A DNA stretch of 44,625 bases from an uncultured Dorea sp. (lineage in GTDB: Bacteria > Bacillota > Clostridia > Lachnospirales > Lachnospiraceae): the NCBI GenBank assembly GCA_947063855.1, contig CAMSTW010000023.1, positions 1 through 44,625 on the forward strand, read 5' to 3'. The translations under genes and the position numbers were made by a program. Below the pieces are notes generated by a model. The model did not search any database. It saw only the letters and a program-made list of their open reading frames with translations, and was not told the DNA's origin. This document shows, in pieces, positions 1 to 44,625 of this stretch. Each line of letters opens with the position of its first letter. Within the stretch, counting starts at the first letter, position 1.

Positions 1-539
1 GTCTTGATCCTGATCTTCTCTTTATATTCCACCGGCGGAATCTTGAAGATCGGAACCGGGATACGGATCTGATAAGATGCTGTCAGCTCCCCTATCCCTG
101 TCCGAAGGGAGATTCTTGATTCATCACACCGGATTCCCCGGCATCCTCCCAGCACGATACTCCTCTCCAGACGTTCTGCACCAATTGCGTGAACCACATC
201 ATTCTCAATCTTCGACGGCATTATCACATTCATGGCGTACGCTTCCTCTGCCGCAATCTTACCTGCATACTGCAGGCCGCTCCGCACCGAAGTCCGAATC
301 GCCATAATCTCCATCAGGTACAGAAGGCAGACCACTGCCAGGAAAAAAATCGGTACAGCCATCGCCGCTTCTATTGTTATACTTGCCTTATGGGTCATGT
401 GCTTTTTATCATCTGCCTTTCTCAATTTAGTAACCGCCGTGTCCGGACTTTCCGGCACGAACATATCAGAGGCAGAGACAGATGTCCTTTTCGACATATA
501 AGAATAGATAGATTGTAAGGGGAGTGTTTTACTATTCAT
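1..539 (-). CDS. TadE-like pseudopilin, 3' end cut by window edge
   Basis: This is a partial gene whose reading frame is open to the left edge (about 179 codons visible). A start ATG at 539 follows AAGGAG-type ribosome binding sequence near 550-558. After about 50 hydrophilic residues comes a segment beginning HKASITIEAAMAVPIFFLAV, the glutamate-containing hydrophobic stretch typical of TadE-type minor pseudopilins. Such proteins are processed by a prepilin peptidase and sit at the base or tip of Flp pili. The soluble part after the membrane segment has no motif I recognise. It is the last visible gene of the Tad operon, about 180 bp after the DUF5702-type gene. TadE-like is well supported by the hydrophobic segment and the context; the exact subfamily is not. 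Confidence 0.72.
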   Translation of the reverse strand, partial: MNSKTLPLQSIYSYMSKRTSVSASDMFVPESPDTAVTKLRKADDKKHMTHKASITIEAAMAVPIFFLAVVCLLYLMEIMAIRTSVRSGLQYAGKIAAEEAYAMNVIMPSKIENDVVHAIGAERLERSIVLGGCRGIRCDESRISLRTGIGELTASYQIRIPVPIFKIPPVEYKEKIRIK

Positions 540-716
540 GGTACGAATCCTTCTCCTTTCTTCTTAATTTTGTTATGTCTTTTTATTTGGAATAGTACAG
601 ATGTCAAAAAGGACACCTGTCCCTGCCTCTGATCATGTACCTATGGCGGATGAAAACGGCATATTTATTTCTACCGATATCCACAATACGCTCTAAAACC
701 GTCCTGCGGCATATTT
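540..716. repeat. intergenic gap with inverted and direct repeats
   Basis: No gene is supported here. Positions 601-637 are an imperfect inverted copy of 462-497, which lies in the start of the TadE-like gene. Positions 657-694 are a degenerate direct copy of 707-740, which holds the last codons and stop of the DUF5702-type gene. The region looks like debris of local duplications. It may also carry the ribosome binding site of the gene to its left. Confidence 0.55.
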
Positions 717-2261
717 CTACTGATACCCATAATACGTTCTGAATTGATACCGAATCCCCCGTCTTAACCGGCAGACCGACTGTATCTCCATCCTGCTGAT
801 ACAATAATCCGCCCGGAAATATGTCTGTCCAAAAGCCGTACGAAGATTCTGTTCTATAACCCCAAGCGCCCGTAGCGCTACAGCCTCTTTACCGGTAAGA
901 AATAACAGTATACGGAGATATTCGGCATAGCTTAAGCCCTCCGCATCATCTCTGCCTTCACTGCGGTCTTCCTCTGTTCCCAGCGTCAGCAGCTTCGATA
1001 GCTGCAGCTGCCAGCTTTCCTTAGACTTCACCAGCGGAACCTTACTCCCTTTCAGGAGTGACCTAAGATCCATGACCGACTCACCATACGCCCAGGCCAG
1101 AAGTATCGCCTGAGCCGCTGCCTCTGTAATCGCCGGAACTGCAAGAACCGTACACAGAGCCGCAGCCATCGTTTCGGCTTCCGCCTTCATCTCACTGTCC
1201 GTCTGTATATATGCATAATTCGGAACAAACCGCAGGTTCAGGATCTTCTTTGCCACAGTTTCCAGATTCTCCCTGTCACTGTCCTTTCCCGCCAGAATAT
1301 ATTCCAGCTCATAATCTAACGCCCCATCGCCATTAGTATCCGTAAACATGGAGAAATGCTCCAGCAGATATTTCCCTAATATCAGTGATGACAGATTACC
1401 TCCCGTTGATTCCACATCTGTGAATTCACCATAGCCTTTATTCCGATTCCGCAACTCTGGCATATCCCGGCTATTCACCCGTTTCTCTGATATAGCCGTC
1501 TCCCGGGGCGTCACCAGCGTAAGGAGCGGCGACTGCCTGAGCCTGTCCGCGCTGGAAATCGGGTTCCCCTCCTGCGGAAGCTGGCTTTCGTTCTCTTCCA
1601 GCAGCTCTTCCAGATGATTCTGACTGTCCTGTTCCTCTCTGACATATTCCTCCGCCTGGTCTTCCTGCCGTCCCCACGCCGCGGTCATCCCCAGCATATC
1701 CTTCATCACATTCACCCCGTACTTATGCTCCATATACGCCTGAACCTGATCGCAGAACCCCTGTCCTCCCCGGTCTGTCAGGAATTGGATCCCGGCTATC
1801 CCATGTTCCATATCGCCTGCCCCGTAATACGACAGACGGTCTGTCAGGTTCTGTCTGTCATACCGTCCAGTCTCATAACTGCCGTCCAGCGCAAAGATAT
1901 CATATTCCTCAAGCAGTTCTTTCTGATATTCCGCAAACACACACTCCATAGCCCGGTTCACATCCGCCCTCCGATAATTCTTTGCATTCTGAATCGATGC
2001 ACTCTCCATGATTCCTCCGACGAATGTAACCAGCAGAATGAAGATCAGGCTCAGATACACGGTGATCTCTCCTCCCAGCCTCCTTCTTCCATTCCATTTC
2101 CCATACATCGGTTTAATACTGGCACATAACGCCGTCGGATTTTCACCTGCACTGGTACAAACCAGACAACTCATTGTTTCCCCTGCACTGGCACAAATCA
2201 GGCAGCTCATTCGTTCAATTCCCGGTCGCAGGAAACGCTCGAAACATTCTGGTATAAACAT
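717..2261 (-). CDS. DUF5702-type Tad-associated protein
   Basis: The product has 514 residues. A hydrophobic segment near residues 60-82 (GGEITVYLSLIFILLVTFVG) is followed by a long, mostly soluble domain containing YDIFALDGSY, which resembles DUF5702-type proteins of clostridial Tad loci. Its role is probably as a minor pilin or pilus-base component outside the membrane. The start codon shares one base with the stop of the Flp pilin gene (TGATG), so translation is probably coupled and the long N-terminus may be real. That N-terminus is odd: it has a near-perfect tandem repeat of about 11 residues (MSCLICASAGE, MSCLVCTSAGE) before the usual start of the family. The ATG at 2108 is an alternative start but lacks a ribosome binding site. 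Confidence 0.7.
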   Translation of the reverse strand: MFIPECFERFLRPGIERMSCLICASAGETMSCLVCTSAGENPTALCASIKPMYGKWNGRRRLGGEITVYLSLIFILLVTFVGGIMESASIQNAKNYRRADVNRAMECVFAEYQKELLEEYDIFALDGSYETGRYDRQNLTDRLSYYGAGDMEHGIAGIQFLTDRGGQGFCDQVQAYMEHKYGVNVMKDMLGMTAAWGRQEDQAEEYVREEQDSQNHLEELLEENESQLPQEGNPISSADRLRQSPLLTLVTPRETAISEKRVNSRDMPELRNRNKGYGEFTDVESTGGNLSSLILGKYLLEHFSMFTDTNGDGALDYELEYILAGKDSDRENLETVAKKILNLRFVPNYAYIQTDSEMKAEAETMAAALCTVLAVPAITEAAAQAILLAWAYGESVMDLRSLLKGSKVPLVKSKESWQLQLSKLLTLGTEEDRSEGRDDAEGLSYAEYLRILLFLTGKEAVALRALGVIEQNLRTAFGQTYFRADYCISRMEIQSVCRLRRGIRYQFRTYYGYQ

Positions 2262-2461
2262 CAGATTCCGGAGCTCTCACTGACAATCTTCTGGAAAATA
2301 TTCTGCACCAGGCTGGTAAGCTGGGATTTAAATATGATAACCAGTCCGATCAGAACCACCAGGATCAATATCACCTCTACCACTCCGATTCCGTCCTCTT
2401 CTTTAAGCTTCTCCCTGATATAATATAATCTCCACATAAGAATCCTCCTTTTTCTCGACAT
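2261..2461 (-). CDS. Flp1-like type IVb pilin
   Basis: This 66-residue protein has a short charged N-terminus and a single hydrophobic helix reading GIGVVEVILILVVLIGLVII. That matches the putative Flp1-like pilin/flagellin domain common in clostridial Tad loci. The glutamate at position 5 after the EEDG/IG junction is the usual pilin feature, with prepilin cleavage just before the helix. This is probably the major structural subunit of the Flp pilus, assembled by the CpaF, TadB and TadC proteins encoded upstream. Its stop codon overlaps the next start by one base. The ribosome binding site is AAAAGGAGGATT just upstream of 2461. Confidence 0.82.
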   Translation of the reverse strand: MSRKRRILMWRLYYIREKLKEEDGIGVVEVILILVVLIGLVIIFKSQLTSLVQNIFQKIVSESSGI

Positions 2462-2596
2462 ATCCTCTCAGAATCTCAACTTCCAATTCCATGGGGTTTC
2501 TGAGAGTACATTACATTTCTTGTTCCCTACTTGAATGCTGCTCTGAAAGCAACTTATGAATTCAAGTTTCTGAGAGCACATTACATTTCTTGTCCC
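2462..2596. repeat. 34-bp direct repeats between tadC and flp
   Basis: Two almost identical 34-bp copies (2497-2530 and 2567-2600) are 70 bp apart between the stop of the tadC-like gene and the pilin gene. Each begins TTTCTGAGAG and ends TTCCCTAC or TCCCCTAC. The right copy runs into the tadC stop codon. No open frame or classical terminator is visible. This could be a duplicated 3' end of tadC or a small repeat family. Confidence 0.6.
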
Positions 2597-3937
2597 CTAC
2601 ACCTGCACCGAGAGAAACGCAGGAACGATCACAATCACCAGCACAACCGCCAGCATCAGAAACATCGGGAGCAGCAATCTGGTTCCTGCCTCTTCCCCAA
2701 GCCTTTTCGCCCTCGCCTTGCGCTCCTCAAACGCCTGAACAGACTCAAGCCTTAGAAGCTCTGTCAGTCCCCTGTTCCCCTTTCTCAGATTCTGGGAGAG
2801 CAACGCCCCCAATCGTATATAGATCTGTACGCCGCACCGGCGTCCGAAGCGTTCATAGCTCTCCGCTTCCGTAATCCCGCTCTCCATCTCGTGACAGGTC
2901 CTCCTCATCTCTTCATAGACATACCGCTCTCCCCACACCTCCTTATGACAGACATAATCCTCAACAACCTTTCTCCAGGCCCGTTTTACCGTCATTCCTG
3001 CTCCAAGGAACAGTGTCATCTTATCCACAACCTCCGGATAATCCAGGATCATCTGCTGTTTCTTTTGTTCCTGCTCTTTGCCGCGGTTCTGAATCTCCAA
3101 AGCATAGAACAGGATACCCGCCAGCGCCGCCATAACAACGAGTACCACTCCCCGGCTGTCCATCTTCCGGTAATATACGGCCTCCCGCTCAAGCAGTCTT
3201 GCCGGCAGACGCATACTCTTCTGCGTCCGGCTCTTCTTCTCCTGCGCCTGTATCTCTTCCTTTATCCGGAGGATATTCTCTTCCTCCTGCCCCATTTTCT
3301 CCGGATATACACAGACCGTACATTGATAGAGAGCCTGCTGCGCCTCATCCTCCCTATAAGTCAGGACTGCACGCAGTCCGACCAGCGTTCCCTCTTCCGC
3401 CAGAGAATCCTTCTGGATCTCGCCCCGGACATTCATCACATCATACCGGTCAAGCTCCCACGCGATCCTGACCGGCTCGCCGGGAAATTCTGTCAGCAGG
3501 TTCATGTCCTTCTCAACCCGGTCAAGACTCTCGTTCTGTCCCAGAATCTTCTTCTCCATCTGCCCAATCACCCTGTCGAACACTCCCTGTATCTCCTCCT
3601 GCGAATATCTCTGCTCTGACAGTTCTATTTCCACAGGAATGCGTCCCTGCTCTCCCGCAAGCTGTACGTCCAGCTCTTCTATCCGGCTTCCCGCTCCATG
3701 CCCGTTCCGGTACAGAAGGCCGTCCATCTCCCGCCGCGTATCCGCGAAATCTGCCGCCAGCAATATGAGACCTCCCACGAACGCCAGCCCCACTGCTGCC
3801 GATCTGATCCTCCTGTCCTTATTGTTCCCGCACCAGTTCCACACCTTTTTACCGAATCCTGCTCTCTCTTTCCTTATACCTCGATCCTTATCATCCTGAT
3901 TCCCAGATAATATGCGCCCATGTAGATTATCAGACAT
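2597..3937 (-). CDS. tadC: TadC-like inner-membrane platform protein (T2SSF)
   Basis: The product has 446 residues, longer than a typical TadC of about 300. A membrane segment lies near residues 47-65, then a soluble insert of about 190 residues, another membrane segment near 258-280, and a C-terminal type II secretion F domain. The F domain includes DYPEVVDKMTLFLGAGMTVK and a final hydrophobic helix before the C-terminus. TadB and TadC form the inner-membrane platform on which the CpaF ATPase drives pilus extension. The start at 3937 overlaps tadB by 64 bases; a GTG at 3844 would avoid this and is an alternative. The soluble N-terminal extension is unusual and I do not recognise it. Confidence 0.78.
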   Translation of the reverse strand: MSDNLHGRILSGNQDDKDRGIRKERAGFGKKVWNWCGNNKDRRIRSAAVGLAFVGGLILLAADFADTRREMDGLLYRNGHGAGSRIEELDVQLAGEQGRIPVEIELSEQRYSQEEIQGVFDRVIGQMEKKILGQNESLDRVEKDMNLLTEFPGEPVRIAWELDRYDVMNVRGEIQKDSLAEEGTLVGLRAVLTYREDEAQQALYQCTVCVYPEKMGQEEENILRIKEEIQAQEKKSRTQKSMRLPARLLEREAVYYRKMDSRGVVLVVMAALAGILFYALEIQNRGKEQEQKKQQMILDYPEVVDKMTLFLGAGMTVKRAWRKVVEDYVCHKEVWGERYVYEEMRRTCHEMESGITEAESYERFGRRCGVQIYIRLGALLSQNLRKGNRGLTELLRLESVQAFEERKARAKRLGEEAGTRLLLPMFLMLAVVLVIVIVPAFLSVQV

Positions 3938-4686
3938 ACCGTCATCACCCCGATTCCCAACGCATTTCCATACAGGCTGTCCATGAATTCCGGAAAACTC
4001 AGCGACATATAACCGATAATGGCATATGGAACCGCCGACATTACCCTGAATTCGTATCTCTTTGCCGCAAGTATGGTATCAATCTCACGCTTTACATCAA
4101 TCTTGTCCCCCATCTGCCGCACGGTATCCTGTATGATTGCGATCATATTGCCGCCGCTCTTCTTAGCCGCGACAAACACCGCCGCAAAGTTTCGGACATC
4201 CCCGTTTGCCGCCCTCTGCCCAAACTCCTCCAACACCTGCTCCATAGGAACATTCATCCGCAGCTGCCTTGTGATGATCTTAAGCTCCTTCATGATCCGC
4301 CTCTCTTCCGGGTAGATCCGGACAAGCTCTTTCTGCGCTTCATAGAATGCATTTTCCACAGAATAGCCTGTATTCAGAGCCGCCGATACCGACAGAACCG
4401 CCTCTTTGAACTGCAGCTGGAATTCCGCTTCCTTCTTTCTTGCACTTTCCTCCTCCATCATATGCAGATGCCACAGAAGAACCGGTAATAATGGAATCAT
4501 CATCCAGAAAGAGCGGTAATACAGCCACGCCGTGATACTCGTGAGCCCCGTTGCCCCAAGTACATTCCAGAGATGCTCCCTTCCTGTAATATCCTGCTGC
4601 CAGCCATTTCCCTTCTTATGCGTATGCCTGTCCTTTTGCCTTCCCGGCTTAAAGCCACCTCTCTTCTCCTTCCCACCTCTGTCCAT
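3874..4686 (-). CDS. tadB: TadB-like inner-membrane platform protein (T2SSF)
   Basis: With the ATG at 4686 this is about 270 residues. An in-frame start at 4779 would add 31 basic residues but overlap cpaF by 131 bases, so I prefer the shorter form. Two membrane helices near the N-terminus precede a type II secretion F domain with FKEAVLSVSAALNTGYSVENA and KKSGGNM. Two more helices end the protein. This order is typical of TadB, the partner of TadC in the membrane platform under the CpaF ATPase. Gene order cpaF-tadB-tadC, with overlapping ends, supports one transcript. Confidence 0.8.
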   Translation of the reverse strand: MDRGGKEKRGGFKPGRQKDRHTHKKGNGWQQDITGREHLWNVLGATGLTSITAWLYYRSFWMMIPLLPVLLWHLHMMEEESARKKEAEFQLQFKEAVLSVSAALNTGYSVENAFYEAQKELVRIYPEERRIMKELKIITRQLRMNVPMEQVLEEFGQRAANGDVRNFAAVFVAAKKSGGNMIAIIQDTVRQMGDKIDVKREIDTILAAKRYEFRVMSAVPYAIIGYMSLSFPEFMDSLYGNALGIGVMTVCLIIYMGAYYLGIRMIRIEV

Positions 4687-5884
4687 ATCCTGCAGCCGCC
4701 AGCTTTTCCCTGTGCCAGAGTTCCTGCTCTTTCTTCCATTCTCCTTGAATCTTGCCATTCGTTTCCCCCGTTTCCACATACTTATACAAGGTCTGCAGGC
4801 GGATCTCTCCCGCCTGATACCCCAGTACCTCTGTTACCTCCAGAAGCTTCCTGCTTCTGTCCCTCAGTCTTCCCAGGTGTACGATCAGGTCGATCCCCGA
4901 TGCGATCTGCCTCTGTATCGCAGACAGCGGCAGTTCCATCCCCATGAGCACCATTGTCTCCAGACGGCTCAGCATGTCGGCCGGACTGTTGGCGTGGCCG
5001 GTGCTAAGGGATCCGTCATGGCCGGTATTCAGAGCCTGCAGCATATCAATCGCCTCGGAGGAACGAACTTCTCCTACCACGATCCGGTCCGGTCTCATCC
5101 GAAGCGCCGACTTGATGAGATCCCGGATTGTGACCGCACCTGTTCCTTCTACATTCGCATTCCTTGCTTCCAGCCTCACCAGATTCGGAACATCCTGAAT
5201 CTTCAACTCCGCATTGTCCTCGATGGTGATGATTCTCTCTGTCTTGGGAATATACTGCGATAAAGCATTTAAGAAAGTGGTCTTTCCCGAACCGGTTCCG
5301 CCACTTATGAATATGTTGTATCCGGCCGCCACGAGATCGGCGAGAAACCCTGATACTTCACTGCTGATGGAATTCCATGCAATCAACTGCCGCATGGTAA
5401 TTGCCTCTTTTGAAAATTTCCGTATGGTCACGATCGGACCGTCAAGCGCCACCGGCGCCAGGACTACATTTACCCGGGAACCGTCCGGCAGTCTTGCATC
5501 TACGATGGGGGACGCTTCGTTCACCAGCCTGTTCGAACCGGCCACAATCTGCTGTACCACATCCTCAAGCTTGTCCCTTGATATAAATCTTTTATCTGAC
5601 CTCAGGATCCTGCCGTCTCTTTCATAGAAGATGTTCTGTGTCCCGTTGATCATAATCTCTGTAATGGACTCATCCTCCAGAAATTCCTGGAGCAGATCCA
5701 GCTTCCGGAATGCATTGAACAGTTCCCGGCCAAGAGCCGTCTTCTTCGCAAGCGACAGATACTCCTGCTTAGACGCCTCCCCCAACACCTGATAGATCAG
5801 CCTGGTCAGCTCTTCGTCCTCAATCTCTCTTGTCATGTCCAGCTCTTCCAATATCCTGGCATGAAGCTGTTCCGGGCATATCAC
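4649..5884 (-). CDS. cpaF: CpaF/TadA secretion ATPase
   Basis: This 411-residue protein is the ATPase that powers Flp pilus assembly. Walker A is GGTGSGKT at residues 195-202, the Walker B region is RIVVGEVR at 267-274, and the His box is STGHAN at 294-299. The N-terminal domain has EFLEDESITEIMIN, typical of CpaF. The start is a GTG at 5884 preceded by AAGGAAG; the codon after it is ATA. All catalytic motifs are intact, so the enzyme should be functional. The protein acts as a hexamer on the cytoplasmic face beneath TadB/TadC. Confidence 0.93.
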   Translation of the reverse strand: MICPEQLHARILEELDMTREIEDEELTRLIYQVLGEASKQEYLSLAKKTALGRELFNAFRKLDLLQEFLEDESITEIMINGTQNIFYERDGRILRSDKRFISRDKLEDVVQQIVAGSNRLVNEASPIVDARLPDGSRVNVVLAPVALDGPIVTIRKFSKEAITMRQLIAWNSISSEVSGFLADLVAAGYNIFISGGTGSGKTTFLNALSQYIPKTERIITIEDNAELKIQDVPNLVRLEARNANVEGTGAVTIRDLIKSALRMRPDRIVVGEVRSSEAIDMLQALNTGHDGSLSTGHANSPADMLSRLETMVLMGMELPLSAIQRQIASGIDLIVHLGRLRDRSRKLLEVTEVLGYQAGEIRLQTLYKYVETGETNGKIQGEWKKEQELWHREKLAAAGYGQRWEGEERWL

Positions 5885-5953
5885 GGCGCGGCTTCCTTCT
5901 TTCTTCTCATCGACATTCTCCTCCCTTCATACTCCGGCTTTCCTCACTTTCTC

Positions 5954-7042
5954 TCAATTCATCTCTCCTCCTGACATACCATGGCCGCCCCTCTTCTTCA
6001 ATCTCATTCCCCTTTTTCCTCCGCATTCTGACAACTCTGCTTCTCCTTCTGCTCTTTCCCTTCTGCCATATCCCGGTAACTCTGCCTGCGCTCCTGATTC
6101 TCCTGCCGCCGTTCTTCCCCGCCCGCCAGGTCCGGACAGCTTCGGCTTTCTCACCATCTTCTTCTTCACATCATCATACCCCAGCAGATGCAGTTCTTCC
6201 TCCATCTGCATAAGCTTCGCCCTTGCCGCCGTATCCCCGGCCGTCGGAACATGGACCTCCGTACACATCCGCAGAATCCCGTAGACATCCCGAAGTCCTT
6301 CGTCAATATCCAGAATCAGCACGTCATAGATGCTCTGCTCTGCGATCTGATGGAGCAATCCACTCCATTCCTCCAGCGTAACCGCCTTAATGTCCTCCGA
6401 CACCCGCACCGGAAGCAGATAATCCAGCGTTCCCATACGCTTTACCAATGTCGTGAGCCTCACGCCAAGACTTCCGCTCTCCTGCCTTGCATAATACAGG
6501 GCGTCGGCCAGTGTATGCCCTTCTTCGGGGAAATATCCCCCTACGCCGCCGTAAATCTCCAGATTAAGATACAATACATTCTCTGACGCCGCCAGTTCCT
6601 GCCCCGTCTTAAGGGCGTAGCCTGTCTTCCCGCATCTGTGCACCGGCGAAAAGACTCCTATGATCCGGATCTGTCTGCTTCTTGCCACGTGGAAGAACAG
6701 ATCCTTTGCCTCATCTTCCTTACTGCACTGACAGATGATCGCCGACAGGATGGCTTCACCGGACTGATACTTATAGATTACATTCTCCTCATTCCCCTGT
6801 CTGCCTGTCTCCTCCAGGAAGAACAGCCTGCCCGCCTGAAGCTCCTCGCATTCCCCGGCGGGATAACTTCCTCCCACCAGCAGAATATCAACCGGATGCT
6901 CCTTCATGACCGCCTTCACCTGTGAGAGATCATCACACACCTGCACTTGAAATGCGAATTCCTTCTTCTTCATCAGGAATACGGCAAACGCCGCCGCATA
7001 CCCTTCCTCCTGATCACAGATTACCAGACTTCTGCCGCCCAC
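5954..7042 (-). CDS. CpaE/TadZ-like ATPase with altered Walker A
   Basis: The preferred start is a GTG at 7042 with AGGAGGG seven bases upstream, giving about 362 residues; an ATG at 7126 would add 28. The N-terminus (LVICDQEEGYAAAF) resembles the receiver-like domain of CpaE/TadZ. The ParA/MinD-like domain follows, with FSPVHRCGKT (about residues 130-140) in place of a standard GGxGKT loop and VLILDIDEG as the likely Walker B region. TadZ proteins position the pilus machine at a cell pole or site. The C-terminal 60 residues are Gly, Arg and Glu rich and probably disordered. It is the first gene of the visible Tad run. Confidence 0.75.
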   Translation of the reverse strand: MGGRSLVICDQEEGYAAAFAVFLMKKKEFAFQVQVCDDLSQVKAVMKEHPVDILLVGGSYPAGECEELQAGRLFFLEETGRQGNEENVIYKYQSGEAILSAIICQCSKEDEAKDLFFHVARSRQIRIIGVFSPVHRCGKTGYALKTGQELAASENVLYLNLEIYGGVGGYFPEEGHTLADALYYARQESGSLGVRLTTLVKRMGTLDYLLPVRVSEDIKAVTLEEWSGLLHQIAEQSIYDVLILDIDEGLRDVYGILRMCTEVHVPTAGDTAARAKLMQMEEELHLLGYDDVKKKMVRKPKLSGPGGRGRTAAGESGAQAELPGYGRRERAEGEAELSECGGKRGMRLKKRGGHGMSGGEMN

Positions 7043-7310
7043 ATACGATCCCTCCTGTCTGATTCTCTTATGAAACAGTACATCACTGCATACGCATAAC
7101 ACACCGTCCGGACTCCCGGCCTTCATTGCCGGTAAATATATACCTTCATTTACCGCAGATAACGTTATTCACCATATGCACCGTCACATACACGGATCGC
7201 GATTCCCCGAATCTCAATACAGTGATGTACCAGTCTACCAGTTACGTGAAATTCTGCCGATATGGCATCGAACACCTCAAAACTTCAGAATATCATGAAT
7301 CTATCAATGA

Positions 7311-7362
7311 AATAAAATAATCGGATACAAGCTACAAGATGTAGCTTGTAGGACGATTATAC
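7311..7362 (-). terminator. terminator of bofA
   Basis: An 11-bp perfect stem (TACAAGCTACA / TGTAGCTTGTA, 3-base loop) is extended by ATAATCG/CGATTAT after a small internal bulge. On the minus strand the stem is followed by TTATTTTATTT. It sits 60-110 bases after the bofA stop codon. The interval 7043-7310 is otherwise without a gene and should hold the promoter of the Tad operon; I cannot name its -35 and -10. Confidence 0.75.
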
Positions 7363-7420
7363 CCCCTGGGATTCAGATTGTCTATCCCCTTTTTTAAAAT
7401 ACCCGAATTTTGTGCAATCT

Positions 7421-7630
7421 TTACATATTTCCGTAGAAAGAAATGCCATAAAGGAGCGCAACCCCAGGAGTTCCAAGGATTCCGGATGTCAAAACAGTCC
7501 ACGGATTCAATCCCACCTGCACAGAGATTCCCTGCGCGCCCAGGAATTCATTTACAAAAAATATCATGGCGGCTCCTACGATTACTCTGACTATAAAATT
7601 AACAAACAAGTGCGGCGTCTGTTCTGACAT
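7421..7630 (-). CDS. bofA: BofA-family pro-sigma-K processing inhibitor
   Basis: This 69-residue protein has two membrane helices separated by a short loop and the family motif GLNPWTVLTSGILGTPGVAL (about residues 40-59). In Bacillus, BofA inhibits the SpoIVFB protease in the forespore outer membrane, delaying sigma-K activation. In Clostridia its role is less clear. In Bacillus subtilis bofA follows yaaL; here the yaaL-like gene is the divergent neighbour, so the association is kept with a different orientation. A hairpin terminator follows the stop. Confidence 0.85.
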   Translation of the reverse strand: MSEQTPHLFVNFIVRVIVGAAMIFFVNEFLGAQGISVQVGLNPWTVLTSGILGTPGVALLYGISFYGNM

Positions 7631-7769
7631 CGTTCACCCTCCCGGCCCGGGAACCGTCAAGCGGCTGGCCTGACCGTTCCATCCTGTTTCTTAATTCATA
7701 TATATCCGCGTATCGGGTATTTTATTCCCAAAATCTGCTTATACTAGGATATATTTATGGAGGTAGATT

Positions 7770-8006
7770 ATGAGATTATTTGAACAAAGACATACCACCG
7801 AAGAAGATGTGTACAAACGGCTCTCCTACGATCCCGCCGCCAACACACTGATGGACGAGATCGCATGCGCGCGCCGTGAGATTGAAGAGGCTTACATTAA
7901 TTTCCAGTACGCCCAGGATCCCGATCTGATTGATTCCTATATCTACAGAGGCAACGCCGCCTGGCTGCGCTACCGTTTTCTGCTCCGGCAGGCGAAGATC
8001 ATCTGA
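7770..8006 (+). CDS. YaaL-like DUF2508 family protein
   Basis: The product has 78 residues. The C-terminal part (REIEEAYINFQYAQDPDLID, then YRGNAAWLRYRFLLRQAK) matches the DUF2508/YaaL family, whose function is unknown. It is divergently placed with bofA, the same partner as in the recR-yaaL-bofA region of bacilli. The ribosome binding site GGAGGT is seven bases before the ATG. A TATACT at about 7740 is a plausible -10. No membrane segment is visible. Confidence 0.82.
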   Translation: MRLFEQRHTTEEDVYKRLSYDPAANTLMDEIACARREIEEAYINFQYAQDPDLIDSYIYRGNAAWLRYRFLLRQAKII

Positions 8007-8049
8007 CACCATGCGACGCATCTGTCACTCGTCACCCCGGCCGGCGGCA
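8004..8049. repeat. hairpin and duplicated 3' end between convergent genes
   Basis: The stop region of the DUF2508 gene contains a stem (TGACA..ATGC / GCAT..TGTCA, 8004-8027) that may end transcription in both directions, though no T-run follows. The sequence 7997-8045 is a degenerate direct copy of 8049-8097, which encodes the last residues of the threonylcarbamoyl-AMP synthase. The gene's 3' end was therefore duplicated locally. Confidence 0.5.
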
Positions 8050-9123
8050 TCATCTGACACCGCGCGATACCTTTATCACTCGCTGCCCCGCCGCCTTCAT
8101 CAGCCGGTTCATCACCGCGTTCCCGATTCCGCCTGTATCAAATGCTTCACTGTAGATATAATCCACTTCGTCACTGTCGAATTCTCTCAGTATTCCGTAC
8201 AGATGGCCGGCGATGGCAGACTCATCCTCTCTGGGGCCGATGCATTTCACGTCGCCTTCCGTATACAGCCCGACCGTCTCTTCTGTGGCAATGACGCCCA
8301 CCCGCGCGCCCGCCCCAATCCTCTCACGGGTCAGCCGCCGGATCTCATCTACAACCCTTGAGATCTCGCCCTCAACCACCGTAAGCTCTGCCCTGGGCGC
8401 ATAGTGACGGTACTTCATCCCGGGCGCTTTGGGCGCCGCCGTACTGCTCTCACCGATCAGAGTCTTGTCAACTGCCACCGCCCCGATCCGTTCTTCCAGC
8501 ATCTCCCGCGTCACCGCCCCGGGTCTTAAGATCATGGGCGGCTCCACAGTCATATCAAGAATCGTGGACTCTACGCCAATCTCCACACAGCCTCCGTCTA
8601 CGATCATATCTATCTTCCCGTTCAGGTCCGTCTCCACGTGGCCGGCGGCAGTGGGACTTGGCCGGCCCGACGTATTGGCGCTGGGAGCCGCGACATAGCC
8701 TCCCCCCGCCTTGATAAGCTCACGCGCTATCTCATGCTCCGGCATCCTTACAGCCACCGTATCAAGTCCTCCTGTCGTTCCCTGCGGCACTACGGCGCTC
8801 TTTCCAAATATCATGGTAAGAGGCCCCGGCCAGAACGCATCCGCAGCAATCTTCGCTTTTGCAGAAACGGATTCCGTAATCTTACCTATGGACTCCATAT
8901 CTGCGATATGAATGATCAGCGGGTTATCCGACGGCCTTCCCTTGGCGGCGTAGATCTTCTTCGCCGCCTGCTCATTCAGAGCATCCGCCCCCAGACCATA
9001 GACCGTCTCCGTGGGAAATGCTACGAGACCGCCGCCTTTTATGATATCCCCGGCTCTTTTTATAATCTCTTCTCTCTCCGCCTTCTGTTGTCCCTCATAT
9101 ATCTTCTCTATCATCGTTCTCAT
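8050..9123 (-). CDS. Sua5-type L-threonylcarbamoyladenylate synthase
   Basis: This 357-residue enzyme makes threonylcarbamoyl-AMP from threonine, bicarbonate and ATP, the first step of t6A formation on tRNAs that read ANN codons. The YrdC core has FPTETVYGLGADAL (about residues 36-49), YAAKGRPSDNPLIIHI and SANTSGRPSPTAAGHV. A C-terminal Sua5 domain follows a linker with PGMKYRHYAPRAEL. The length is right for a full Sua5 rather than a short TsaC. It is the last gene of a minus-strand run with the amidase and the GH18 protein, separated from the amidase by 50 bases. Confidence 0.93.
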   Translation of the reverse strand: MRTMIEKIYEGQQKAEREEIIKRAGDIIKGGGLVAFPTETVYGLGADALNEQAAKKIYAAKGRPSDNPLIIHIADMESIGKITESVSAKAKIAADAFWPGPLTMIFGKSAVVPQGTTGGLDTVAVRMPEHEIARELIKAGGGYVAAPSANTSGRPSPTAAGHVETDLNGKIDMIVDGGCVEIGVESTILDMTVEPPMILRPGAVTREMLEERIGAVAVDKTLIGESSTAAPKAPGMKYRHYAPRAELTVVEGEISRVVDEIRRLTRERIGAGARVGVIATEETVGLYTEGDVKCIGPREDESAIAGHLYGILREFDSDEVDYIYSEAFDTGGIGNAVMNRLMKAAGQRVIKVSRGVR

Positions 9124-9173
9124 ACTCTGTACCCGCTTTATGCTTTATGCTTTTTAGAACAGTATACTACACC

Positions 9174-9854
9174 CTACTCTTTCAGACAAGACAGGATTCC
9201 CTGTGTAACCGCTTTCGCCACTTCCTTCTGATATTCATCCGTGACAAGCTTTGCGGCCTCTTCCTGATTACTTAAGAAACCGCACTCTACTATGATTGTC
9301 GGAACCTCCGTTCTTCTGAGAAGATAGTATCCGTCATCCGCCTTTGCCTGGCGGCGGTTCTCCTTATCCAAGGCCAGCAGCGCCTTCTGCATGATCCCCG
9401 CCATCTTCTCCCCGTCCACCGAATGCGTATAATAGAAAACCTGCGCCCCGTGAATGCTTTCCTCATGATAGCTGTTCTGGTGAATGCTGACCGCAAGCTG
9501 GGGAGCAGTCTTGTTGATCATCTCCACCCGCGCCTTCATATCCTGTATCTTCCCGCTTCCTTCGCCGTCCTTCGCAAGAGATGAGTCGTCTTCCCTTGTC
9601 ATGACAACCTTCACTCCCTTTTTCTCCAGCATCTTCTTCACCTTCTTCGCAATCTTCAGATTGACGTCCTTCTCCTTCGCCTCATTCACGCCGATCTTTC
9701 CGGGATCCCCCGCTCCGTGTCCGGCGTCTATGATCACCGTATTCTCGGCTTTCCTGATCTTACTGCCTGACACATACTCTTCCAGATTCTTACTGATGGC
9801 GATCAGCCCGAAAAGCAGCAGAACCAGAAGAATGAATTCCACCTTTTTCCGCAA
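9174..9854 (-). CDS. N-acetylmuramoyl-L-alanine amidase (Amidase_3), CwlD-like
   Basis: The product has 226 residues. An N-terminal membrane anchor (residues 7-22) precedes a complete Amidase_3 domain. Zinc ligands are His46 (DAGHGAGDPG), Glu61 and His125 (SIHQNS); the catalytic Glu is 190 (VECGFLSN). It should cleave the bond between muramic acid and L-alanine in peptidoglycan outside the membrane. Size and anchor resemble CwlD, which makes muramic-delta-lactam in spore cortex, but a vegetative role cannot be excluded. It lies 64 bases after the GH18 gene and before sua5. Confidence 0.9.
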   Translation of the reverse strand: MRKKVEFILLVLLLFGLIAISKNLEEYVSGSKIRKAENTVIIDAGHGAGDPGKIGVNEAKEKDVNLKIAKKVKKMLEKKGVKVVMTREDDSSLAKDGEGSGKIQDMKARVEMINKTAPQLAVSIHQNSYHEESIHGAQVFYYTHSVDGEKMAGIMQKALLALDKENRRQAKADDGYYLLRRTEVPTIIVECGFLSNQEEAAKLVTDEYQKEVAKAVTQGILSCLKE

Positions 9855-9918
9855 AAAAATACCTCCTGACAGTCCGTTTACCTATCTATATGACTGCAGG
9901 AGGCATTTTATATGTGAT

Positions 9919-12282
9919 TTAATTGACGTATTTTTGAATCAGGTTCCAGATCTCCGGACTCTCCTGTCCGAGCGCCCACGCCGCTGTTCCGGCAAGCTTG
10001 TGTTCCTTCATAAGCGCAAGCTTCGGCTCAATAGACTGCTCGTCCTCCAGCCAGATCTTGTAAGTCGCACTCTCCACCGTCCAGGTTGCGTAGTTCTGCT
10101 TCGTCTCCTCGTCCCAGGCGATCTCGGCGCCGGATTCTTCCACCCTCGTTCTCGCATTCGACATTCCAAGCGCTTCGCTGTCCACCTTCATCGGATTCTC
10201 CGCTTCCTCGGTTCCCGCCTGTTCCGCCAGTTCTTCCGCTGTCTTGGGCGTCTCCGTCCACAGCCTTGAGAAGAACGGGATACCGCTTATCACCTTCTCG
10301 GCCGGAACCTCCTTAAGCGTCTCTTCAATCCCCTCTCTGACGAAATTATAAGAAGCGACCGGGCCTGCTGTCGGCGAACCCGCGTAGTGCTCGTCATAGC
10401 CCATGATAATGATGTAATCCGCTACGATCCCCTGCTCCTTCCGGTTATACTGCATGTTGTACCCCTTCGGCACATAATTATCTATGGACAGGATCAGGCC
10501 GTTCTGCCTGCATCTTACCGACAACTCCCGGATGAACTGTATATAATGCTCTCCACATTCATCCGAAATCTTCTCGAAGTCCACATTGATGCCGTCGACC
10601 CCGACTCTCAGGGCTTCCGAGATCAGCTGATTGATCAGGTTCTCCCGTCTGGACGTATAGCGAAGCATCTCATAGGACTCCTCATAAGAGTTGATGCCTC
10701 CGTCGAAATCCCGTATCGCCGCCCACACCTCTATATTCGCCTGATGTGCATAATTCACATAATCCGCCGACGCTATGGAGTCCATATTGCCATCTGTATC
10801 CTGCACATGGAACCATGTCGGGGCAATGGTCGTCAGGCCCTTACTGTCTGCAATCCTCTGCAGTACCTGACTGTTGGCGTCGTTGTTGGTCACATTGTGC
10901 CACGCCATGTTAATGATGTAATCCTTCTTAATACTCGTGAATTCCGGTTCCTCGAAAGCCCGGTCCACCACCTTCTTTACCTCACCCTTTAAGGCCTTGG
11001 TCTTCACATAGCCGATAAACCCGTCCTTGGTAAGAACCTTCTTCCAGTCGTCCTCATTCTCCAATACGACAACTTCATCCTTCTTCTTGAGCTGAGACAA
11101 GACCGGACTCTTCACCCCGCCCTGATAACGCACCTGGGTATTCTTCTTCACTGTCGCTATAGTCTTCTCCCCCCAGTCGCATTCGATCATCACACGGTTC
11201 GGGTCGTTATACAGCTCGTATTCCATGTTCGTATATTGCTGGATAAAATCAAGTGCGATATACGCTGTGCTTCCCTCTGTTTTCAGTATGACGTAGTCTT
11301 CGCTCTTCTTCTCCTTGGATACGTTGTAATCCTTACTGCCTACCTCTACGGTGACCATATCCTTGGGAAGGGTATACAAGAGAACATTCTCATTCGGATC
11401 CCAGTAAAATCTGCTGTTGATGTAGTCCCGTACAATATCATACTGGACATAGGCCTTGCCGTCCGCAATCATCCCATGCGGCGCCACTACCTGATCGTCA
11501 ACGATAACCGCAAGCTGCCCTTCATTCTCTATACCATAATATTTCGCCAAATCATATTCTTTCTTAGAAGGACTATACTTCTTCCATAAAAATGCAGCTG
11601 CAACTGCTGCGATCACCAATATGACCACGAATGCCGCCTTAAGCACCAGATTCCTCTGACGCTTTCTCCTGGACTGCTGCTTCCTGGGCTGCTTCCTGCC
11701 ATTGCCCGGTCTCTGGGACTGCTGCTTCCTGGACTTGATCCCCTGCCCCGGCTGGCGCCTGCCTTCCTGGCCCGGCGCATCCTGCTGCGTTCTCGTCCTC
11801 AGTCCGTTATCCGCGGCGCCTGCTCTCGTTCCGTCTCTGTCCACAGCGCCCGCTCTCGTCACGTCTCTATCTGCAGATCTCTGTCTTTGGCCGTCACGGT
11901 CCGCAGACCTCTGCCTTGACCCGTCACGGTCCGTAATACTCTGTCCCGATCCGTCACGGTCCGGCGCGCCAGGCCTTCTGATGCCGCCCCGTTCCTTAAG
12001 ACTCTGTCTTAATCCATCCGGCTGCGCAGATCTCTGCCGCATCCCGTCACGATCCGCCGGCCCCTGCCTTAACGAATCCCGGTCTGCGGATTTCTGCCCT
12101 CCGGGTTCTATATCCCTGATCCGGCGTCTTACCGGTTCGCGTCCCTGCACATTCTGCCTTCCTGATGTCTGCCCTCTTGAAGAAATACGGCTTCTCGCAT
12201 CACTGATACTCCTGATCTTCGACGCGCCTGTATCCTCCCTGCGGTCTGAAGTTGTGCGGCCTCTCTTGTCATTCTTATCCAT
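9919..12282 (-). CDS. GH18 family protein with SH3 domain and Arg-rich N-terminus
   Basis: The ATG at 12282 follows AGGAGGT five bases upstream, giving 787 residues; an upstream ATG at 12333 lacks such a site. Layout: a basic, Arg/Gln/Asp-rich cytoplasmic tail with many copies of a DRDG-x-RQ/RA motif (residues 40-165), a membrane helix near 211-233, a domain resembling copper amine oxidase N-like stalks (about 240-375), an SH3-like domain (375-433) and a C-terminal glycoside hydrolase 18 domain. The GH18 motif DGINVDFE places the catalytic Glu near 570. Relatives with SH3 or LysM domains act on peptidoglycan or in spore coats; the substrate here is not known. It is membrane-anchored with the enzyme outside. 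Confidence 0.88.
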   Translation of the reverse strand: MDKNDKRGRTTSDRREDTGASKIRSISDARSRISSRGQTSGRQNVQGREPVRRRIRDIEPGGQKSADRDSLRQGPADRDGMRQRSAQPDGLRQSLKERGGIRRPGAPDRDGSGQSITDRDGSRQRSADRDGQRQRSADRDVTRAGAVDRDGTRAGAADNGLRTRTQQDAPGQEGRRQPGQGIKSRKQQSQRPGNGRKQPRKQQSRRKRQRNLVLKAAFVVILVIAAVAAAFLWKKYSPSKKEYDLAKYYGIENEGQLAVIVDDQVVAPHGMIADGKAYVQYDIVRDYINSRFYWDPNENVLLYTLPKDMVTVEVGSKDYNVSKEKKSEDYVILKTEGSTAYIALDFIQQYTNMEYELYNDPNRVMIECDWGEKTIATVKKNTQVRYQGGVKSPVLSQLKKKDEVVVLENEDDWKKVLTKDGFIGYVKTKALKGEVKKVVDRAFEEPEFTSIKKDYIINMAWHNVTNNDANSQVLQRIADSKGLTTIAPTWFHVQDTDGNMDSIASADYVNYAHQANIEVWAAIRDFDGGINSYEESYEMLRYTSRRENLINQLISEALRVGVDGINVDFEKISDECGEHYIQFIRELSVRCRQNGLILSIDNYVPKGYNMQYNRKEQGIVADYIIIMGYDEHYAGSPTAGPVASYNFVREGIEETLKEVPAEKVISGIPFFSRLWTETPKTAEELAEQAGTEEAENPMKVDSEALGMSNARTRVEESGAEIAWDEETKQNYATWTVESATYKIWLEDEQSIEPKLALMKEHKLAGTAAWALGQESPEIWNLIQKYVN

Positions 12283-12377
12283 GCTGCACCTCCTACTCGA
12301 CCTTATTATAGCAAAACCCTTGACACACGTCATTACTTATTTCGACATTTTCTTTATTTTTTGGGGTATTTACAATT

Positions 12378-12596
12378 TCATCGGTTGCTATTGATACTGT
12401 TGAACCACAGCTCCTTGACATCTCCTTTATCGTTCAGTACATAATCCCTCATATATACAGACTCCTCGCGCACAACATGCGCCTGGACAATCTGCATGGG
12501 GCTGGCCGGTATCCCGTCTATCCTTAAGTCTACCCGCTTCTTCTCGTATCCAGTCAGTTCCCTGAACATCTGCTGTAAGTCAACTCCACCCTCCAA
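12378..12596 (-). CDS. small protein of unknown function, TTG start
   Basis: This encodes 72 residues from a TTG start at 12596, supported by CAGGAGG seven bases upstream. It has no membrane segment, signal peptide or motif that I recognise. The composition is ordinary for a soluble protein (LRIDGIPASPMQIVQAHVVRE in the middle, over two strands and a helix by eye). It lies about 95 bases upstream of the GH18 gene on the same strand and could be co-transcribed. A function cannot be assigned. Confidence 0.5.
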   Translation of the reverse strand: MEGGVDLQQMFRELTGYEKKRVDLRIDGIPASPMQIVQAHVVREESVYMRDYVLNDKGDVKELWFNSINSNR

Positions 12597-13036
12597 GTCT
12601 AGCCTCCTGACCTGTACCGGATTGACGACTACGGCTGTGATTGCATATAGATATAGTAAAGGAGATGCCGTGATACAATGACCTTTATATATGCCACAGC
12701 TAAAAAGTCATAGAAGATAGTCCTTCGGTACTATAAAACAATTGTTAACAGTTCATGTGATAAATTGCCTGAAATGGCACTCTTCCGATTATTTACTGAT
12801 CCGTCTCCGATAGATTCATTGATTCCTTATCTAAGAAATGCTAAAATGAAAAATAATAGTTAAAAAATTCTCCCTCCTTTGTTCTAAGAACGTAGTCATC
12901 AGGGAAAACTATCTTCTAGTATTGTCATTATAGCCGATTGCGAAAAATTTCGCAAGTACTTTTTTATTTTACATTTATTTTATTGAACATTCAAGGCTCT
13001 TTATGCTATACTACACTAGGAAGGAAGTGATGATAT
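12597..13036. other. AT-rich gene-free interval before mecA
   Basis: No open frame is supported. An 11-bp inverted repeat (TAGAAGATAGT at 12711-12721, ACTATCTTCTA at 12908-12918) brackets about 190 AT-rich bases. The right end carries the mecA promoter and ribosome binding site. Confidence 0.5.
12983..13012 (+). promoter_or_regulatory. sigma-A type promoter of mecA
   Basis: TTGAAC at 12983-12988 and TATACT at 13007-13012 are 18 bases apart. They lie about 25 bases before the mecA start, and a GGAAG ribosome binding site falls between. Confidence 0.6.
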
Positions 13037-13771
13037 ATGAAGATTGAAAAATTAAACGACAATCAGATCCGTTGCACCCTGACGCGTGCCGATCTCGCTG
13101 CCCGCCATCTTCAGTTAAGCGAACTGGCCTATGGAACCGAAAAAGCTAAATCACTTTTCCGCGATATGATGCAACAAGCAGCCTTTGAATTCGGCTTTGA
13201 GGCAGAGGATCTGCCCCTGATGATCGAAGCGATTCCCGCTTCCGCCGACTCCATCGTGCTGGTGATTACTAAGGTCGAGGACCCGGAAGAACTTGATACA
13301 CGCTTTTCCAAATTCGCACCATTACCTGGAAGCGACTGGGATTCCGCGAAGAAGGATCTCCCCAATAAGTTGGAAGGCGCTGATACATTACTGGAATTAC
13401 TCGATAAGGTCAAAGAAAAGTTCAGTAATTCAGTCGTATCGGATGGAAAAGAAGAAGCCCCCGCAGAGCCGCAAAAGAACGCTCTGCGCCTGTTCTCATT
13501 TCCGACGATGAACAGTGTTCTGAAGGCAGCACGTCTGCTTAACGCCATATATTCCGGATCTAACACTTTGTATAAAGATTCGGATGAGGATATCTATATC
13601 CTGGCGCTGACGCAGTCAGATCATTCGGTCAATGATTTTAACCGTATCTGCAATATGTTATCGGAGTACGGCTCCTTAGAGGCTTCCACCGGAGCCATCC
13701 TTGCTTTTCTTGAGGAGCACTGCGAGGTACTCATTTCTGCGAATGCGGTACAGGAGCTTGCGAAGATTTAG
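13037..13771 (+). CDS. mecA: adaptor protein MecA
   Basis: This 244-residue protein begins MKIEKLNDNQIRCTLTRADL, the conserved N-terminal substrate-binding domain of MecA. An acidic, Pro/Glu-containing linker (about residues 140-155) leads to the C-terminal domain (LFSFPTMNSVLKAARLLN and IFILALT-like segments) that docks on ClpC. MecA delivers unfolded or specific regulatory proteins to ClpCP for degradation. A promoter lies directly upstream and a strong terminator directly downstream, so the gene is probably monocistronic. Length and layout are normal. Confidence 0.93.
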   Translation: MKIEKLNDNQIRCTLTRADLAARHLQLSELAYGTEKAKSLFRDMMQQAAFEFGFEAEDLPLMIEAIPASADSIVLVITKVEDPEELDTRFSKFAPLPGSDWDSAKKDLPNKLEGADTLLELLDKVKEKFSNSVVSDGKEEAPAEPQKNALRLFSFPTMNSVLKAARLLNAIYSGSNTLYKDSDEDIYILALTQSDHSVNDFNRICNMLSEYGSLEASTGAILAFLEEHCEVLISANAVQELAKI

Positions 13772-13821
13772 TTCTTATGAACTGTTGAAGGATTCATCTT
13801 GGGATCGGTTCCCGAGATGGA

Positions 13822-13876
13822 AAGAAGACGGAGTACCCCGGCATGTCCTGCCTGGTACTCCGTCTTTCTTCTTATG
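13822..13876 (+). terminator. terminator of mecA
   Basis: A long stem (AAGACGGAGTACC / GGTACTCCGTCTT) with a 16-base loop is followed by TCTTCTT. It lies 50 bases after the mecA stop. Confidence 0.85.
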
Positions 13877-13948
13877 CGGTCTGCCCGCTTATACGCCCTG
13901 CGTATTCATGCTGCTTTCCTATGCAGTCCGCATTCTTACTTATGCAAC

Positions 13949-14149
13949 CTACGCGTTCGCAGCCGCATTGATCTTCTCTACTAATAAATCAGCATCAATC
14001 CCGTGTACCATAGCTGCTTCTTCCAGAGTCTCGCCCTGTGCGGACGGACATCCCAGACAGTGCATTCCGATCTCCATCAGGACCGGCGCAACATCAGGAT
14101 TAACGCTCAGCAGTTCACCGATTGTCATATCTTTAGAAATCTGTGCCAT
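13949..14149 (-). CDS. DUF1858 domain protein
   Basis: I chose the second of two adjacent ATGs (14149), seven bases after AAAGGAGG; the first (14152) is only four away. The product is about 66 residues. It starts [14 protein letters not shown] and carries HCLGC (two cysteines near residues 30-33), both typical of DUF1858. Such domains occur alone or fused to hybrid-cluster-like or ScdA/RIC-type proteins and may bind or signal metal or redox state. The gene stands alone. Confidence 0.85.
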
Positions 14150-14182
14150 CATAATGCCTCCTTTTCTCTTCAGTGTTTCCAT

Positions 14183-14636
14183 TATAATAGCTTTTTATCA
14201 TTGTGTAAACATTTTAGGCAAATTTCTTCTTAATATTTGATTTTGGGAATGTCAACCTGTTTTTCTATTTTTTTCGACAAAAACTCATTTTTATTATATC
14301 TTCACAAAACATTCGTTCTTTTCATAACCTTGAGTAATCCACCAAATTCCCTGCTTTTCATGTGGAAAATGTGGATAAAATCTGGAAAAGGCTTATTTTT
14401 CCACCTTTTTTGGCTTATCCAATGTGGAAAACTTGGAAAACTATTATTACCAAATTTTTACAAATTTTTACATTTTTGAACAATTTGTATATTTTGTGTT
14501 TCACCGTTCGACAGGATTTTTAATAATCCGCCTCCGGCACATAAGCCTCCAAGACAGTCCGGCATACAGAAATATCCCTCCATAAGATAAACCGACAGCC
14601 GTCCCCGGCAGATTTTCGAGCATCTTCTGCATAAAA
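14183..14636. other. very AT-rich gene-free interval
   Basis: No convincing gene is present; a 65-codon minus-strand frame overlaps the terminator of the next gene and is probably spurious. The interval includes TGTGGATAA at 14370-14378, a perfect DnaA-box word, and several TGTGGAAAA variants. No dnaA, dnaN or other origin gene is near, so an origin is not supported. Confidence 0.45.
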
Positions 14637-14667
14637 TGCAGGCCCCGGTATACACACCGGAGCCCTC
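14637..14667 (-). terminator. terminator of the NlpC/P60 gene
   Basis: A GC-rich hairpin (GGCTCCGGT / ACCGGGGCC, with a short loop) directly follows the stop of the NlpC/P60 gene on the minus strand. A short run TGCATTTTATG follows. Confidence 0.65.
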
Positions 14668-14671
14668 TCTC

Positions 14672-15574
14672 TCAAATGATTCTTCTTACCGTAACGATAC
14701 TTGTGTAAGTGGCAGGCAGTATCCCGATCCCCTGGGCGCTGTTGATCGCATTCACGATCTGTCCGTTCCCCATATAGATCCCTACATGTCCGCTGTAGAG
14801 GATCAGGTCTCCCGGGATCGCCTGGTCATAGCTGACCGGAGTCCCCACATGTACCAGGTCTCTCGTCGTACGCGGCAGGCTGACGCCAAAATGCGCGAAC
14901 ACCGACTGGACGAACCCGGAGCAGTCCGCACCGTTGGTCAGGCTTGTCCCGCCCCAGACATAGGGATTCCCTATAAACTGGCATGCAAAATCAACGATAG
15001 CCTGTCCGGTGCCGGCCTTGGCCGCAGCCTCTTCCCGCGCCCTGGCGGCCGCCTCCTCGGCTTCCCTTGCAAGCCTGGCCTCTTCCTCTTCCCGGGATTC
15101 CGCATAAGTAAATACTTCCTCCGCGCCCTGGCCCTCAGAGCCCTGCACCATCTCCTGCGCCTTCTCCTCTGCGTGATTTCCTATTATAATATATTCGGAA
15201 AACACATAGCCTGTAACCTCGCCGGACTGAATCTTGGTCCACTCTCCCACCGGCCCTAAGATCTTCGCGGCGTAATCGGGGTATAACTTGCCTACCCACT
15301 CACTTTCCCGCGTCGGTTCGCTTCTTATATAGAGAAACGTCTCGACGTCGGCAAACGCCATATCTAAATACTCACCCTTCTCTGTCGGCACCAGATATTC
15401 TTCCACTGCAATCTCCTTATCAGACGAGTAGCAGTTATTCAGTACCTCTTCAATTCCCATCTGCGGCATCACGTCATCAGTTGCTGTATCGGAAGCATAT
15501 GCCGTACCTGGAAATGCTGTTATAGCTCCTGCTGTAGTAACTAGGAACAATCCTTTCTTAAGAACAGAATCCAT
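14672..15574 (-). CDS. secreted NlpC/P60 endopeptidase with SH3 domain
   Basis: The product has 300 residues. Layout: signal peptide (cleavage likely after AYA at residue 27), an SH3-like domain (about 72-130, LYIRSEPTRESEWVGKLYPD), a Glu/Ala-rich helical linker (140-187) and a C-terminal NlpC/P60 domain. The catalytic Cys is 218 in DCSGF and the His is 263 in GHVGIY. The third position is Asn275 (VNAI) rather than the more usual His, which is also seen in active members. It should cut peptide stems of peptidoglycan outside the cell. The AAGGAGGG ribosome binding site lies seven bases before the ATG. Confidence 0.92.
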   Translation of the reverse strand: MDSVLKKGLFLVTTAGAITAFPGTAYASDTATDDVMPQMGIEEVLNNCYSSDKEIAVEEYLVPTEKGEYLDMAFADVETFLYIRSEPTRESEWVGKLYPDYAAKILGPVGEWTKIQSGEVTGYVFSEYIIIGNHAEEKAQEMVQGSEGQGAEEVFTYAESREEEEARLAREAEEAAARAREEAAAKAGTGQAIVDFACQFIGNPYVWGGTSLTNGADCSGFVQSVFAHFGVSLPRTTRDLVHVGTPVSYDQAIPGDLILYSGHVGIYMGNGQIVNAINSAQGIGILPATYTSIVTVRRII

Positions 15575-15974
15575 AAACTCCCTCCTTTATGTTTTCTTAT
15601 CTTTTGTAAATATTACAGAATTGTTACATATGTTACGGTATTATTATATCATCTTTATTCCCCGTGTCAAGCGTGTTTATTCAAGTTTTCTTCGTCATTT
15701 CATGTGTTTATACTGGGAATTTTTACATTATTTTCCATGACGATTATTACATTTTGTTACATTTTAAAATTTTAAGTTGACAGATATCCTGCGGCATATT
15801 ACAATAATTATAGTAATCATTATCGTTATTATGTATGAAAATGAACTTACATTTACAGACCAGACCGCTGATTCGTAAATTGTACGATTGGAGTAACGGC
15901 AGGTAATATTGTAAGTATTTCAGGACATCAGGACAGTCGATTTGAAAACCGATGATCAGCAAGGAGGAGTATAG
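15575..15974. other. divergent promoter region of the NlpC gene and perR
   Basis: No gene is supported. The region is AT rich and must hold both divergent promoters. A Per/Fur-box-like palindrome lies at 15799-15825. The perR ribosome binding site is AAGGAGGAG at 15961-15969. Confidence 0.5.
15799..15825 (+). promoter_or_regulatory. PerR/Fur-box-like operator upstream of perR
   Basis: TTACAATAATTATAG at 15799-15813 matches the Bacillus PerR box (TTATAATNATTATAA) at 13 of 15 positions. TAATCATTATC directly follows and matches half of a Fur box. The location before perR suggests autoregulation, as known for PerR. This is an inference from word similarity. Confidence 0.5.
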
Positions 15975-16367
15975 ATGGCAAATTTAAAATACAGCCGGCA
16001 GAGAGCCGCAATCAAAGAATATCTGTCCAGCACCCTCGATCACCCCACCGCTGATACCGTATATCTTCATATTAGAGAAGAATTTCCTAATATCAGTCTC
16101 GGCACTGTATACCGCAACCTGAACCTGCTCGCAGACATGGGTGAAGCGGTCAAGATCTCCACTCCCGACGGAGGCGACCGTTTCGACGGCTGTACCGTCC
16201 CGCACTATCATGTGGTATGCCAATCCTGCGGCAGAGTCTTTGACCTTAAAGTGGATGAGCGCTATATGCAGGAGATGAACGAGCTGGCCGACCAGTATTT
16301 TGAAGGGTCTGTCGCCGCACACACTGCATTATTCTACGGGATTTGCAAGGATTGCGGCGGTTCCTGA
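15975..16367 (+). CDS. perR: Fur-family regulator, PerR-like
   Basis: This 130-residue protein has a winged-helix N-terminus ending SLGTVYRNLNLLADMG and a C-terminal metal domain. His77 and His79 (VPHYHVVC) are regulatory-metal ligands, and the pairs Cys82/Cys85 and Cys124/Cys127 form the structural zinc site. PerR senses peroxide by oxidation of metal-binding His residues and represses oxidative stress genes. Assignment as PerR rather than Fur or Zur rests on the PerR-like box upstream and the rubrerythrin gene downstream. Confidence 0.82.
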   Translation: MANLKYSRQRAAIKEYLSSTLDHPTADTVYLHIREEFPNISLGTVYRNLNLLADMGEAVKISTPDGGDRFDGCTVPHYHVVCQSCGRVFDLKVDERYMQEMNELADQYFEGSVAAHTALFYGICKDCGGS

Positions 16368-16601
16368 CAGATCAGGCAGCCCGGCTGCCTGACGCAGACT
16401 TTATAAGCGGTGCCGCCATGCAAGGCTTTCTGAGAGATTCAGATAATCTCATGGATAATAGATTTCATGGATAATATAAGAAAAATCTGGAAAAAATAAA
16501 AATAATGATTGACATTTATCAATAACTATGTTAACTTAATATTAGTAACTATTACTGATATCAAAAAATAAATAATATAATTTGAAAAGGAGAGATTTGC
16601 T
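16368..16601 (+). promoter_or_regulatory. promoter and operator-like palindrome of rubrerythrin
   Basis: TTGACA at 16510-16515 is a good -35. A perfect 5-bp inverted repeat with three-base centre (AGTAACTATTACT, 16544-16556) lies just downstream and could be an operator for the Fur-family protein encoded upstream. The -10 is not clear. AAAAGGAGAG precedes the ATG. Confidence 0.5.
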
Positions 16602-17144
16602 ATGAAAAAATTTGTATGTACAGTATGCGGCTATGTTCACGAGGGAGATGCAGCACCGGAGAAGTGTCCGCAGTGCGGCGTTGGCGCTGAGAAGTTCAAG
16701 GAGCAGAGCGGTGAGAAGACATGGGCTGCAGAGCACGTTGTAGGCGTAGCCAAGGGCGTCAGCGAGGATATCGTAGCTGATCTTCGCGCGAACTTCGAGG
16801 GCGAGTGTTCAGAGGTTGGTATGTATCTTGCAATGGCAAGAGTTGCTCACAGAGAGGGCTATCCGGAGATCGGTCTCTACTGGGAGAAGGCTGCTTACGA
16901 AGAGGCAGAGCATGCTGCTAAGTTCGCCGAGCTGCTTGGAGAAGTTGTTACAGACAGCACCAAGAAGAACCTTGAGATGAGAGTTGACGCTGAGAACGGC
17001 GCAACAGCCGGCAAGTTCGATCTGGCTAAGAGAGCGAAGGCTGCGAACCTGGATGCGATCCACGATACTGTACACGAGATGGCAAGGGATGAGGCAAGAC
17101 ACGGTAAAGCTTTCGAGGGTCTGCTTAAGAGATACTTCGGCTAA
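16602..17144 (+). CDS. rbr: rubrerythrin with N-terminal rubredoxin domain
   Basis: The product has 180 residues. The rubredoxin-like domain is first (Cys6, Cys9, Cys22, Cys25) and a four-helix diiron domain follows. Candidate iron ligands are the ECSE region (66-70), EEAEHA (100-105), E131 and DEARHG (163-168). The reversed order compared with classic rubrerythrin is common in Clostridia, where such proteins reduce hydrogen peroxide with electrons from NADH-dependent partners. Its place next to perR fits peroxide control. GC content and codon use are biased toward highly expressed genes (many GAG, AAG, GCT). A terminator follows. Confidence 0.93.
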
Positions 17145-17174
17145 GAAGAAAACGGCGTAAAATAAGGGTTTTTA

Positions 17175-17209
17175 AGAGGATGGACAAGTTATTGTCTGTC
17201 CTCTTTTTT
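17175..17209 (+). terminator. terminator of rubrerythrin
   Basis: AGAGGATGGACAA / TTGTCTGTCCTCT forms a 13-bp stem with two wobble pairs and a four-base loop, followed by TTTTTT. It lies 30 bases after the rubrerythrin stop. Confidence 0.85.
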
Positions 17210-17308
17210 GGTCGCTTCAAATCATATCTATAAAATGTAGTTTTGTCTTGTTCTTTGCTATGCAGACAGGTATAATAAATATAAATTTTAGTAAAGGAGT
17301 GTAATTAC

Positions 17309-17548
17309 ATGCCGCCAAAAGCCATTATGTTAAATGATATGTTGAACACATTAGAAGATACAGATTATGATACAATCATTGATTACATCCGATTATTGTC
17401 CGCCACCAGAAAAAAAGAACGCGCTATGCAAACAATAGCGGCTATGAATGAATTTCAAAGTATCATAGGTGAAAATACAGGGTGGGATTCCGAAGAAGAT
17501 ATGTTGAAAGATATGGCGGAGTTTCGCAAAGGGAGACTATCCATATGA
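17309..17548 (+). CDS. antitoxin-like protein paired with a truncated PIN toxin
   Basis: This 79-residue protein is mostly helical and charged (YIRLLSATRKKERAMQTI in the middle, GWDSEEDMLKDMAEFRKGR near the end). It resembles small antitoxins that precede PIN-domain toxins but I cannot assign a family. The AAAGGAG ribosome binding site lies before the ATG. Its stop overlaps the next start by four bases (ATGA), the usual coupling in toxin-antitoxin pairs. Lower GC than the core genes suggests transfer. Confidence 0.6.
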   Translation: MPPKAIMLNDMLNTLEDTDYDTIIDYIRLLSATRKKERAMQTIAAMNEFQSIIGENTGWDSEEDMLKDMAEFRKGRLSI

Positions 17549-17655
17549 AAATAATGCTTGACACCAATGTATTGATATCTGCTCTGATATTCGTCGGTAC
17601 GCCAAAACAGTTGATAGGACAGTTGTTGCTGATGGAATATCTTTTAAAGAAATAA
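17545..17655 (+). pseudogene. truncated PIN-domain toxin
   Basis: Only 36 residues remain. The start MKIMLDTNVLISALIFVGTP is the first strand and helix of a PIN nuclease with its first catalytic Asp (LDTN). The frame then ends in a stop, and none of the other three acidic residues of the active site is present. It should be inactive. The antitoxin gene in front is still intact. Confidence 0.75.
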
Positions 17656-17703
17656 TTGGAAGGTCAAAATGTATTGTAGATGTAATGATTTAATATAAAG
17701 ATT

Positions 17704-17769
17704 AGCTTTCGAGGGCTTAAGAGATACTTCGGTTAAGAGAAAAATTGCGTAAAATAAGGGTTTTTAAGA
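17704..17769 (+). pseudogene. duplicated rubrerythrin 3' end, fragment 1
   Basis: AGCTTTCGAGGG, AAGAGATACTTCGG and the following 30 bases repeat the last 12 codons and 3' flank of the rubrerythrin gene (17106-17176) with a few changes and a short deletion. No start exists. It is a duplication scar between two toxin-antitoxin-like pieces. Confidence 0.8.
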
Positions 17770-17793
17770 CAAAAACAGAAAGGAGCATTTACT

Positions 17794-17982
17794 ATGATAC
17801 GGACAGTTACTTTGGCTAGAAACCAAAAACCAACAGAGGAACAAATCAGACAAATAGAAGAATCGGAAAAGAGAGAGATTGTATTTGATGAAGATTCTCC
17901 CGAACTCACGCCTGCAATGGAAAAGGCATTCCGATTAGCGGCAAAAAACCGTAACACACAGAGAAACATGTGTGTTTCTTAA
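17794..17982 (+). CDS. small antitoxin-like protein
   Basis: The product has 62 residues with AAAGGAG well placed before the ATG. The segment NQKPTEEQIRQIEESEKREI followed by VFDEDSPELTPAM resembles short antitoxin-like proteins often seen in Lachnospiraceae before a toxin gene. No intact toxin gene follows: the next 250 bases contain only fragments. It may be an orphan. Function is inferred from resemblance only. Confidence 0.55.
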   Translation: MIRTVTLARNQKPTEEQIRQIEESEKREIVFDEDSPELTPAMEKAFRLAAKNRNTQRNMCVS

Positions 17983-18126
17983 GTGATATGAGATAAATGT
18001 GTAAGTGAAGAGCGTGAGTAGTACGACGCAAAATATTATTCAGACAAAACAGCACGCCAGTTAAAGAAATTGGTGAATACAGCCAAGACCCTCGGAAGCC
18101 TTGCCATGTCTGCCGTTGATAAGAGA

Positions 18127-18213
18127 GTGGAAGCCGCGAACTTGGATACAATCCATGATACGTTCATGAGATGGCAAAAGACGAGACTAGACACGGTAAA
18201 GCTTTCGAGGGTA
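18127..18213 (+). pseudogene. duplicated rubrerythrin fragment 2, frameshifted
   Basis: The words GCGAAC, ATCCA and GATA, and CACGGTAAAGCTTTCGAGGG match rubrerythrin codons about 142-172, but a one-base shift breaks the frame after the IHDT word. The upstream 110 bases are an open frame of other origin (no start). The fragment ends at the same CGAGGGT word at which fragment 1 begins to diverge. Confidence 0.75.
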
Positions 18214-18231
18214 TCTGATTGCCACTCTTGA

Positions 18232-18456
18232 TTAAATCATTGTTCCAGCGACATGAAAATCTCCTTCGTATAATAATTTCAAAAAATCCTCTGGGTAATC
18301 ACTATACTGATCTGCTATTTCAAATTTAATGCTACGCAGATAAGATAACCTAGTATTCTGCGTATTTTTAATGTAAGCGGATTTAATATAACGATTCTCT
18401 GGATTTACAGTTGTATAAATCAATAGTTCATTTTCAAGAACCTCCAGAGGACGAAA
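18232..18456 (-). other. open frame in line with, and just after, the AI-2E transporter stop
   Basis: Reading on in the same frame after the transporter TGA gives 74 codons to a stop at 18232, with TTG at 18423 the only plausible start and no ribosome binding site. It contains NPENRYIKSAYIKNTQ and YPEDFLKLLYEGDFHVAG, which looks protein-like, and it is more AT rich than the transporter. It may be the remains of a transferred gene joined to the transporter end. I do not recognise it. Confidence 0.35.
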
Positions 18457-19623
18457 TCATATCTTCTCCACTTCTTCCGGCGTTATCTTCCTCTGCTTCA
18501 GCTTCAGGTACACAATCTCCCGGAACAGAGCATACGCAACCGACACTACCGGTATAAATATCAGCATTCCCACAACGCCCATCAGGCTCCCGCCGACGCT
18601 GACTGCGGCCAGCACCCATATGGAAGGAAGGCCCACCGAATTCCCCACCACGTGAGGATAGATCAGGTTCCCTTCCACCTGCTGCAGTACAAGGAACAGC
18701 ACAACGAAGATCAGTGCCTTAAACGGATCCTCTATAAATATCATAAACACACCTACCGCACATCCCACAAAGGCTCCGAAAATCGGAATCAGCGCGGTAA
18801 ATGCGATCACGATACCGATCAGCAGCGCATAAGGCAGCCGCAGAACGGTCATCGCCACGACGAACATACTTCCCAGGATAATCGCTTCCACGCACTGTCC
18901 TGTAAGAAAGCTTGAGAACGTATTGTAAGTCAGGGACAGCACCTCAAGCGCCGCCTCTGCCCGCCCTCTCCTGACAAATGCGAACAGCACCTTCTTCGCC
19001 TGCAGTCCCAGCTTCTCCTTCTGGAGCAGGATATAGATGGCAAATACAAAAGCGATAAAGAAGGTCGTAATACCGCTCACAATACTCTTCGCCGCCGTAA
19101 TCGTCGAATCAAGCACACTTCCGGCTCCATTCTTGAAGAAGTCCATCCCGGCCTCCATGATCTTGTTCCAGTCAAACTCAAGACTGTTCACCCACTCCAT
19201 GACGTCCCTGTTATTATGGAAGATCTCCTCCGCCCACCGCTGGACCTCAGGGATGAATTCCTGTATACTCGCACCCAGATTGGCAAAGGTCGTCCCAAGC
19301 TGCGGAATCAGCACGAACATCACGACTGCCACGATCCCCAGCACGCCAAATACGACGGCCAGCATACTGACAGGCCGCGCCAGCTTCTGCATATACGTTT
19401 TCCCCTTGATATGGTTCTCATCAAAGAGGTGCCGCTGCACGAAATTCATCGGCACATTCAGCACAAACGCGATCGCTCCTCCAAGTATAAAAGGAAATGC
19501 AATATGAAACACAAATGCAAGCGCTCCGACTACTACGTCATATTTCCACAGACATGCGATGACCAATGCCGCAAATACAATCAGGCCTCGTATCTTTCTT
19601 ACCGTCTCGTTGCTTAACTCCAT
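18457..19623 (-). CDS. AI-2E family (PerM/YdbI-like) membrane transporter
   Basis: The product is 388 residues with about eight membrane helices. A first pair of helices (about 11-55) is followed by a soluble helical segment (about 100-170) and then a helix-rich C-terminal half containing GIVIAFTALIPIFGAFVG, characteristic of the family. Members have been tied to export of autoinducer-2, sodium/proton antiport or sporulation, so the substrate is not safely known. The TAGGAGG ribosome binding site is seven bases before the ATG. Confidence 0.9.
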   Translation of the reverse strand: MELSNETVRKIRGLIVFAALVIACLWKYDVVVGALAFVFHIAFPFILGGAIAFVLNVPMNFVQRHLFDENHIKGKTYMQKLARPVSMLAVVFGVLGIVAVVMFVLIPQLGTTFANLGASIQEFIPEVQRWAEEIFHNNRDVMEWVNSLEFDWNKIMEAGMDFFKNGAGSVLDSTITAAKSIVSGITTFFIAFVFAIYILLQKEKLGLQAKKVLFAFVRRGRAEAALEVLSLTYNTFSSFLTGQCVEAIILGSMFVVAMTVLRLPYALLIGIVIAFTALIPIFGAFVGCAVGVFMIFIEDPFKALIFVVLFLVLQQVEGNLIYPHVVGNSVGLPSIWVLAAVSVGGSLMGVVGMLIFIPVVSVAYALFREIVYLKLKQRKITPEEVEKI

Positions 19624-19853
19624 AGAATCCTCCTAAATCGTTACATAAATTCCAGCTTCCGGATCTCTGTCACCAGAACATCATATACAGTATTCCCATC
19701 CGGCGTAACCATATAAGTGCATATAAGTCTTCCTTATCCAGAAATCCTATTCAAAAAATCTCTTTCTCTTCTCATTCTGACGTTTTTCAAGGCAATTGTC
19801 AAGTACCGCAAAATACAAATTCCGTTCACAGGTTACATGACTTATCCATCCTC

Positions 19854-19898
19854 CGCTTAATGGGTATACGCTTAATGGGTATACACTTAATGGGTATA
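19854..19898. repeat. three 15-bp tandem repeats
   Basis: The units are CGCTTAATGGGTATA, the same again, and CACTTAATGGGTATA, followed by a partial fourth copy (CACTTA). They lie upstream of the transporter promoter candidate. Confidence 0.8.
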
Positions 19899-19974
19899 CA
19901 CTTAGACATTACATATTATTTTCACTCTCCGCTGATTGACAGGAGCCGGCACAGTTACAGAACATCCTTAACAC

Positions 19975-20030
19975 AAAACACCCCTGCCAGAAACCAGTAT
20001 CCTTAACCTACTGCTTTCCCACAGGGATGT
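19975..20030 (-). terminator. possible terminator of the surface operon
   Basis: On the minus strand ACATCCCTG pairs with CAGGGGTGT (one wobble) around a loop of about 35 bases, followed by TTTTGTGTT. It directly follows the last gene of the operon. Confidence 0.45.
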
Positions 20031-20038
20031 TCTATCCT

Positions 20039-20683
20039 CTATTCATCTTCATCCAGACCAGCGTACGCCTCCCGATTCCCAAGCCGTCCTCCGATCAGAT
20101 TCAGCACCACGCCGAGCAGCACCACGCAGGCCGCCGCGATCTTCCCCTCAAGGGACGTCATGATCGTCAGCACCCTTCCCACATAAGGAACCGTCAGCGC
20201 CACCCGCCCGATGTAATTATCATACGGCACCGGCGCAGGATCTTCCTTCTCGTTGGCGTCTCCCTTTGTGGTAAATGTACCCGACACCACGTTATTCTTC
20301 ACAACCCGGTGTGTAATGATGCCGGAATCCTCAAGCGAACCATAGAACGCTATGATATCCTTCTCCTCTACATCCTCAGGCTCTCCCGACCGTACATACA
20401 GGAGACTTCCCACCGGTATGGCAGGCTCCATACTGCCGCTGAGCACATTGTACATATGGAACCCGATCATTCCGGGCAGCACCAGCAGCGAGCACAGCAG
20501 AATCACCGCCACAATCAGCAGAATCCCCGCCGCACTGCACACCCTGCCGTCTGTGCTTCTTCTCTGCCTTCTGACAGGCCCGGCGCTTCCCGCCCCTCTG
20601 TCTCTTCTTTTCTGTCTTCTGACAGATCCGTCTCTGCCTTCCTTCCTGCTCTCAGGCATACTCCGCCTGTTCACATTTCCCAT
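20039..20683 (-). CDS. sipW: SipW-type signal peptidase I
   Basis: This 214-residue protein is an ER-type signal peptidase: Ser84 in SGSMEP, His125 in THRVV in place of the usual Lys, and Asp142 in GDANE. The basic N-terminus (about 50 residues, two imperfect copies of a RRQ-rich motif) precedes a membrane helix, and a second helix is near the C-terminus. SipW enzymes process TasA/TapA and CalY-type fibre proteins. The two proteins with such signals are encoded upstream in the same operon. It is the last gene of the 17-kb surface operon, and it starts three bases after the MucBP-like gene. Confidence 0.9.
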   Translation of the reverse strand: MGNVNRRSMPESRKEGRDGSVRRQKRRDRGAGSAGPVRRQRRSTDGRVCSAAGILLIVAVILLCSLLVLPGMIGFHMYNVLSGSMEPAIPVGSLLYVRSGEPEDVEEKDIIAFYGSLEDSGIITHRVVKNNVVSGTFTTKGDANEKEDPAPVPYDNYIGRVALTVPYVGRVLTIMTSLEGKIAAACVVLLGVVLNLIGGRLGNREAYAGLDEDE

Positions 20684-20685
20684 GA

Positions 20686-21735
20686 CTACATCTCATCATC
20701 GGACTGTCTCCGGATCAGCTCCTCGGTCAGTTCCCGGGGATGCTTCCTCACTACAGCCTTCCGCTTCTTCCTGAGATAGAACGCCATTCCGGCAAGGGCC
20801 AATACCGCCGCTGCGCCGATTCCGATATAGATCGGAAGATATCCCATCAGATGTCCGCCCGGGCGCCCCGGATCCATCTTCGCAAGCGGCACGCCTTCAT
20901 CCAGATCCTGCACCTGATCCGGCATGTCGGCCTGCGGCACCGCGTCATCCGGCACTGCTACCGGCGCGTCACCGCCAACGCCGGCGTCCGCTCCGGCCGC
21001 ATCCGCTCCGGGTCCTGCCGCCGCTCCTGCATCTGCTCCGGCCGCCCCCGCATCCGCTCCAGGAGCCGTACCGCCCGCAGTTCCCGTCCCGGTCGTCCCG
21101 GTTCCGGGCGTTCCTGCGTCTGCTTCCGGAGGAGCCGTCGTCCCTACGGGAGTATACTGGAAATTAAACACATTTTCCGCCTCATTGGCCGATAAGGTCA
21201 TCACCAGATTGTACGCCTGGGGCAGATATCCGTCCACATATCTTGCCGACACATACTGCCGCTCTCCCGGATTGCCATAGTAAGTATCACTTGGCAGGAG
21301 ACTGTTTCCGGCCGCATCCTGATAATTGACCGTATATTTTACCATGTCGCCGCTCACCGCGTACGCAATCACATAATCTCTGTCGCTTCCCACTTCAAAG
21401 GTCGCCGCCGTCGCTTCGGAATTATCTCTTCCAGATCTTCTGACGCCCTTCACATGGTATCTCTCATCCGTCACCTTCGCCGCATCCTGGGGAATCATAT
21501 ACACTGTATCACCGTACTTCAACCCGCTGACCACCATGTGATCCCCGCTCATCGCCACGCGGGCGCTCTCCGGCGCCGAGATACCTTTCCCGGTCAATAC
21601 GCCCTGATTTCCGGCATACAGCCTCACCGTATACGTATACTGCGCATCCTCTGCAAACACCGTCTGCCCGGTCACCATCGTCAGTACCGCCAGAATCAGA
21701 AGACCTGTGCGTATCTTTCTTATACACTTCATCAT
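20686..21735 (-). CDS. MucBP-like membrane-anchored surface protein
   Basis: The product has 349 residues. Signal peptide (cleavage near FAED, about residue 28), an extracellular region with a MucBP-like stretch (VKYTVNYQDAAGNSLLPSDT, about 133-152), a Gly/Ala/Asp/Pro-rich low-complexity stalk (about 200-265), and a C-terminal membrane helix with a basic tail. It has no LPXTG motif, so the helix should anchor it directly. MucBP domains can bind mucin in some lactobacilli, which is only a suggestion here. Overlaps the previous gene by four bases. Confidence 0.7.
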   Translation of the reverse strand: MMKCIRKIRTGLLILAVLTMVTGQTVFAEDAQYTYTVRLYAGNQGVLTGKGISAPESARVAMSGDHMVVSGLKYGDTVYMIPQDAAKVTDERYHVKGVRRSGRDNSEATAATFEVGSDRDYVIAYAVSGDMVKYTVNYQDAAGNSLLPSDTYYGNPGERQYVSARYVDGYLPQAYNLVMTLSANEAENVFNFQYTPVGTTAPPEADAGTPGTGTTGTGTAGGTAPGADAGAAGADAGAAAGPGADAAGADAGVGGDAPVAVPDDAVPQADMPDQVQDLDEGVPLAKMDPGRPGGHLMGYLPIYIGIGAAAVLALAGMAFYLRKKRKAVVRKHPRELTEELIRRQSDDEM

Positions 21736-22571
21736 TTTCCCGGCCTCCTTCTTCCTGTCTGCGCTGCTGTGTCATCCTGGATCCACACGCCGGCCTCTGC
21801 CGCCAGTTCTTCCTCACGGTCACGTCTCATCCTCACAACCGCCAGAAGCATCAGAACCAGGCCCGCGCCCAGCATCATCAGCATATACAGCATGATCCGG
21901 GACTGGTCGCCCGTCTTGATCACCTCACGGTTCCTGCCAGGCGTATTTCCCGGAGGCGTATTCCCGCTTCCCACCAGCTCCGTCGCAAAATCCATCTGCA
22001 GCTTCGCATAAGTATTCTGGTAGTTATTCACCAGCGTCTCGCCGTCCAGCGCCACCTTAAGCTTCACAACGCCCGTATCGCCCTTCGTCATCCGATCCAG
22101 GTAGAAATAATCCTCAAGCGTCGTGGTCGCTCCGTGAAGCCCCACGCCGTTGATCCTGCCGTCGCCGCCGAATTTCTCACTGGAATACAGCGTCGTAAGC
22201 TCACCCTTCGTATCCGTATAAGTCAGCAGGTAGTCATAAGCGCCTCCCGCCGCGTCTCCGGCGTCCTCAAGGGTGCTTAAGACCTCATTCTTCATATACC
22301 AGTCCGCATTCTCACTGCAGGTGTTCTTAAGCGTGATCGTAAGCTCCACCGAATCTCCCGGCTGCATCAGGTTGATCTCATCCCCTATGTTCGCCGTGGT
22401 GAAATTACTGCTCATCTTCTTCCCGTCGAAGGTCACCTGCCATCCGGACGCACCCTGTCTGTCCTCTGCAAATGCAGTTCCGCGGGGTATCAGTGAGGAA
22501 GCAAGCACCAGAGCCGCAGTCAGGACGATCGCCGGGCCAAGGCCCGCTATATTTCCCTTTCTTCTCTTCAT
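21732..22571 (-). CDS. secreted surface protein with variant sorting signal
   Basis: The product has 279 residues. A signal peptide (cleavage near FAED, about residue 36) is followed by a beta-rich region (SVELTITLKNTCSENADWYM), with NIGDEINLMQPGDSV reminiscent of CalY/TasA-type repeats. Near the C-terminus EVIKTGDQ, a membrane helix and a basic tail form a sorting-signal-like end; the word differs from LPXTG and resembles the (N/D)PKTG/VIKTGD variants of sortase B-type substrates. It might be a tip or anchor component for the neighbouring SipW substrates. Overlaps the MucBP-like gene by four bases. Confidence 0.68.
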   Translation of the reverse strand: MKRRKGNIAGLGPAIVLTAALVLASSLIPRGTAFAEDRQGASGWQVTFDGKKMSSNFTTANIGDEINLMQPGDSVELTITLKNTCSENADWYMKNEVLSTLEDAGDAAGGAYDYLLTYTDTKGELTTLYSSEKFGGDGRINGVGLHGATTTLEDYFYLDRMTKGDTGVVKLKVALDGETLVNNYQNTYAKLQMDFATELVGSGNTPPGNTPGRNREVIKTGDQSRIMLYMLMMLGAGLVLMLLAVVRMRRDREEELAAEAGVWIQDDTAAQTGRRRPGK

Positions 22572-22586
22572 ACTCTCATCCTCCCT

Positions 22587-23441
22587 CTACAGAATCCCAA
22601 GTCCGGCCGCATCCACGCCCCAGGCGCTTCGGATGGCGTCCTGGGCGTTGTGTGTCTGCACCGCGTCCACTTCCACATCCACATGGAACTCTACGCCGTC
22701 ATATTTGTAAGTCGTGGTGATGGTGTTGCCCTTCGTCTCCACCGTCGCCTCCGACGCTACCTCTCCGTCGATACGGATGGTGTCGGCAAATGGAACCGAC
22801 TCACTGCCGGACGTCAGGATGCCCTTGTGATATAGCTCCATGCATTCCTTCTCTCCTCCATCTCCGGCCTCGCCCGCATCCACCGGATTCTTCACCCACT
22901 GACCTTCATTCACCAGATTCAGGTCGATCAGGGCCGGCGATAATGTGGTTACCTTCACGTTCTGTCCGTTCTCATTCTTCTTCGTCCAGTATCTATAGAT
23001 TCTCACACGGACATACTCATCTATGGATCCGCTGTTCTTCACAGACAGCTTCTCTTCATACTTCTTATTCAGCGCAAGCTTCTCCTTCTTCCCGTTCTTA
23101 TCCTTAGGAAGCATATTCTGAAGAAGCGCGCCGCTCGTGGAATCCGCCCCGCGGTTGGTATCCGTCTTCCACTCGTCCTTATCATAATCACGGCTGCTGA
23201 CCACCTGCCCGTTCTCCACCAGGCTTACGCCGATCTGGGAAACGGTGATCTGCGCCGTATAGTTCTCGCTGTAATAAGTCAGCGCCGCCCGGGTGCTCCC
23301 CACGGTACTCCCAAGAAGCATGACCGCCGCCAGTGCAAGCAGCCCGTAGGTCACCTTCCTGCTGTTCCCGCCGTTTCCTGCGCTTCTTTGCTTTCTCCGT
23401 GTCTCCCGGTTCCTTTCAGAGGCTCTTCTTTCCTTCTTCAT
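22587..23441 (-). CDS. SipW-dependent CalY/TasA-like protein
   Basis: About 284 residues; the ATG at 23441 overlaps the upstream stop (TGATG), with a TTG one codon earlier as an alternative and AGGAGG upstream of both. The basic N-terminus (RNRETRRKQRS) leads to a helix and a signal of SipW type: GLLALAAVMLLGSTVGSTRA then LTYYSENYTAQI. The mature part has SVKNSGSIDEYVRVRIYRYW, the strand pattern of CalY/TasA-like fibre proteins. No anchor is present. It likely assembles into fibres once cut by the SipW enzyme at the operon end. Confidence 0.82.
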   Translation of the reverse strand: MKKERRASERNRETRRKQRSAGNGGNSRKVTYGLLALAAVMLLGSTVGSTRAALTYYSENYTAQITVSQIGVSLVENGQVVSSRDYDKDEWKTDTNRGADSTSGALLQNMLPKDKNGKKEKLALNKKYEEKLSVKNSGSIDEYVRVRIYRYWTKKNENGQNVKVTTLSPALIDLNLVNEGQWVKNPVDAGEAGDGGEKECMELYHKGILTSGSESVPFADTIRIDGEVASEATVETKGNTITTTYKYDGVEFHVDVEVDAVQTHNAQDAIRSAWGVDAAGLGIL

Positions 23442-24058
23442 CAACGATTCGCCTCCTCTCCCTGCCGGCCGCTGTCATCCGGCTCTTCCTCATATTCCGA
23501 ATAAACTCTCGACCAGTCTGCCGAAGCATTGCCATCCTCATCATAGACGACCGGCGTGCATTCCTGGATCACCACCACGTTGAAGTTATCCTTGTCAAAC
23601 CCCTCCGGAACATTAATCTTCACATCCAGAGGAGACGTGAAGGATATATTTTCCGGATGTTCATAATCTCCCGGAACCCGGCTTGCCGGAAGAACCGGCC
23701 TGTAATACACATAACGGAATCCCTTCTCATCTGCCGTATCATCCAGATACCAGTCACTGTTTGCCGGAACGTCTGGACTGTCCGGATAACCGATATCCAG
23801 ATCCCCGCCATAGAAGATCTTCACACGCACGAAGCAGTCATTGACTGCAGACTCATTCGCAATCTGGATATGCTTCGTCATCAGGGATACATCCTCATGA
23901 ATCGTCGTCTGCGCTCCAAGGCTTACCACCTCGCCGCCGCCCGCCGACACATAAGTCGTAAAATACGCCAGAGAACTCTCGATGGTCAGCGCCGCCGTCA
24001 TGCCAAGAGCCGCAGCCGACATCGCAATTACTTTTCCATATTTCTCCAAATACTTCAT
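23441..24058 (-). CDS. SipW-dependent TasA/CalY-like fibre protein
   Basis: The product has 205 residues. The N-terminus is a SipW-type signal (LGMTAALTIESSLAYFTTYV, with LAYFT at the cleavage region). The mature region holds VNDCFVRVKIFYGGDLDIGY and ends in an acidic tail. TasA and CalY families polymerise into extracellular amyloid-like fibres in bacilli; here the polymer is an inference. Its stop overlaps the next gene by one base, and the AAGGAG ribosome binding site is 11 bases before the ATG. Confidence 0.82.
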   Translation of the reverse strand: MKYLEKYGKVIAMSAAALGMTAALTIESSLAYFTTYVSAGGGEVVSLGAQTTIHEDVSLMTKHIQIANESAVNDCFVRVKIFYGGDLDIGYPDSPDVPANSDWYLDDTADEKGFRYVYYRPVLPASRVPGDYEHPENISFTSPLDVKINVPEGFDKDNFNVVVIQECTPVVYDEDGNASADWSRVYSEYEEEPDDSGRQGEEANR

Positions 24059-24076
24059 TCCTGTTGCAGCTCCTTC

Positions 24077-25102
24077 CTATTCTTCCACCGGAGACGTTGG
24101 ATTATCCCATTTCCAGCCGTTGTTTCCGTCCGAATCAAAATGGTTCGTCACGCCGTATCCGCCTCTGTTCCCGCCGTCATACCGATTGGTGAATGTCACC
24201 GACGCTTCTTCTCCCGCCCCGGCTTCTACCGCAGCGTCCGACCAGATCAACGCAGAATCCATATCCGATCCGACGATCGTATAGCTGGCTCCGGAATAAA
24301 CCTCCGTCACCGTCACCGTCAGTCCCGCCGGGATCTTATCAAGCGTCACCGTCTCACTGCCTGCACCCTCATGGGTAGTGCTGACCACTTCACTGTACAC
24401 CACCGCCCCTGTCTCGTCCTTTCCTTCTATCTGGAAAACGAATGAGGTACGTCCCAGCGTCTCGTTATAGTTCGACAGCACCTTCGTGATATTCAGCTTC
24501 CCATACTGCGGATCCCCGCCCGCCTTCAGGCCAATCTCCGGGTCATAGTTCCAGTCGTCGCTCCCCCCGCCTGTCAGCGCGTATTCACTGGTGGGAAGCG
24601 CCGTCAGGTATGGGGTGAACTCATATTTTACCGTATAATCCGCATTATAGGATGCTTCCGGTACGACCAGGTACATGCCCACATCCAGATCCTCGAACAC
24701 CCCTTCGGCTTCTTTGGCTGACCCCTCCGGCTTCCGGACCGTCACCTTCGCGGCCGCCTCTGCCCCGGGCAGATATTCTTCCGCTTCCTTCGCCAGATTC
24801 TGCCAGTCATCCGCCGTTGTCGTACTTCCGATATTGCCTAAGTTCATCTGTGAAAATGGAGCCACAGGCGTATATCTTCCTGCCACGTCCACATCAGCTA
24901 CCTTGTACAGCGACACCGGAATGCTCATCTCGTTAAAATCTTCCTTGTAATCACTGCTTCCTACAGATACCGTAAGGCTGCACTTCGCTGATGTGTCTAT
25001 CGCCGCAGCCGCCTCCGTCCGTATCCGGACCAGGCACGGCAATGTCAGCAGAAATGCCAGAGCCAACGCATATCCTTTTCTCGTTCTTCTACTAATCTTC
25101 AA
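24077..25102 (-). CDS. SpaA-like secreted pilin domain protein without sorting signal
   Basis: The product has 341 residues from a TTG start with GGAGGG upstream. A signal peptide ends near TEAAA (about residue 33). Two pilin-like domains follow: SVSLYKVADVDVAGRY with DVGMYLVV, and the second with LNITKVLSNYN and VTLDKIPAGLTVTVTEVYSG, the SpaA/Cna_B strand pattern including a Glu in TVTE. No LPXTG motif and no C-terminal membrane helix are visible, so it is probably secreted or held by other subunits. It may be a linker between the sortase pilus and the SipW fibres. Confidence 0.68.
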   Translation of the reverse strand: MKISRRTRKGYALALAFLLTLPCLVRIRTEAAAAIDTSAKCSLTVSVGSSDYKEDFNEMSIPVSLYKVADVDVAGRYTPVAPFSQMNLGNIGSTTTADDWQNLAKEAEEYLPGAEAAAKVTVRKPEGSAKEAEGVFEDLDVGMYLVVPEASYNADYTVKYEFTPYLTALPTSEYALTGGGSDDWNYDPEIGLKAGGDPQYGKLNITKVLSNYNETLGRTSFVFQIEGKDETGAVVYSEVVSTTHEGAGSETVTLDKIPAGLTVTVTEVYSGASYTIVGSDMDSALIWSDAAVEAGAGEEASVTFTNRYDGGNRGGYGVTNHFDSDGNNGWKWDNPTSPVEE

Positions 25103-25123
25103 CTCTTTCCCTCCTTACGGTTC

Positions 25124-26140
25124 TTACTTTCCTGTCTTTCTTGTCTTTGAGCCTTTCTCTGATTCCCTCTCGTTATCCCGGGGTGATTCGTCTGTTTCTT
25201 CTGACTTCCCGTCTTCGGCCGTCTCTGTCTGCCGCCCCTCAGCGCTGCCGCTGTCTGTCTCCGCCTTTTCTTCTGTTCCCGCCAGCTTCTCTTTCTTCCT
25301 CATGATCCGCCGGAGTGTCAAAATCGCAAGAACTGTCACTCCAAGTCCCAGCAGGAGATACAGCATATAGTAATTCTGGATAGCCTGCACCATAGATTCT
25401 ACAGGCGTAGATTCCAGTTCCCCGTCATAGGGAACCCGGTGCCCCCGGACCAGCAGCCGGTGGCTGTTCACGCCGTAGGGCGTACAGGTAAACAATGTCA
25501 CATAATCCTGCCCCTCTTCTATCTTAAGCGCCTCTTCCAATGCGTCATAATCATCCTTATCAACCATCGGCAGGATCTGATCCACCTCATACGCCAGATC
25601 CTCGTTGAGAATGTGCAGATAGAACCTATCCTTCTTCTTCAACTGGTCTATATCGGTAAACAGTTTCGCACTCGGCAGCCCTCTGTGAGCCGACAGTACG
25701 CTGTGGTTGCTCTCGCCTCCCACCGGAAGCTTCGTCCCGTTCAGGTGTCCCACTCCGGTCTGGAGCACCTCCTCGTCCGTCCCGTGGTAGATGGACAGCC
25801 TCACCCGGATCTTGGGGATGGTGAGATATCCCATAATCCCGTCACCGGCGGCGTTAAGTACCTTCCAGTACTCCGTTGTCTTCATATCTTCAGATTCACT
25901 GATGCCGAATACGTCACTTCGTATGCTGTTCTTGTCAAATGTCTGGTTATAGCCTCTGGCCGCGGTCCACGCCTCCTCGAAATCCTCTTCGGTCATCTCA
26001 TTTACTACGGAATCATAATTGGAAATGAGTTTCGACTGGCGGTAGGTGTTCCATTGATCCGCAATGGTCGGATAGGCCAGGATCCCAAAACCTGTGAGAA
26101 ACAACAGCCCAAATAAAAATGTGGATATCTTCCGCTTCAT
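25124..26140 (-). CDS. class C (pilin-type) sortase 2
   Basis: The product is 338 residues. The catalytic triad is His152 (AHRGLP), Cys219 in TLFTC and Arg228 (NSHRLL). N-terminal and C-terminal membrane helices flank it, a class C arrangement. The C-terminal tail after the second helix is acidic and Glu/Ser-rich. It should link pilin subunits through lysine isopeptide bonds outside the membrane. Its start shares one base with the stop of the first sortase. Confidence 0.93.
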   Translation of the reverse strand: MKRKISTFLFGLLFLTGFGILAYPTIADQWNTYRQSKLISNYDSVVNEMTEEDFEEAWTAARGYNQTFDKNSIRSDVFGISESEDMKTTEYWKVLNAAGDGIMGYLTIPKIRVRLSIYHGTDEEVLQTGVGHLNGTKLPVGGESNHSVLSAHRGLPSAKLFTDIDQLKKKDRFYLHILNEDLAYEVDQILPMVDKDDYDALEEALKIEEGQDYVTLFTCTPYGVNSHRLLVRGHRVPYDGELESTPVESMVQAIQNYYMLYLLLGLGVTVLAILTLRRIMRKKEKLAGTEEKAETDSGSAEGRQTETAEDGKSEETDESPRDNERESEKGSKTRKTGK

Positions 26141-27042
26141 TACTGCTCCTTCTCCTGATGCTCTGTATTCGTTAATTGTATTTCTGCCTTCTGTTTCTTA
26201 ACTGCTATCTTCTCCCTTTTATATAGGAAGAAACAGAATGCGGCCGTGACCAGGATTCCCACGATTACCCACAACAGATAATTGGTGTGCAGGCTCATAT
26301 CACTAAGCGGCAGGTTCTCATCCGCAAGCTCCTGAGGATCGTAGGGAACCCGGTGTCCCCGCACTAACATACGGTGGCTGTTCACTCCGTAAGGCGTACA
26401 AGTCAGAAGCGTTACCAGATCTTTCCCGTCTTCCACGGCCAGATCCTTGGTATCCTCCGGGTCAACTATGGATATCTGATCCACCTCATAACAGAGAGTG
26501 TCCTTCAATATGTGTAAGAGGAAATGATCCCCTACCTTCATCTTATCCAGATCCGTGAACAACGCCGCGCTTGGCAGCCCCCTGTGAGCGGTAATAACCG
26601 CATGTGTATTCTCCCCGCCTACCGGAAGGGAGCTTCCTTCCAGATGTCCTGCCGCCTTCTCAAGAATCTCCTTCGCCGTCGTATGGAAGATCGGAATCGT
26701 AATATTAATCTTCGGGACTTCTACCGTTCCCATCATGCCGTCCCCGGCAATATTCAGACATGCTGTATATGCATCGTTTCCATCTGAGTTCTCTGCATCT
26801 GCAAAGGAATCCGGAAGGATGCTCGGAAGCAGTGCATCGTTGTAACGCACTGCCAGTTCATACTCTTCCTCATAGTCGATCATCCCGGCGGCCTCTTTCT
26901 CGGCCACCACCTGATCATAGTTACTGATTAACTGCTTCTGTCTGTAATTGTTCCATTCATTTGCGATAAACGGATACAGCAGCAAGGACAACCCGGCTAA
27001 AAATAAAATAGATATCAGTATTTTGCTTGTTCTCTTATTCAT
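26140..27042 (-). CDS. class C (pilin-type) sortase 1
   Basis: The product has 300 residues. The triad is His153 (AHRGLP), Cys215 in TLLTC and Arg224 (NSHRML). Two membrane helices flank the catalytic domain. The AAGGAGAG ribosome binding site is six bases before the ATG. The two sortases share much sequence (VRGHRVPYD etc.) and probably arose by duplication, one perhaps for the main pilin and the other for the giant adhesin or another minor subunit. Confidence 0.93.
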   Translation of the reverse strand: MNKRTSKILISILFLAGLSLLLYPFIANEWNNYRQKQLISNYDQVVAEKEAAGMIDYEEEYELAVRYNDALLPSILPDSFADAENSDGNDAYTACLNIAGDGMMGTVEVPKINITIPIFHTTAKEILEKAAGHLEGSSLPVGGENTHAVITAHRGLPSAALFTDLDKMKVGDHFLLHILKDTLCYEVDQISIVDPEDTKDLAVEDGKDLVTLLTCTPYGVNSHRMLVRGHRVPYDPQELADENLPLSDMSLHTNYLLWVIVGILVTAAFCFFLYKREKIAVKKQKAEIQLTNTEHQEKEQ

Positions 27043-27101
27043 CCGGACTCTCCTTGTTGTTGTATCTTTGTTACTGTGTATGTGTAGAAATCCTTCCGGT
27101 C

Positions 27102-27128
27102 ACTCCGGGACCGATACAGTCCCGGAGT
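27102..27128 (-). other. hairpin between pilin and sortase genes
   Basis: ACTCCGGGAC / GTCCCGGAGT is a perfect 10-bp stem with a seven-base loop. No T-run follows on the minus strand. It may stabilise the pilin message or slow transcription into the sortase genes. Confidence 0.6.
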
Positions 27129-27180
27129 TCTCCGGAGTTATAAGTATATCTTAGTGTGCCTGAACTAACGTCAGCTGCAA

Positions 27181-28836
27181 TTATTTGGCAGCTTTTCTGC
27201 GGCTTGCGAAGAACAATGCTGCTGCGATAATCATGATCGCACATCCGCCGATTGTGAAGATTGTTGTACCGATACCACCAGTTGATGGAAGAGAAGAAAG
27301 CTTCGTATTCTTAATCTCGTGTGTATCAGAAACATCTGACCAGTCATTATCATGTCCTGGTGTACAGTCAATATTGGTTACCTCTTTTGTTGTTGAATTA
27401 TATGTTGCTGTGTATGTTGATGTCTCTTGATTATTCACTTTGATTTTATAACTATCTAATGTACCGTCTTCATTATATGTCGCTTCAATCACCACTGGAA
27501 TCGCCGCATCATTCAGAGAATATCCATCTGGCGCCTTTGTCTCCTGAAGGGTGTAAGTTCCTGCATCAAGACCGGTAAAGGACAGATAACCCTGATTATC
27601 CGAAACTGTTGTATATGTTTTTCCATCTGCTCTTGTCAAGGTAAATTCTGCTCCTGGAAGCCTAATAGGTCTTTCTACTACTTCTCCACTTTCTAATTCA
27701 ACTCTTTCTATCTCACCCGTCTTAAGTAATTCTTCTGTAAATTTGTTCCATTCTGATGAACCCTGGCCAAAGAGATTTGCATCAATACCAAATGTATAGG
27801 TATATGTCTTATCTTCAATCTCGTTTGTTTCGCCACTTGGGTCGTTTGTATAAATTAATTTTGCTGTGTTGGTATTAGGATCAAAGTTCAGTCCTGCATC
27901 TGCGCCTAATACCGCATCATATGTTACGACAACTGCTTCTCCGCTGTGTGCAAGTGCATAAGCTGACGCGAAGGAAATCTCGAAGCTCTTCTTATCTGCA
28001 GCTGGTGTATAAGTATAAGTGCCGGCTCCAGCTGTAACCTCTACATTGTTAACTTTTACTACAAGGTTCGCAGGATCAGCCAAAGTCAACCCCTTACCCA
28101 TAGTATCTGTAATCTTTACTGATACTTCTGTATAGCTCTTGCTATAAGAAGGAATCTTAGTATCAATCTCGAAGTTTACAGTATCGCCAATTGCTACGTC
28201 GTTTCCGCTCTCGTTACCATCACTTGTATCTTTTCCTGTGCTTCCGGTAATCTTCTTGTCGATGGTCGGCTGCTCAGATTTTGCGTATGCAGGCGTTGAG
28301 TCGAGGCTCCAGTCGCTGTTTGCATCTACTGTTCCATTTACCAGAGTATTGTCATCACCGCTGCCCGCTACAGAGTAGTAGATACCAACTAACATCGGAT
28401 TGTAAACTTCCTGAATCTTTGAACCTTCCACTATCACTACCCAGTAACCAGCTCCAAGCTGAGCAGTATACGTTGTCAATCCGGTTGCTCCCTCTGGTGC
28501 ACTGAGCGTTTCTTTTGTTAAAGTGGCAAGTAATGTTTTATTTGCAGCTATACCTGTCACCTCGTCAGATGTAGGCTCTAACATATCTGTAAGAGTTACT
28601 CCTGTTGCCAGCTTATACCCTGTAAAGCCCTTATCATTATAAGTAGGCTCTACGATTCTGTATGCAGTTACAGTTGCTCCTGCTTCTACATTACTTACTG
28701 TTGCTGTTGCCTTGTCAGTATTGACAGGTTTTTTTCCTGTACTCGGCGCCGGATCATTTGCAAACGCTGTCAAAGACATTCCCAGTACCATTGCCAGTGA
28801 CAGAATCACTGCGAACAATTTTTTCATTTTCTTCAT
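27181..28836 (-). CDS. major pilin, SpaH/EbpB-type, LPXTG-anchored
   Basis: The ATG at 28836 follows AAGGAGAAC, giving 551 residues; the longer frame to 28962 is a leader artefact. A signal peptide is cleaved near SLTAFAND (about residue 25). Several Ig-like pilin domains follow, including YAKSEQPTIDKKI (about 185-200), a Gram-positive pilin backbone-type region and SpaA/Cna_B-type LPGAEFTLTRADGKTYT with ETKAPDGYSLN (E-box-like). The sorting signal is LPSTGG followed by a membrane helix and RRKAAK. It should be the shaft of a sortase-assembled pilus. Confidence 0.9.
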   Translation of the reverse strand: MKKMKKLFAVILSLAMVLGMSLTAFANDPAPSTGKKPVNTDKATATVSNVEAGATVTAYRIVEPTYNDKGFTGYKLATGVTLTDMLEPTSDEVTGIAANKTLLATLTKETLSAPEGATGLTTYTAQLGAGYWVVIVEGSKIQEVYNPMLVGIYYSVAGSGDDNTLVNGTVDANSDWSLDSTPAYAKSEQPTIDKKITGSTGKDTSDGNESGNDVAIGDTVNFEIDTKIPSYSKSYTEVSVKITDTMGKGLTLADPANLVVKVNNVEVTAGAGTYTYTPAADKKSFEISFASAYALAHSGEAVVVTYDAVLGADAGLNFDPNTNTAKLIYTNDPSGETNEIEDKTYTYTFGIDANLFGQGSSEWNKFTEELLKTGEIERVELESGEVVERPIRLPGAEFTLTRADGKTYTTVSDNQGYLSFTGLDAGTYTLQETKAPDGYSLNDAAIPVVIEATYNEDGTLDSYKIKVNNQETSTYTATYNSTTKEVTNIDCTPGHDNDWSDVSDTHEIKNTKLSSLPSTGGIGTTIFTIGGCAIMIIAAALFFASRRKAAK

Positions 28837-28967
28837 TTTCGTTCTCCTTTTCCTTTTATTTGTTTTTACATTCTGGTTACGTGTGCATTGCACACAGTTT
28901 CCGTTAGTGCATGTTACGCACTCTTTTTTGAGCGGTGCAGGGACCGCCAAAAAGTCATTCACATGTT
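28837..28967 (-). other. three hairpins between giant adhesin and major pilin
   Basis: Stems lie at 28881-28895 (GTGTGC / GCACAC), 28906-28922 (AGTGC / GCACT) and 28924-28954 (CTTTTTG..CGGT / ACCG..CAAAAAAG). None has a standard T-run. A long open reading frame crosses them in frame with the pilin and would be Cys-rich (CVTC, CVQC), but no start site supports its translation. Confidence 0.55.
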
Positions 28968-31900
28968 CTAACTTCTCAGCACCTCCCTACGTTTATTTCT
29001 ATATGTCATTAACGCTGCGGCTGACATCAGCAGCACGCCGCCAAACATATACCAATAGATTCCCATGCCTCCAGCGGATGGCAGTTCGTAGAGCTCCTCG
29101 TTGCAGATTTTCACTACAATCTTTTTACCATCTGTATCCGTTTCAACACTTGCCATACCATTATTAGAATTCGGAACCGATACACCACTGTCTGTATTCA
29201 GAGTAAAATCTACCGGATCTCTCAACAATGAATATCCTTCCGGCGATTTTATCTCTGTGATTGTATAATTCCCAGGCTTTAAATTATGAATAGTCAAGCC
29301 GTCCGTATGATCCACACTCAGATCCGTCTGAGTATCTGCAGTAATTCCTGCCGGAATCAATACCCATTTTTGCGCAGGTGTATCGTTTCTCTCCCACAAA
29401 TGAATCTTTTGATTCTCCTGTGTCGTTGCTCCATTCAGATCCAGACTCCACGCATCCTTTCCTGTTTGGGGTGAGATATATGCACCTCCACCGCAATCTG
29501 TAACATACCACGTCTGATTATCATTCGGCGCATCATTGCTCCAAACATGGATTTTAGCTCCGTTCGTCAGATATCCGCTATCCAAATCCAACCATTTGGA
29601 TGCGGCCACATTCAGGAAGCTGTAAAGCTTTTGACCGCTATCATCCTCGCTTTCTTTCACCTCAAACAACTGATTGGAATCGCCTGTTCGGTTCTGCAAT
29701 ATCGGCAACGCCCCATCCTGAGTCCCGTTAATACCCACCACATAATATGGATTCTCCGCCAATGCTATATAGTACTTTCCTTTGCGTGAAGCATCTCCTT
29801 CTTCGTCATAAGGTGTATATCCCTTCTCATCATCATAAGTGAAAGATATTGTTTCACCCTTGCTATCCTGAATCGTAAAAATGGCTCCTGTCAGGTTCTT
29901 TCCGTCTGTACCCACCTTCCGAATCTTCATCTGTGTATCAGGATAGAACCCACTGTCATGATATTTTGATTCATATAACGAAACATTCATATCCTTTGCT
30001 TCCGGCATTTCCAGATTCAGAATAATCGTTTTTTCCAAATCTCCTTCTTTCGACCGGGACGCAACTGCGTCAGAATCTCTGGTGTCGTCATCACCTTGAT
30101 CCACACTGGTTGCATTTAACTGCGTAATTGAGGTGCTGCCATTTGTAAATCGTACAGCATAGATTCCTGCAGGCAGATCGGTAAATTTGTATCGTCCGGT
30201 TTCATAAGCAACTGCATCCTCTCCGTTTTTGGCACGGACACTGATCTGCTTTCCGGTTTCAATCATCACCCTATTATCTGGATTATTCTTATCTGTATCA
30301 GGATAGTAAACATTCTCATAAGAACTCTCAAGATTCGGTTCGCTTCCCTCTTTCAATTTCAATAACTCCACCTGAACACCCGATATACGCTTCTCCATCC
30401 CTGGTTCATCCTGCAAACCGTCCTGATTGTAATCCATCCAGGTTAATCCTTCTAAGGTACGCCTTACCGTAGGTGTCTCCGTAGTTGTCGTGGTATCTCC
30501 ACTGGAAAGCAGGTTAACGAAGTAATTATTCTCTTCCTTATCTTTGTCCGATGCTCCCGGATCCAGCAGAATCTTCAAATCTATATTGACACTCTCTCCC
30601 GAATCCAATGTTCCAATTACCGCCCAGGCTACCGGATAAGGCTGAGCCTCTGTGGCGCCATGTTCCTTGGTCGGCAGTTCTATCTCTCCATCTTGGTTAA
30701 TATCCGCCTTCTCCCACCCTTTGCCTTTATATCCACCTGTACCCTCGATTTCCTCTCTCTTTACTTCCTTCGTTGTCTTGTTCTTATACTTTGTATCGAA
30801 AGTATAGTAAATCTTAAGGTTTTCAACCTTACATTTGGTTGTATCCAATTTCCATTGTGCAAAGGTATAGGTGCCTGTAAAGTGACTGCCATTCTCTTGA
30901 TTCATAGGCATAGTGTCCATAATCGTCAGTGAGGTGCCTGTTTCTGCATTATTGTTATAATAAACTACATAATCAATAAAGCCGTCTTCATCTACTACCT
31001 TTTGCTTTGTATACTTACCAAACGAACTGGCGCTGCCCCGTGTCACGGCAATCCCGGCTTCGGAATGTTTCTCTCCTGTTGTAAAAGCATCCCTTAAGTC
31101 TCCCGGCGCCGTGATATACACCTTGTTCTCCAGATTCGTTGTTCCAACAGGTACATCCTCATCAGGATTTCCCTTAGCGCCAACATCTGCCGAATAATAG
31201 ATTGGCGCCATCGGAGTACCAATCTCCACATCTGCCAGCTTCCAGGTCAGAGTCTGCGTCCCGTCTGCATTATCTGTTACCTCCGGTTCTTTCAAAACTG
31301 GAGTTGGAAATTTTGCATCCGAGCCGGTATCCTCTTCGATTTTTCCCTGCGTGCCGCCATTTACCGATGTCTGTTCGTAAGCTCCTCCAAAATAACTGGA
31401 ACCCGGTTTATATTTCAGATACTTAGGCAATGTATCTACGATTGTAACAGTCGTTATATTATTGAATGTTCCCGGCTGATCGTAATATGTTCCCGGTTCA
31501 AGCTTATAGTCCACTACTCTCTGATCTGCATCAAGGTTAAATGTCTTCTTATCCTGCCCGTTATTATCCTTCTGCATCAGATATTTGGATACTTTCGTCT
31601 TATATCCAATTATCAGCAAAGTATCGCCCCAGTGTGCCCAGTCAGAATTATGATCGCCGTTGATACCGCTCCCATCCAGCTTATAAGTTTCTTTTCTATA
31701 CCAAACAGATCCATCTATATTTGCACTAGTATAATGCCAACTTGCGGGAAATTGATTCAGTTTAGTATTCGGCTCACTCCAATCCGGAATATCCTCCAGC
31801 CCTTTTCCATTAGTAACAAACATCTGCTTAGTCCAAACTCTGGATGTAGACGCCAACATATACGTCTTTCCGGCCAAATCCATATTATCCTTAACTTTGG

Positions 31901-34900
31901 CTTTGTGATAGCAGACATAATAAGGATCTGCCGCATCTGCCAGAGCGCCCGGCCCAATAAAGCTGTATAATATGCCAACACATACTTTCCCCTCCGGAAT
32001 GCTTTCCAGATTCTCATAAAAAACCAAGTCATCTTCGTAAGTATTCAGAAGTTCGTCATCATCCTTCCAATCTTTTCCATCCGTCTTTGTTGCATAACGA
32101 ATCTGGATATTTTCCTTTAACTCATCATTCTCCTTTCCATCAAGAGTCGCACCACCAGAAAACGCCGGAAACCACTCATTCTCCAACTCTATGGCGCTCC
32201 CATAGAATTTGGTCAGATTCGTCCCCAGATAGAGTTGATTCTCTGCCTCTCTTTTCGCATCATATGAGAATCCCCCCATCAGATACAGTCCTGATCCCAC
32301 AGCTGCATAATCTCGCCCATCCCTGGTATCATCTACTCCTGCTCCCTTATTTATCGGCTCTGTAGCAGATGCATAACGAATTCTGTTCTGCAGCTGCCCC
32401 GGAAGCGTCAGCTCTAACGTGCGAACTAACTCATCATCGCTAGAAACCATTTGGTCAAAGCCGCCCTTACCTTGCTCTACCTTCGTTCCACTAATTGTGG
32501 TTGCTTTCAGATTACTATCCTTCACGGTTGTTGCAAAGGCTCCCTGTCCATATTGGTTCACTACATCATAATTCGGCTCCTCACCATGTTCCGTTCCTTC
32601 TATCGTATTGAAAGGCTGGACAATCCAAATTGCTCCGGACGAAAAACATCCCTCGTTTGGTCCATACTTTCCACTGGAATAATCACCATTAATAATCGGC
32701 ATCCTATCCGGATTAATTTCATAATCACTGACCGTAATACTAATCTTTCCTGTATCCCTGTCCTGTACTGCTTTCCAGGACCCACTCTCATAGCAACTGT
32801 TTCCTTCCCCTCCCGTACTGTAAGGAGCATGAGGAGAACAGGCCAAGGAATCATAAAGCACACGCCCATCTGTATTCTGTACTCCGTACTCCCTCCAATA
32901 GTTCAGTCCATAACTCCACAAGAGCGGTTGATATTGATTACTTGTATCAATCTGCTGCCCTTGCTGATATTGACTTCCCTCCTTCGGTGTATTGATCGTA
33001 TATTTGGAAGAAACCTCCAAATCAAAAGTGATGTCTCCTGTAGGGAGTTCGATTCCTTTCAATCCCTTAGACGCATTATCATTATATAGCTGTAAGGTAA
33101 TACCAAGTTTCATAATACGGCCGGGAACTGGTGTCGAGATATCTGCATTCGCCGCCACATCTCCATACTTGTTCATCCAAGCTTCATCACCTTGAAAGTC
33201 AAAATCAGCTTTATATGATGAATTTCCTTCTATATGAATATTGTAACGGGGGGCTGCTGTTACCTCTACCTTCTCTGCTGTGACACTTTTTTTCTCCACG
33301 GCAGGCTCATCATCAATTTTATGATCCTCCTTATCACAAGGATCGTCCCACGCCCCTCCTTCCATGGCCGCACTGATAATGGGTGCAAATTCCTCTCCAT
33401 TCTTCATTGCACGGACATTGATCGTCACATTCTCCCCGAAATCCCCGGGTACTACCGACTGATTACCAGAAGATGGAAGCAGCCACTTGTAACAGGTAAG
33501 AACCTGGCATTCCTTTTCCTTACCATCAATTGTACGTTTTTCCTTCGTAAGCTTCGGTTTATAACCTTCCGTCTGATCCATCCATGCCATAGCAGTCTGA
33601 TCGAATACCGCTTCTTTTTCTGTCAGCGGCAGTACAAACTCCATTTTGACACGTGCTTCACTGTAACTCTTGGATATGTCCCAGGATTTCATATTAACTG
33701 AGAAATTATATGTCACGGTATCAAACGTTCGGACAATCTCATCCTCAGCTGTTGTGTCATTTCCCGGACCTTCTTCTGTATCAAAAGGCGCCGCTCCTGT
33801 AGCTATACTTGTAACCTTAATCTCATTCACATAAGCCTCATCAGGTTCCATCGGATTCCATACCGAATCTCCCGCCTGGTCATCCAACATCTCTGTCTTC
33901 ATCCAGTCCATCTGAAGCAGTTTCTCTGCATTCGTCACTTTCTTCTGCTGCGCCTCTGACAATGCTTCATATGCGTCGAATGCTTTCATCACTTGTTTCT
34001 GAAGCTTTATATAATATTTCTCATATCCATCTTCATCATCTTCCAGAGCTTCCATCTTCTCCTGAATCTGCTCTGGCGAAGGAATCTTATCAATCAGGTC
34101 AATCACTTCATCTACCTGCCTCTGTTCCTTCTCGGATAACTTATCTTCTTCTGACCCATCTTCATCTGCAGGCTTCTCTTCTTTACTCTCTTCTTCCTTA
34201 ACCTGATTGGTTTCTCCTGCAGACCCGGATGGCTGCGCATCTTCAGAATCCTGCGTTTCCGCTGTATCTGCCGCTTCTTTATCCACTCCTTTATAAGCCT
34301 TCTCTAGCTCCGTAATCTTCAGATATCTGACAATCTGTGTATCTCCGGCATGATACTCATTCTCCCGTACCTCGTTTCTGCTGTTGCCTTCGATTACCTT
34401 GATCTCATCCTTCTCTTTATTATAGGAAGAAACTACTCCCATCTGGCTTGTTCTCTCTTCCCCTTCTTTCTTAAGGAAAATGAGATCGCCAGCCTCAGGC
34501 GTGTACCCGTCCGCCTCTGTCAGGCAGGAAAGATACTTCTCGTTCTGCTCATTTATATTTCTAAATTCTTCGAACCACTTATCTGCATCTGTCTCGTCCG
34601 GGAAGAGTCCGGATGCTTCCAACCCCGCATAATAGATACAAAAGTTAACAAACGCCGCATCCCAATCGCAGTACACATCACCAACGAACTGCCCGTACCT
34701 TGTATACCCTTTACGGCTTCCATCCTCCGCAACCGTATAGTTATCCGCGTTCTCCTTATAACCGATCTGCTTCTGCGCCGCCGTTACAAGATCTTCGCCC
34801 CAGGCATCCTTCCAGTCCACATCCTTATACTGTGCTTCCCACACGGATGCGTCTTCCACGCCCGCCTCTGTGTCGATGTAGCACTGGTCTGTATGTGTAT

Positions 34901-35399
34901 GCTCTTCCTTACCGCATGTAATCTGTGACTGTGAGCAATCTTCCGTGTGCGTATGGCCTTCGCTCTCTTCCTGTCCGCATACCAGAACGGAATCTGTCTG
35001 ATAACATCCGTCTGTATGTGTATGGCCCTCGCTCTCTTCCTGCCCGCATACCAGTGATCCGTCTTCTGTGTAACAGTCTTCTGTATGCGTGTGTCCGGCG
35101 TCTTCTTCCTCTGTGCAGACCAACGTAGTCTCCGTCTGATAACACGCATCGGTGTGAGTGTGCCCTGCCTGCTCCTGCAGTCCGCATGTCGTCTCGCTCG
35201 AATAGCACGCTTCACTATGCTGATGCTCATCCATTTTGCACTTCGCATTCCCGGTCATGGCCACGCCGTATTGTGTCAGAACTCCGATCACGCCGCCTAC
35301 CACCATGACTATCAGAAGTATCGCGGCTATACCGGTTCTCCTTCGCTTCTTCTGCCGACTCTTCATTTCATTCAAATACTCTCTTACAAGCTTCTGCAT
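28968..35399 (-). CDS. giant LPXTG-type adhesin with His/Cys repeats, CHAP-like and ricin domains
   Basis: This 2143-residue protein has a short basic N-terminus and membrane helix (about 20-45) rather than a standard signal. Six repeats of the type HTHT-x-x-C-x(6-10)-C fill residues 58-175, perhaps metal-binding. A CHAP-like domain (about 203-362) follows: the usual active-site W-C-A is YCDWDAAF (Cys244 shifted, Asp247 in its place) and the His is replaced by Gln319 (SQMGVV). An acidic linker and helical segment (365-500) lead to long beta-rich adhesin repeats with an SdrD_B-like part (about 1650-1770). A SpaA-type fold (about 1820-2070) is split by a ricin-type lectin (about 1903-2015). LPSAGG and a membrane helix end it. 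It is the largest gene in the operon, probably the pilus tip or cell-surface anchor. Confidence 0.88.
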   Translation of the reverse strand: MQKLVREYLNEMKSRQKKRRRTGIAAILLIVMVVGGVIGVLTQYGVAMTGNAKCKMDEHQHSEACYSSETTCGLQEQAGHTHTDACYQTETTLVCTEEEDAGHTHTEDCYTEDGSLVCGQEESEGHTHTDGCYQTDSVLVCGQEESEGHTHTEDCSQSQITCGKEEHTHTDQCYIDTEAGVEDASVWEAQYKDVDWKDAWGEDLVTAAQKQIGYKENADNYTVAEDGSRKGYTRYGQFVGDVYCDWDAAFVNFCIYYAGLEASGLFPDETDADKWFEEFRNINEQNEKYLSCLTEADGYTPEAGDLIFLKKEGEERTSQMGVVSSYNKEKDEIKVIEGNSRNEVRENEYHAGDTQIVRYLKITELEKAYKGVDKEAADTAETQDSEDAQPSGSAGETNQVKEEESKEEKPADEDGSEEDKLSEKEQRQVDEVIDLIDKIPSPEQIQEKMEALEDDEDGYEKYYIKLQKQVMKAFDAYEALSEAQQKKVTNAEKLLQMDWMKTEMLDDQAGDSVWNPMEPDEAYVNEIKVTSIATGAAPFDTEEGPGNDTTAEDEIVRTFDTVTYNFSVNMKSWDISKSYSEARVKMEFVLPLTEKEAVFDQTAMAWMDQTEGYKPKLTKEKRTIDGKEKECQVLTCYKWLLPSSGNQSVVPGDFGENVTINVRAMKNGEEFAPIISAAMEGGAWDDPCDKEDHKIDDEPAVEKKSVTAEKVEVTAAPRYNIHIEGNSSYKADFDFQGDEAWMNKYGDVAANADISTPVPGRIMKLGITLQLYNDNASKGLKGIELPTGDITFDLEVSSKYTINTPKEGSQYQQGQQIDTSNQYQPLLWSYGLNYWREYGVQNTDGRVLYDSLACSPHAPYSTGGEGNSCYESGSWKAVQDRDTGKISITVSDYEINPDRMPIINGDYSSGKYGPNEGCFSSGAIWIVQPFNTIEGTEHGEEPNYDVVNQYGQGAFATTVKDSNLKATTISGTKVEQGKGGFDQMVSSDDELVRTLELTLPGQLQNRIRYASATEPINKGAGVDDTRDGRDYAAVGSGLYLMGGFSYDAKREAENQLYLGTNLTKFYGSAIELENEWFPAFSGGATLDGKENDELKENIQIRYATKTDGKDWKDDDELLNTYEDDLVFYENLESIPEGKVCVGILYSFIGPGALADAADPYYVCYHKAKVKDNMDLAGKTYMLASTSRVWTKQMFVTNGKGLEDIPDWSEPNTKLNQFPASWHYTSANIDGSVWYRKETYKLDGSGINGDHNSDWAHWGDTLLIIGYKTKVSKYLMQKDNNGQDKKTFNLDADQRVVDYKLEPGTYYDQPGTFNNITTVTIVDTLPKYLKYKPGSSYFGGAYEQTSVNGGTQGKIEEDTGSDAKFPTPVLKEPEVTDNADGTQTLTWKLADVEIGTPMAPIYYSADVGAKGNPDEDVPVGTTNLENKVYITAPGDLRDAFTTGEKHSEAGIAVTRGSASSFGKYTKQKVVDEDGFIDYVVYYNNNAETGTSLTIMDTMPMNQENGSHFTGTYTFAQWKLDTTKCKVENLKIYYTFDTKYKNKTTKEVKREEIEGTGGYKGKGWEKADINQDGEIELPTKEHGATEAQPYPVAWAVIGTLDSGESVNIDLKILLDPGASDKDKEENNYFVNLLSSGDTTTTTETPTVRRTLEGLTWMDYNQDGLQDEPGMEKRISGVQVELLKLKEGSEPNLESSYENVYYPDTDKNNPDNRVMIETGKQISVRAKNGEDAVAYETGRYKFTDLPAGIYAVRFTNGSTSITQLNATSVDQGDDDTRDSDAVASRSKEGDLEKTIILNLEMPEAKDMNVSLYESKYHDSGFYPDTQMKIRKVGTDGKNLTGAIFTIQDSKGETISFTYDDEKGYTPYDEEGDASRKGKYYIALAENPYYVVGINGTQDGALPILQNRTGDSNQLFEVKESEDDSGQKLYSFLNVAASKWLDLDSGYLTNGAKIHVWSNDAPNDNQTWYVTDCGGGAYISPQTGKDAWSLDLNGATTQENQKIHLWERNDTPAQKWVLIPAGITADTQTDLSVDHTDGLTIHNLKPGNYTITEIKSPEGYSLLRDPVDFTLNTDSGVSVPNSNNGMASVETDTDGKKIVVKICNEELYELPSAGGMGIYWYMFGGVLLMSAAALMTYRNKRREVLRS

Positions 35400-35411
35400 C
35401 TTCTCACCTTC

Positions 35412-36254
35412 CTAGTGTATCATTCCTATACGGGCCTTCGGCCACGCCCTAAAAGCTGCTTTGCCGACGATCTGGCTCTCCTCTACACATCCGAGCGCCT
35501 TCATCCGGCTGTCTATGGATACGGCTCTGTTATCTCCCAGCACGAAGATCATTCCTTCCGGCACCTGGTACGGGAAGTCCTGGTCACATTTGCCCAGCTT
35601 CTTATCCGCCACATATGGTTCGTCGATCATCCTGCCGTTGACATATACATTGCCTTCCTGATCTATATCTATCTCATCTCCTGCGCTGCCTACGGCGCGT
35701 TTCAGAAGTATCTTCCCTCCATAGTAGAAGCCCACGATATCTCCCGCCTCGATCTCCTTCGTCTGCCGGAGGATTACGATCTCTCTGTCCTCCAGTGTGG
35801 GCGCCATACTGCTGCCGTTGACTTCCAGCAAGATCAGAAGTCTTGTCATCATCAGCGCTGTTATGGCGGCGGCTACGGTCAGGATTCCTGCTATATTAAG
35901 AAGAGATCTTCTGAACTCGTGTCTGGCCTCTTCCCTTGCAAGCTCCATCCTCAGATCGTTGATCGGAGGAATCTCTAACTTCTTATGCTCCTCTTTGCCG
36001 CTCTTCTCCGTCTCTTCACTGCATTCCGCAAGTCCGTCCCGTCCCGGATCATCTGCAGCAGGTTCCGAATCTTTCTTTCCGCTTCCTCCGGCAATGTCGG
36101 TTCTTACGGTTCCTTCCCTGTCTTCCCCGGCAATGTCGGCTCTTACGGTTCCTTCCCTGTCTTCCCCGGCAATGTCGGCTCTTACAGTTCCTTCCCTGTC
36201 TTCCCCGGCTTCTTTGCCTTCGTCTCTGCCACGCTCAACCTTCTCACTATCCAT
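35412..36254 (-). CDS. lepB: type I signal peptidase with repeat-rich N-terminus
   Basis: This 280-residue protein has Ser149 in NGSSMAPTL and Lys185 in LLKRAVG, with GDNRAVSIDSR as the C-terminal box, so it should be active and membrane-anchored by a helix near 118-140. The cytoplasmic N-terminus has three perfect or near-perfect copies of a 13-residue unit (EDREGTVRADIAG, residues 18-56), seen as a 39-bp DNA repeat. It lies 12 bases before the giant adhesin gene. A second, SipW-type peptidase ends the same operon. Confidence 0.92.
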   Translation of the reverse strand: MDSEKVERGRDEGKEAGEDREGTVRADIAGEDREGTVRADIAGEDREGTVRTDIAGGSGKKDSEPAADDPGRDGLAECSEETEKSGKEEHKKLEIPPINDLRMELAREEARHEFRRSLLNIAGILTVAAAITALMMTRLLILLEVNGSSMAPTLEDREIVILRQTKEIEAGDIVGFYYGGKILLKRAVGSAGDEIDIDQEGNVYVNGRMIDEPYVADKKLGKCDQDFPYQVPEGMIFVLGDNRAVSIDSRMKALGCVEESQIVGKAAFRAWPKARIGMIH

Positions 36255-36828
36255 GGAGTTTCTTTCTCCGGGTTACCGGCCTCCATCCTGCCTCATACGG
36301 AATCCGCTGTCCGTGTACCTGTCTTCTGTCAGATATCGTAAATGTCCCCGGGGTCTTTCTCTCTTCCGGTACTGCCAGCCGCTCCGGCGGCTCTGCCTGC
36401 ACCGGTATCTCCGACTCCCCCGGAAGCGCCGGATATCCAGATCCCGACGGGCTGTCTGATACATTTCCGCTAATCCGCTTAACATTCATCAGATACTGTT
36501 CTGCGCATCTCTGCGCCGCCTCGAAGATCCCGTTCAGCCTAAGCGCCGCTTCTGCGATGGATCCGGCTTCTTCTAATTCGATTACCCTCGACGTCTGTAT
36601 CTTCTCAACCTCCGCCTTAAGCTCTGCAATCTTCGCATCCTTCTGGTTCAGGCGTTCGTCCTTGATGTCAAGCTTCTTCTTAAGGCGTTCGTAGCCTTCC
36701 TGTAAATCCTCTAATTCCGTCCTTGTCTCGCCCAGTTCTTTCTCAAGCCTCTCTGTCTCCTCACATTGTGCAAGGAGCATCTGCAGGAGATCCCTTCGTT
36801 TTAACCTGCGTAACTCTTTGTTCCCCAT
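36247..36828 (-). CDS. coiled-coil protein at the head of the pilus operon
   Basis: The product has 193 residues. The N-terminal 95 form a long coiled coil (EETERLEKELGETRTELEDL and following heptads), then a helical segment with SIAEAALRLNGIFEAAQRCAEQ that is often seen in DivIVA-like or ATPase-adaptor coiled-coil proteins, and a Pro/Ser-rich, basic tail. No membrane segment is visible, so it should be cytoplasmic. It overlaps the signal peptidase gene by eight bases. Its role may be to organise or regulate the machinery. The family is not certain. Confidence 0.65.
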   Translation of the reverse strand: MGNKELRRLKRRDLLQMLLAQCEETERLEKELGETRTELEDLQEGYERLKKKLDIKDERLNQKDAKIAELKAEVEKIQTSRVIELEEAGSIAEAALRLNGIFEAAQRCAEQYLMNVKRISGNVSDSPSGSGYPALPGESEIPVQAEPPERLAVPEERKTPGTFTISDRRQVHGQRIPYEAGWRPVTRRKKLHG

Positions 36829-36832
36829 ATTG

Positions 36833-37288
36833 TCACTCCTTGATCTTATTCTCTTCCAGCACGTGGTCGATCATCTTCATCAATTCCAGTGCGGAGCGGA
36901 AGTTCACGGTCTCATTCTCCTCGATCCATGTGACCTTCCCCTGCCAGCTGCTGTGCTGCCTGTGTTGTACCCGTATGATAAATGTTCCAAGATCGCCTTG
37001 TTGTCCTAATAATGTCTTATCATCCATAACCTTGACCATCTCTTCCTTTTTTCTATATGAATAGGATCTCCCGTCAAACTCTCTGTCGTTGGTGGTCATC
37101 TGCGGATACCCCAAATCATTAAATAGATTCTCTGCGATACGAATCACTTCTTCGAAGCAGGCAACCGGAATCGCCTCTTCTGAATATGCGTGATATACTC
37201 TGCCCTGGATGCCTCGTGTGTCTTTGCCGTCAATGGCCAAGACAATACTGTTGGATATTCCTGTGTATATTGATAATTGTTCTTTCAT
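36833..37288 (-). CDS. protein of unknown function, first gene of the pilus operon
   Basis: The product is 151 residues, without signal peptide or membrane helix. The start MKEQLSIYTGISNSIVLAID and the end NFRSALELMKMIDHVLEENK are protein-like, and a segment EVIRIAENLFNDLGYPQMTT lies in the middle. It ends four bases before the coiled-coil gene, so the two are likely translated together. I do not recognise the family; a regulatory or adaptor role is possible given the position. Confidence 0.6.
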   Translation of the reverse strand: MKEQLSIYTGISNSIVLAIDGKDTRGIQGRVYHAYSEEAIPVACFEEVIRIAENLFNDLGYPQMTTNDREFDGRSYSYRKKEEMVKVMDDKTLLGQQGDLGTFIIRVQHRQHSSWQGKVTWIEENETVNFRSALELMKMIDHVLEENKIKE

Positions 37289-37626
37289 GTTCTGATATCC
37301 CTTTCACATACCCTGCCGGGTCGTCTGCCTGTCGGATCGCCTGCCTGCCGGGTCGCCGCAAGCCGTCAAGTACGGCCTTCGTATGACAGGCTGGCCGGAT
37401 CGGGACGCTTGAGCGCATACTATGGTAGAGTTTTTCATCTTCTGGAAATAGTTTAGCAAATGAGGGCGTACCGTTTAGCATACCTTTTGGGGTAATTTTG
37501 ACCTTTTTTTAATTATTTTCGGTTAAAAGTGTGTTTTTGGACGCAAAAAAAGAAGCCCTTGGGGGTGGACTTCCTTTTTTCTGCCGTAGGTATGCTCAGG
37601 CGGTGACGGTATGGTGTTGTCGCAGG
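37289..37626. other. promoter region of the surface operon with terminator-like hairpin
   Basis: No gene is supported; an 83-codon minus-strand frame (37230-37481) overlaps the next gene and lacks support. Repeats of CTGCCGGGTCG-type words occur at 37314-37363. A hairpin at 37545-37580 (GAAG..CC / GG..CTTC) flanked by an A-run and a T-run can act as a terminator in either direction. I could not place a clear -35/-10 for the operon. Confidence 0.4.
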
Positions 37627-37663
37627 TTTGCAATGCCCTTGGACGGGCTTCTCCCATTTCTAC
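37627..37663 (-). CRISPR. single CRISPR-like repeat A with leader-like flank
   Basis: One copy of the 37-bp repeat found three times at 39725-39905, with several differences. It is directly followed on its right by the same leader-like flank (37664-37797) as the other copies. Confidence 0.5.
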
Positions 37664-37797
37664 GGTACCCACTGGGAAGCCTTTGTTTATAAGGCTTCCC
37701 GACTCCATTTTTGTAAGTAATTCACAGAATATTCTAACATTTTATTTTTTTCGCCTGTTTTTTTGGCTCGTTACTTTCTTCTTCTACTTTTCTTCTT
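37664..37797. repeat. leader-like repeat element R1, copy 1
   Basis: About 130 bp, nearly identical to 39906-40027 and 43649-43770. It contains a hairpin (GGGAAGCC / GGCTTCCC) and an AT-rich stretch ending at TTTTTTTGGCTCGTTAC. In each case it ends close to the 3' end of an Rpn-family gene or fragment. Confidence 0.8.
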
Positions 37798-37815
37798 CGC
37801 ACTTCTGTTTTCAAT

Positions 37816-38322
37816 TTACTGCACAAGCTGTTTCCTATGCCACTCCAAACAGGCTACAGCTGTTTCCAAGGAGAAGCCAATCCTTTCCTGCAGCTTTTTC
37901 AATATTGCTGCATCATCCAGACCAAATTCCCATCCCATTTCTATAATTTCTTCTGCTCTTCCTTCAGCTCTTCCCTCCGCTCTTCCTCGCGCTCTTCCTT
38001 CACGGATCAGTTTCTCAGATTCTGTCTCAATCACTGCCCCGCCCATTATATTCACCAGCCTTTCTTCGTTTTTGTTTCCGTTTGTGATGTGGGTAATGAT
38101 AGTATTTACAAATCCCATGAGATCCACCACTTCGATATCTGATAATTCTCCTCCTTTATGCAGCCAAAGTATCTGATCCCTGATGTATTCCAGATCCTTT
38201 ACCGCATTTTCTATACTGTGTCCGGACGAGATATCCTTTTCGTACTTTGCAATATAAAAAGGAATATATGGAAATAATCTCTTCTCAATAATGTCTTCCT
38301 TCGTAAAAGCTTCCAGAATCAC
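37816..38322 (-). pseudogene. Rpn/PD-(D/E)XK transposase family, type A, 3' part
   Basis: This is the C-terminal half (168 codons) of a gene like the complete copy at 38459-39388, with differences of only a few residues. It lacks the start and the nuclease core. Its 5' end joins, at GATTCTGGAAG, a 125-bp piece of the type B gene (38323-38445). The junction sits at a short shared word, so recombination is likely. Confidence 0.85.
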
Positions 38323-38445
38323 AACTTCTTCACCTGCATCTCCATGTTAATCTGCATTCCGTTCCATAGACGTACCCGTACATCCAAAATGCCGAGCTTA
38401 TCATCTCCATATTCACGGCGAAGATGCGTGGGGAGAAGTTCAGTT
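38323..38445 (-). pseudogene. Rpn-family type B fragment
   Basis: Almost identical to 41497-41620 (type B residues about 80-120, with DDKLGILDVRVRLWNG). It is sandwiched between two type A sequences and ends in frame-breaking junctions. Confidence 0.85.
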
Positions 38446-38458
38446 TCTACTTTTCAAT

Positions 38459-39388
38459 TTACTGCACCAGCTGCTTCCTATGCTCCTCCAAACAAGCGGC
38501 GGCTGTTTCCAGGGAGAAGCCAATCCTTTCCTGCAGCTTTTTCAATATTGCTGCATCATCCAATCCAAACTCCCATCCCATTTCTATAATTTCTTCCGCT
38601 CTTCCTTCAGTTCTTCCCTCCGCTCTTCCCCGCACTCTTCCCTCCACTCTTCCTTTACGGATTAGTTTCTCAGATTCTGTCTCAATCACTGTCCCGCCCA
38701 TTATATTCACCAGCCTTTCTTCGTTTTTATTTCCGTTTGTGATGTGGGTAATGATGGTATTTACAAATCCCATAAGATCCACTACTTCAATATCTGATAA
38801 TTCTCCTCCTTTATGCAGCCAAAGTATCTGATCCCTGAAGTATTCCAGGTCCTTTACCACATTTTCTATACTGTGTCCGGACGAAATATCCTTTTCGTAC
38901 CTTGCAATATAAAAAGGAATATATGGAAATAATCTCTTCTCAATAATGTCTTCCTTCGTAAAAGCTTCCAGAATCACATTTTCCGACTCATATTCCACTT
39001 TCTGCCCATCTGGAAATATATATGTAATCACTGTTATCCTTGGCGTGTTATCCGTCCTCTTAATATAGATTATTGCAAATCTTGGCATGGGAATAACTGC
39101 ATGACCAATATCCCATGCGGCAAATTGCCGGGCTACAATAAATACATACTCTGCAATTCTAATCGCCATCGAATTGTCGTCATAACTCTGACACTCTAAA
39201 AGATAGACCTCATCTCCAACCTTAATTACAAAATCCGAAATCTGTTCCTCAATATCTTTTCTCCCGTCTGTAGTCTCGCTTTCCGTCAGATACCCCTCCG
39301 AAGGCAATGTTTCTATCTTCACGTCCATCGGATAATCCTTTCCAAAGGTTTCATTGATCACAGAAATGAATAGTCTTTTGTGCTTCAT
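38459..39388 (-). CDS. Rpn-family PD-(D/E)XK nuclease/putative transposase, type A
   Basis: This 309-residue protein is the complete type A copy. The nuclease core has ISDFVIKVGDEVYLLECQSY, with Asp, Glu and Gln (D..ECQ) as the active-site pattern of this family. The rest is largely helical, with a basic, Arg/Gly/Glu-rich repeat (about 255-272) before a C-terminal region (GFSLETAAACLEEH). Rpn proteins of E. coli promote recombination and cut DNA in vitro; many copies per genome are typical. The ribosome binding site is weak. Confidence 0.87.
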   Translation of the reverse strand: MKHKRLFISVINETFGKDYPMDVKIETLPSEGYLTESETTDGRKDIEEQISDFVIKVGDEVYLLECQSYDDNSMAIRIAEYVFIVARQFAAWDIGHAVIPMPRFAIIYIKRTDNTPRITVITYIFPDGQKVEYESENVILEAFTKEDIIEKRLFPYIPFYIARYEKDISSGHSIENVVKDLEYFRDQILWLHKGGELSDIEVVDLMGFVNTIITHITNGNKNEERLVNIMGGTVIETESEKLIRKGRVEGRVRGRAEGRTEGRAEEIIEMGWEFGLDDAAILKKLQERIGFSLETAAACLEEHRKQLVQ

Positions 39389-39724
39389 TTCATTTTCATT
39401 GTCTTAAACACATTATCGTAATCAGGCGTCTTTTTCTGCATATTCCTTTCTATCCTTTCACAGATATCTTCTCTTATCAAAGAAGCAGATATCTTAATCT
39501 TATTATACTGTTAATTTCTGTTTCTAACAACCAGAAAAATTCTGGTCAACCAAATAACTGAACTTGTAACGGTTCCGCATTATCATATTGTATTTCGGGT
39601 AACTCTCCGGCGGATTGCCGGTCAGAACGTAAAAACGAATGTCTCTTAGAATTCTTTGTTTGAAGTATATATAGCGCTTTATGAATTAGTGCGCAATCCC
39701 CAAATTTGTTTTCGAGGATTGCAT
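39389..39724. other. gene-free interval with repeat R2
   Basis: No gene is supported. Positions 39594-39658 match 41987-42049 (TCGGGTAACTCTCCGGCGGA and following), called R2. It ends before the CRISPR-like array. A frame over the array (39546-39950) is a repeat artefact. Confidence 0.5.
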
Positions 39725-39905
39725 GTGCCAATGCCCTTTGGCGATCCTCTCTCATTTCTACCGTACTACTGAAAACGCAAAGATTATCCTTATCCTGTGT
39801 CAATGCCCTCTGTCGGGCTTCTCTCATTCTACAGGATTTGAAAATGAAAAAAGAAGTTGAAAGGAAGTGTGTCAATGCCCTCTGTCGGGCTTCTCTCATT
39901 TCTAC
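39725..39905 (-). CRISPR. small CRISPR-like array: three repeats, two spacers
   Basis: Repeats lie at 39725-39761, 39797-39832 and 39869-39905 (37, 36 and 37 bp); spacers of 35 and 36 bp differ from each other and from the flanks. The repeat read on the minus strand starts GTAGAAATGAGAG, has a short palindrome (GCCC..GGGC) and ends ATTGACAC, close to the AUUGAAAC handle of type I and III systems. The left repeat is the most degenerate, as expected for the leader-distal end, and the AT-rich R1 element lies on the right. No cas gene is in the window. A repeated non-CRISPR element remains possible. Confidence 0.6.
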
Positions 39906-40027
39906 GGTACCCTCTGGGAAGCCTCTGTTTATAAGGCTTCCCGGCTCCATTTTTGTAAGTAATTCACAGAATATTCTGATATTTTACTTTTTTCGCCTGT
40001 TTTTTTGGCTCGTCACTTTCTTCTTCT
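39906..40027. repeat. leader-like repeat element R1, copy 2
   Basis: Adjoins the array directly on its right. It matches 37664-37797 and 43649-43770 with a few changes. Confidence 0.8.
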
Positions 40028-40077
40028 GGTTTATTACTCCACACCAATAGTTTTACTTACCGTTCCTATTTCTTCAT

Positions 40078-40849
40078 CTATCTTCGTTTATTCCACAATG
40101 CTAAAATTTCCTGTACCTCCTCTTTAGATACATTACATTGACATGCAATCTCCTCATCCGGGATACTTCGCCCGTGTAAGCCAAATACACTGACGGCCAG
40201 CTTAACTCCTTCTGCTCTTCCTCTCTTTTCCGCGCTATAAATCTGACTATTATAATCCCTCAAAGTCTTTTCCCTTGCTTCGTACTCCGGCCGTTTCTTC
40301 TCATCTGCACTTAATCTCTTTAATGCTTCATAGGCTTCGCCTATATGTTCGTCTGTCTGTGCCATATCTTCGAACTCCTTTCGGCTCTTCCGATAAAGAA
40401 ACGCATCCATTTCACAATGTCCTCCCCTGCCTGTATCTCTTCCGGCGGTTTCTTAAACTCCAGAATCTGCAGTTCCATCTTGTCACTATAAGTCTCTCCG
40501 CCCTCATCATCCCAGAAGTGCACCGTCTGATAACATCTTTTATCCTCCGGGAAGAGGATGAAATCCAGGATGCTGACCTGAATGCACTTTATAGACGTAC
40601 CCTTACATCCAGAATACCGAGCTTGTCATCCGCGTATTCACGGTGCAGATGCGTGGGAAGAAGTTCTGTCTCTTCGATCTCTTCAGGATTCACCCGCATC
40701 ACGGCGGCACAAAATCCTTTCCTCACGATTGGATTTTCCATTAGCCCGGTGAAGCATACATCATTTGTCGGATGCATGATGAAGTCGTCCTGCTGATGTT
40801 CTTCATTTACATTGGATAGAGTTTTCGCCTGTTTTTTTTGGCTCGTCAC
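40078..40849 (-). pseudogene. degenerate Rpn-family type B gene
   Basis: Pieces at 40589-40849 (N-terminal, DFIMHPTNDVCFTGLMENP), 40341-40590 (middle, ILFPEDKRCYQTVHFWDDEGG) and 40078-40410 (C-terminal, EEVQEILALWNKRR) fit the type B gene but lie in different frames. About 50 codons that include the WNGMQINMEM strand of the nuclease core are deleted and frameshifts follow. It cannot make an active protein. Confidence 0.82.
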
Positions 40850-40858
40850 TTTCTACAT
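40823..40858. repeat. R1 element end, copy 4 (short)
   Basis: Only the last 35 bases of R1 (CGCCTGTTTTTTTTGGCTCG and surroundings) are present, between the two type B genes. Confidence 0.7.
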
Positions 40859-40917
40859 CTGATTCACAATTTCACACTTTACGGCACAAGCCGTTTCCTA
40901 TGCTGTTTCAAATATGT

Positions 40918-41823
40918 CTATATTGCCAGAATCTCCCGTACTCTTTCTACGGATGTACCACACTGGGATGCAATTTCTCCATCTGGCAATCCCCGATCAT
41001 GTAACCGAATTACTTCTACTGCTAACCTGATTCCTCGCTTTTCTGCGCTGTTAATCTGACTATTATAATCCCTCAAAGCCTTTTCCCTTGCTTCGTACTC
41101 CAGCCGTTTCTTTTCATCCGCGCTCAATCTCTTTAATGCTTCATATGCTTCTCCCACATATCGATCTGTCTGCGCCATATCCTCAAACTCCTTTCGGCTC
41201 TTCCCATTAAAGAAACGCATCCACTTCAGGATATCCTCTCCTGTCCGGATTTCTCCCTGAATTTTCTTGAGCTCCAGAATCTGCAGTTCCATCTTATCAC
41301 TATAGAGTTTTCCACCCTCATCATCCCGGAAATGCACCGTACGGTAACACCTTTTATCCTCCGGAAAAAGGACAAAATCCAGGATGCTGACCTGGATGCA
41401 CCTTTTCAGCTTCTCGTATGACTCTCCCGTTCTCAGCTGTCCTGCAAACATCTTGCTTAGATAAAATAATGTGCGCTCATTCCAGAAATCAAACTTCTTC
41501 ACCTGCATCTCCATGTTAATCTGCATTCCGTTCCATAGACGTACCCGTACATCCAAAATGCCGAGCTTATCATCTCCATATTCACGGCAAAGATGCGTGG
41601 GGAGAAGTTCAGTTTCTACAATCTCTTCCGGCTTCACCCGCATCACAGCGGCACAGAAGCCTTTCCGTACAACAGGGTTCTCCATCAGACCGGCAAAACA
41701 TACGTCATTCGTCGGATGCATGATAAAGTCGTCCTGCTGATGCACTTCATTTACATCGGATTGGGAATTGACAGAGGTGTCTTCCATCTGCGTTTCTTTT
41801 GGTGCTTTAATTCTGGTTTTCAT
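40918..41823 (-). CDS. Rpn-family PD-(D/E)XK nuclease/putative transposase, type B
   Basis: The ATG at 41823 follows AAAGGAGAC, giving 301 residues; an upstream start adds ten. N-terminal region: DFIMHPTNDVCFAGLMENPV. The nuclease core has LGILDVRVRLWNGMQINMEM, with Asp and the NMEMQ word as active-site candidates, then helices with SYEKLKRCIQVSILDFVLFP and a C-terminal small helix-turn-helix-like segment (LPDGEIASQCGTSVERVREI). This family is usually annotated as Rpn family recombination-promoting nuclease or putative transposase. It is the only complete type B copy here. Confidence 0.87.
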   Translation of the reverse strand: MKTRIKAPKETQMEDTSVNSQSDVNEVHQQDDFIMHPTNDVCFAGLMENPVVRKGFCAAVMRVKPEEIVETELLPTHLCREYGDDKLGILDVRVRLWNGMQINMEMQVKKFDFWNERTLFYLSKMFAGQLRTGESYEKLKRCIQVSILDFVLFPEDKRCYRTVHFRDDEGGKLYSDKMELQILELKKIQGEIRTGEDILKWMRFFNGKSRKEFEDMAQTDRYVGEAYEALKRLSADEKKRLEYEAREKALRDYNSQINSAEKRGIRLAVEVIRLHDRGLPDGEIASQCGTSVERVREILAI

Positions 41824-42044
41824 AAAAAGTCTCCTTTCTTCTGCACAACTCACAGAATCAGATTAAGAAGACCTTTCTTGCTGCTTGTAACCATAATACC
41901 ATGAAACGGATTCCCGTAAAAGGCGGATTTGTAAAAAATCTTCCTATTATTGATTCTGAAATACTCTGCGTTGTTAAAAATAAATCTCGGGTAACTCTCC
42001 GGCGGAACGTCGGTCAGAATGCAAAAGACGAATGTCTCTTAGAA

Positions 42045-42230
42045 TTTTTCAATTTACTGCACCAGCCGCTTCCTATGCTTCTCCAAACAAGCAACGGCAG
42101 TTTCCAAGGAGAATCCAATCCTTTCCTGCAGCTTTTTCAATATTGCCGCATCATCCAGACCAAATTCCCATCCCATTTCTATAATTTCTTCTGCTCTTCC
42201 TTTACGGATCAGTTTCTCAGATTCTGTCTC
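42045..42230 (-). pseudogene. Rpn-family type A 3' fragment
   Basis: It encodes the last 60 codons or so of type A (EMGWEFGLDDAAILKKLQER and onward) with no upstream part. Its left edge adjoins R2 (41987-42049). It is one of three type A C-terminal fragments in this region. Confidence 0.85.
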
Positions 42231-42398
42231 GGCAAGTTCAGTTTGTTTCTTAATCTATTTTGTTTAACTCCCTATATCTAATTGCCAAGTTTATACTTCA
42301 ATTATGCACCATATTTAGGCTTACTGATTTTCTGTTGCCAAAGTGTTGCCATGAACAAATTATAACTATAAATGCTCAAAAGGTCAATATATTGATAT

Positions 42399-43301
42399 TT
42401 AAGAAATTGCATATTCCACATATGTCTTGTCTTTGCTTTTACAAATGATAATGCCAATAGACGGATTTTCCTCCGACAGTTTTATCTGCTCATCCAGTGC
42501 TGTTAGGTACAGTTGCATTTTCCCAGCATACTCCGCCTCGAACTCGCCTATTTTCAATTCGATTGCTACCAAGCTCCTCAATCTTCTGTGAAAAAGGAAT
42601 AAATCAATATATAAATCCCGGCTGCCAACGGTCAGATGGTATTGATTGCCGATAAATGTAAAATCCCCGCCCATCTCTATCAGAAATGCCCTAATATTGT
42701 TTACTAACTGCATTTCCAACTCATGCTCAGAGTATTCCGGCGACAGTTCCGCAAAGTCAAAGGTATATTCATCTTTTACTGCCAGTTTTGCCTGTGCTCT
42801 ACGTTCTTCCGGCAGTGTCAAATCAAAATTCGTCTGGTTTAATAAATACTTCTCATAAGTCTGTGCCTCAATAAAATTTGCCAAAATACGTTTTGTCCAT
42901 CCATACCGCTTTGCCATCTGGATGTAGAATTCCCTCTGCAAATCGTCTTTGCATTTCTCCATAATGACAACGTTATTGCTCCAGCTAATTTCTCGCACCA
43001 GTGGCGCGAGCTTTTCAGAATCACGGTAACTTAGGTAAAAGTTCCGCATCCTCCAGAGGTTTGCCGCAGAATATCCCTTTGCTCCCGGAAACTCTTTCTG
43101 CAACTCCTTTGACAAAATTTTTACAATGGATTTGCCCCATCCGTTGATTTCCTGCTGCCTGTATATCTCCCCGCCAATCTCCCAATAAAGGTTGATGGTC
43201 TCCGCATTCATTATTTTCAGGATATGATGCTGCTTTTTATGTATCAGTTCCTTCACGTCATTTACCAAAGGCTCATAGCCTGCAATTTCCACTCCGCCCA
43301 T
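42399..43301 (-). CDS. YhcG/DUF1016 family PD-(D/E)XK nuclease, C-terminus shortened
   Basis: The product has 300 residues. The N-terminal DUF1016 domain (about 10-160) includes WEIGGEIYRQQ and GWGKSIVKILSKELQ. The C-terminal nuclease domain has GSRDLYIDLFLFHRRLRSLV and AIELKIGEFEAEYAGKMQLY, with Asp and E..K as active-site candidates. Full family members are about 340-360 residues, so about 45 are missing after KTYVEYAIS, directly before a stop. The active-site core appears intact. YhcG-like nucleases can act as structure-specific or phage-defence enzymes. The start overlaps the HTH fragment in front by 40 bases. Confidence 0.85.
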   Translation of the reverse strand: MGGVEIAGYEPLVNDVKELIHKKQHHILKIMNAETINLYWEIGGEIYRQQEINGWGKSIVKILSKELQKEFPGAKGYSAANLWRMRNFYLSYRDSEKLAPLVREISWSNNVVIMEKCKDDLQREFYIQMAKRYGWTKRILANFIEAQTYEKYLLNQTNFDLTLPEERRAQAKLAVKDEYTFDFAELSPEYSEHELEMQLVNNIRAFLIEMGGDFTFIGNQYHLTVGSRDLYIDLFLFHRRLRSLVAIELKIGEFEAEYAGKMQLYLTALDEQIKLSEENPSIGIIICKSKDKTYVEYAIS

Positions 43302-43515
43302 TCTTTCTCCAATTCTCGCACCACTGGCGCGAGTTTTATAAATTCAACCATCTCACAAATATTTTCAATAACGCCCTGCCTATTCTTCCCCCGGCGGGGG
43401 AATACCAGCAAATCTTGTATCTCACACCCTAACACCGTACACAGTTTACATAGCACATATACATCCAGCCGGGTAATGCTGTTCGTGCAGTAATTATCTA
43501 TCTGTTTCCAGTTCA
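43262..43515 (-). pseudogene. HTH regulator fragment fused to Rpn debris
   Basis: The frame 43262-43693 reads, from its start, the R1/repeat sequence, a piece of Rpn type A (IIYIKRTDNTL..ITYIFPDGQK), then a new segment from MNWKQIDNYCTNSITRLDVY with VLCKLCTVLGCEIQDLLVFP, the C-terminal part of an XRE/Cro-type helix-turn-helix domain. Its end overlaps the YhcG gene. The HTH part lacks its own N-terminus, so it is likely a truncated regulator or antitoxin of the nuclease. Confidence 0.65.
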
Positions 43516-43611
43516 TTTCTGCCTTCTGCCCATCTGGAAATATATAGGTGATCACTGTTGTCCCTAGCGTGTTATCCGTCCTCTTAATATAGATTATTGC
43601 AAATGTTGTGT

Positions 43612-43648
43612 GTGCCAATGCCCTCTGGCGGGCTTCTCTCATTTCTAC
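43612..43648 (-). CRISPR. single CRISPR-like repeat B with leader-like flank
   Basis: One copy of the 37-bp repeat, two or three differences from the array repeats, followed on its right by R1 copy 3. No spacer or second repeat is found to its left. Confidence 0.5.
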
Positions 43649-43770
43649 GGTACCCTCTGGGAAGCCCCTGTTTATAAGTCTTCCCAGCTCCATTTTTGCA
43701 AGTAATTCACAGAATATTCTGATATTTTACTTTTTTTGCCTATTTTTTTGGCTCGTCACTTTCTTCTTCG
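43649..43770. repeat. leader-like repeat element R1, copy 3
   Basis: Matches 39906-40027 closely. It ends 18 bases before the type A fragment at 43788. Confidence 0.8.
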
Positions 43771-43787
43771 CACTTTTATTTTTCAAT

Positions 43788-44080
43788 TTACTGCACAAGC
43801 TGCTTCCTATGCCGCTCCAAACAAGCAACGGCAGTTTCCAAGGAGAATCCAATCCTTTCCTGCAGCTTTTTCAATATTGCCGCATCATCCAGACCAAATT
43901 CCCATCCCATTTCTATAATTTCTTCTGCTCTTCCTTCCGCTCTTCCTTGCGCTCTTCCTTCACGGATCAGTTTCTCAGATTCTGTCTCAATCACTGCTCC
44001 GCCCATTATGATCACGAGCCTTTCTTCGTTTTTGTTTCCGTTTGTGATGTGGGTAATGATAGTATTTGCAAATCCCCTAA
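43788..44080 (-). pseudogene. Rpn-family type A 3' fragment
   Basis: It encodes the last 95 codons or so of type A (NTIITHITNGNKNEERL, then MGGAVIETESEKLI and onward). The upstream boundary lies near 44080, after which the sequence is unrelated. No start is available. Confidence 0.82.
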
Positions 44081-44141
44081 GATCTATCTCTAAATTCTTT
44101 AATTCTCCTTAGAACCTCTTATCATTTTATATACCACAAAA

Positions 44142-44552
44142 TTATTCTAATAATTTTACAAACTCATCCGGACTATAAACCTTTGTTTTGGCCGCCTTAA
44201 AATCTTTCAAATTACACGTCACCAAACAATCTGCATTTACCATTCTTGCACATTCATCCTGCAGGCAGTCCTCAAAATCTTTAAACTGTATATTATCTAT
44301 CGCCTCTAAAACCTGCTCATGTGAGGCGCCTGCAACCGTCAATATTCTACAAATATCCTTTAACCACATTCTCTTTCCTTCATCTGGAATCCGAAGCGAA
44401 TACCATATTATAGGTAAAGAATGAAAAGCAATATATCCATCAAATCTTCCTTGAGAACATAAATCTATAACTACCTTTGAAGAATCCCGAAACCTATCCT
44501 CACGATCAGTAATATAGTTTAATATTACATTAGCGTCAATTAATGCAACCAT
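44142..44552 (-). CDS. PIN-domain toxin (VapC-like)
   Basis: The ATG at 44552 gives about 136 residues; a longer frame starts at 44594. The PIN pattern is present: VALIDANVILNYITDREDRF with the first Asp, a Glu in a helix (EGKRMW to VLEAI), and Asp residues at FKDFEDCLQDECAR and NADCLVTCNLKDF (two Asps of the active site). Such toxins cut RNA, often tRNA or rRNA, and are held by an antitoxin encoded just upstream. The start overlaps the antitoxin end by 17 bases. A GGAAGAG ribosome binding site precedes it. Confidence 0.85.
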   Translation of the reverse strand: MVALIDANVILNYITDREDRFRDSSKVVIDLCSQGRFDGYIAFHSLPIIWYSLRIPDEGKRMWLKDICRILTVAGASHEQVLEAIDNIQFKDFEDCLQDECARMVNADCLVTCNLKDFKAAKTKVYSPDEFVKLLE

Positions 44553-44625
44553 ATTTCTCTTCCATAGCTTCCTTTCTGATTTGTTCATAGTCATAATTGG
44601 GGGGGAATGGATACTTTTTCTTCAA
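44536..44625 (-). CDS. antitoxin of the PIN toxin, 5' part outside the window
   Basis: Reading from the right edge in the frame of 44623-44625 gives 29 codons: KKKYPFPPNYDYEQIRKEAM and then EEKYGCIN, ending in TGA at 44536-44538. The C-terminal helix is the usual toxin-binding tail of small antitoxins. It overlaps the PIN toxin start. The N-terminal DNA-binding part is not in the window. Confidence 0.6.
   Translation of the reverse strand: MKKKYPFPPNYDYEQIRKEAMEEKYGCIN

Follow-up and report, generated by a model that had tools for sequence, protein, structure and literature searches.

A minus-strand run of 13 genes in the window, the 44,625-nucleotide stretch of DNA analysed here, joins the genes of a sortase-assembled pilus to those of a SipW-type secretion module, and the combination recurs in conserved order at other loci. 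The gene set is best explained as encoding one composite appendage, in which a pilus would be connected by a SpaA-like joint (SPAA) to a SipW fibre anchored by a class B sortase; the probability of this reading is put at about 0.52. Sortase pili and SipW fibres have so far been treated as separate assembly routes. A 2018 review places them in separate sections (PMC5817068), and a 2026 paper describes the Bacillus cereus TasA/CalY route as distinct in being independent of sortase (PMC13082335), whereas here the SipW module is joined with sortase genes. For this conserved gut-bacterial gene set, and the composite kind of appendage that it may encode, no description was found in the literature on SipW, sortases, pili and BsaA/TasA, a search covering few subscription journals and no bioRxiv preprints. 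A conserved joint would bear on how gut Lachnospiraceae hold on.

Gene content and conservation of the operon

All 13 minus-strand open reading frames of the original prediction were present at their predicted positions, and profile matches in the window confirmed that sortase-pilus and SipW-type genes lie in one run. The features are as follows.

36833..37288, minus strand, G1, a cytoplasmic-looking protein of 151 aa with a relative at L007:13425-13910
36247..36828, minus strand, 193-aa coiled-coil protein (coiled-coil cross-matches only, below cut-off)
35412..36254, minus strand, LepB-type signal peptidase I (TIGR02227 1.7e-33, PF10502 2.4e-32)
28968..35399, minus strand, 2143-aa adhesin with SpaA, SdrD_B and ricin-type lectin domains and an LPSAG sorting signal
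27181..28836, minus strand, major pilin with an iso_D2 domain, a linking lysine and an LPSTG signal
27102..27128, minus strand, hairpin with a 12-pair stem between the pilin and the first sortase
26140..27042, minus strand, class C sortase 1 (NF033745 9.2e-81)
25124..26140, minus strand, class C sortase 2 (NF033745 4.5e-81)
24077..25102, minus strand, SPAA, a SpaA-like candidate joint of 341 aa without a sorting signal (DUF5979 2.2e-9)
23441..24058, minus strand, SW1, a SipW-type secreted protein of 205 aa with BsaA-like relatives
22587..23444, minus strand, SW2, a BsaA-like, SipW-type secreted protein of 285 aa
21732..22571, minus strand, KTG, a predicted beta-sandwich protein with a VIKTGD signal (TIGR03063 22.9 bits, cut-off 18.15)
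20686..21735, minus strand, MUB, a membrane-anchored protein with weak MucBP similarity
20039..20683, minus strand, SipW-type signal peptidase (TIGR02228 2.1e-24, NF046067 4.5e-22)

Two class C sortases, together with an LPXTG major pilin that has a linking lysine, mark the upstream part as a class C pilus operon by sequence, and the 2143-aa adhesin is the probable pilus tip. The pilin frame is open from 28962 and probably starts at the ATG at 28836; its linking lysine, K228 when numbered from 28962, was found in 89 of 91 aligned pilins. None of the 13 open reading frames of the window cassette encodes an LPXTG basal pilin. The last peptidase is of the SipW type, scoring 86.2 bits against TIGR02228 (cut-off 51.85); against NF046067, the Bacillus SipW model, it scored 78.6 bits, under the cut-off of 190. 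G1 gave no Pfam or NCBIfam match above a cut-off in the profile search, and its relatives adjoin BTAD regulators in SipW loci.

The close spacing predicted for the whole run holds for the eight genes from the first sortase to SipW (-4 to +21 nt) but not around the pilin, which is preceded by a gap of 131 nt, if the ATG at 28836 is the start, and followed by one of 138 nt that contains the hairpin. Hairpins of -12 kcal/mol or lower were present in 73 of 84 pilin-sortase gaps, against a mean of 19.6 in shuffles, gaps outside 30-500 nt being excluded.

Failure of the gene order to be conserved had been named beforehand as grounds for rejecting the original prediction, and it did not occur. The host genome carries four such cassettes in the same order, the window copy and three more, and the order SrtC-SPAA-SW1-SW2-KTG-MUB was kept in 97 of 111 non-redundant strong loci, a set that includes the window, was partly picked by similarity and was left after removal of 6 near-copies from 117. 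Since the same order is found in three other loci of the host genome and in other genomes, the gene set is more than a chance assembly. The cassette loci include records from Blautia (B. parvula for one), Coprococcus comes and Eubacterium ramulus, and the gap from SrtC to SPAA had a median of 12 nt in the strong loci (n=100).

The two systems were also predicted to be normally separate, which proved right as far as tested. A class C sortase was found at 26 of 33 strong loci in an even sample of the family, and an intact one at none of the 17 weak SW2 loci of that sample, L186 having fragments only; three G270 loci (SW2 124-137 bits) were counted in neither group, and L001-L004 were set apart as short duplicates. 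Two of the 13 loci of the class sample gave weak sortase matches (L116, 29 bits; L120, 64 bits) against a threshold of 150. Class C sortases likewise occur apart, being above cut-off in 10 of 26 control genomes that have no listed SW2 match.

The SpaA-like protein between the two gene groups

SPAA resembles a basal pilin that lacks an anchor. Its head carries W184 and K193, followed by an isopeptide-type triad (K207/E267/N306) and an N-x-F tail (N320/F322). It aligned with the pilin head by hhalign (95.2%, E 2.6e-8), K193 falling on pilin K228. In an alignment of 105 rows the lysine was present in 104 and the tryptophan in 102, four SPAA proteins of more than 600 aa having been excluded and judged by eye and regex. 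The spacing of W to K was 9 in 86 of the 105, in agreement with the pilin motif WXXXVXVYPKN given in PMC5536039, and the distant SPAA in L110 reads WNYNVKIYPK. By sequence SPAA has the pilin head and linking lysine of a basal pilin; it has no LPXTG anchor of its own, LPx[TSA][GA] being present in the last 50 residues of 0 of 109 SPAA proteins.

The C-terminal domain points to the other gene group. Its profile also matched the end of giant anchorless proteins encoded directly before SW1 at L173, L184, L185 and L111, where the upstream DNA examined contained no pilus genes and the giant proteins lack the lysine motif. The three genomes concerned also carry pilus-linked loci (L172, L182, L183 and L110) with a short SPAA in which the aligned lysine or motif is present. 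In the weaker SipW loci the motif pattern was found in 0 of 22 open reading frames upstream of SW1, against 82 of 103 when that pattern was applied to the strong set, and an LPXTG protein or class C sortase lay upstream in 0 of 22, although 5 of these have less than 2.5 kb of upstream DNA. Among 30 weak loci the C-domain profile matched proteins at only 3 (L117, L122 and L194), all weakly, so for the weak loci the shared tail is a likeness by eye. Not every locus follows the pattern. The pilus-linked SPAA of L025 has no aligned lysine; at L159 and L181 the lysine is present but no class C sortase is encoded, an LPXTG adhesin lying upstream and class C sortases occurring elsewhere in those genomes; and L180 encodes a giant SPAA-like protein that retains the motif and is truncated at the end of the contig. 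When the lysine was set against the pilus link in independent contrasts, with the decayed fragment L186 excluded, 2 of 2 went in the same direction on starred branches (p 0.5), which is far too few.

The two halves of SPAA differ in their co-variation, the N half following the adjacent sortase more closely and the C half SW1 and the SipW proteins. This half-wise contrast was 0.22-0.25 (bootstrap 0.14-0.34), compared with -0.06 to 0.09 for the other five genes, of which MUB (0.08-0.09) and, in all loci, KTG (0.06) were also above zero. Sortase 2 halved alike gave 0.094; its interval (-0.05 to 0.30) and that of SPAA overlap. The fibre side alone was clear only in two-sortase loci (SW1 -0.094, interval -0.155 to -0.038; in all loci -0.040, interval -0.087 to 0.004). 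Pilin distances tracked either SPAA half weakly (r 0.15-0.28; whole-protein alignment 0.45). SPAA as a whole co-varied best with SW1, SW2 and KTG (r 0.86-0.89), and MUB with KTG (r 0.88). A recombination boundary within SPAA could also produce half-wise co-variation.

The proposal that SPAA serves as a joint gains three new lines of support, the pilin head with its kept lysine, the C-domain common to pilus-less SipW loci and the half-wise co-variation, and the original interpretation of the operon is partly supported. A conserved joint, if true, would give bacteria in which no class A sortase is seen a further means of rooting a pilus, and it would allow a test at a single residue, one lysine.

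The SipW module and explanations of the joined operon

SW1 and SW2 are, from their sequences, near the BsaA matrix family; the earlier view of them as SipW-type secreted proteins stands, while the label TasA/CalY is too specific and BsaA-like fits better. At E<=0.01 the BsaA model TIGR04090 matched 62 of 67 SW2 rows and 41 of 71 SW1 rows. The window SW2 scored 20-23 bits against a cut-off of 60 (20 for the whole protein), and the window SW1 gave no TIGR04090 match. Residues A1, A2, S7 and Y10 of the SW2 N-terminus are invariant in 67 rows, and residues 1-10 have a mean pLDDT of 42 in the monomer model; a conserved but disordered N-terminus is consistent with donor-strand polymerisation. That assembly mode is argued by analogy, because the SW2 model gave no clear PDB relative, TasA being absent among the fold matches listed.

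KTG was assigned a beta-sandwich from a structural model and fold search, and is the probable wall anchor of the fibre. Its signal, previously described as a variant sorting signal, is present in the window protein and could be specified as the class B sortase type (TIGR03063); at E<=0.01 this model matched 24 of 67 KTG rows, the window row there being cut before its C-end. Only class B and class C sortases were seen in 23 of 26 cassette genomes, no class A sortase being seen in these 23. Class B sortases were found in 26 of 26 cassette genomes (25 above cut-off) and in 25 of 26 controls (19 above cut-off); this near equality counts against the composite appendage.

In such an appendage, LepB and Sec would export the adhesin and pilin, and the class C sortases would join the adhesin, as tip, to the pilin chain through LPXTG-to-lysine bonds. 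Chain growth would stop at SPAA, which may accept the last pilin through K193 in the manner of a basal pilin and has no sorting signal. The C-terminal domain and N-x-F tail of SPAA may dock non-covalently on the end of a BsaA-like SW1/SW2 fibre, whose subunits would be freed when SipW cuts their signal peptides and would probably polymerise by donating the conserved N-terminal segment. KTG would be the fibre root, joined to the wall through a class B sortase, and MUB possibly a membrane-bound assembly factor. A broader version falls somewhat short of even odds: the SipW-processed, class B-rooted BsaA-type fibre would be a general mast with interchangeable heads, bearing a pilus by way of an anchorless basal pilin here and a giant adhesin on the same docking domain at sister loci.

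It is also possible, though considerably less probable than a single appendage, that a sortase pilus and a matrix fibre of SipW/BsaA type are separate structures made from one operon for the sake of co-regulation, with SPAA as fibre tip or nucleator and its lysine a relic or a decoration of the pilus. The separate occurrence of both systems elsewhere agrees with this, as does the closest co-variation of SPAA being with SW1, SW2 and KTG. In Clostridium perfringens, moreover, srtB is reported to flank sipW-bsaA and not to be needed for BsaA polymers (PMC7395162), and one srtB-flanked site carries either a SipW variant or a fimbria-like variant, so that each can stand alone (PMC5964661). Two separate structures leave unexplained why the lysine is kept in nearly all short SPAA proteins and missing from the four giant pilus-less versions, and why the cassette has no LPXTG basal pilin gene.

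A short basal complex of SW1, SW2 and KTG that does not polymerise and anchors the pilus to the wall in place of a class A sortase seems improbable. The sortase inventory would fit, as would the usual single SW1, SW2 and KTG gene per pilus locus; however, SW1 and SW2 relatives match TIGR04090, the family of a matrix protein reported as forming polymeric filaments (PMC7395162), and stand-alone SipW modules, several with extra SW1-like copies, have no pilus to anchor. Least credible of all is a mobile unit in which two surface systems, unrelated and without a functional tie, are carried together. The four copies in one genome speak for it, as do transposase-like genes, weakly matched, that lie upstream of the window copy, and another at 40918-41853. 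Such a unit does not account for the conservation of gene order and short spacing across many species or for the likeness of SPAA to the pilin head. Nor does it explain why a supported branch (SH-aLRT 97) sets off 90 of the 105 SW2 rows, including 78 that are pilus-linked.

Comparison with known systems

The pilus genes resemble SpaCBA/SpaFED of Lactobacillus rhamnosus GG (PMC8244301, PMC5536039) in having LPXTG proteins as tip adhesin and as major pilin, the latter with a linking lysine, and in their class C sortase genes. Unlike in those operons, the basal-pilin-like protein has an N-x-F tail instead of its own LPXTG, the operon runs on into a SipW module, and a class A sortase was not seen in most cassette genomes. 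The SipW peptidase, BsaA-family secreted proteins and nearby sortase B gene recall C. perfringens SipW-BsaA (PMC7395162, PMC5964661); there fimbria-like and SipW loci are alternatives, some strains having the former at that site, whereas the present operon combines the SipW module with a pilin, two class C sortases and a SPAA that bears an acceptor. With TapA-SipW-TasA of B. subtilis and SipW-TasA/CalY/CapP of B. cereus (PMC9674648, PMC13082335), the module has in common a dedicated SipW peptidase, a few secreted beta-rich proteins and a conserved N-terminal segment directly after the presumed cleavage site, but SW2 has no sequence or clear fold match to TasA. KTG shares its TIGR03063-type C-terminal signal with class B sortase substrates of that family and differs from them as a predicted beta-sandwich protein tied to a SipW module.

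Layout of the operon

The 13 open reading frames predicted for a hybrid pilus-fibre operon were all found at their predicted positions on the minus strand of the window. The genes are listed 5' to 3'.

20039-37288, minus: the whole operon
36833-37288, minus: gene 1, G1 (151 aa)
minus, genes 2-5: coiled-coil protein; LepB; 2143-aa adhesin (LPSAG); pilin (LPSTG)
27102-27128, minus: strong hairpin in the gap between pilin and first sortase
minus, genes 6-7: two class C sortases
24077-25102, minus: gene 8, SPAA, SpaA-like protein without an anchor
minus, genes 9-10: SW1 and SW2, SipW-type secreted proteins
minus, genes 11-13: KTG (class-B-type sorting signal); MUB (membrane protein, weak MucBP similarity); SipW

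Close spacing had been proposed throughout; this was observed from the first sortase to SipW (eight genes, -4 to +21 nt), while bigger gaps flank the pilin. Hairpins of -12 kcal/mol or below were present in 73 of 84 pilin-sortase gaps, against a mean of 19.6/84 in dinucleotide shuffles, and may control how much pilin is made relative to the downstream products. The hairpin sequences differ among the printed examples from related loci.

Conservation of the joined cassette

The host genome (84% complete) contains four cassette copies, on contigs C23, C38, C18 and C30; the copy on C30 has only a single class C sortase, with one of class B directly after SipW. In the fourth cassette (L007:10663-13910), SipW is followed by genes for a class B sortase, a BTAD-type regulator and a relative of G1. 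BTAD-G1 pairs were seen repeatedly in SipW loci, therefore G1 may work with the SipW module as a regulatory partner.

Genome contigs were scanned with SW2 and the best 80 of 164 relatives were kept. The original prediction had called for a search for the same gene order in relatives, and among these 80 it was found in nearly all loci with enough contig, SipW preceding KTG in a few. The 80 were mostly labelled Lachnospiraceae or genera placed in that family; other labels were Eubacterium, Acutalibacter, Faecalibacillus, one Clostridiaceae MAG and one Muribaculaceae MAG, the last probably a binning error. As this set was chosen by similarity, genomes were also drawn evenly, yielding SW2-like matches in 14 of 293 class genomes (E ≤ 1e-3) and 39 of 298 family genomes (E ≤ 1e-6).

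The neighbourhoods of all non-own SW2 matches in the family draw were inspected. A class C sortase was present in 26 of the 33 loci with strong SW2 matches, the remaining seven being L159, L163, L173, L180, L181, L184 and L185, of which L163 and L180 are cut by a contig edge on the sortase side. No intact class C sortase was found in the 17 weak loci; three middling loci of genome G270 were kept apart from both counts. After pooling and removal of near-copies, the order SrtC (class C sortase)-SPAA-SW1-SW2-KTG-MUB was present in 97 of 111 strong loci, a set that counts the window and the host genome's other copies. The joined cassette was not found in literature searches.

Variants were also observed: a tandem pair of SPAA genes within one cassette (L068:7050-9490), a LepB-type gene between sortase and SPAA in the usual place of the second sortase (L167 and L072), and fragments of a class C sortase and SW2 close to a contig end (L186, G543:C83), apparently a decayed copy.

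SPAA as candidate joint

SPAA consists of two domains, the first of which is similar to the head of the pilin (hhalign 95.2%, E 2.6e-8), with pilin lysine K228 aligned to K193 of SPAA. Among SPAA proteins K193 was conserved in 104/105 and W184 in 102/105, and their spacing was 9 in 86/105, matching the published pilin motif WXXXVXVYPKN (PMC5536039). The divergent SPAA of L110 reads WNYNVKIYPK; L025 is an exception, being pilus-linked without the aligned lysine. An LPXTG-like signal was absent from the last 50 residues of all 109 SPAA proteins. By sequence, SPAA is a basal pilin except for its anchor.

In the second domain K207, E267 and N306 form an invariant triad of the kind seen in internal isopeptide bonds, and an N-x-F/Y tail ends the domain in 105/105. 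This C-domain (profile E 2e-29 to 4e-40) also ends giant proteins of 1072 to at least 2937 aa, directly before SW1, in L173, L184, L185 and L111, where no pilus genes were found within 2.9-10 kb upstream and the giant proteins lack the pilin motif. Their genomes (G302, G478 and G270) also have pilus-linked loci, with short SPAA carrying the lysine. Among 30 weaker SipW loci, 22 had open reading frames of at least 600 aa ahead of SW1, SipW or SW2 (27 in total, 25 of them ≤100 nt away); those of L115-L124 and L187-L201, without sortase pili, measured 624-1654 aa. None of the 27 had an LPXTG-like end, and many had an N-x-F-like tail as judged by eye. The C-domain profile matched proteins in only 3/30 of these loci, and the pilin motif pattern occurred in 0/22 reading frames upstream of SW1. 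What replaces the anchor of SPAA is shared with SipW loci without a pilus. Exceptions were L180, with a giant SPAA-like protein that has the motif and is cut by the contig end, and L159 and L181, which retain the lysine, have an LPXTG adhesin upstream and carry no class C sortase locally. Placing the presence of pilus genes on the SW2 tree took six changes, of which starred branches forced four; independent contrasts on starred branches numbered two, both in the expected direction and too few for testing.

SPAA distances correlated more closely with those of SW1, SW2 and KTG (r 0.86-0.89) than with those of sortase 2 (0.72) or pilin (0.45). Sortase 2 was tracked better by the N half of SPAA (0.77) than the C half (0.56), and SW1 better by the C half (0.83) than the N half (0.79). 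The joint contrast was 0.25 (0.17-0.33), or 0.22 (0.14-0.34) in two-sortase loci, the fibre side alone being significant only in the latter. Five other genes halved likewise gave -0.06 to 0.09, with the interval for sortase 2 (-0.05 to 0.30) overlapping that of SPAA. A recombination boundary inside SPAA could also generate the contrast.

Wall anchoring and the two readings

The textbook pilus is rooted by a class A sortase (PMC8244301). In 26 cassette genomes each Pfam sortase-model match, compared by eye, overlapped a class C or class B match; those at G430:C59, G415:C9 and G576:C44 overlapped only class C matches far under the cut-off (93.5, 92.2 and 38.5 vs 160 bits) and probably belong to another class. 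A class A-rooted pilus is thus not apparent in 23/26. The host genome has seven class C sortases, all within the four cassettes, and two of class B. KTG carries a class-B-type signal, which takes the form [VI][KRQ]TG in no fewer than 73 of 110 relatives. In 18/111 strong loci the examined flank includes a class B sortase. The KTG model gave weak fold matches to an archaeal cannula fibre (9h8b), the Hyper2 tube (9bab) and TasA, all of them indistinct from unrelated rows.

The analysis shows the inventory of parts, the lysine, the sharing of the C-domain and the statistics. Most likely the pilus would end on SPAA, SPAA would sit on a SipW fibre and KTG would root that fibre; here we infer both the bonds and the fibre. 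The main rival is that two structures are co-expressed. Class C sortases without SW2 scored above the cut-off in 10/26 control genomes. Pilus and SipW modules are thus also able to stand apart, and in joined form the cassette represents a stable type. Whichever reading holds, the cassette is a defined and conserved type.

According to PMC5964661, one srtB-flanked site of Clostridium perfringens is occupied by either a SipW variant or a fimbria-like one, a possible hint as to how the modules come together. Other genes in the window were as follows.

37816-38322 and 38459-39388, minus: tandem pair of highly similar Rpn/transposase-like genes with weak family matches, immediately upstream of the operon
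40918-41853: PDDEXK_2 gene
717-7126, minus: genes including DUF5702 (717-2261) and T2SSF (2597-3937) matches

The Rpn/transposase-like pair and the PDDEXK_2 gene are a possible route for cassette duplication, and the genes at 717-7126 are perhaps a Tad/type IV pilus-like system.
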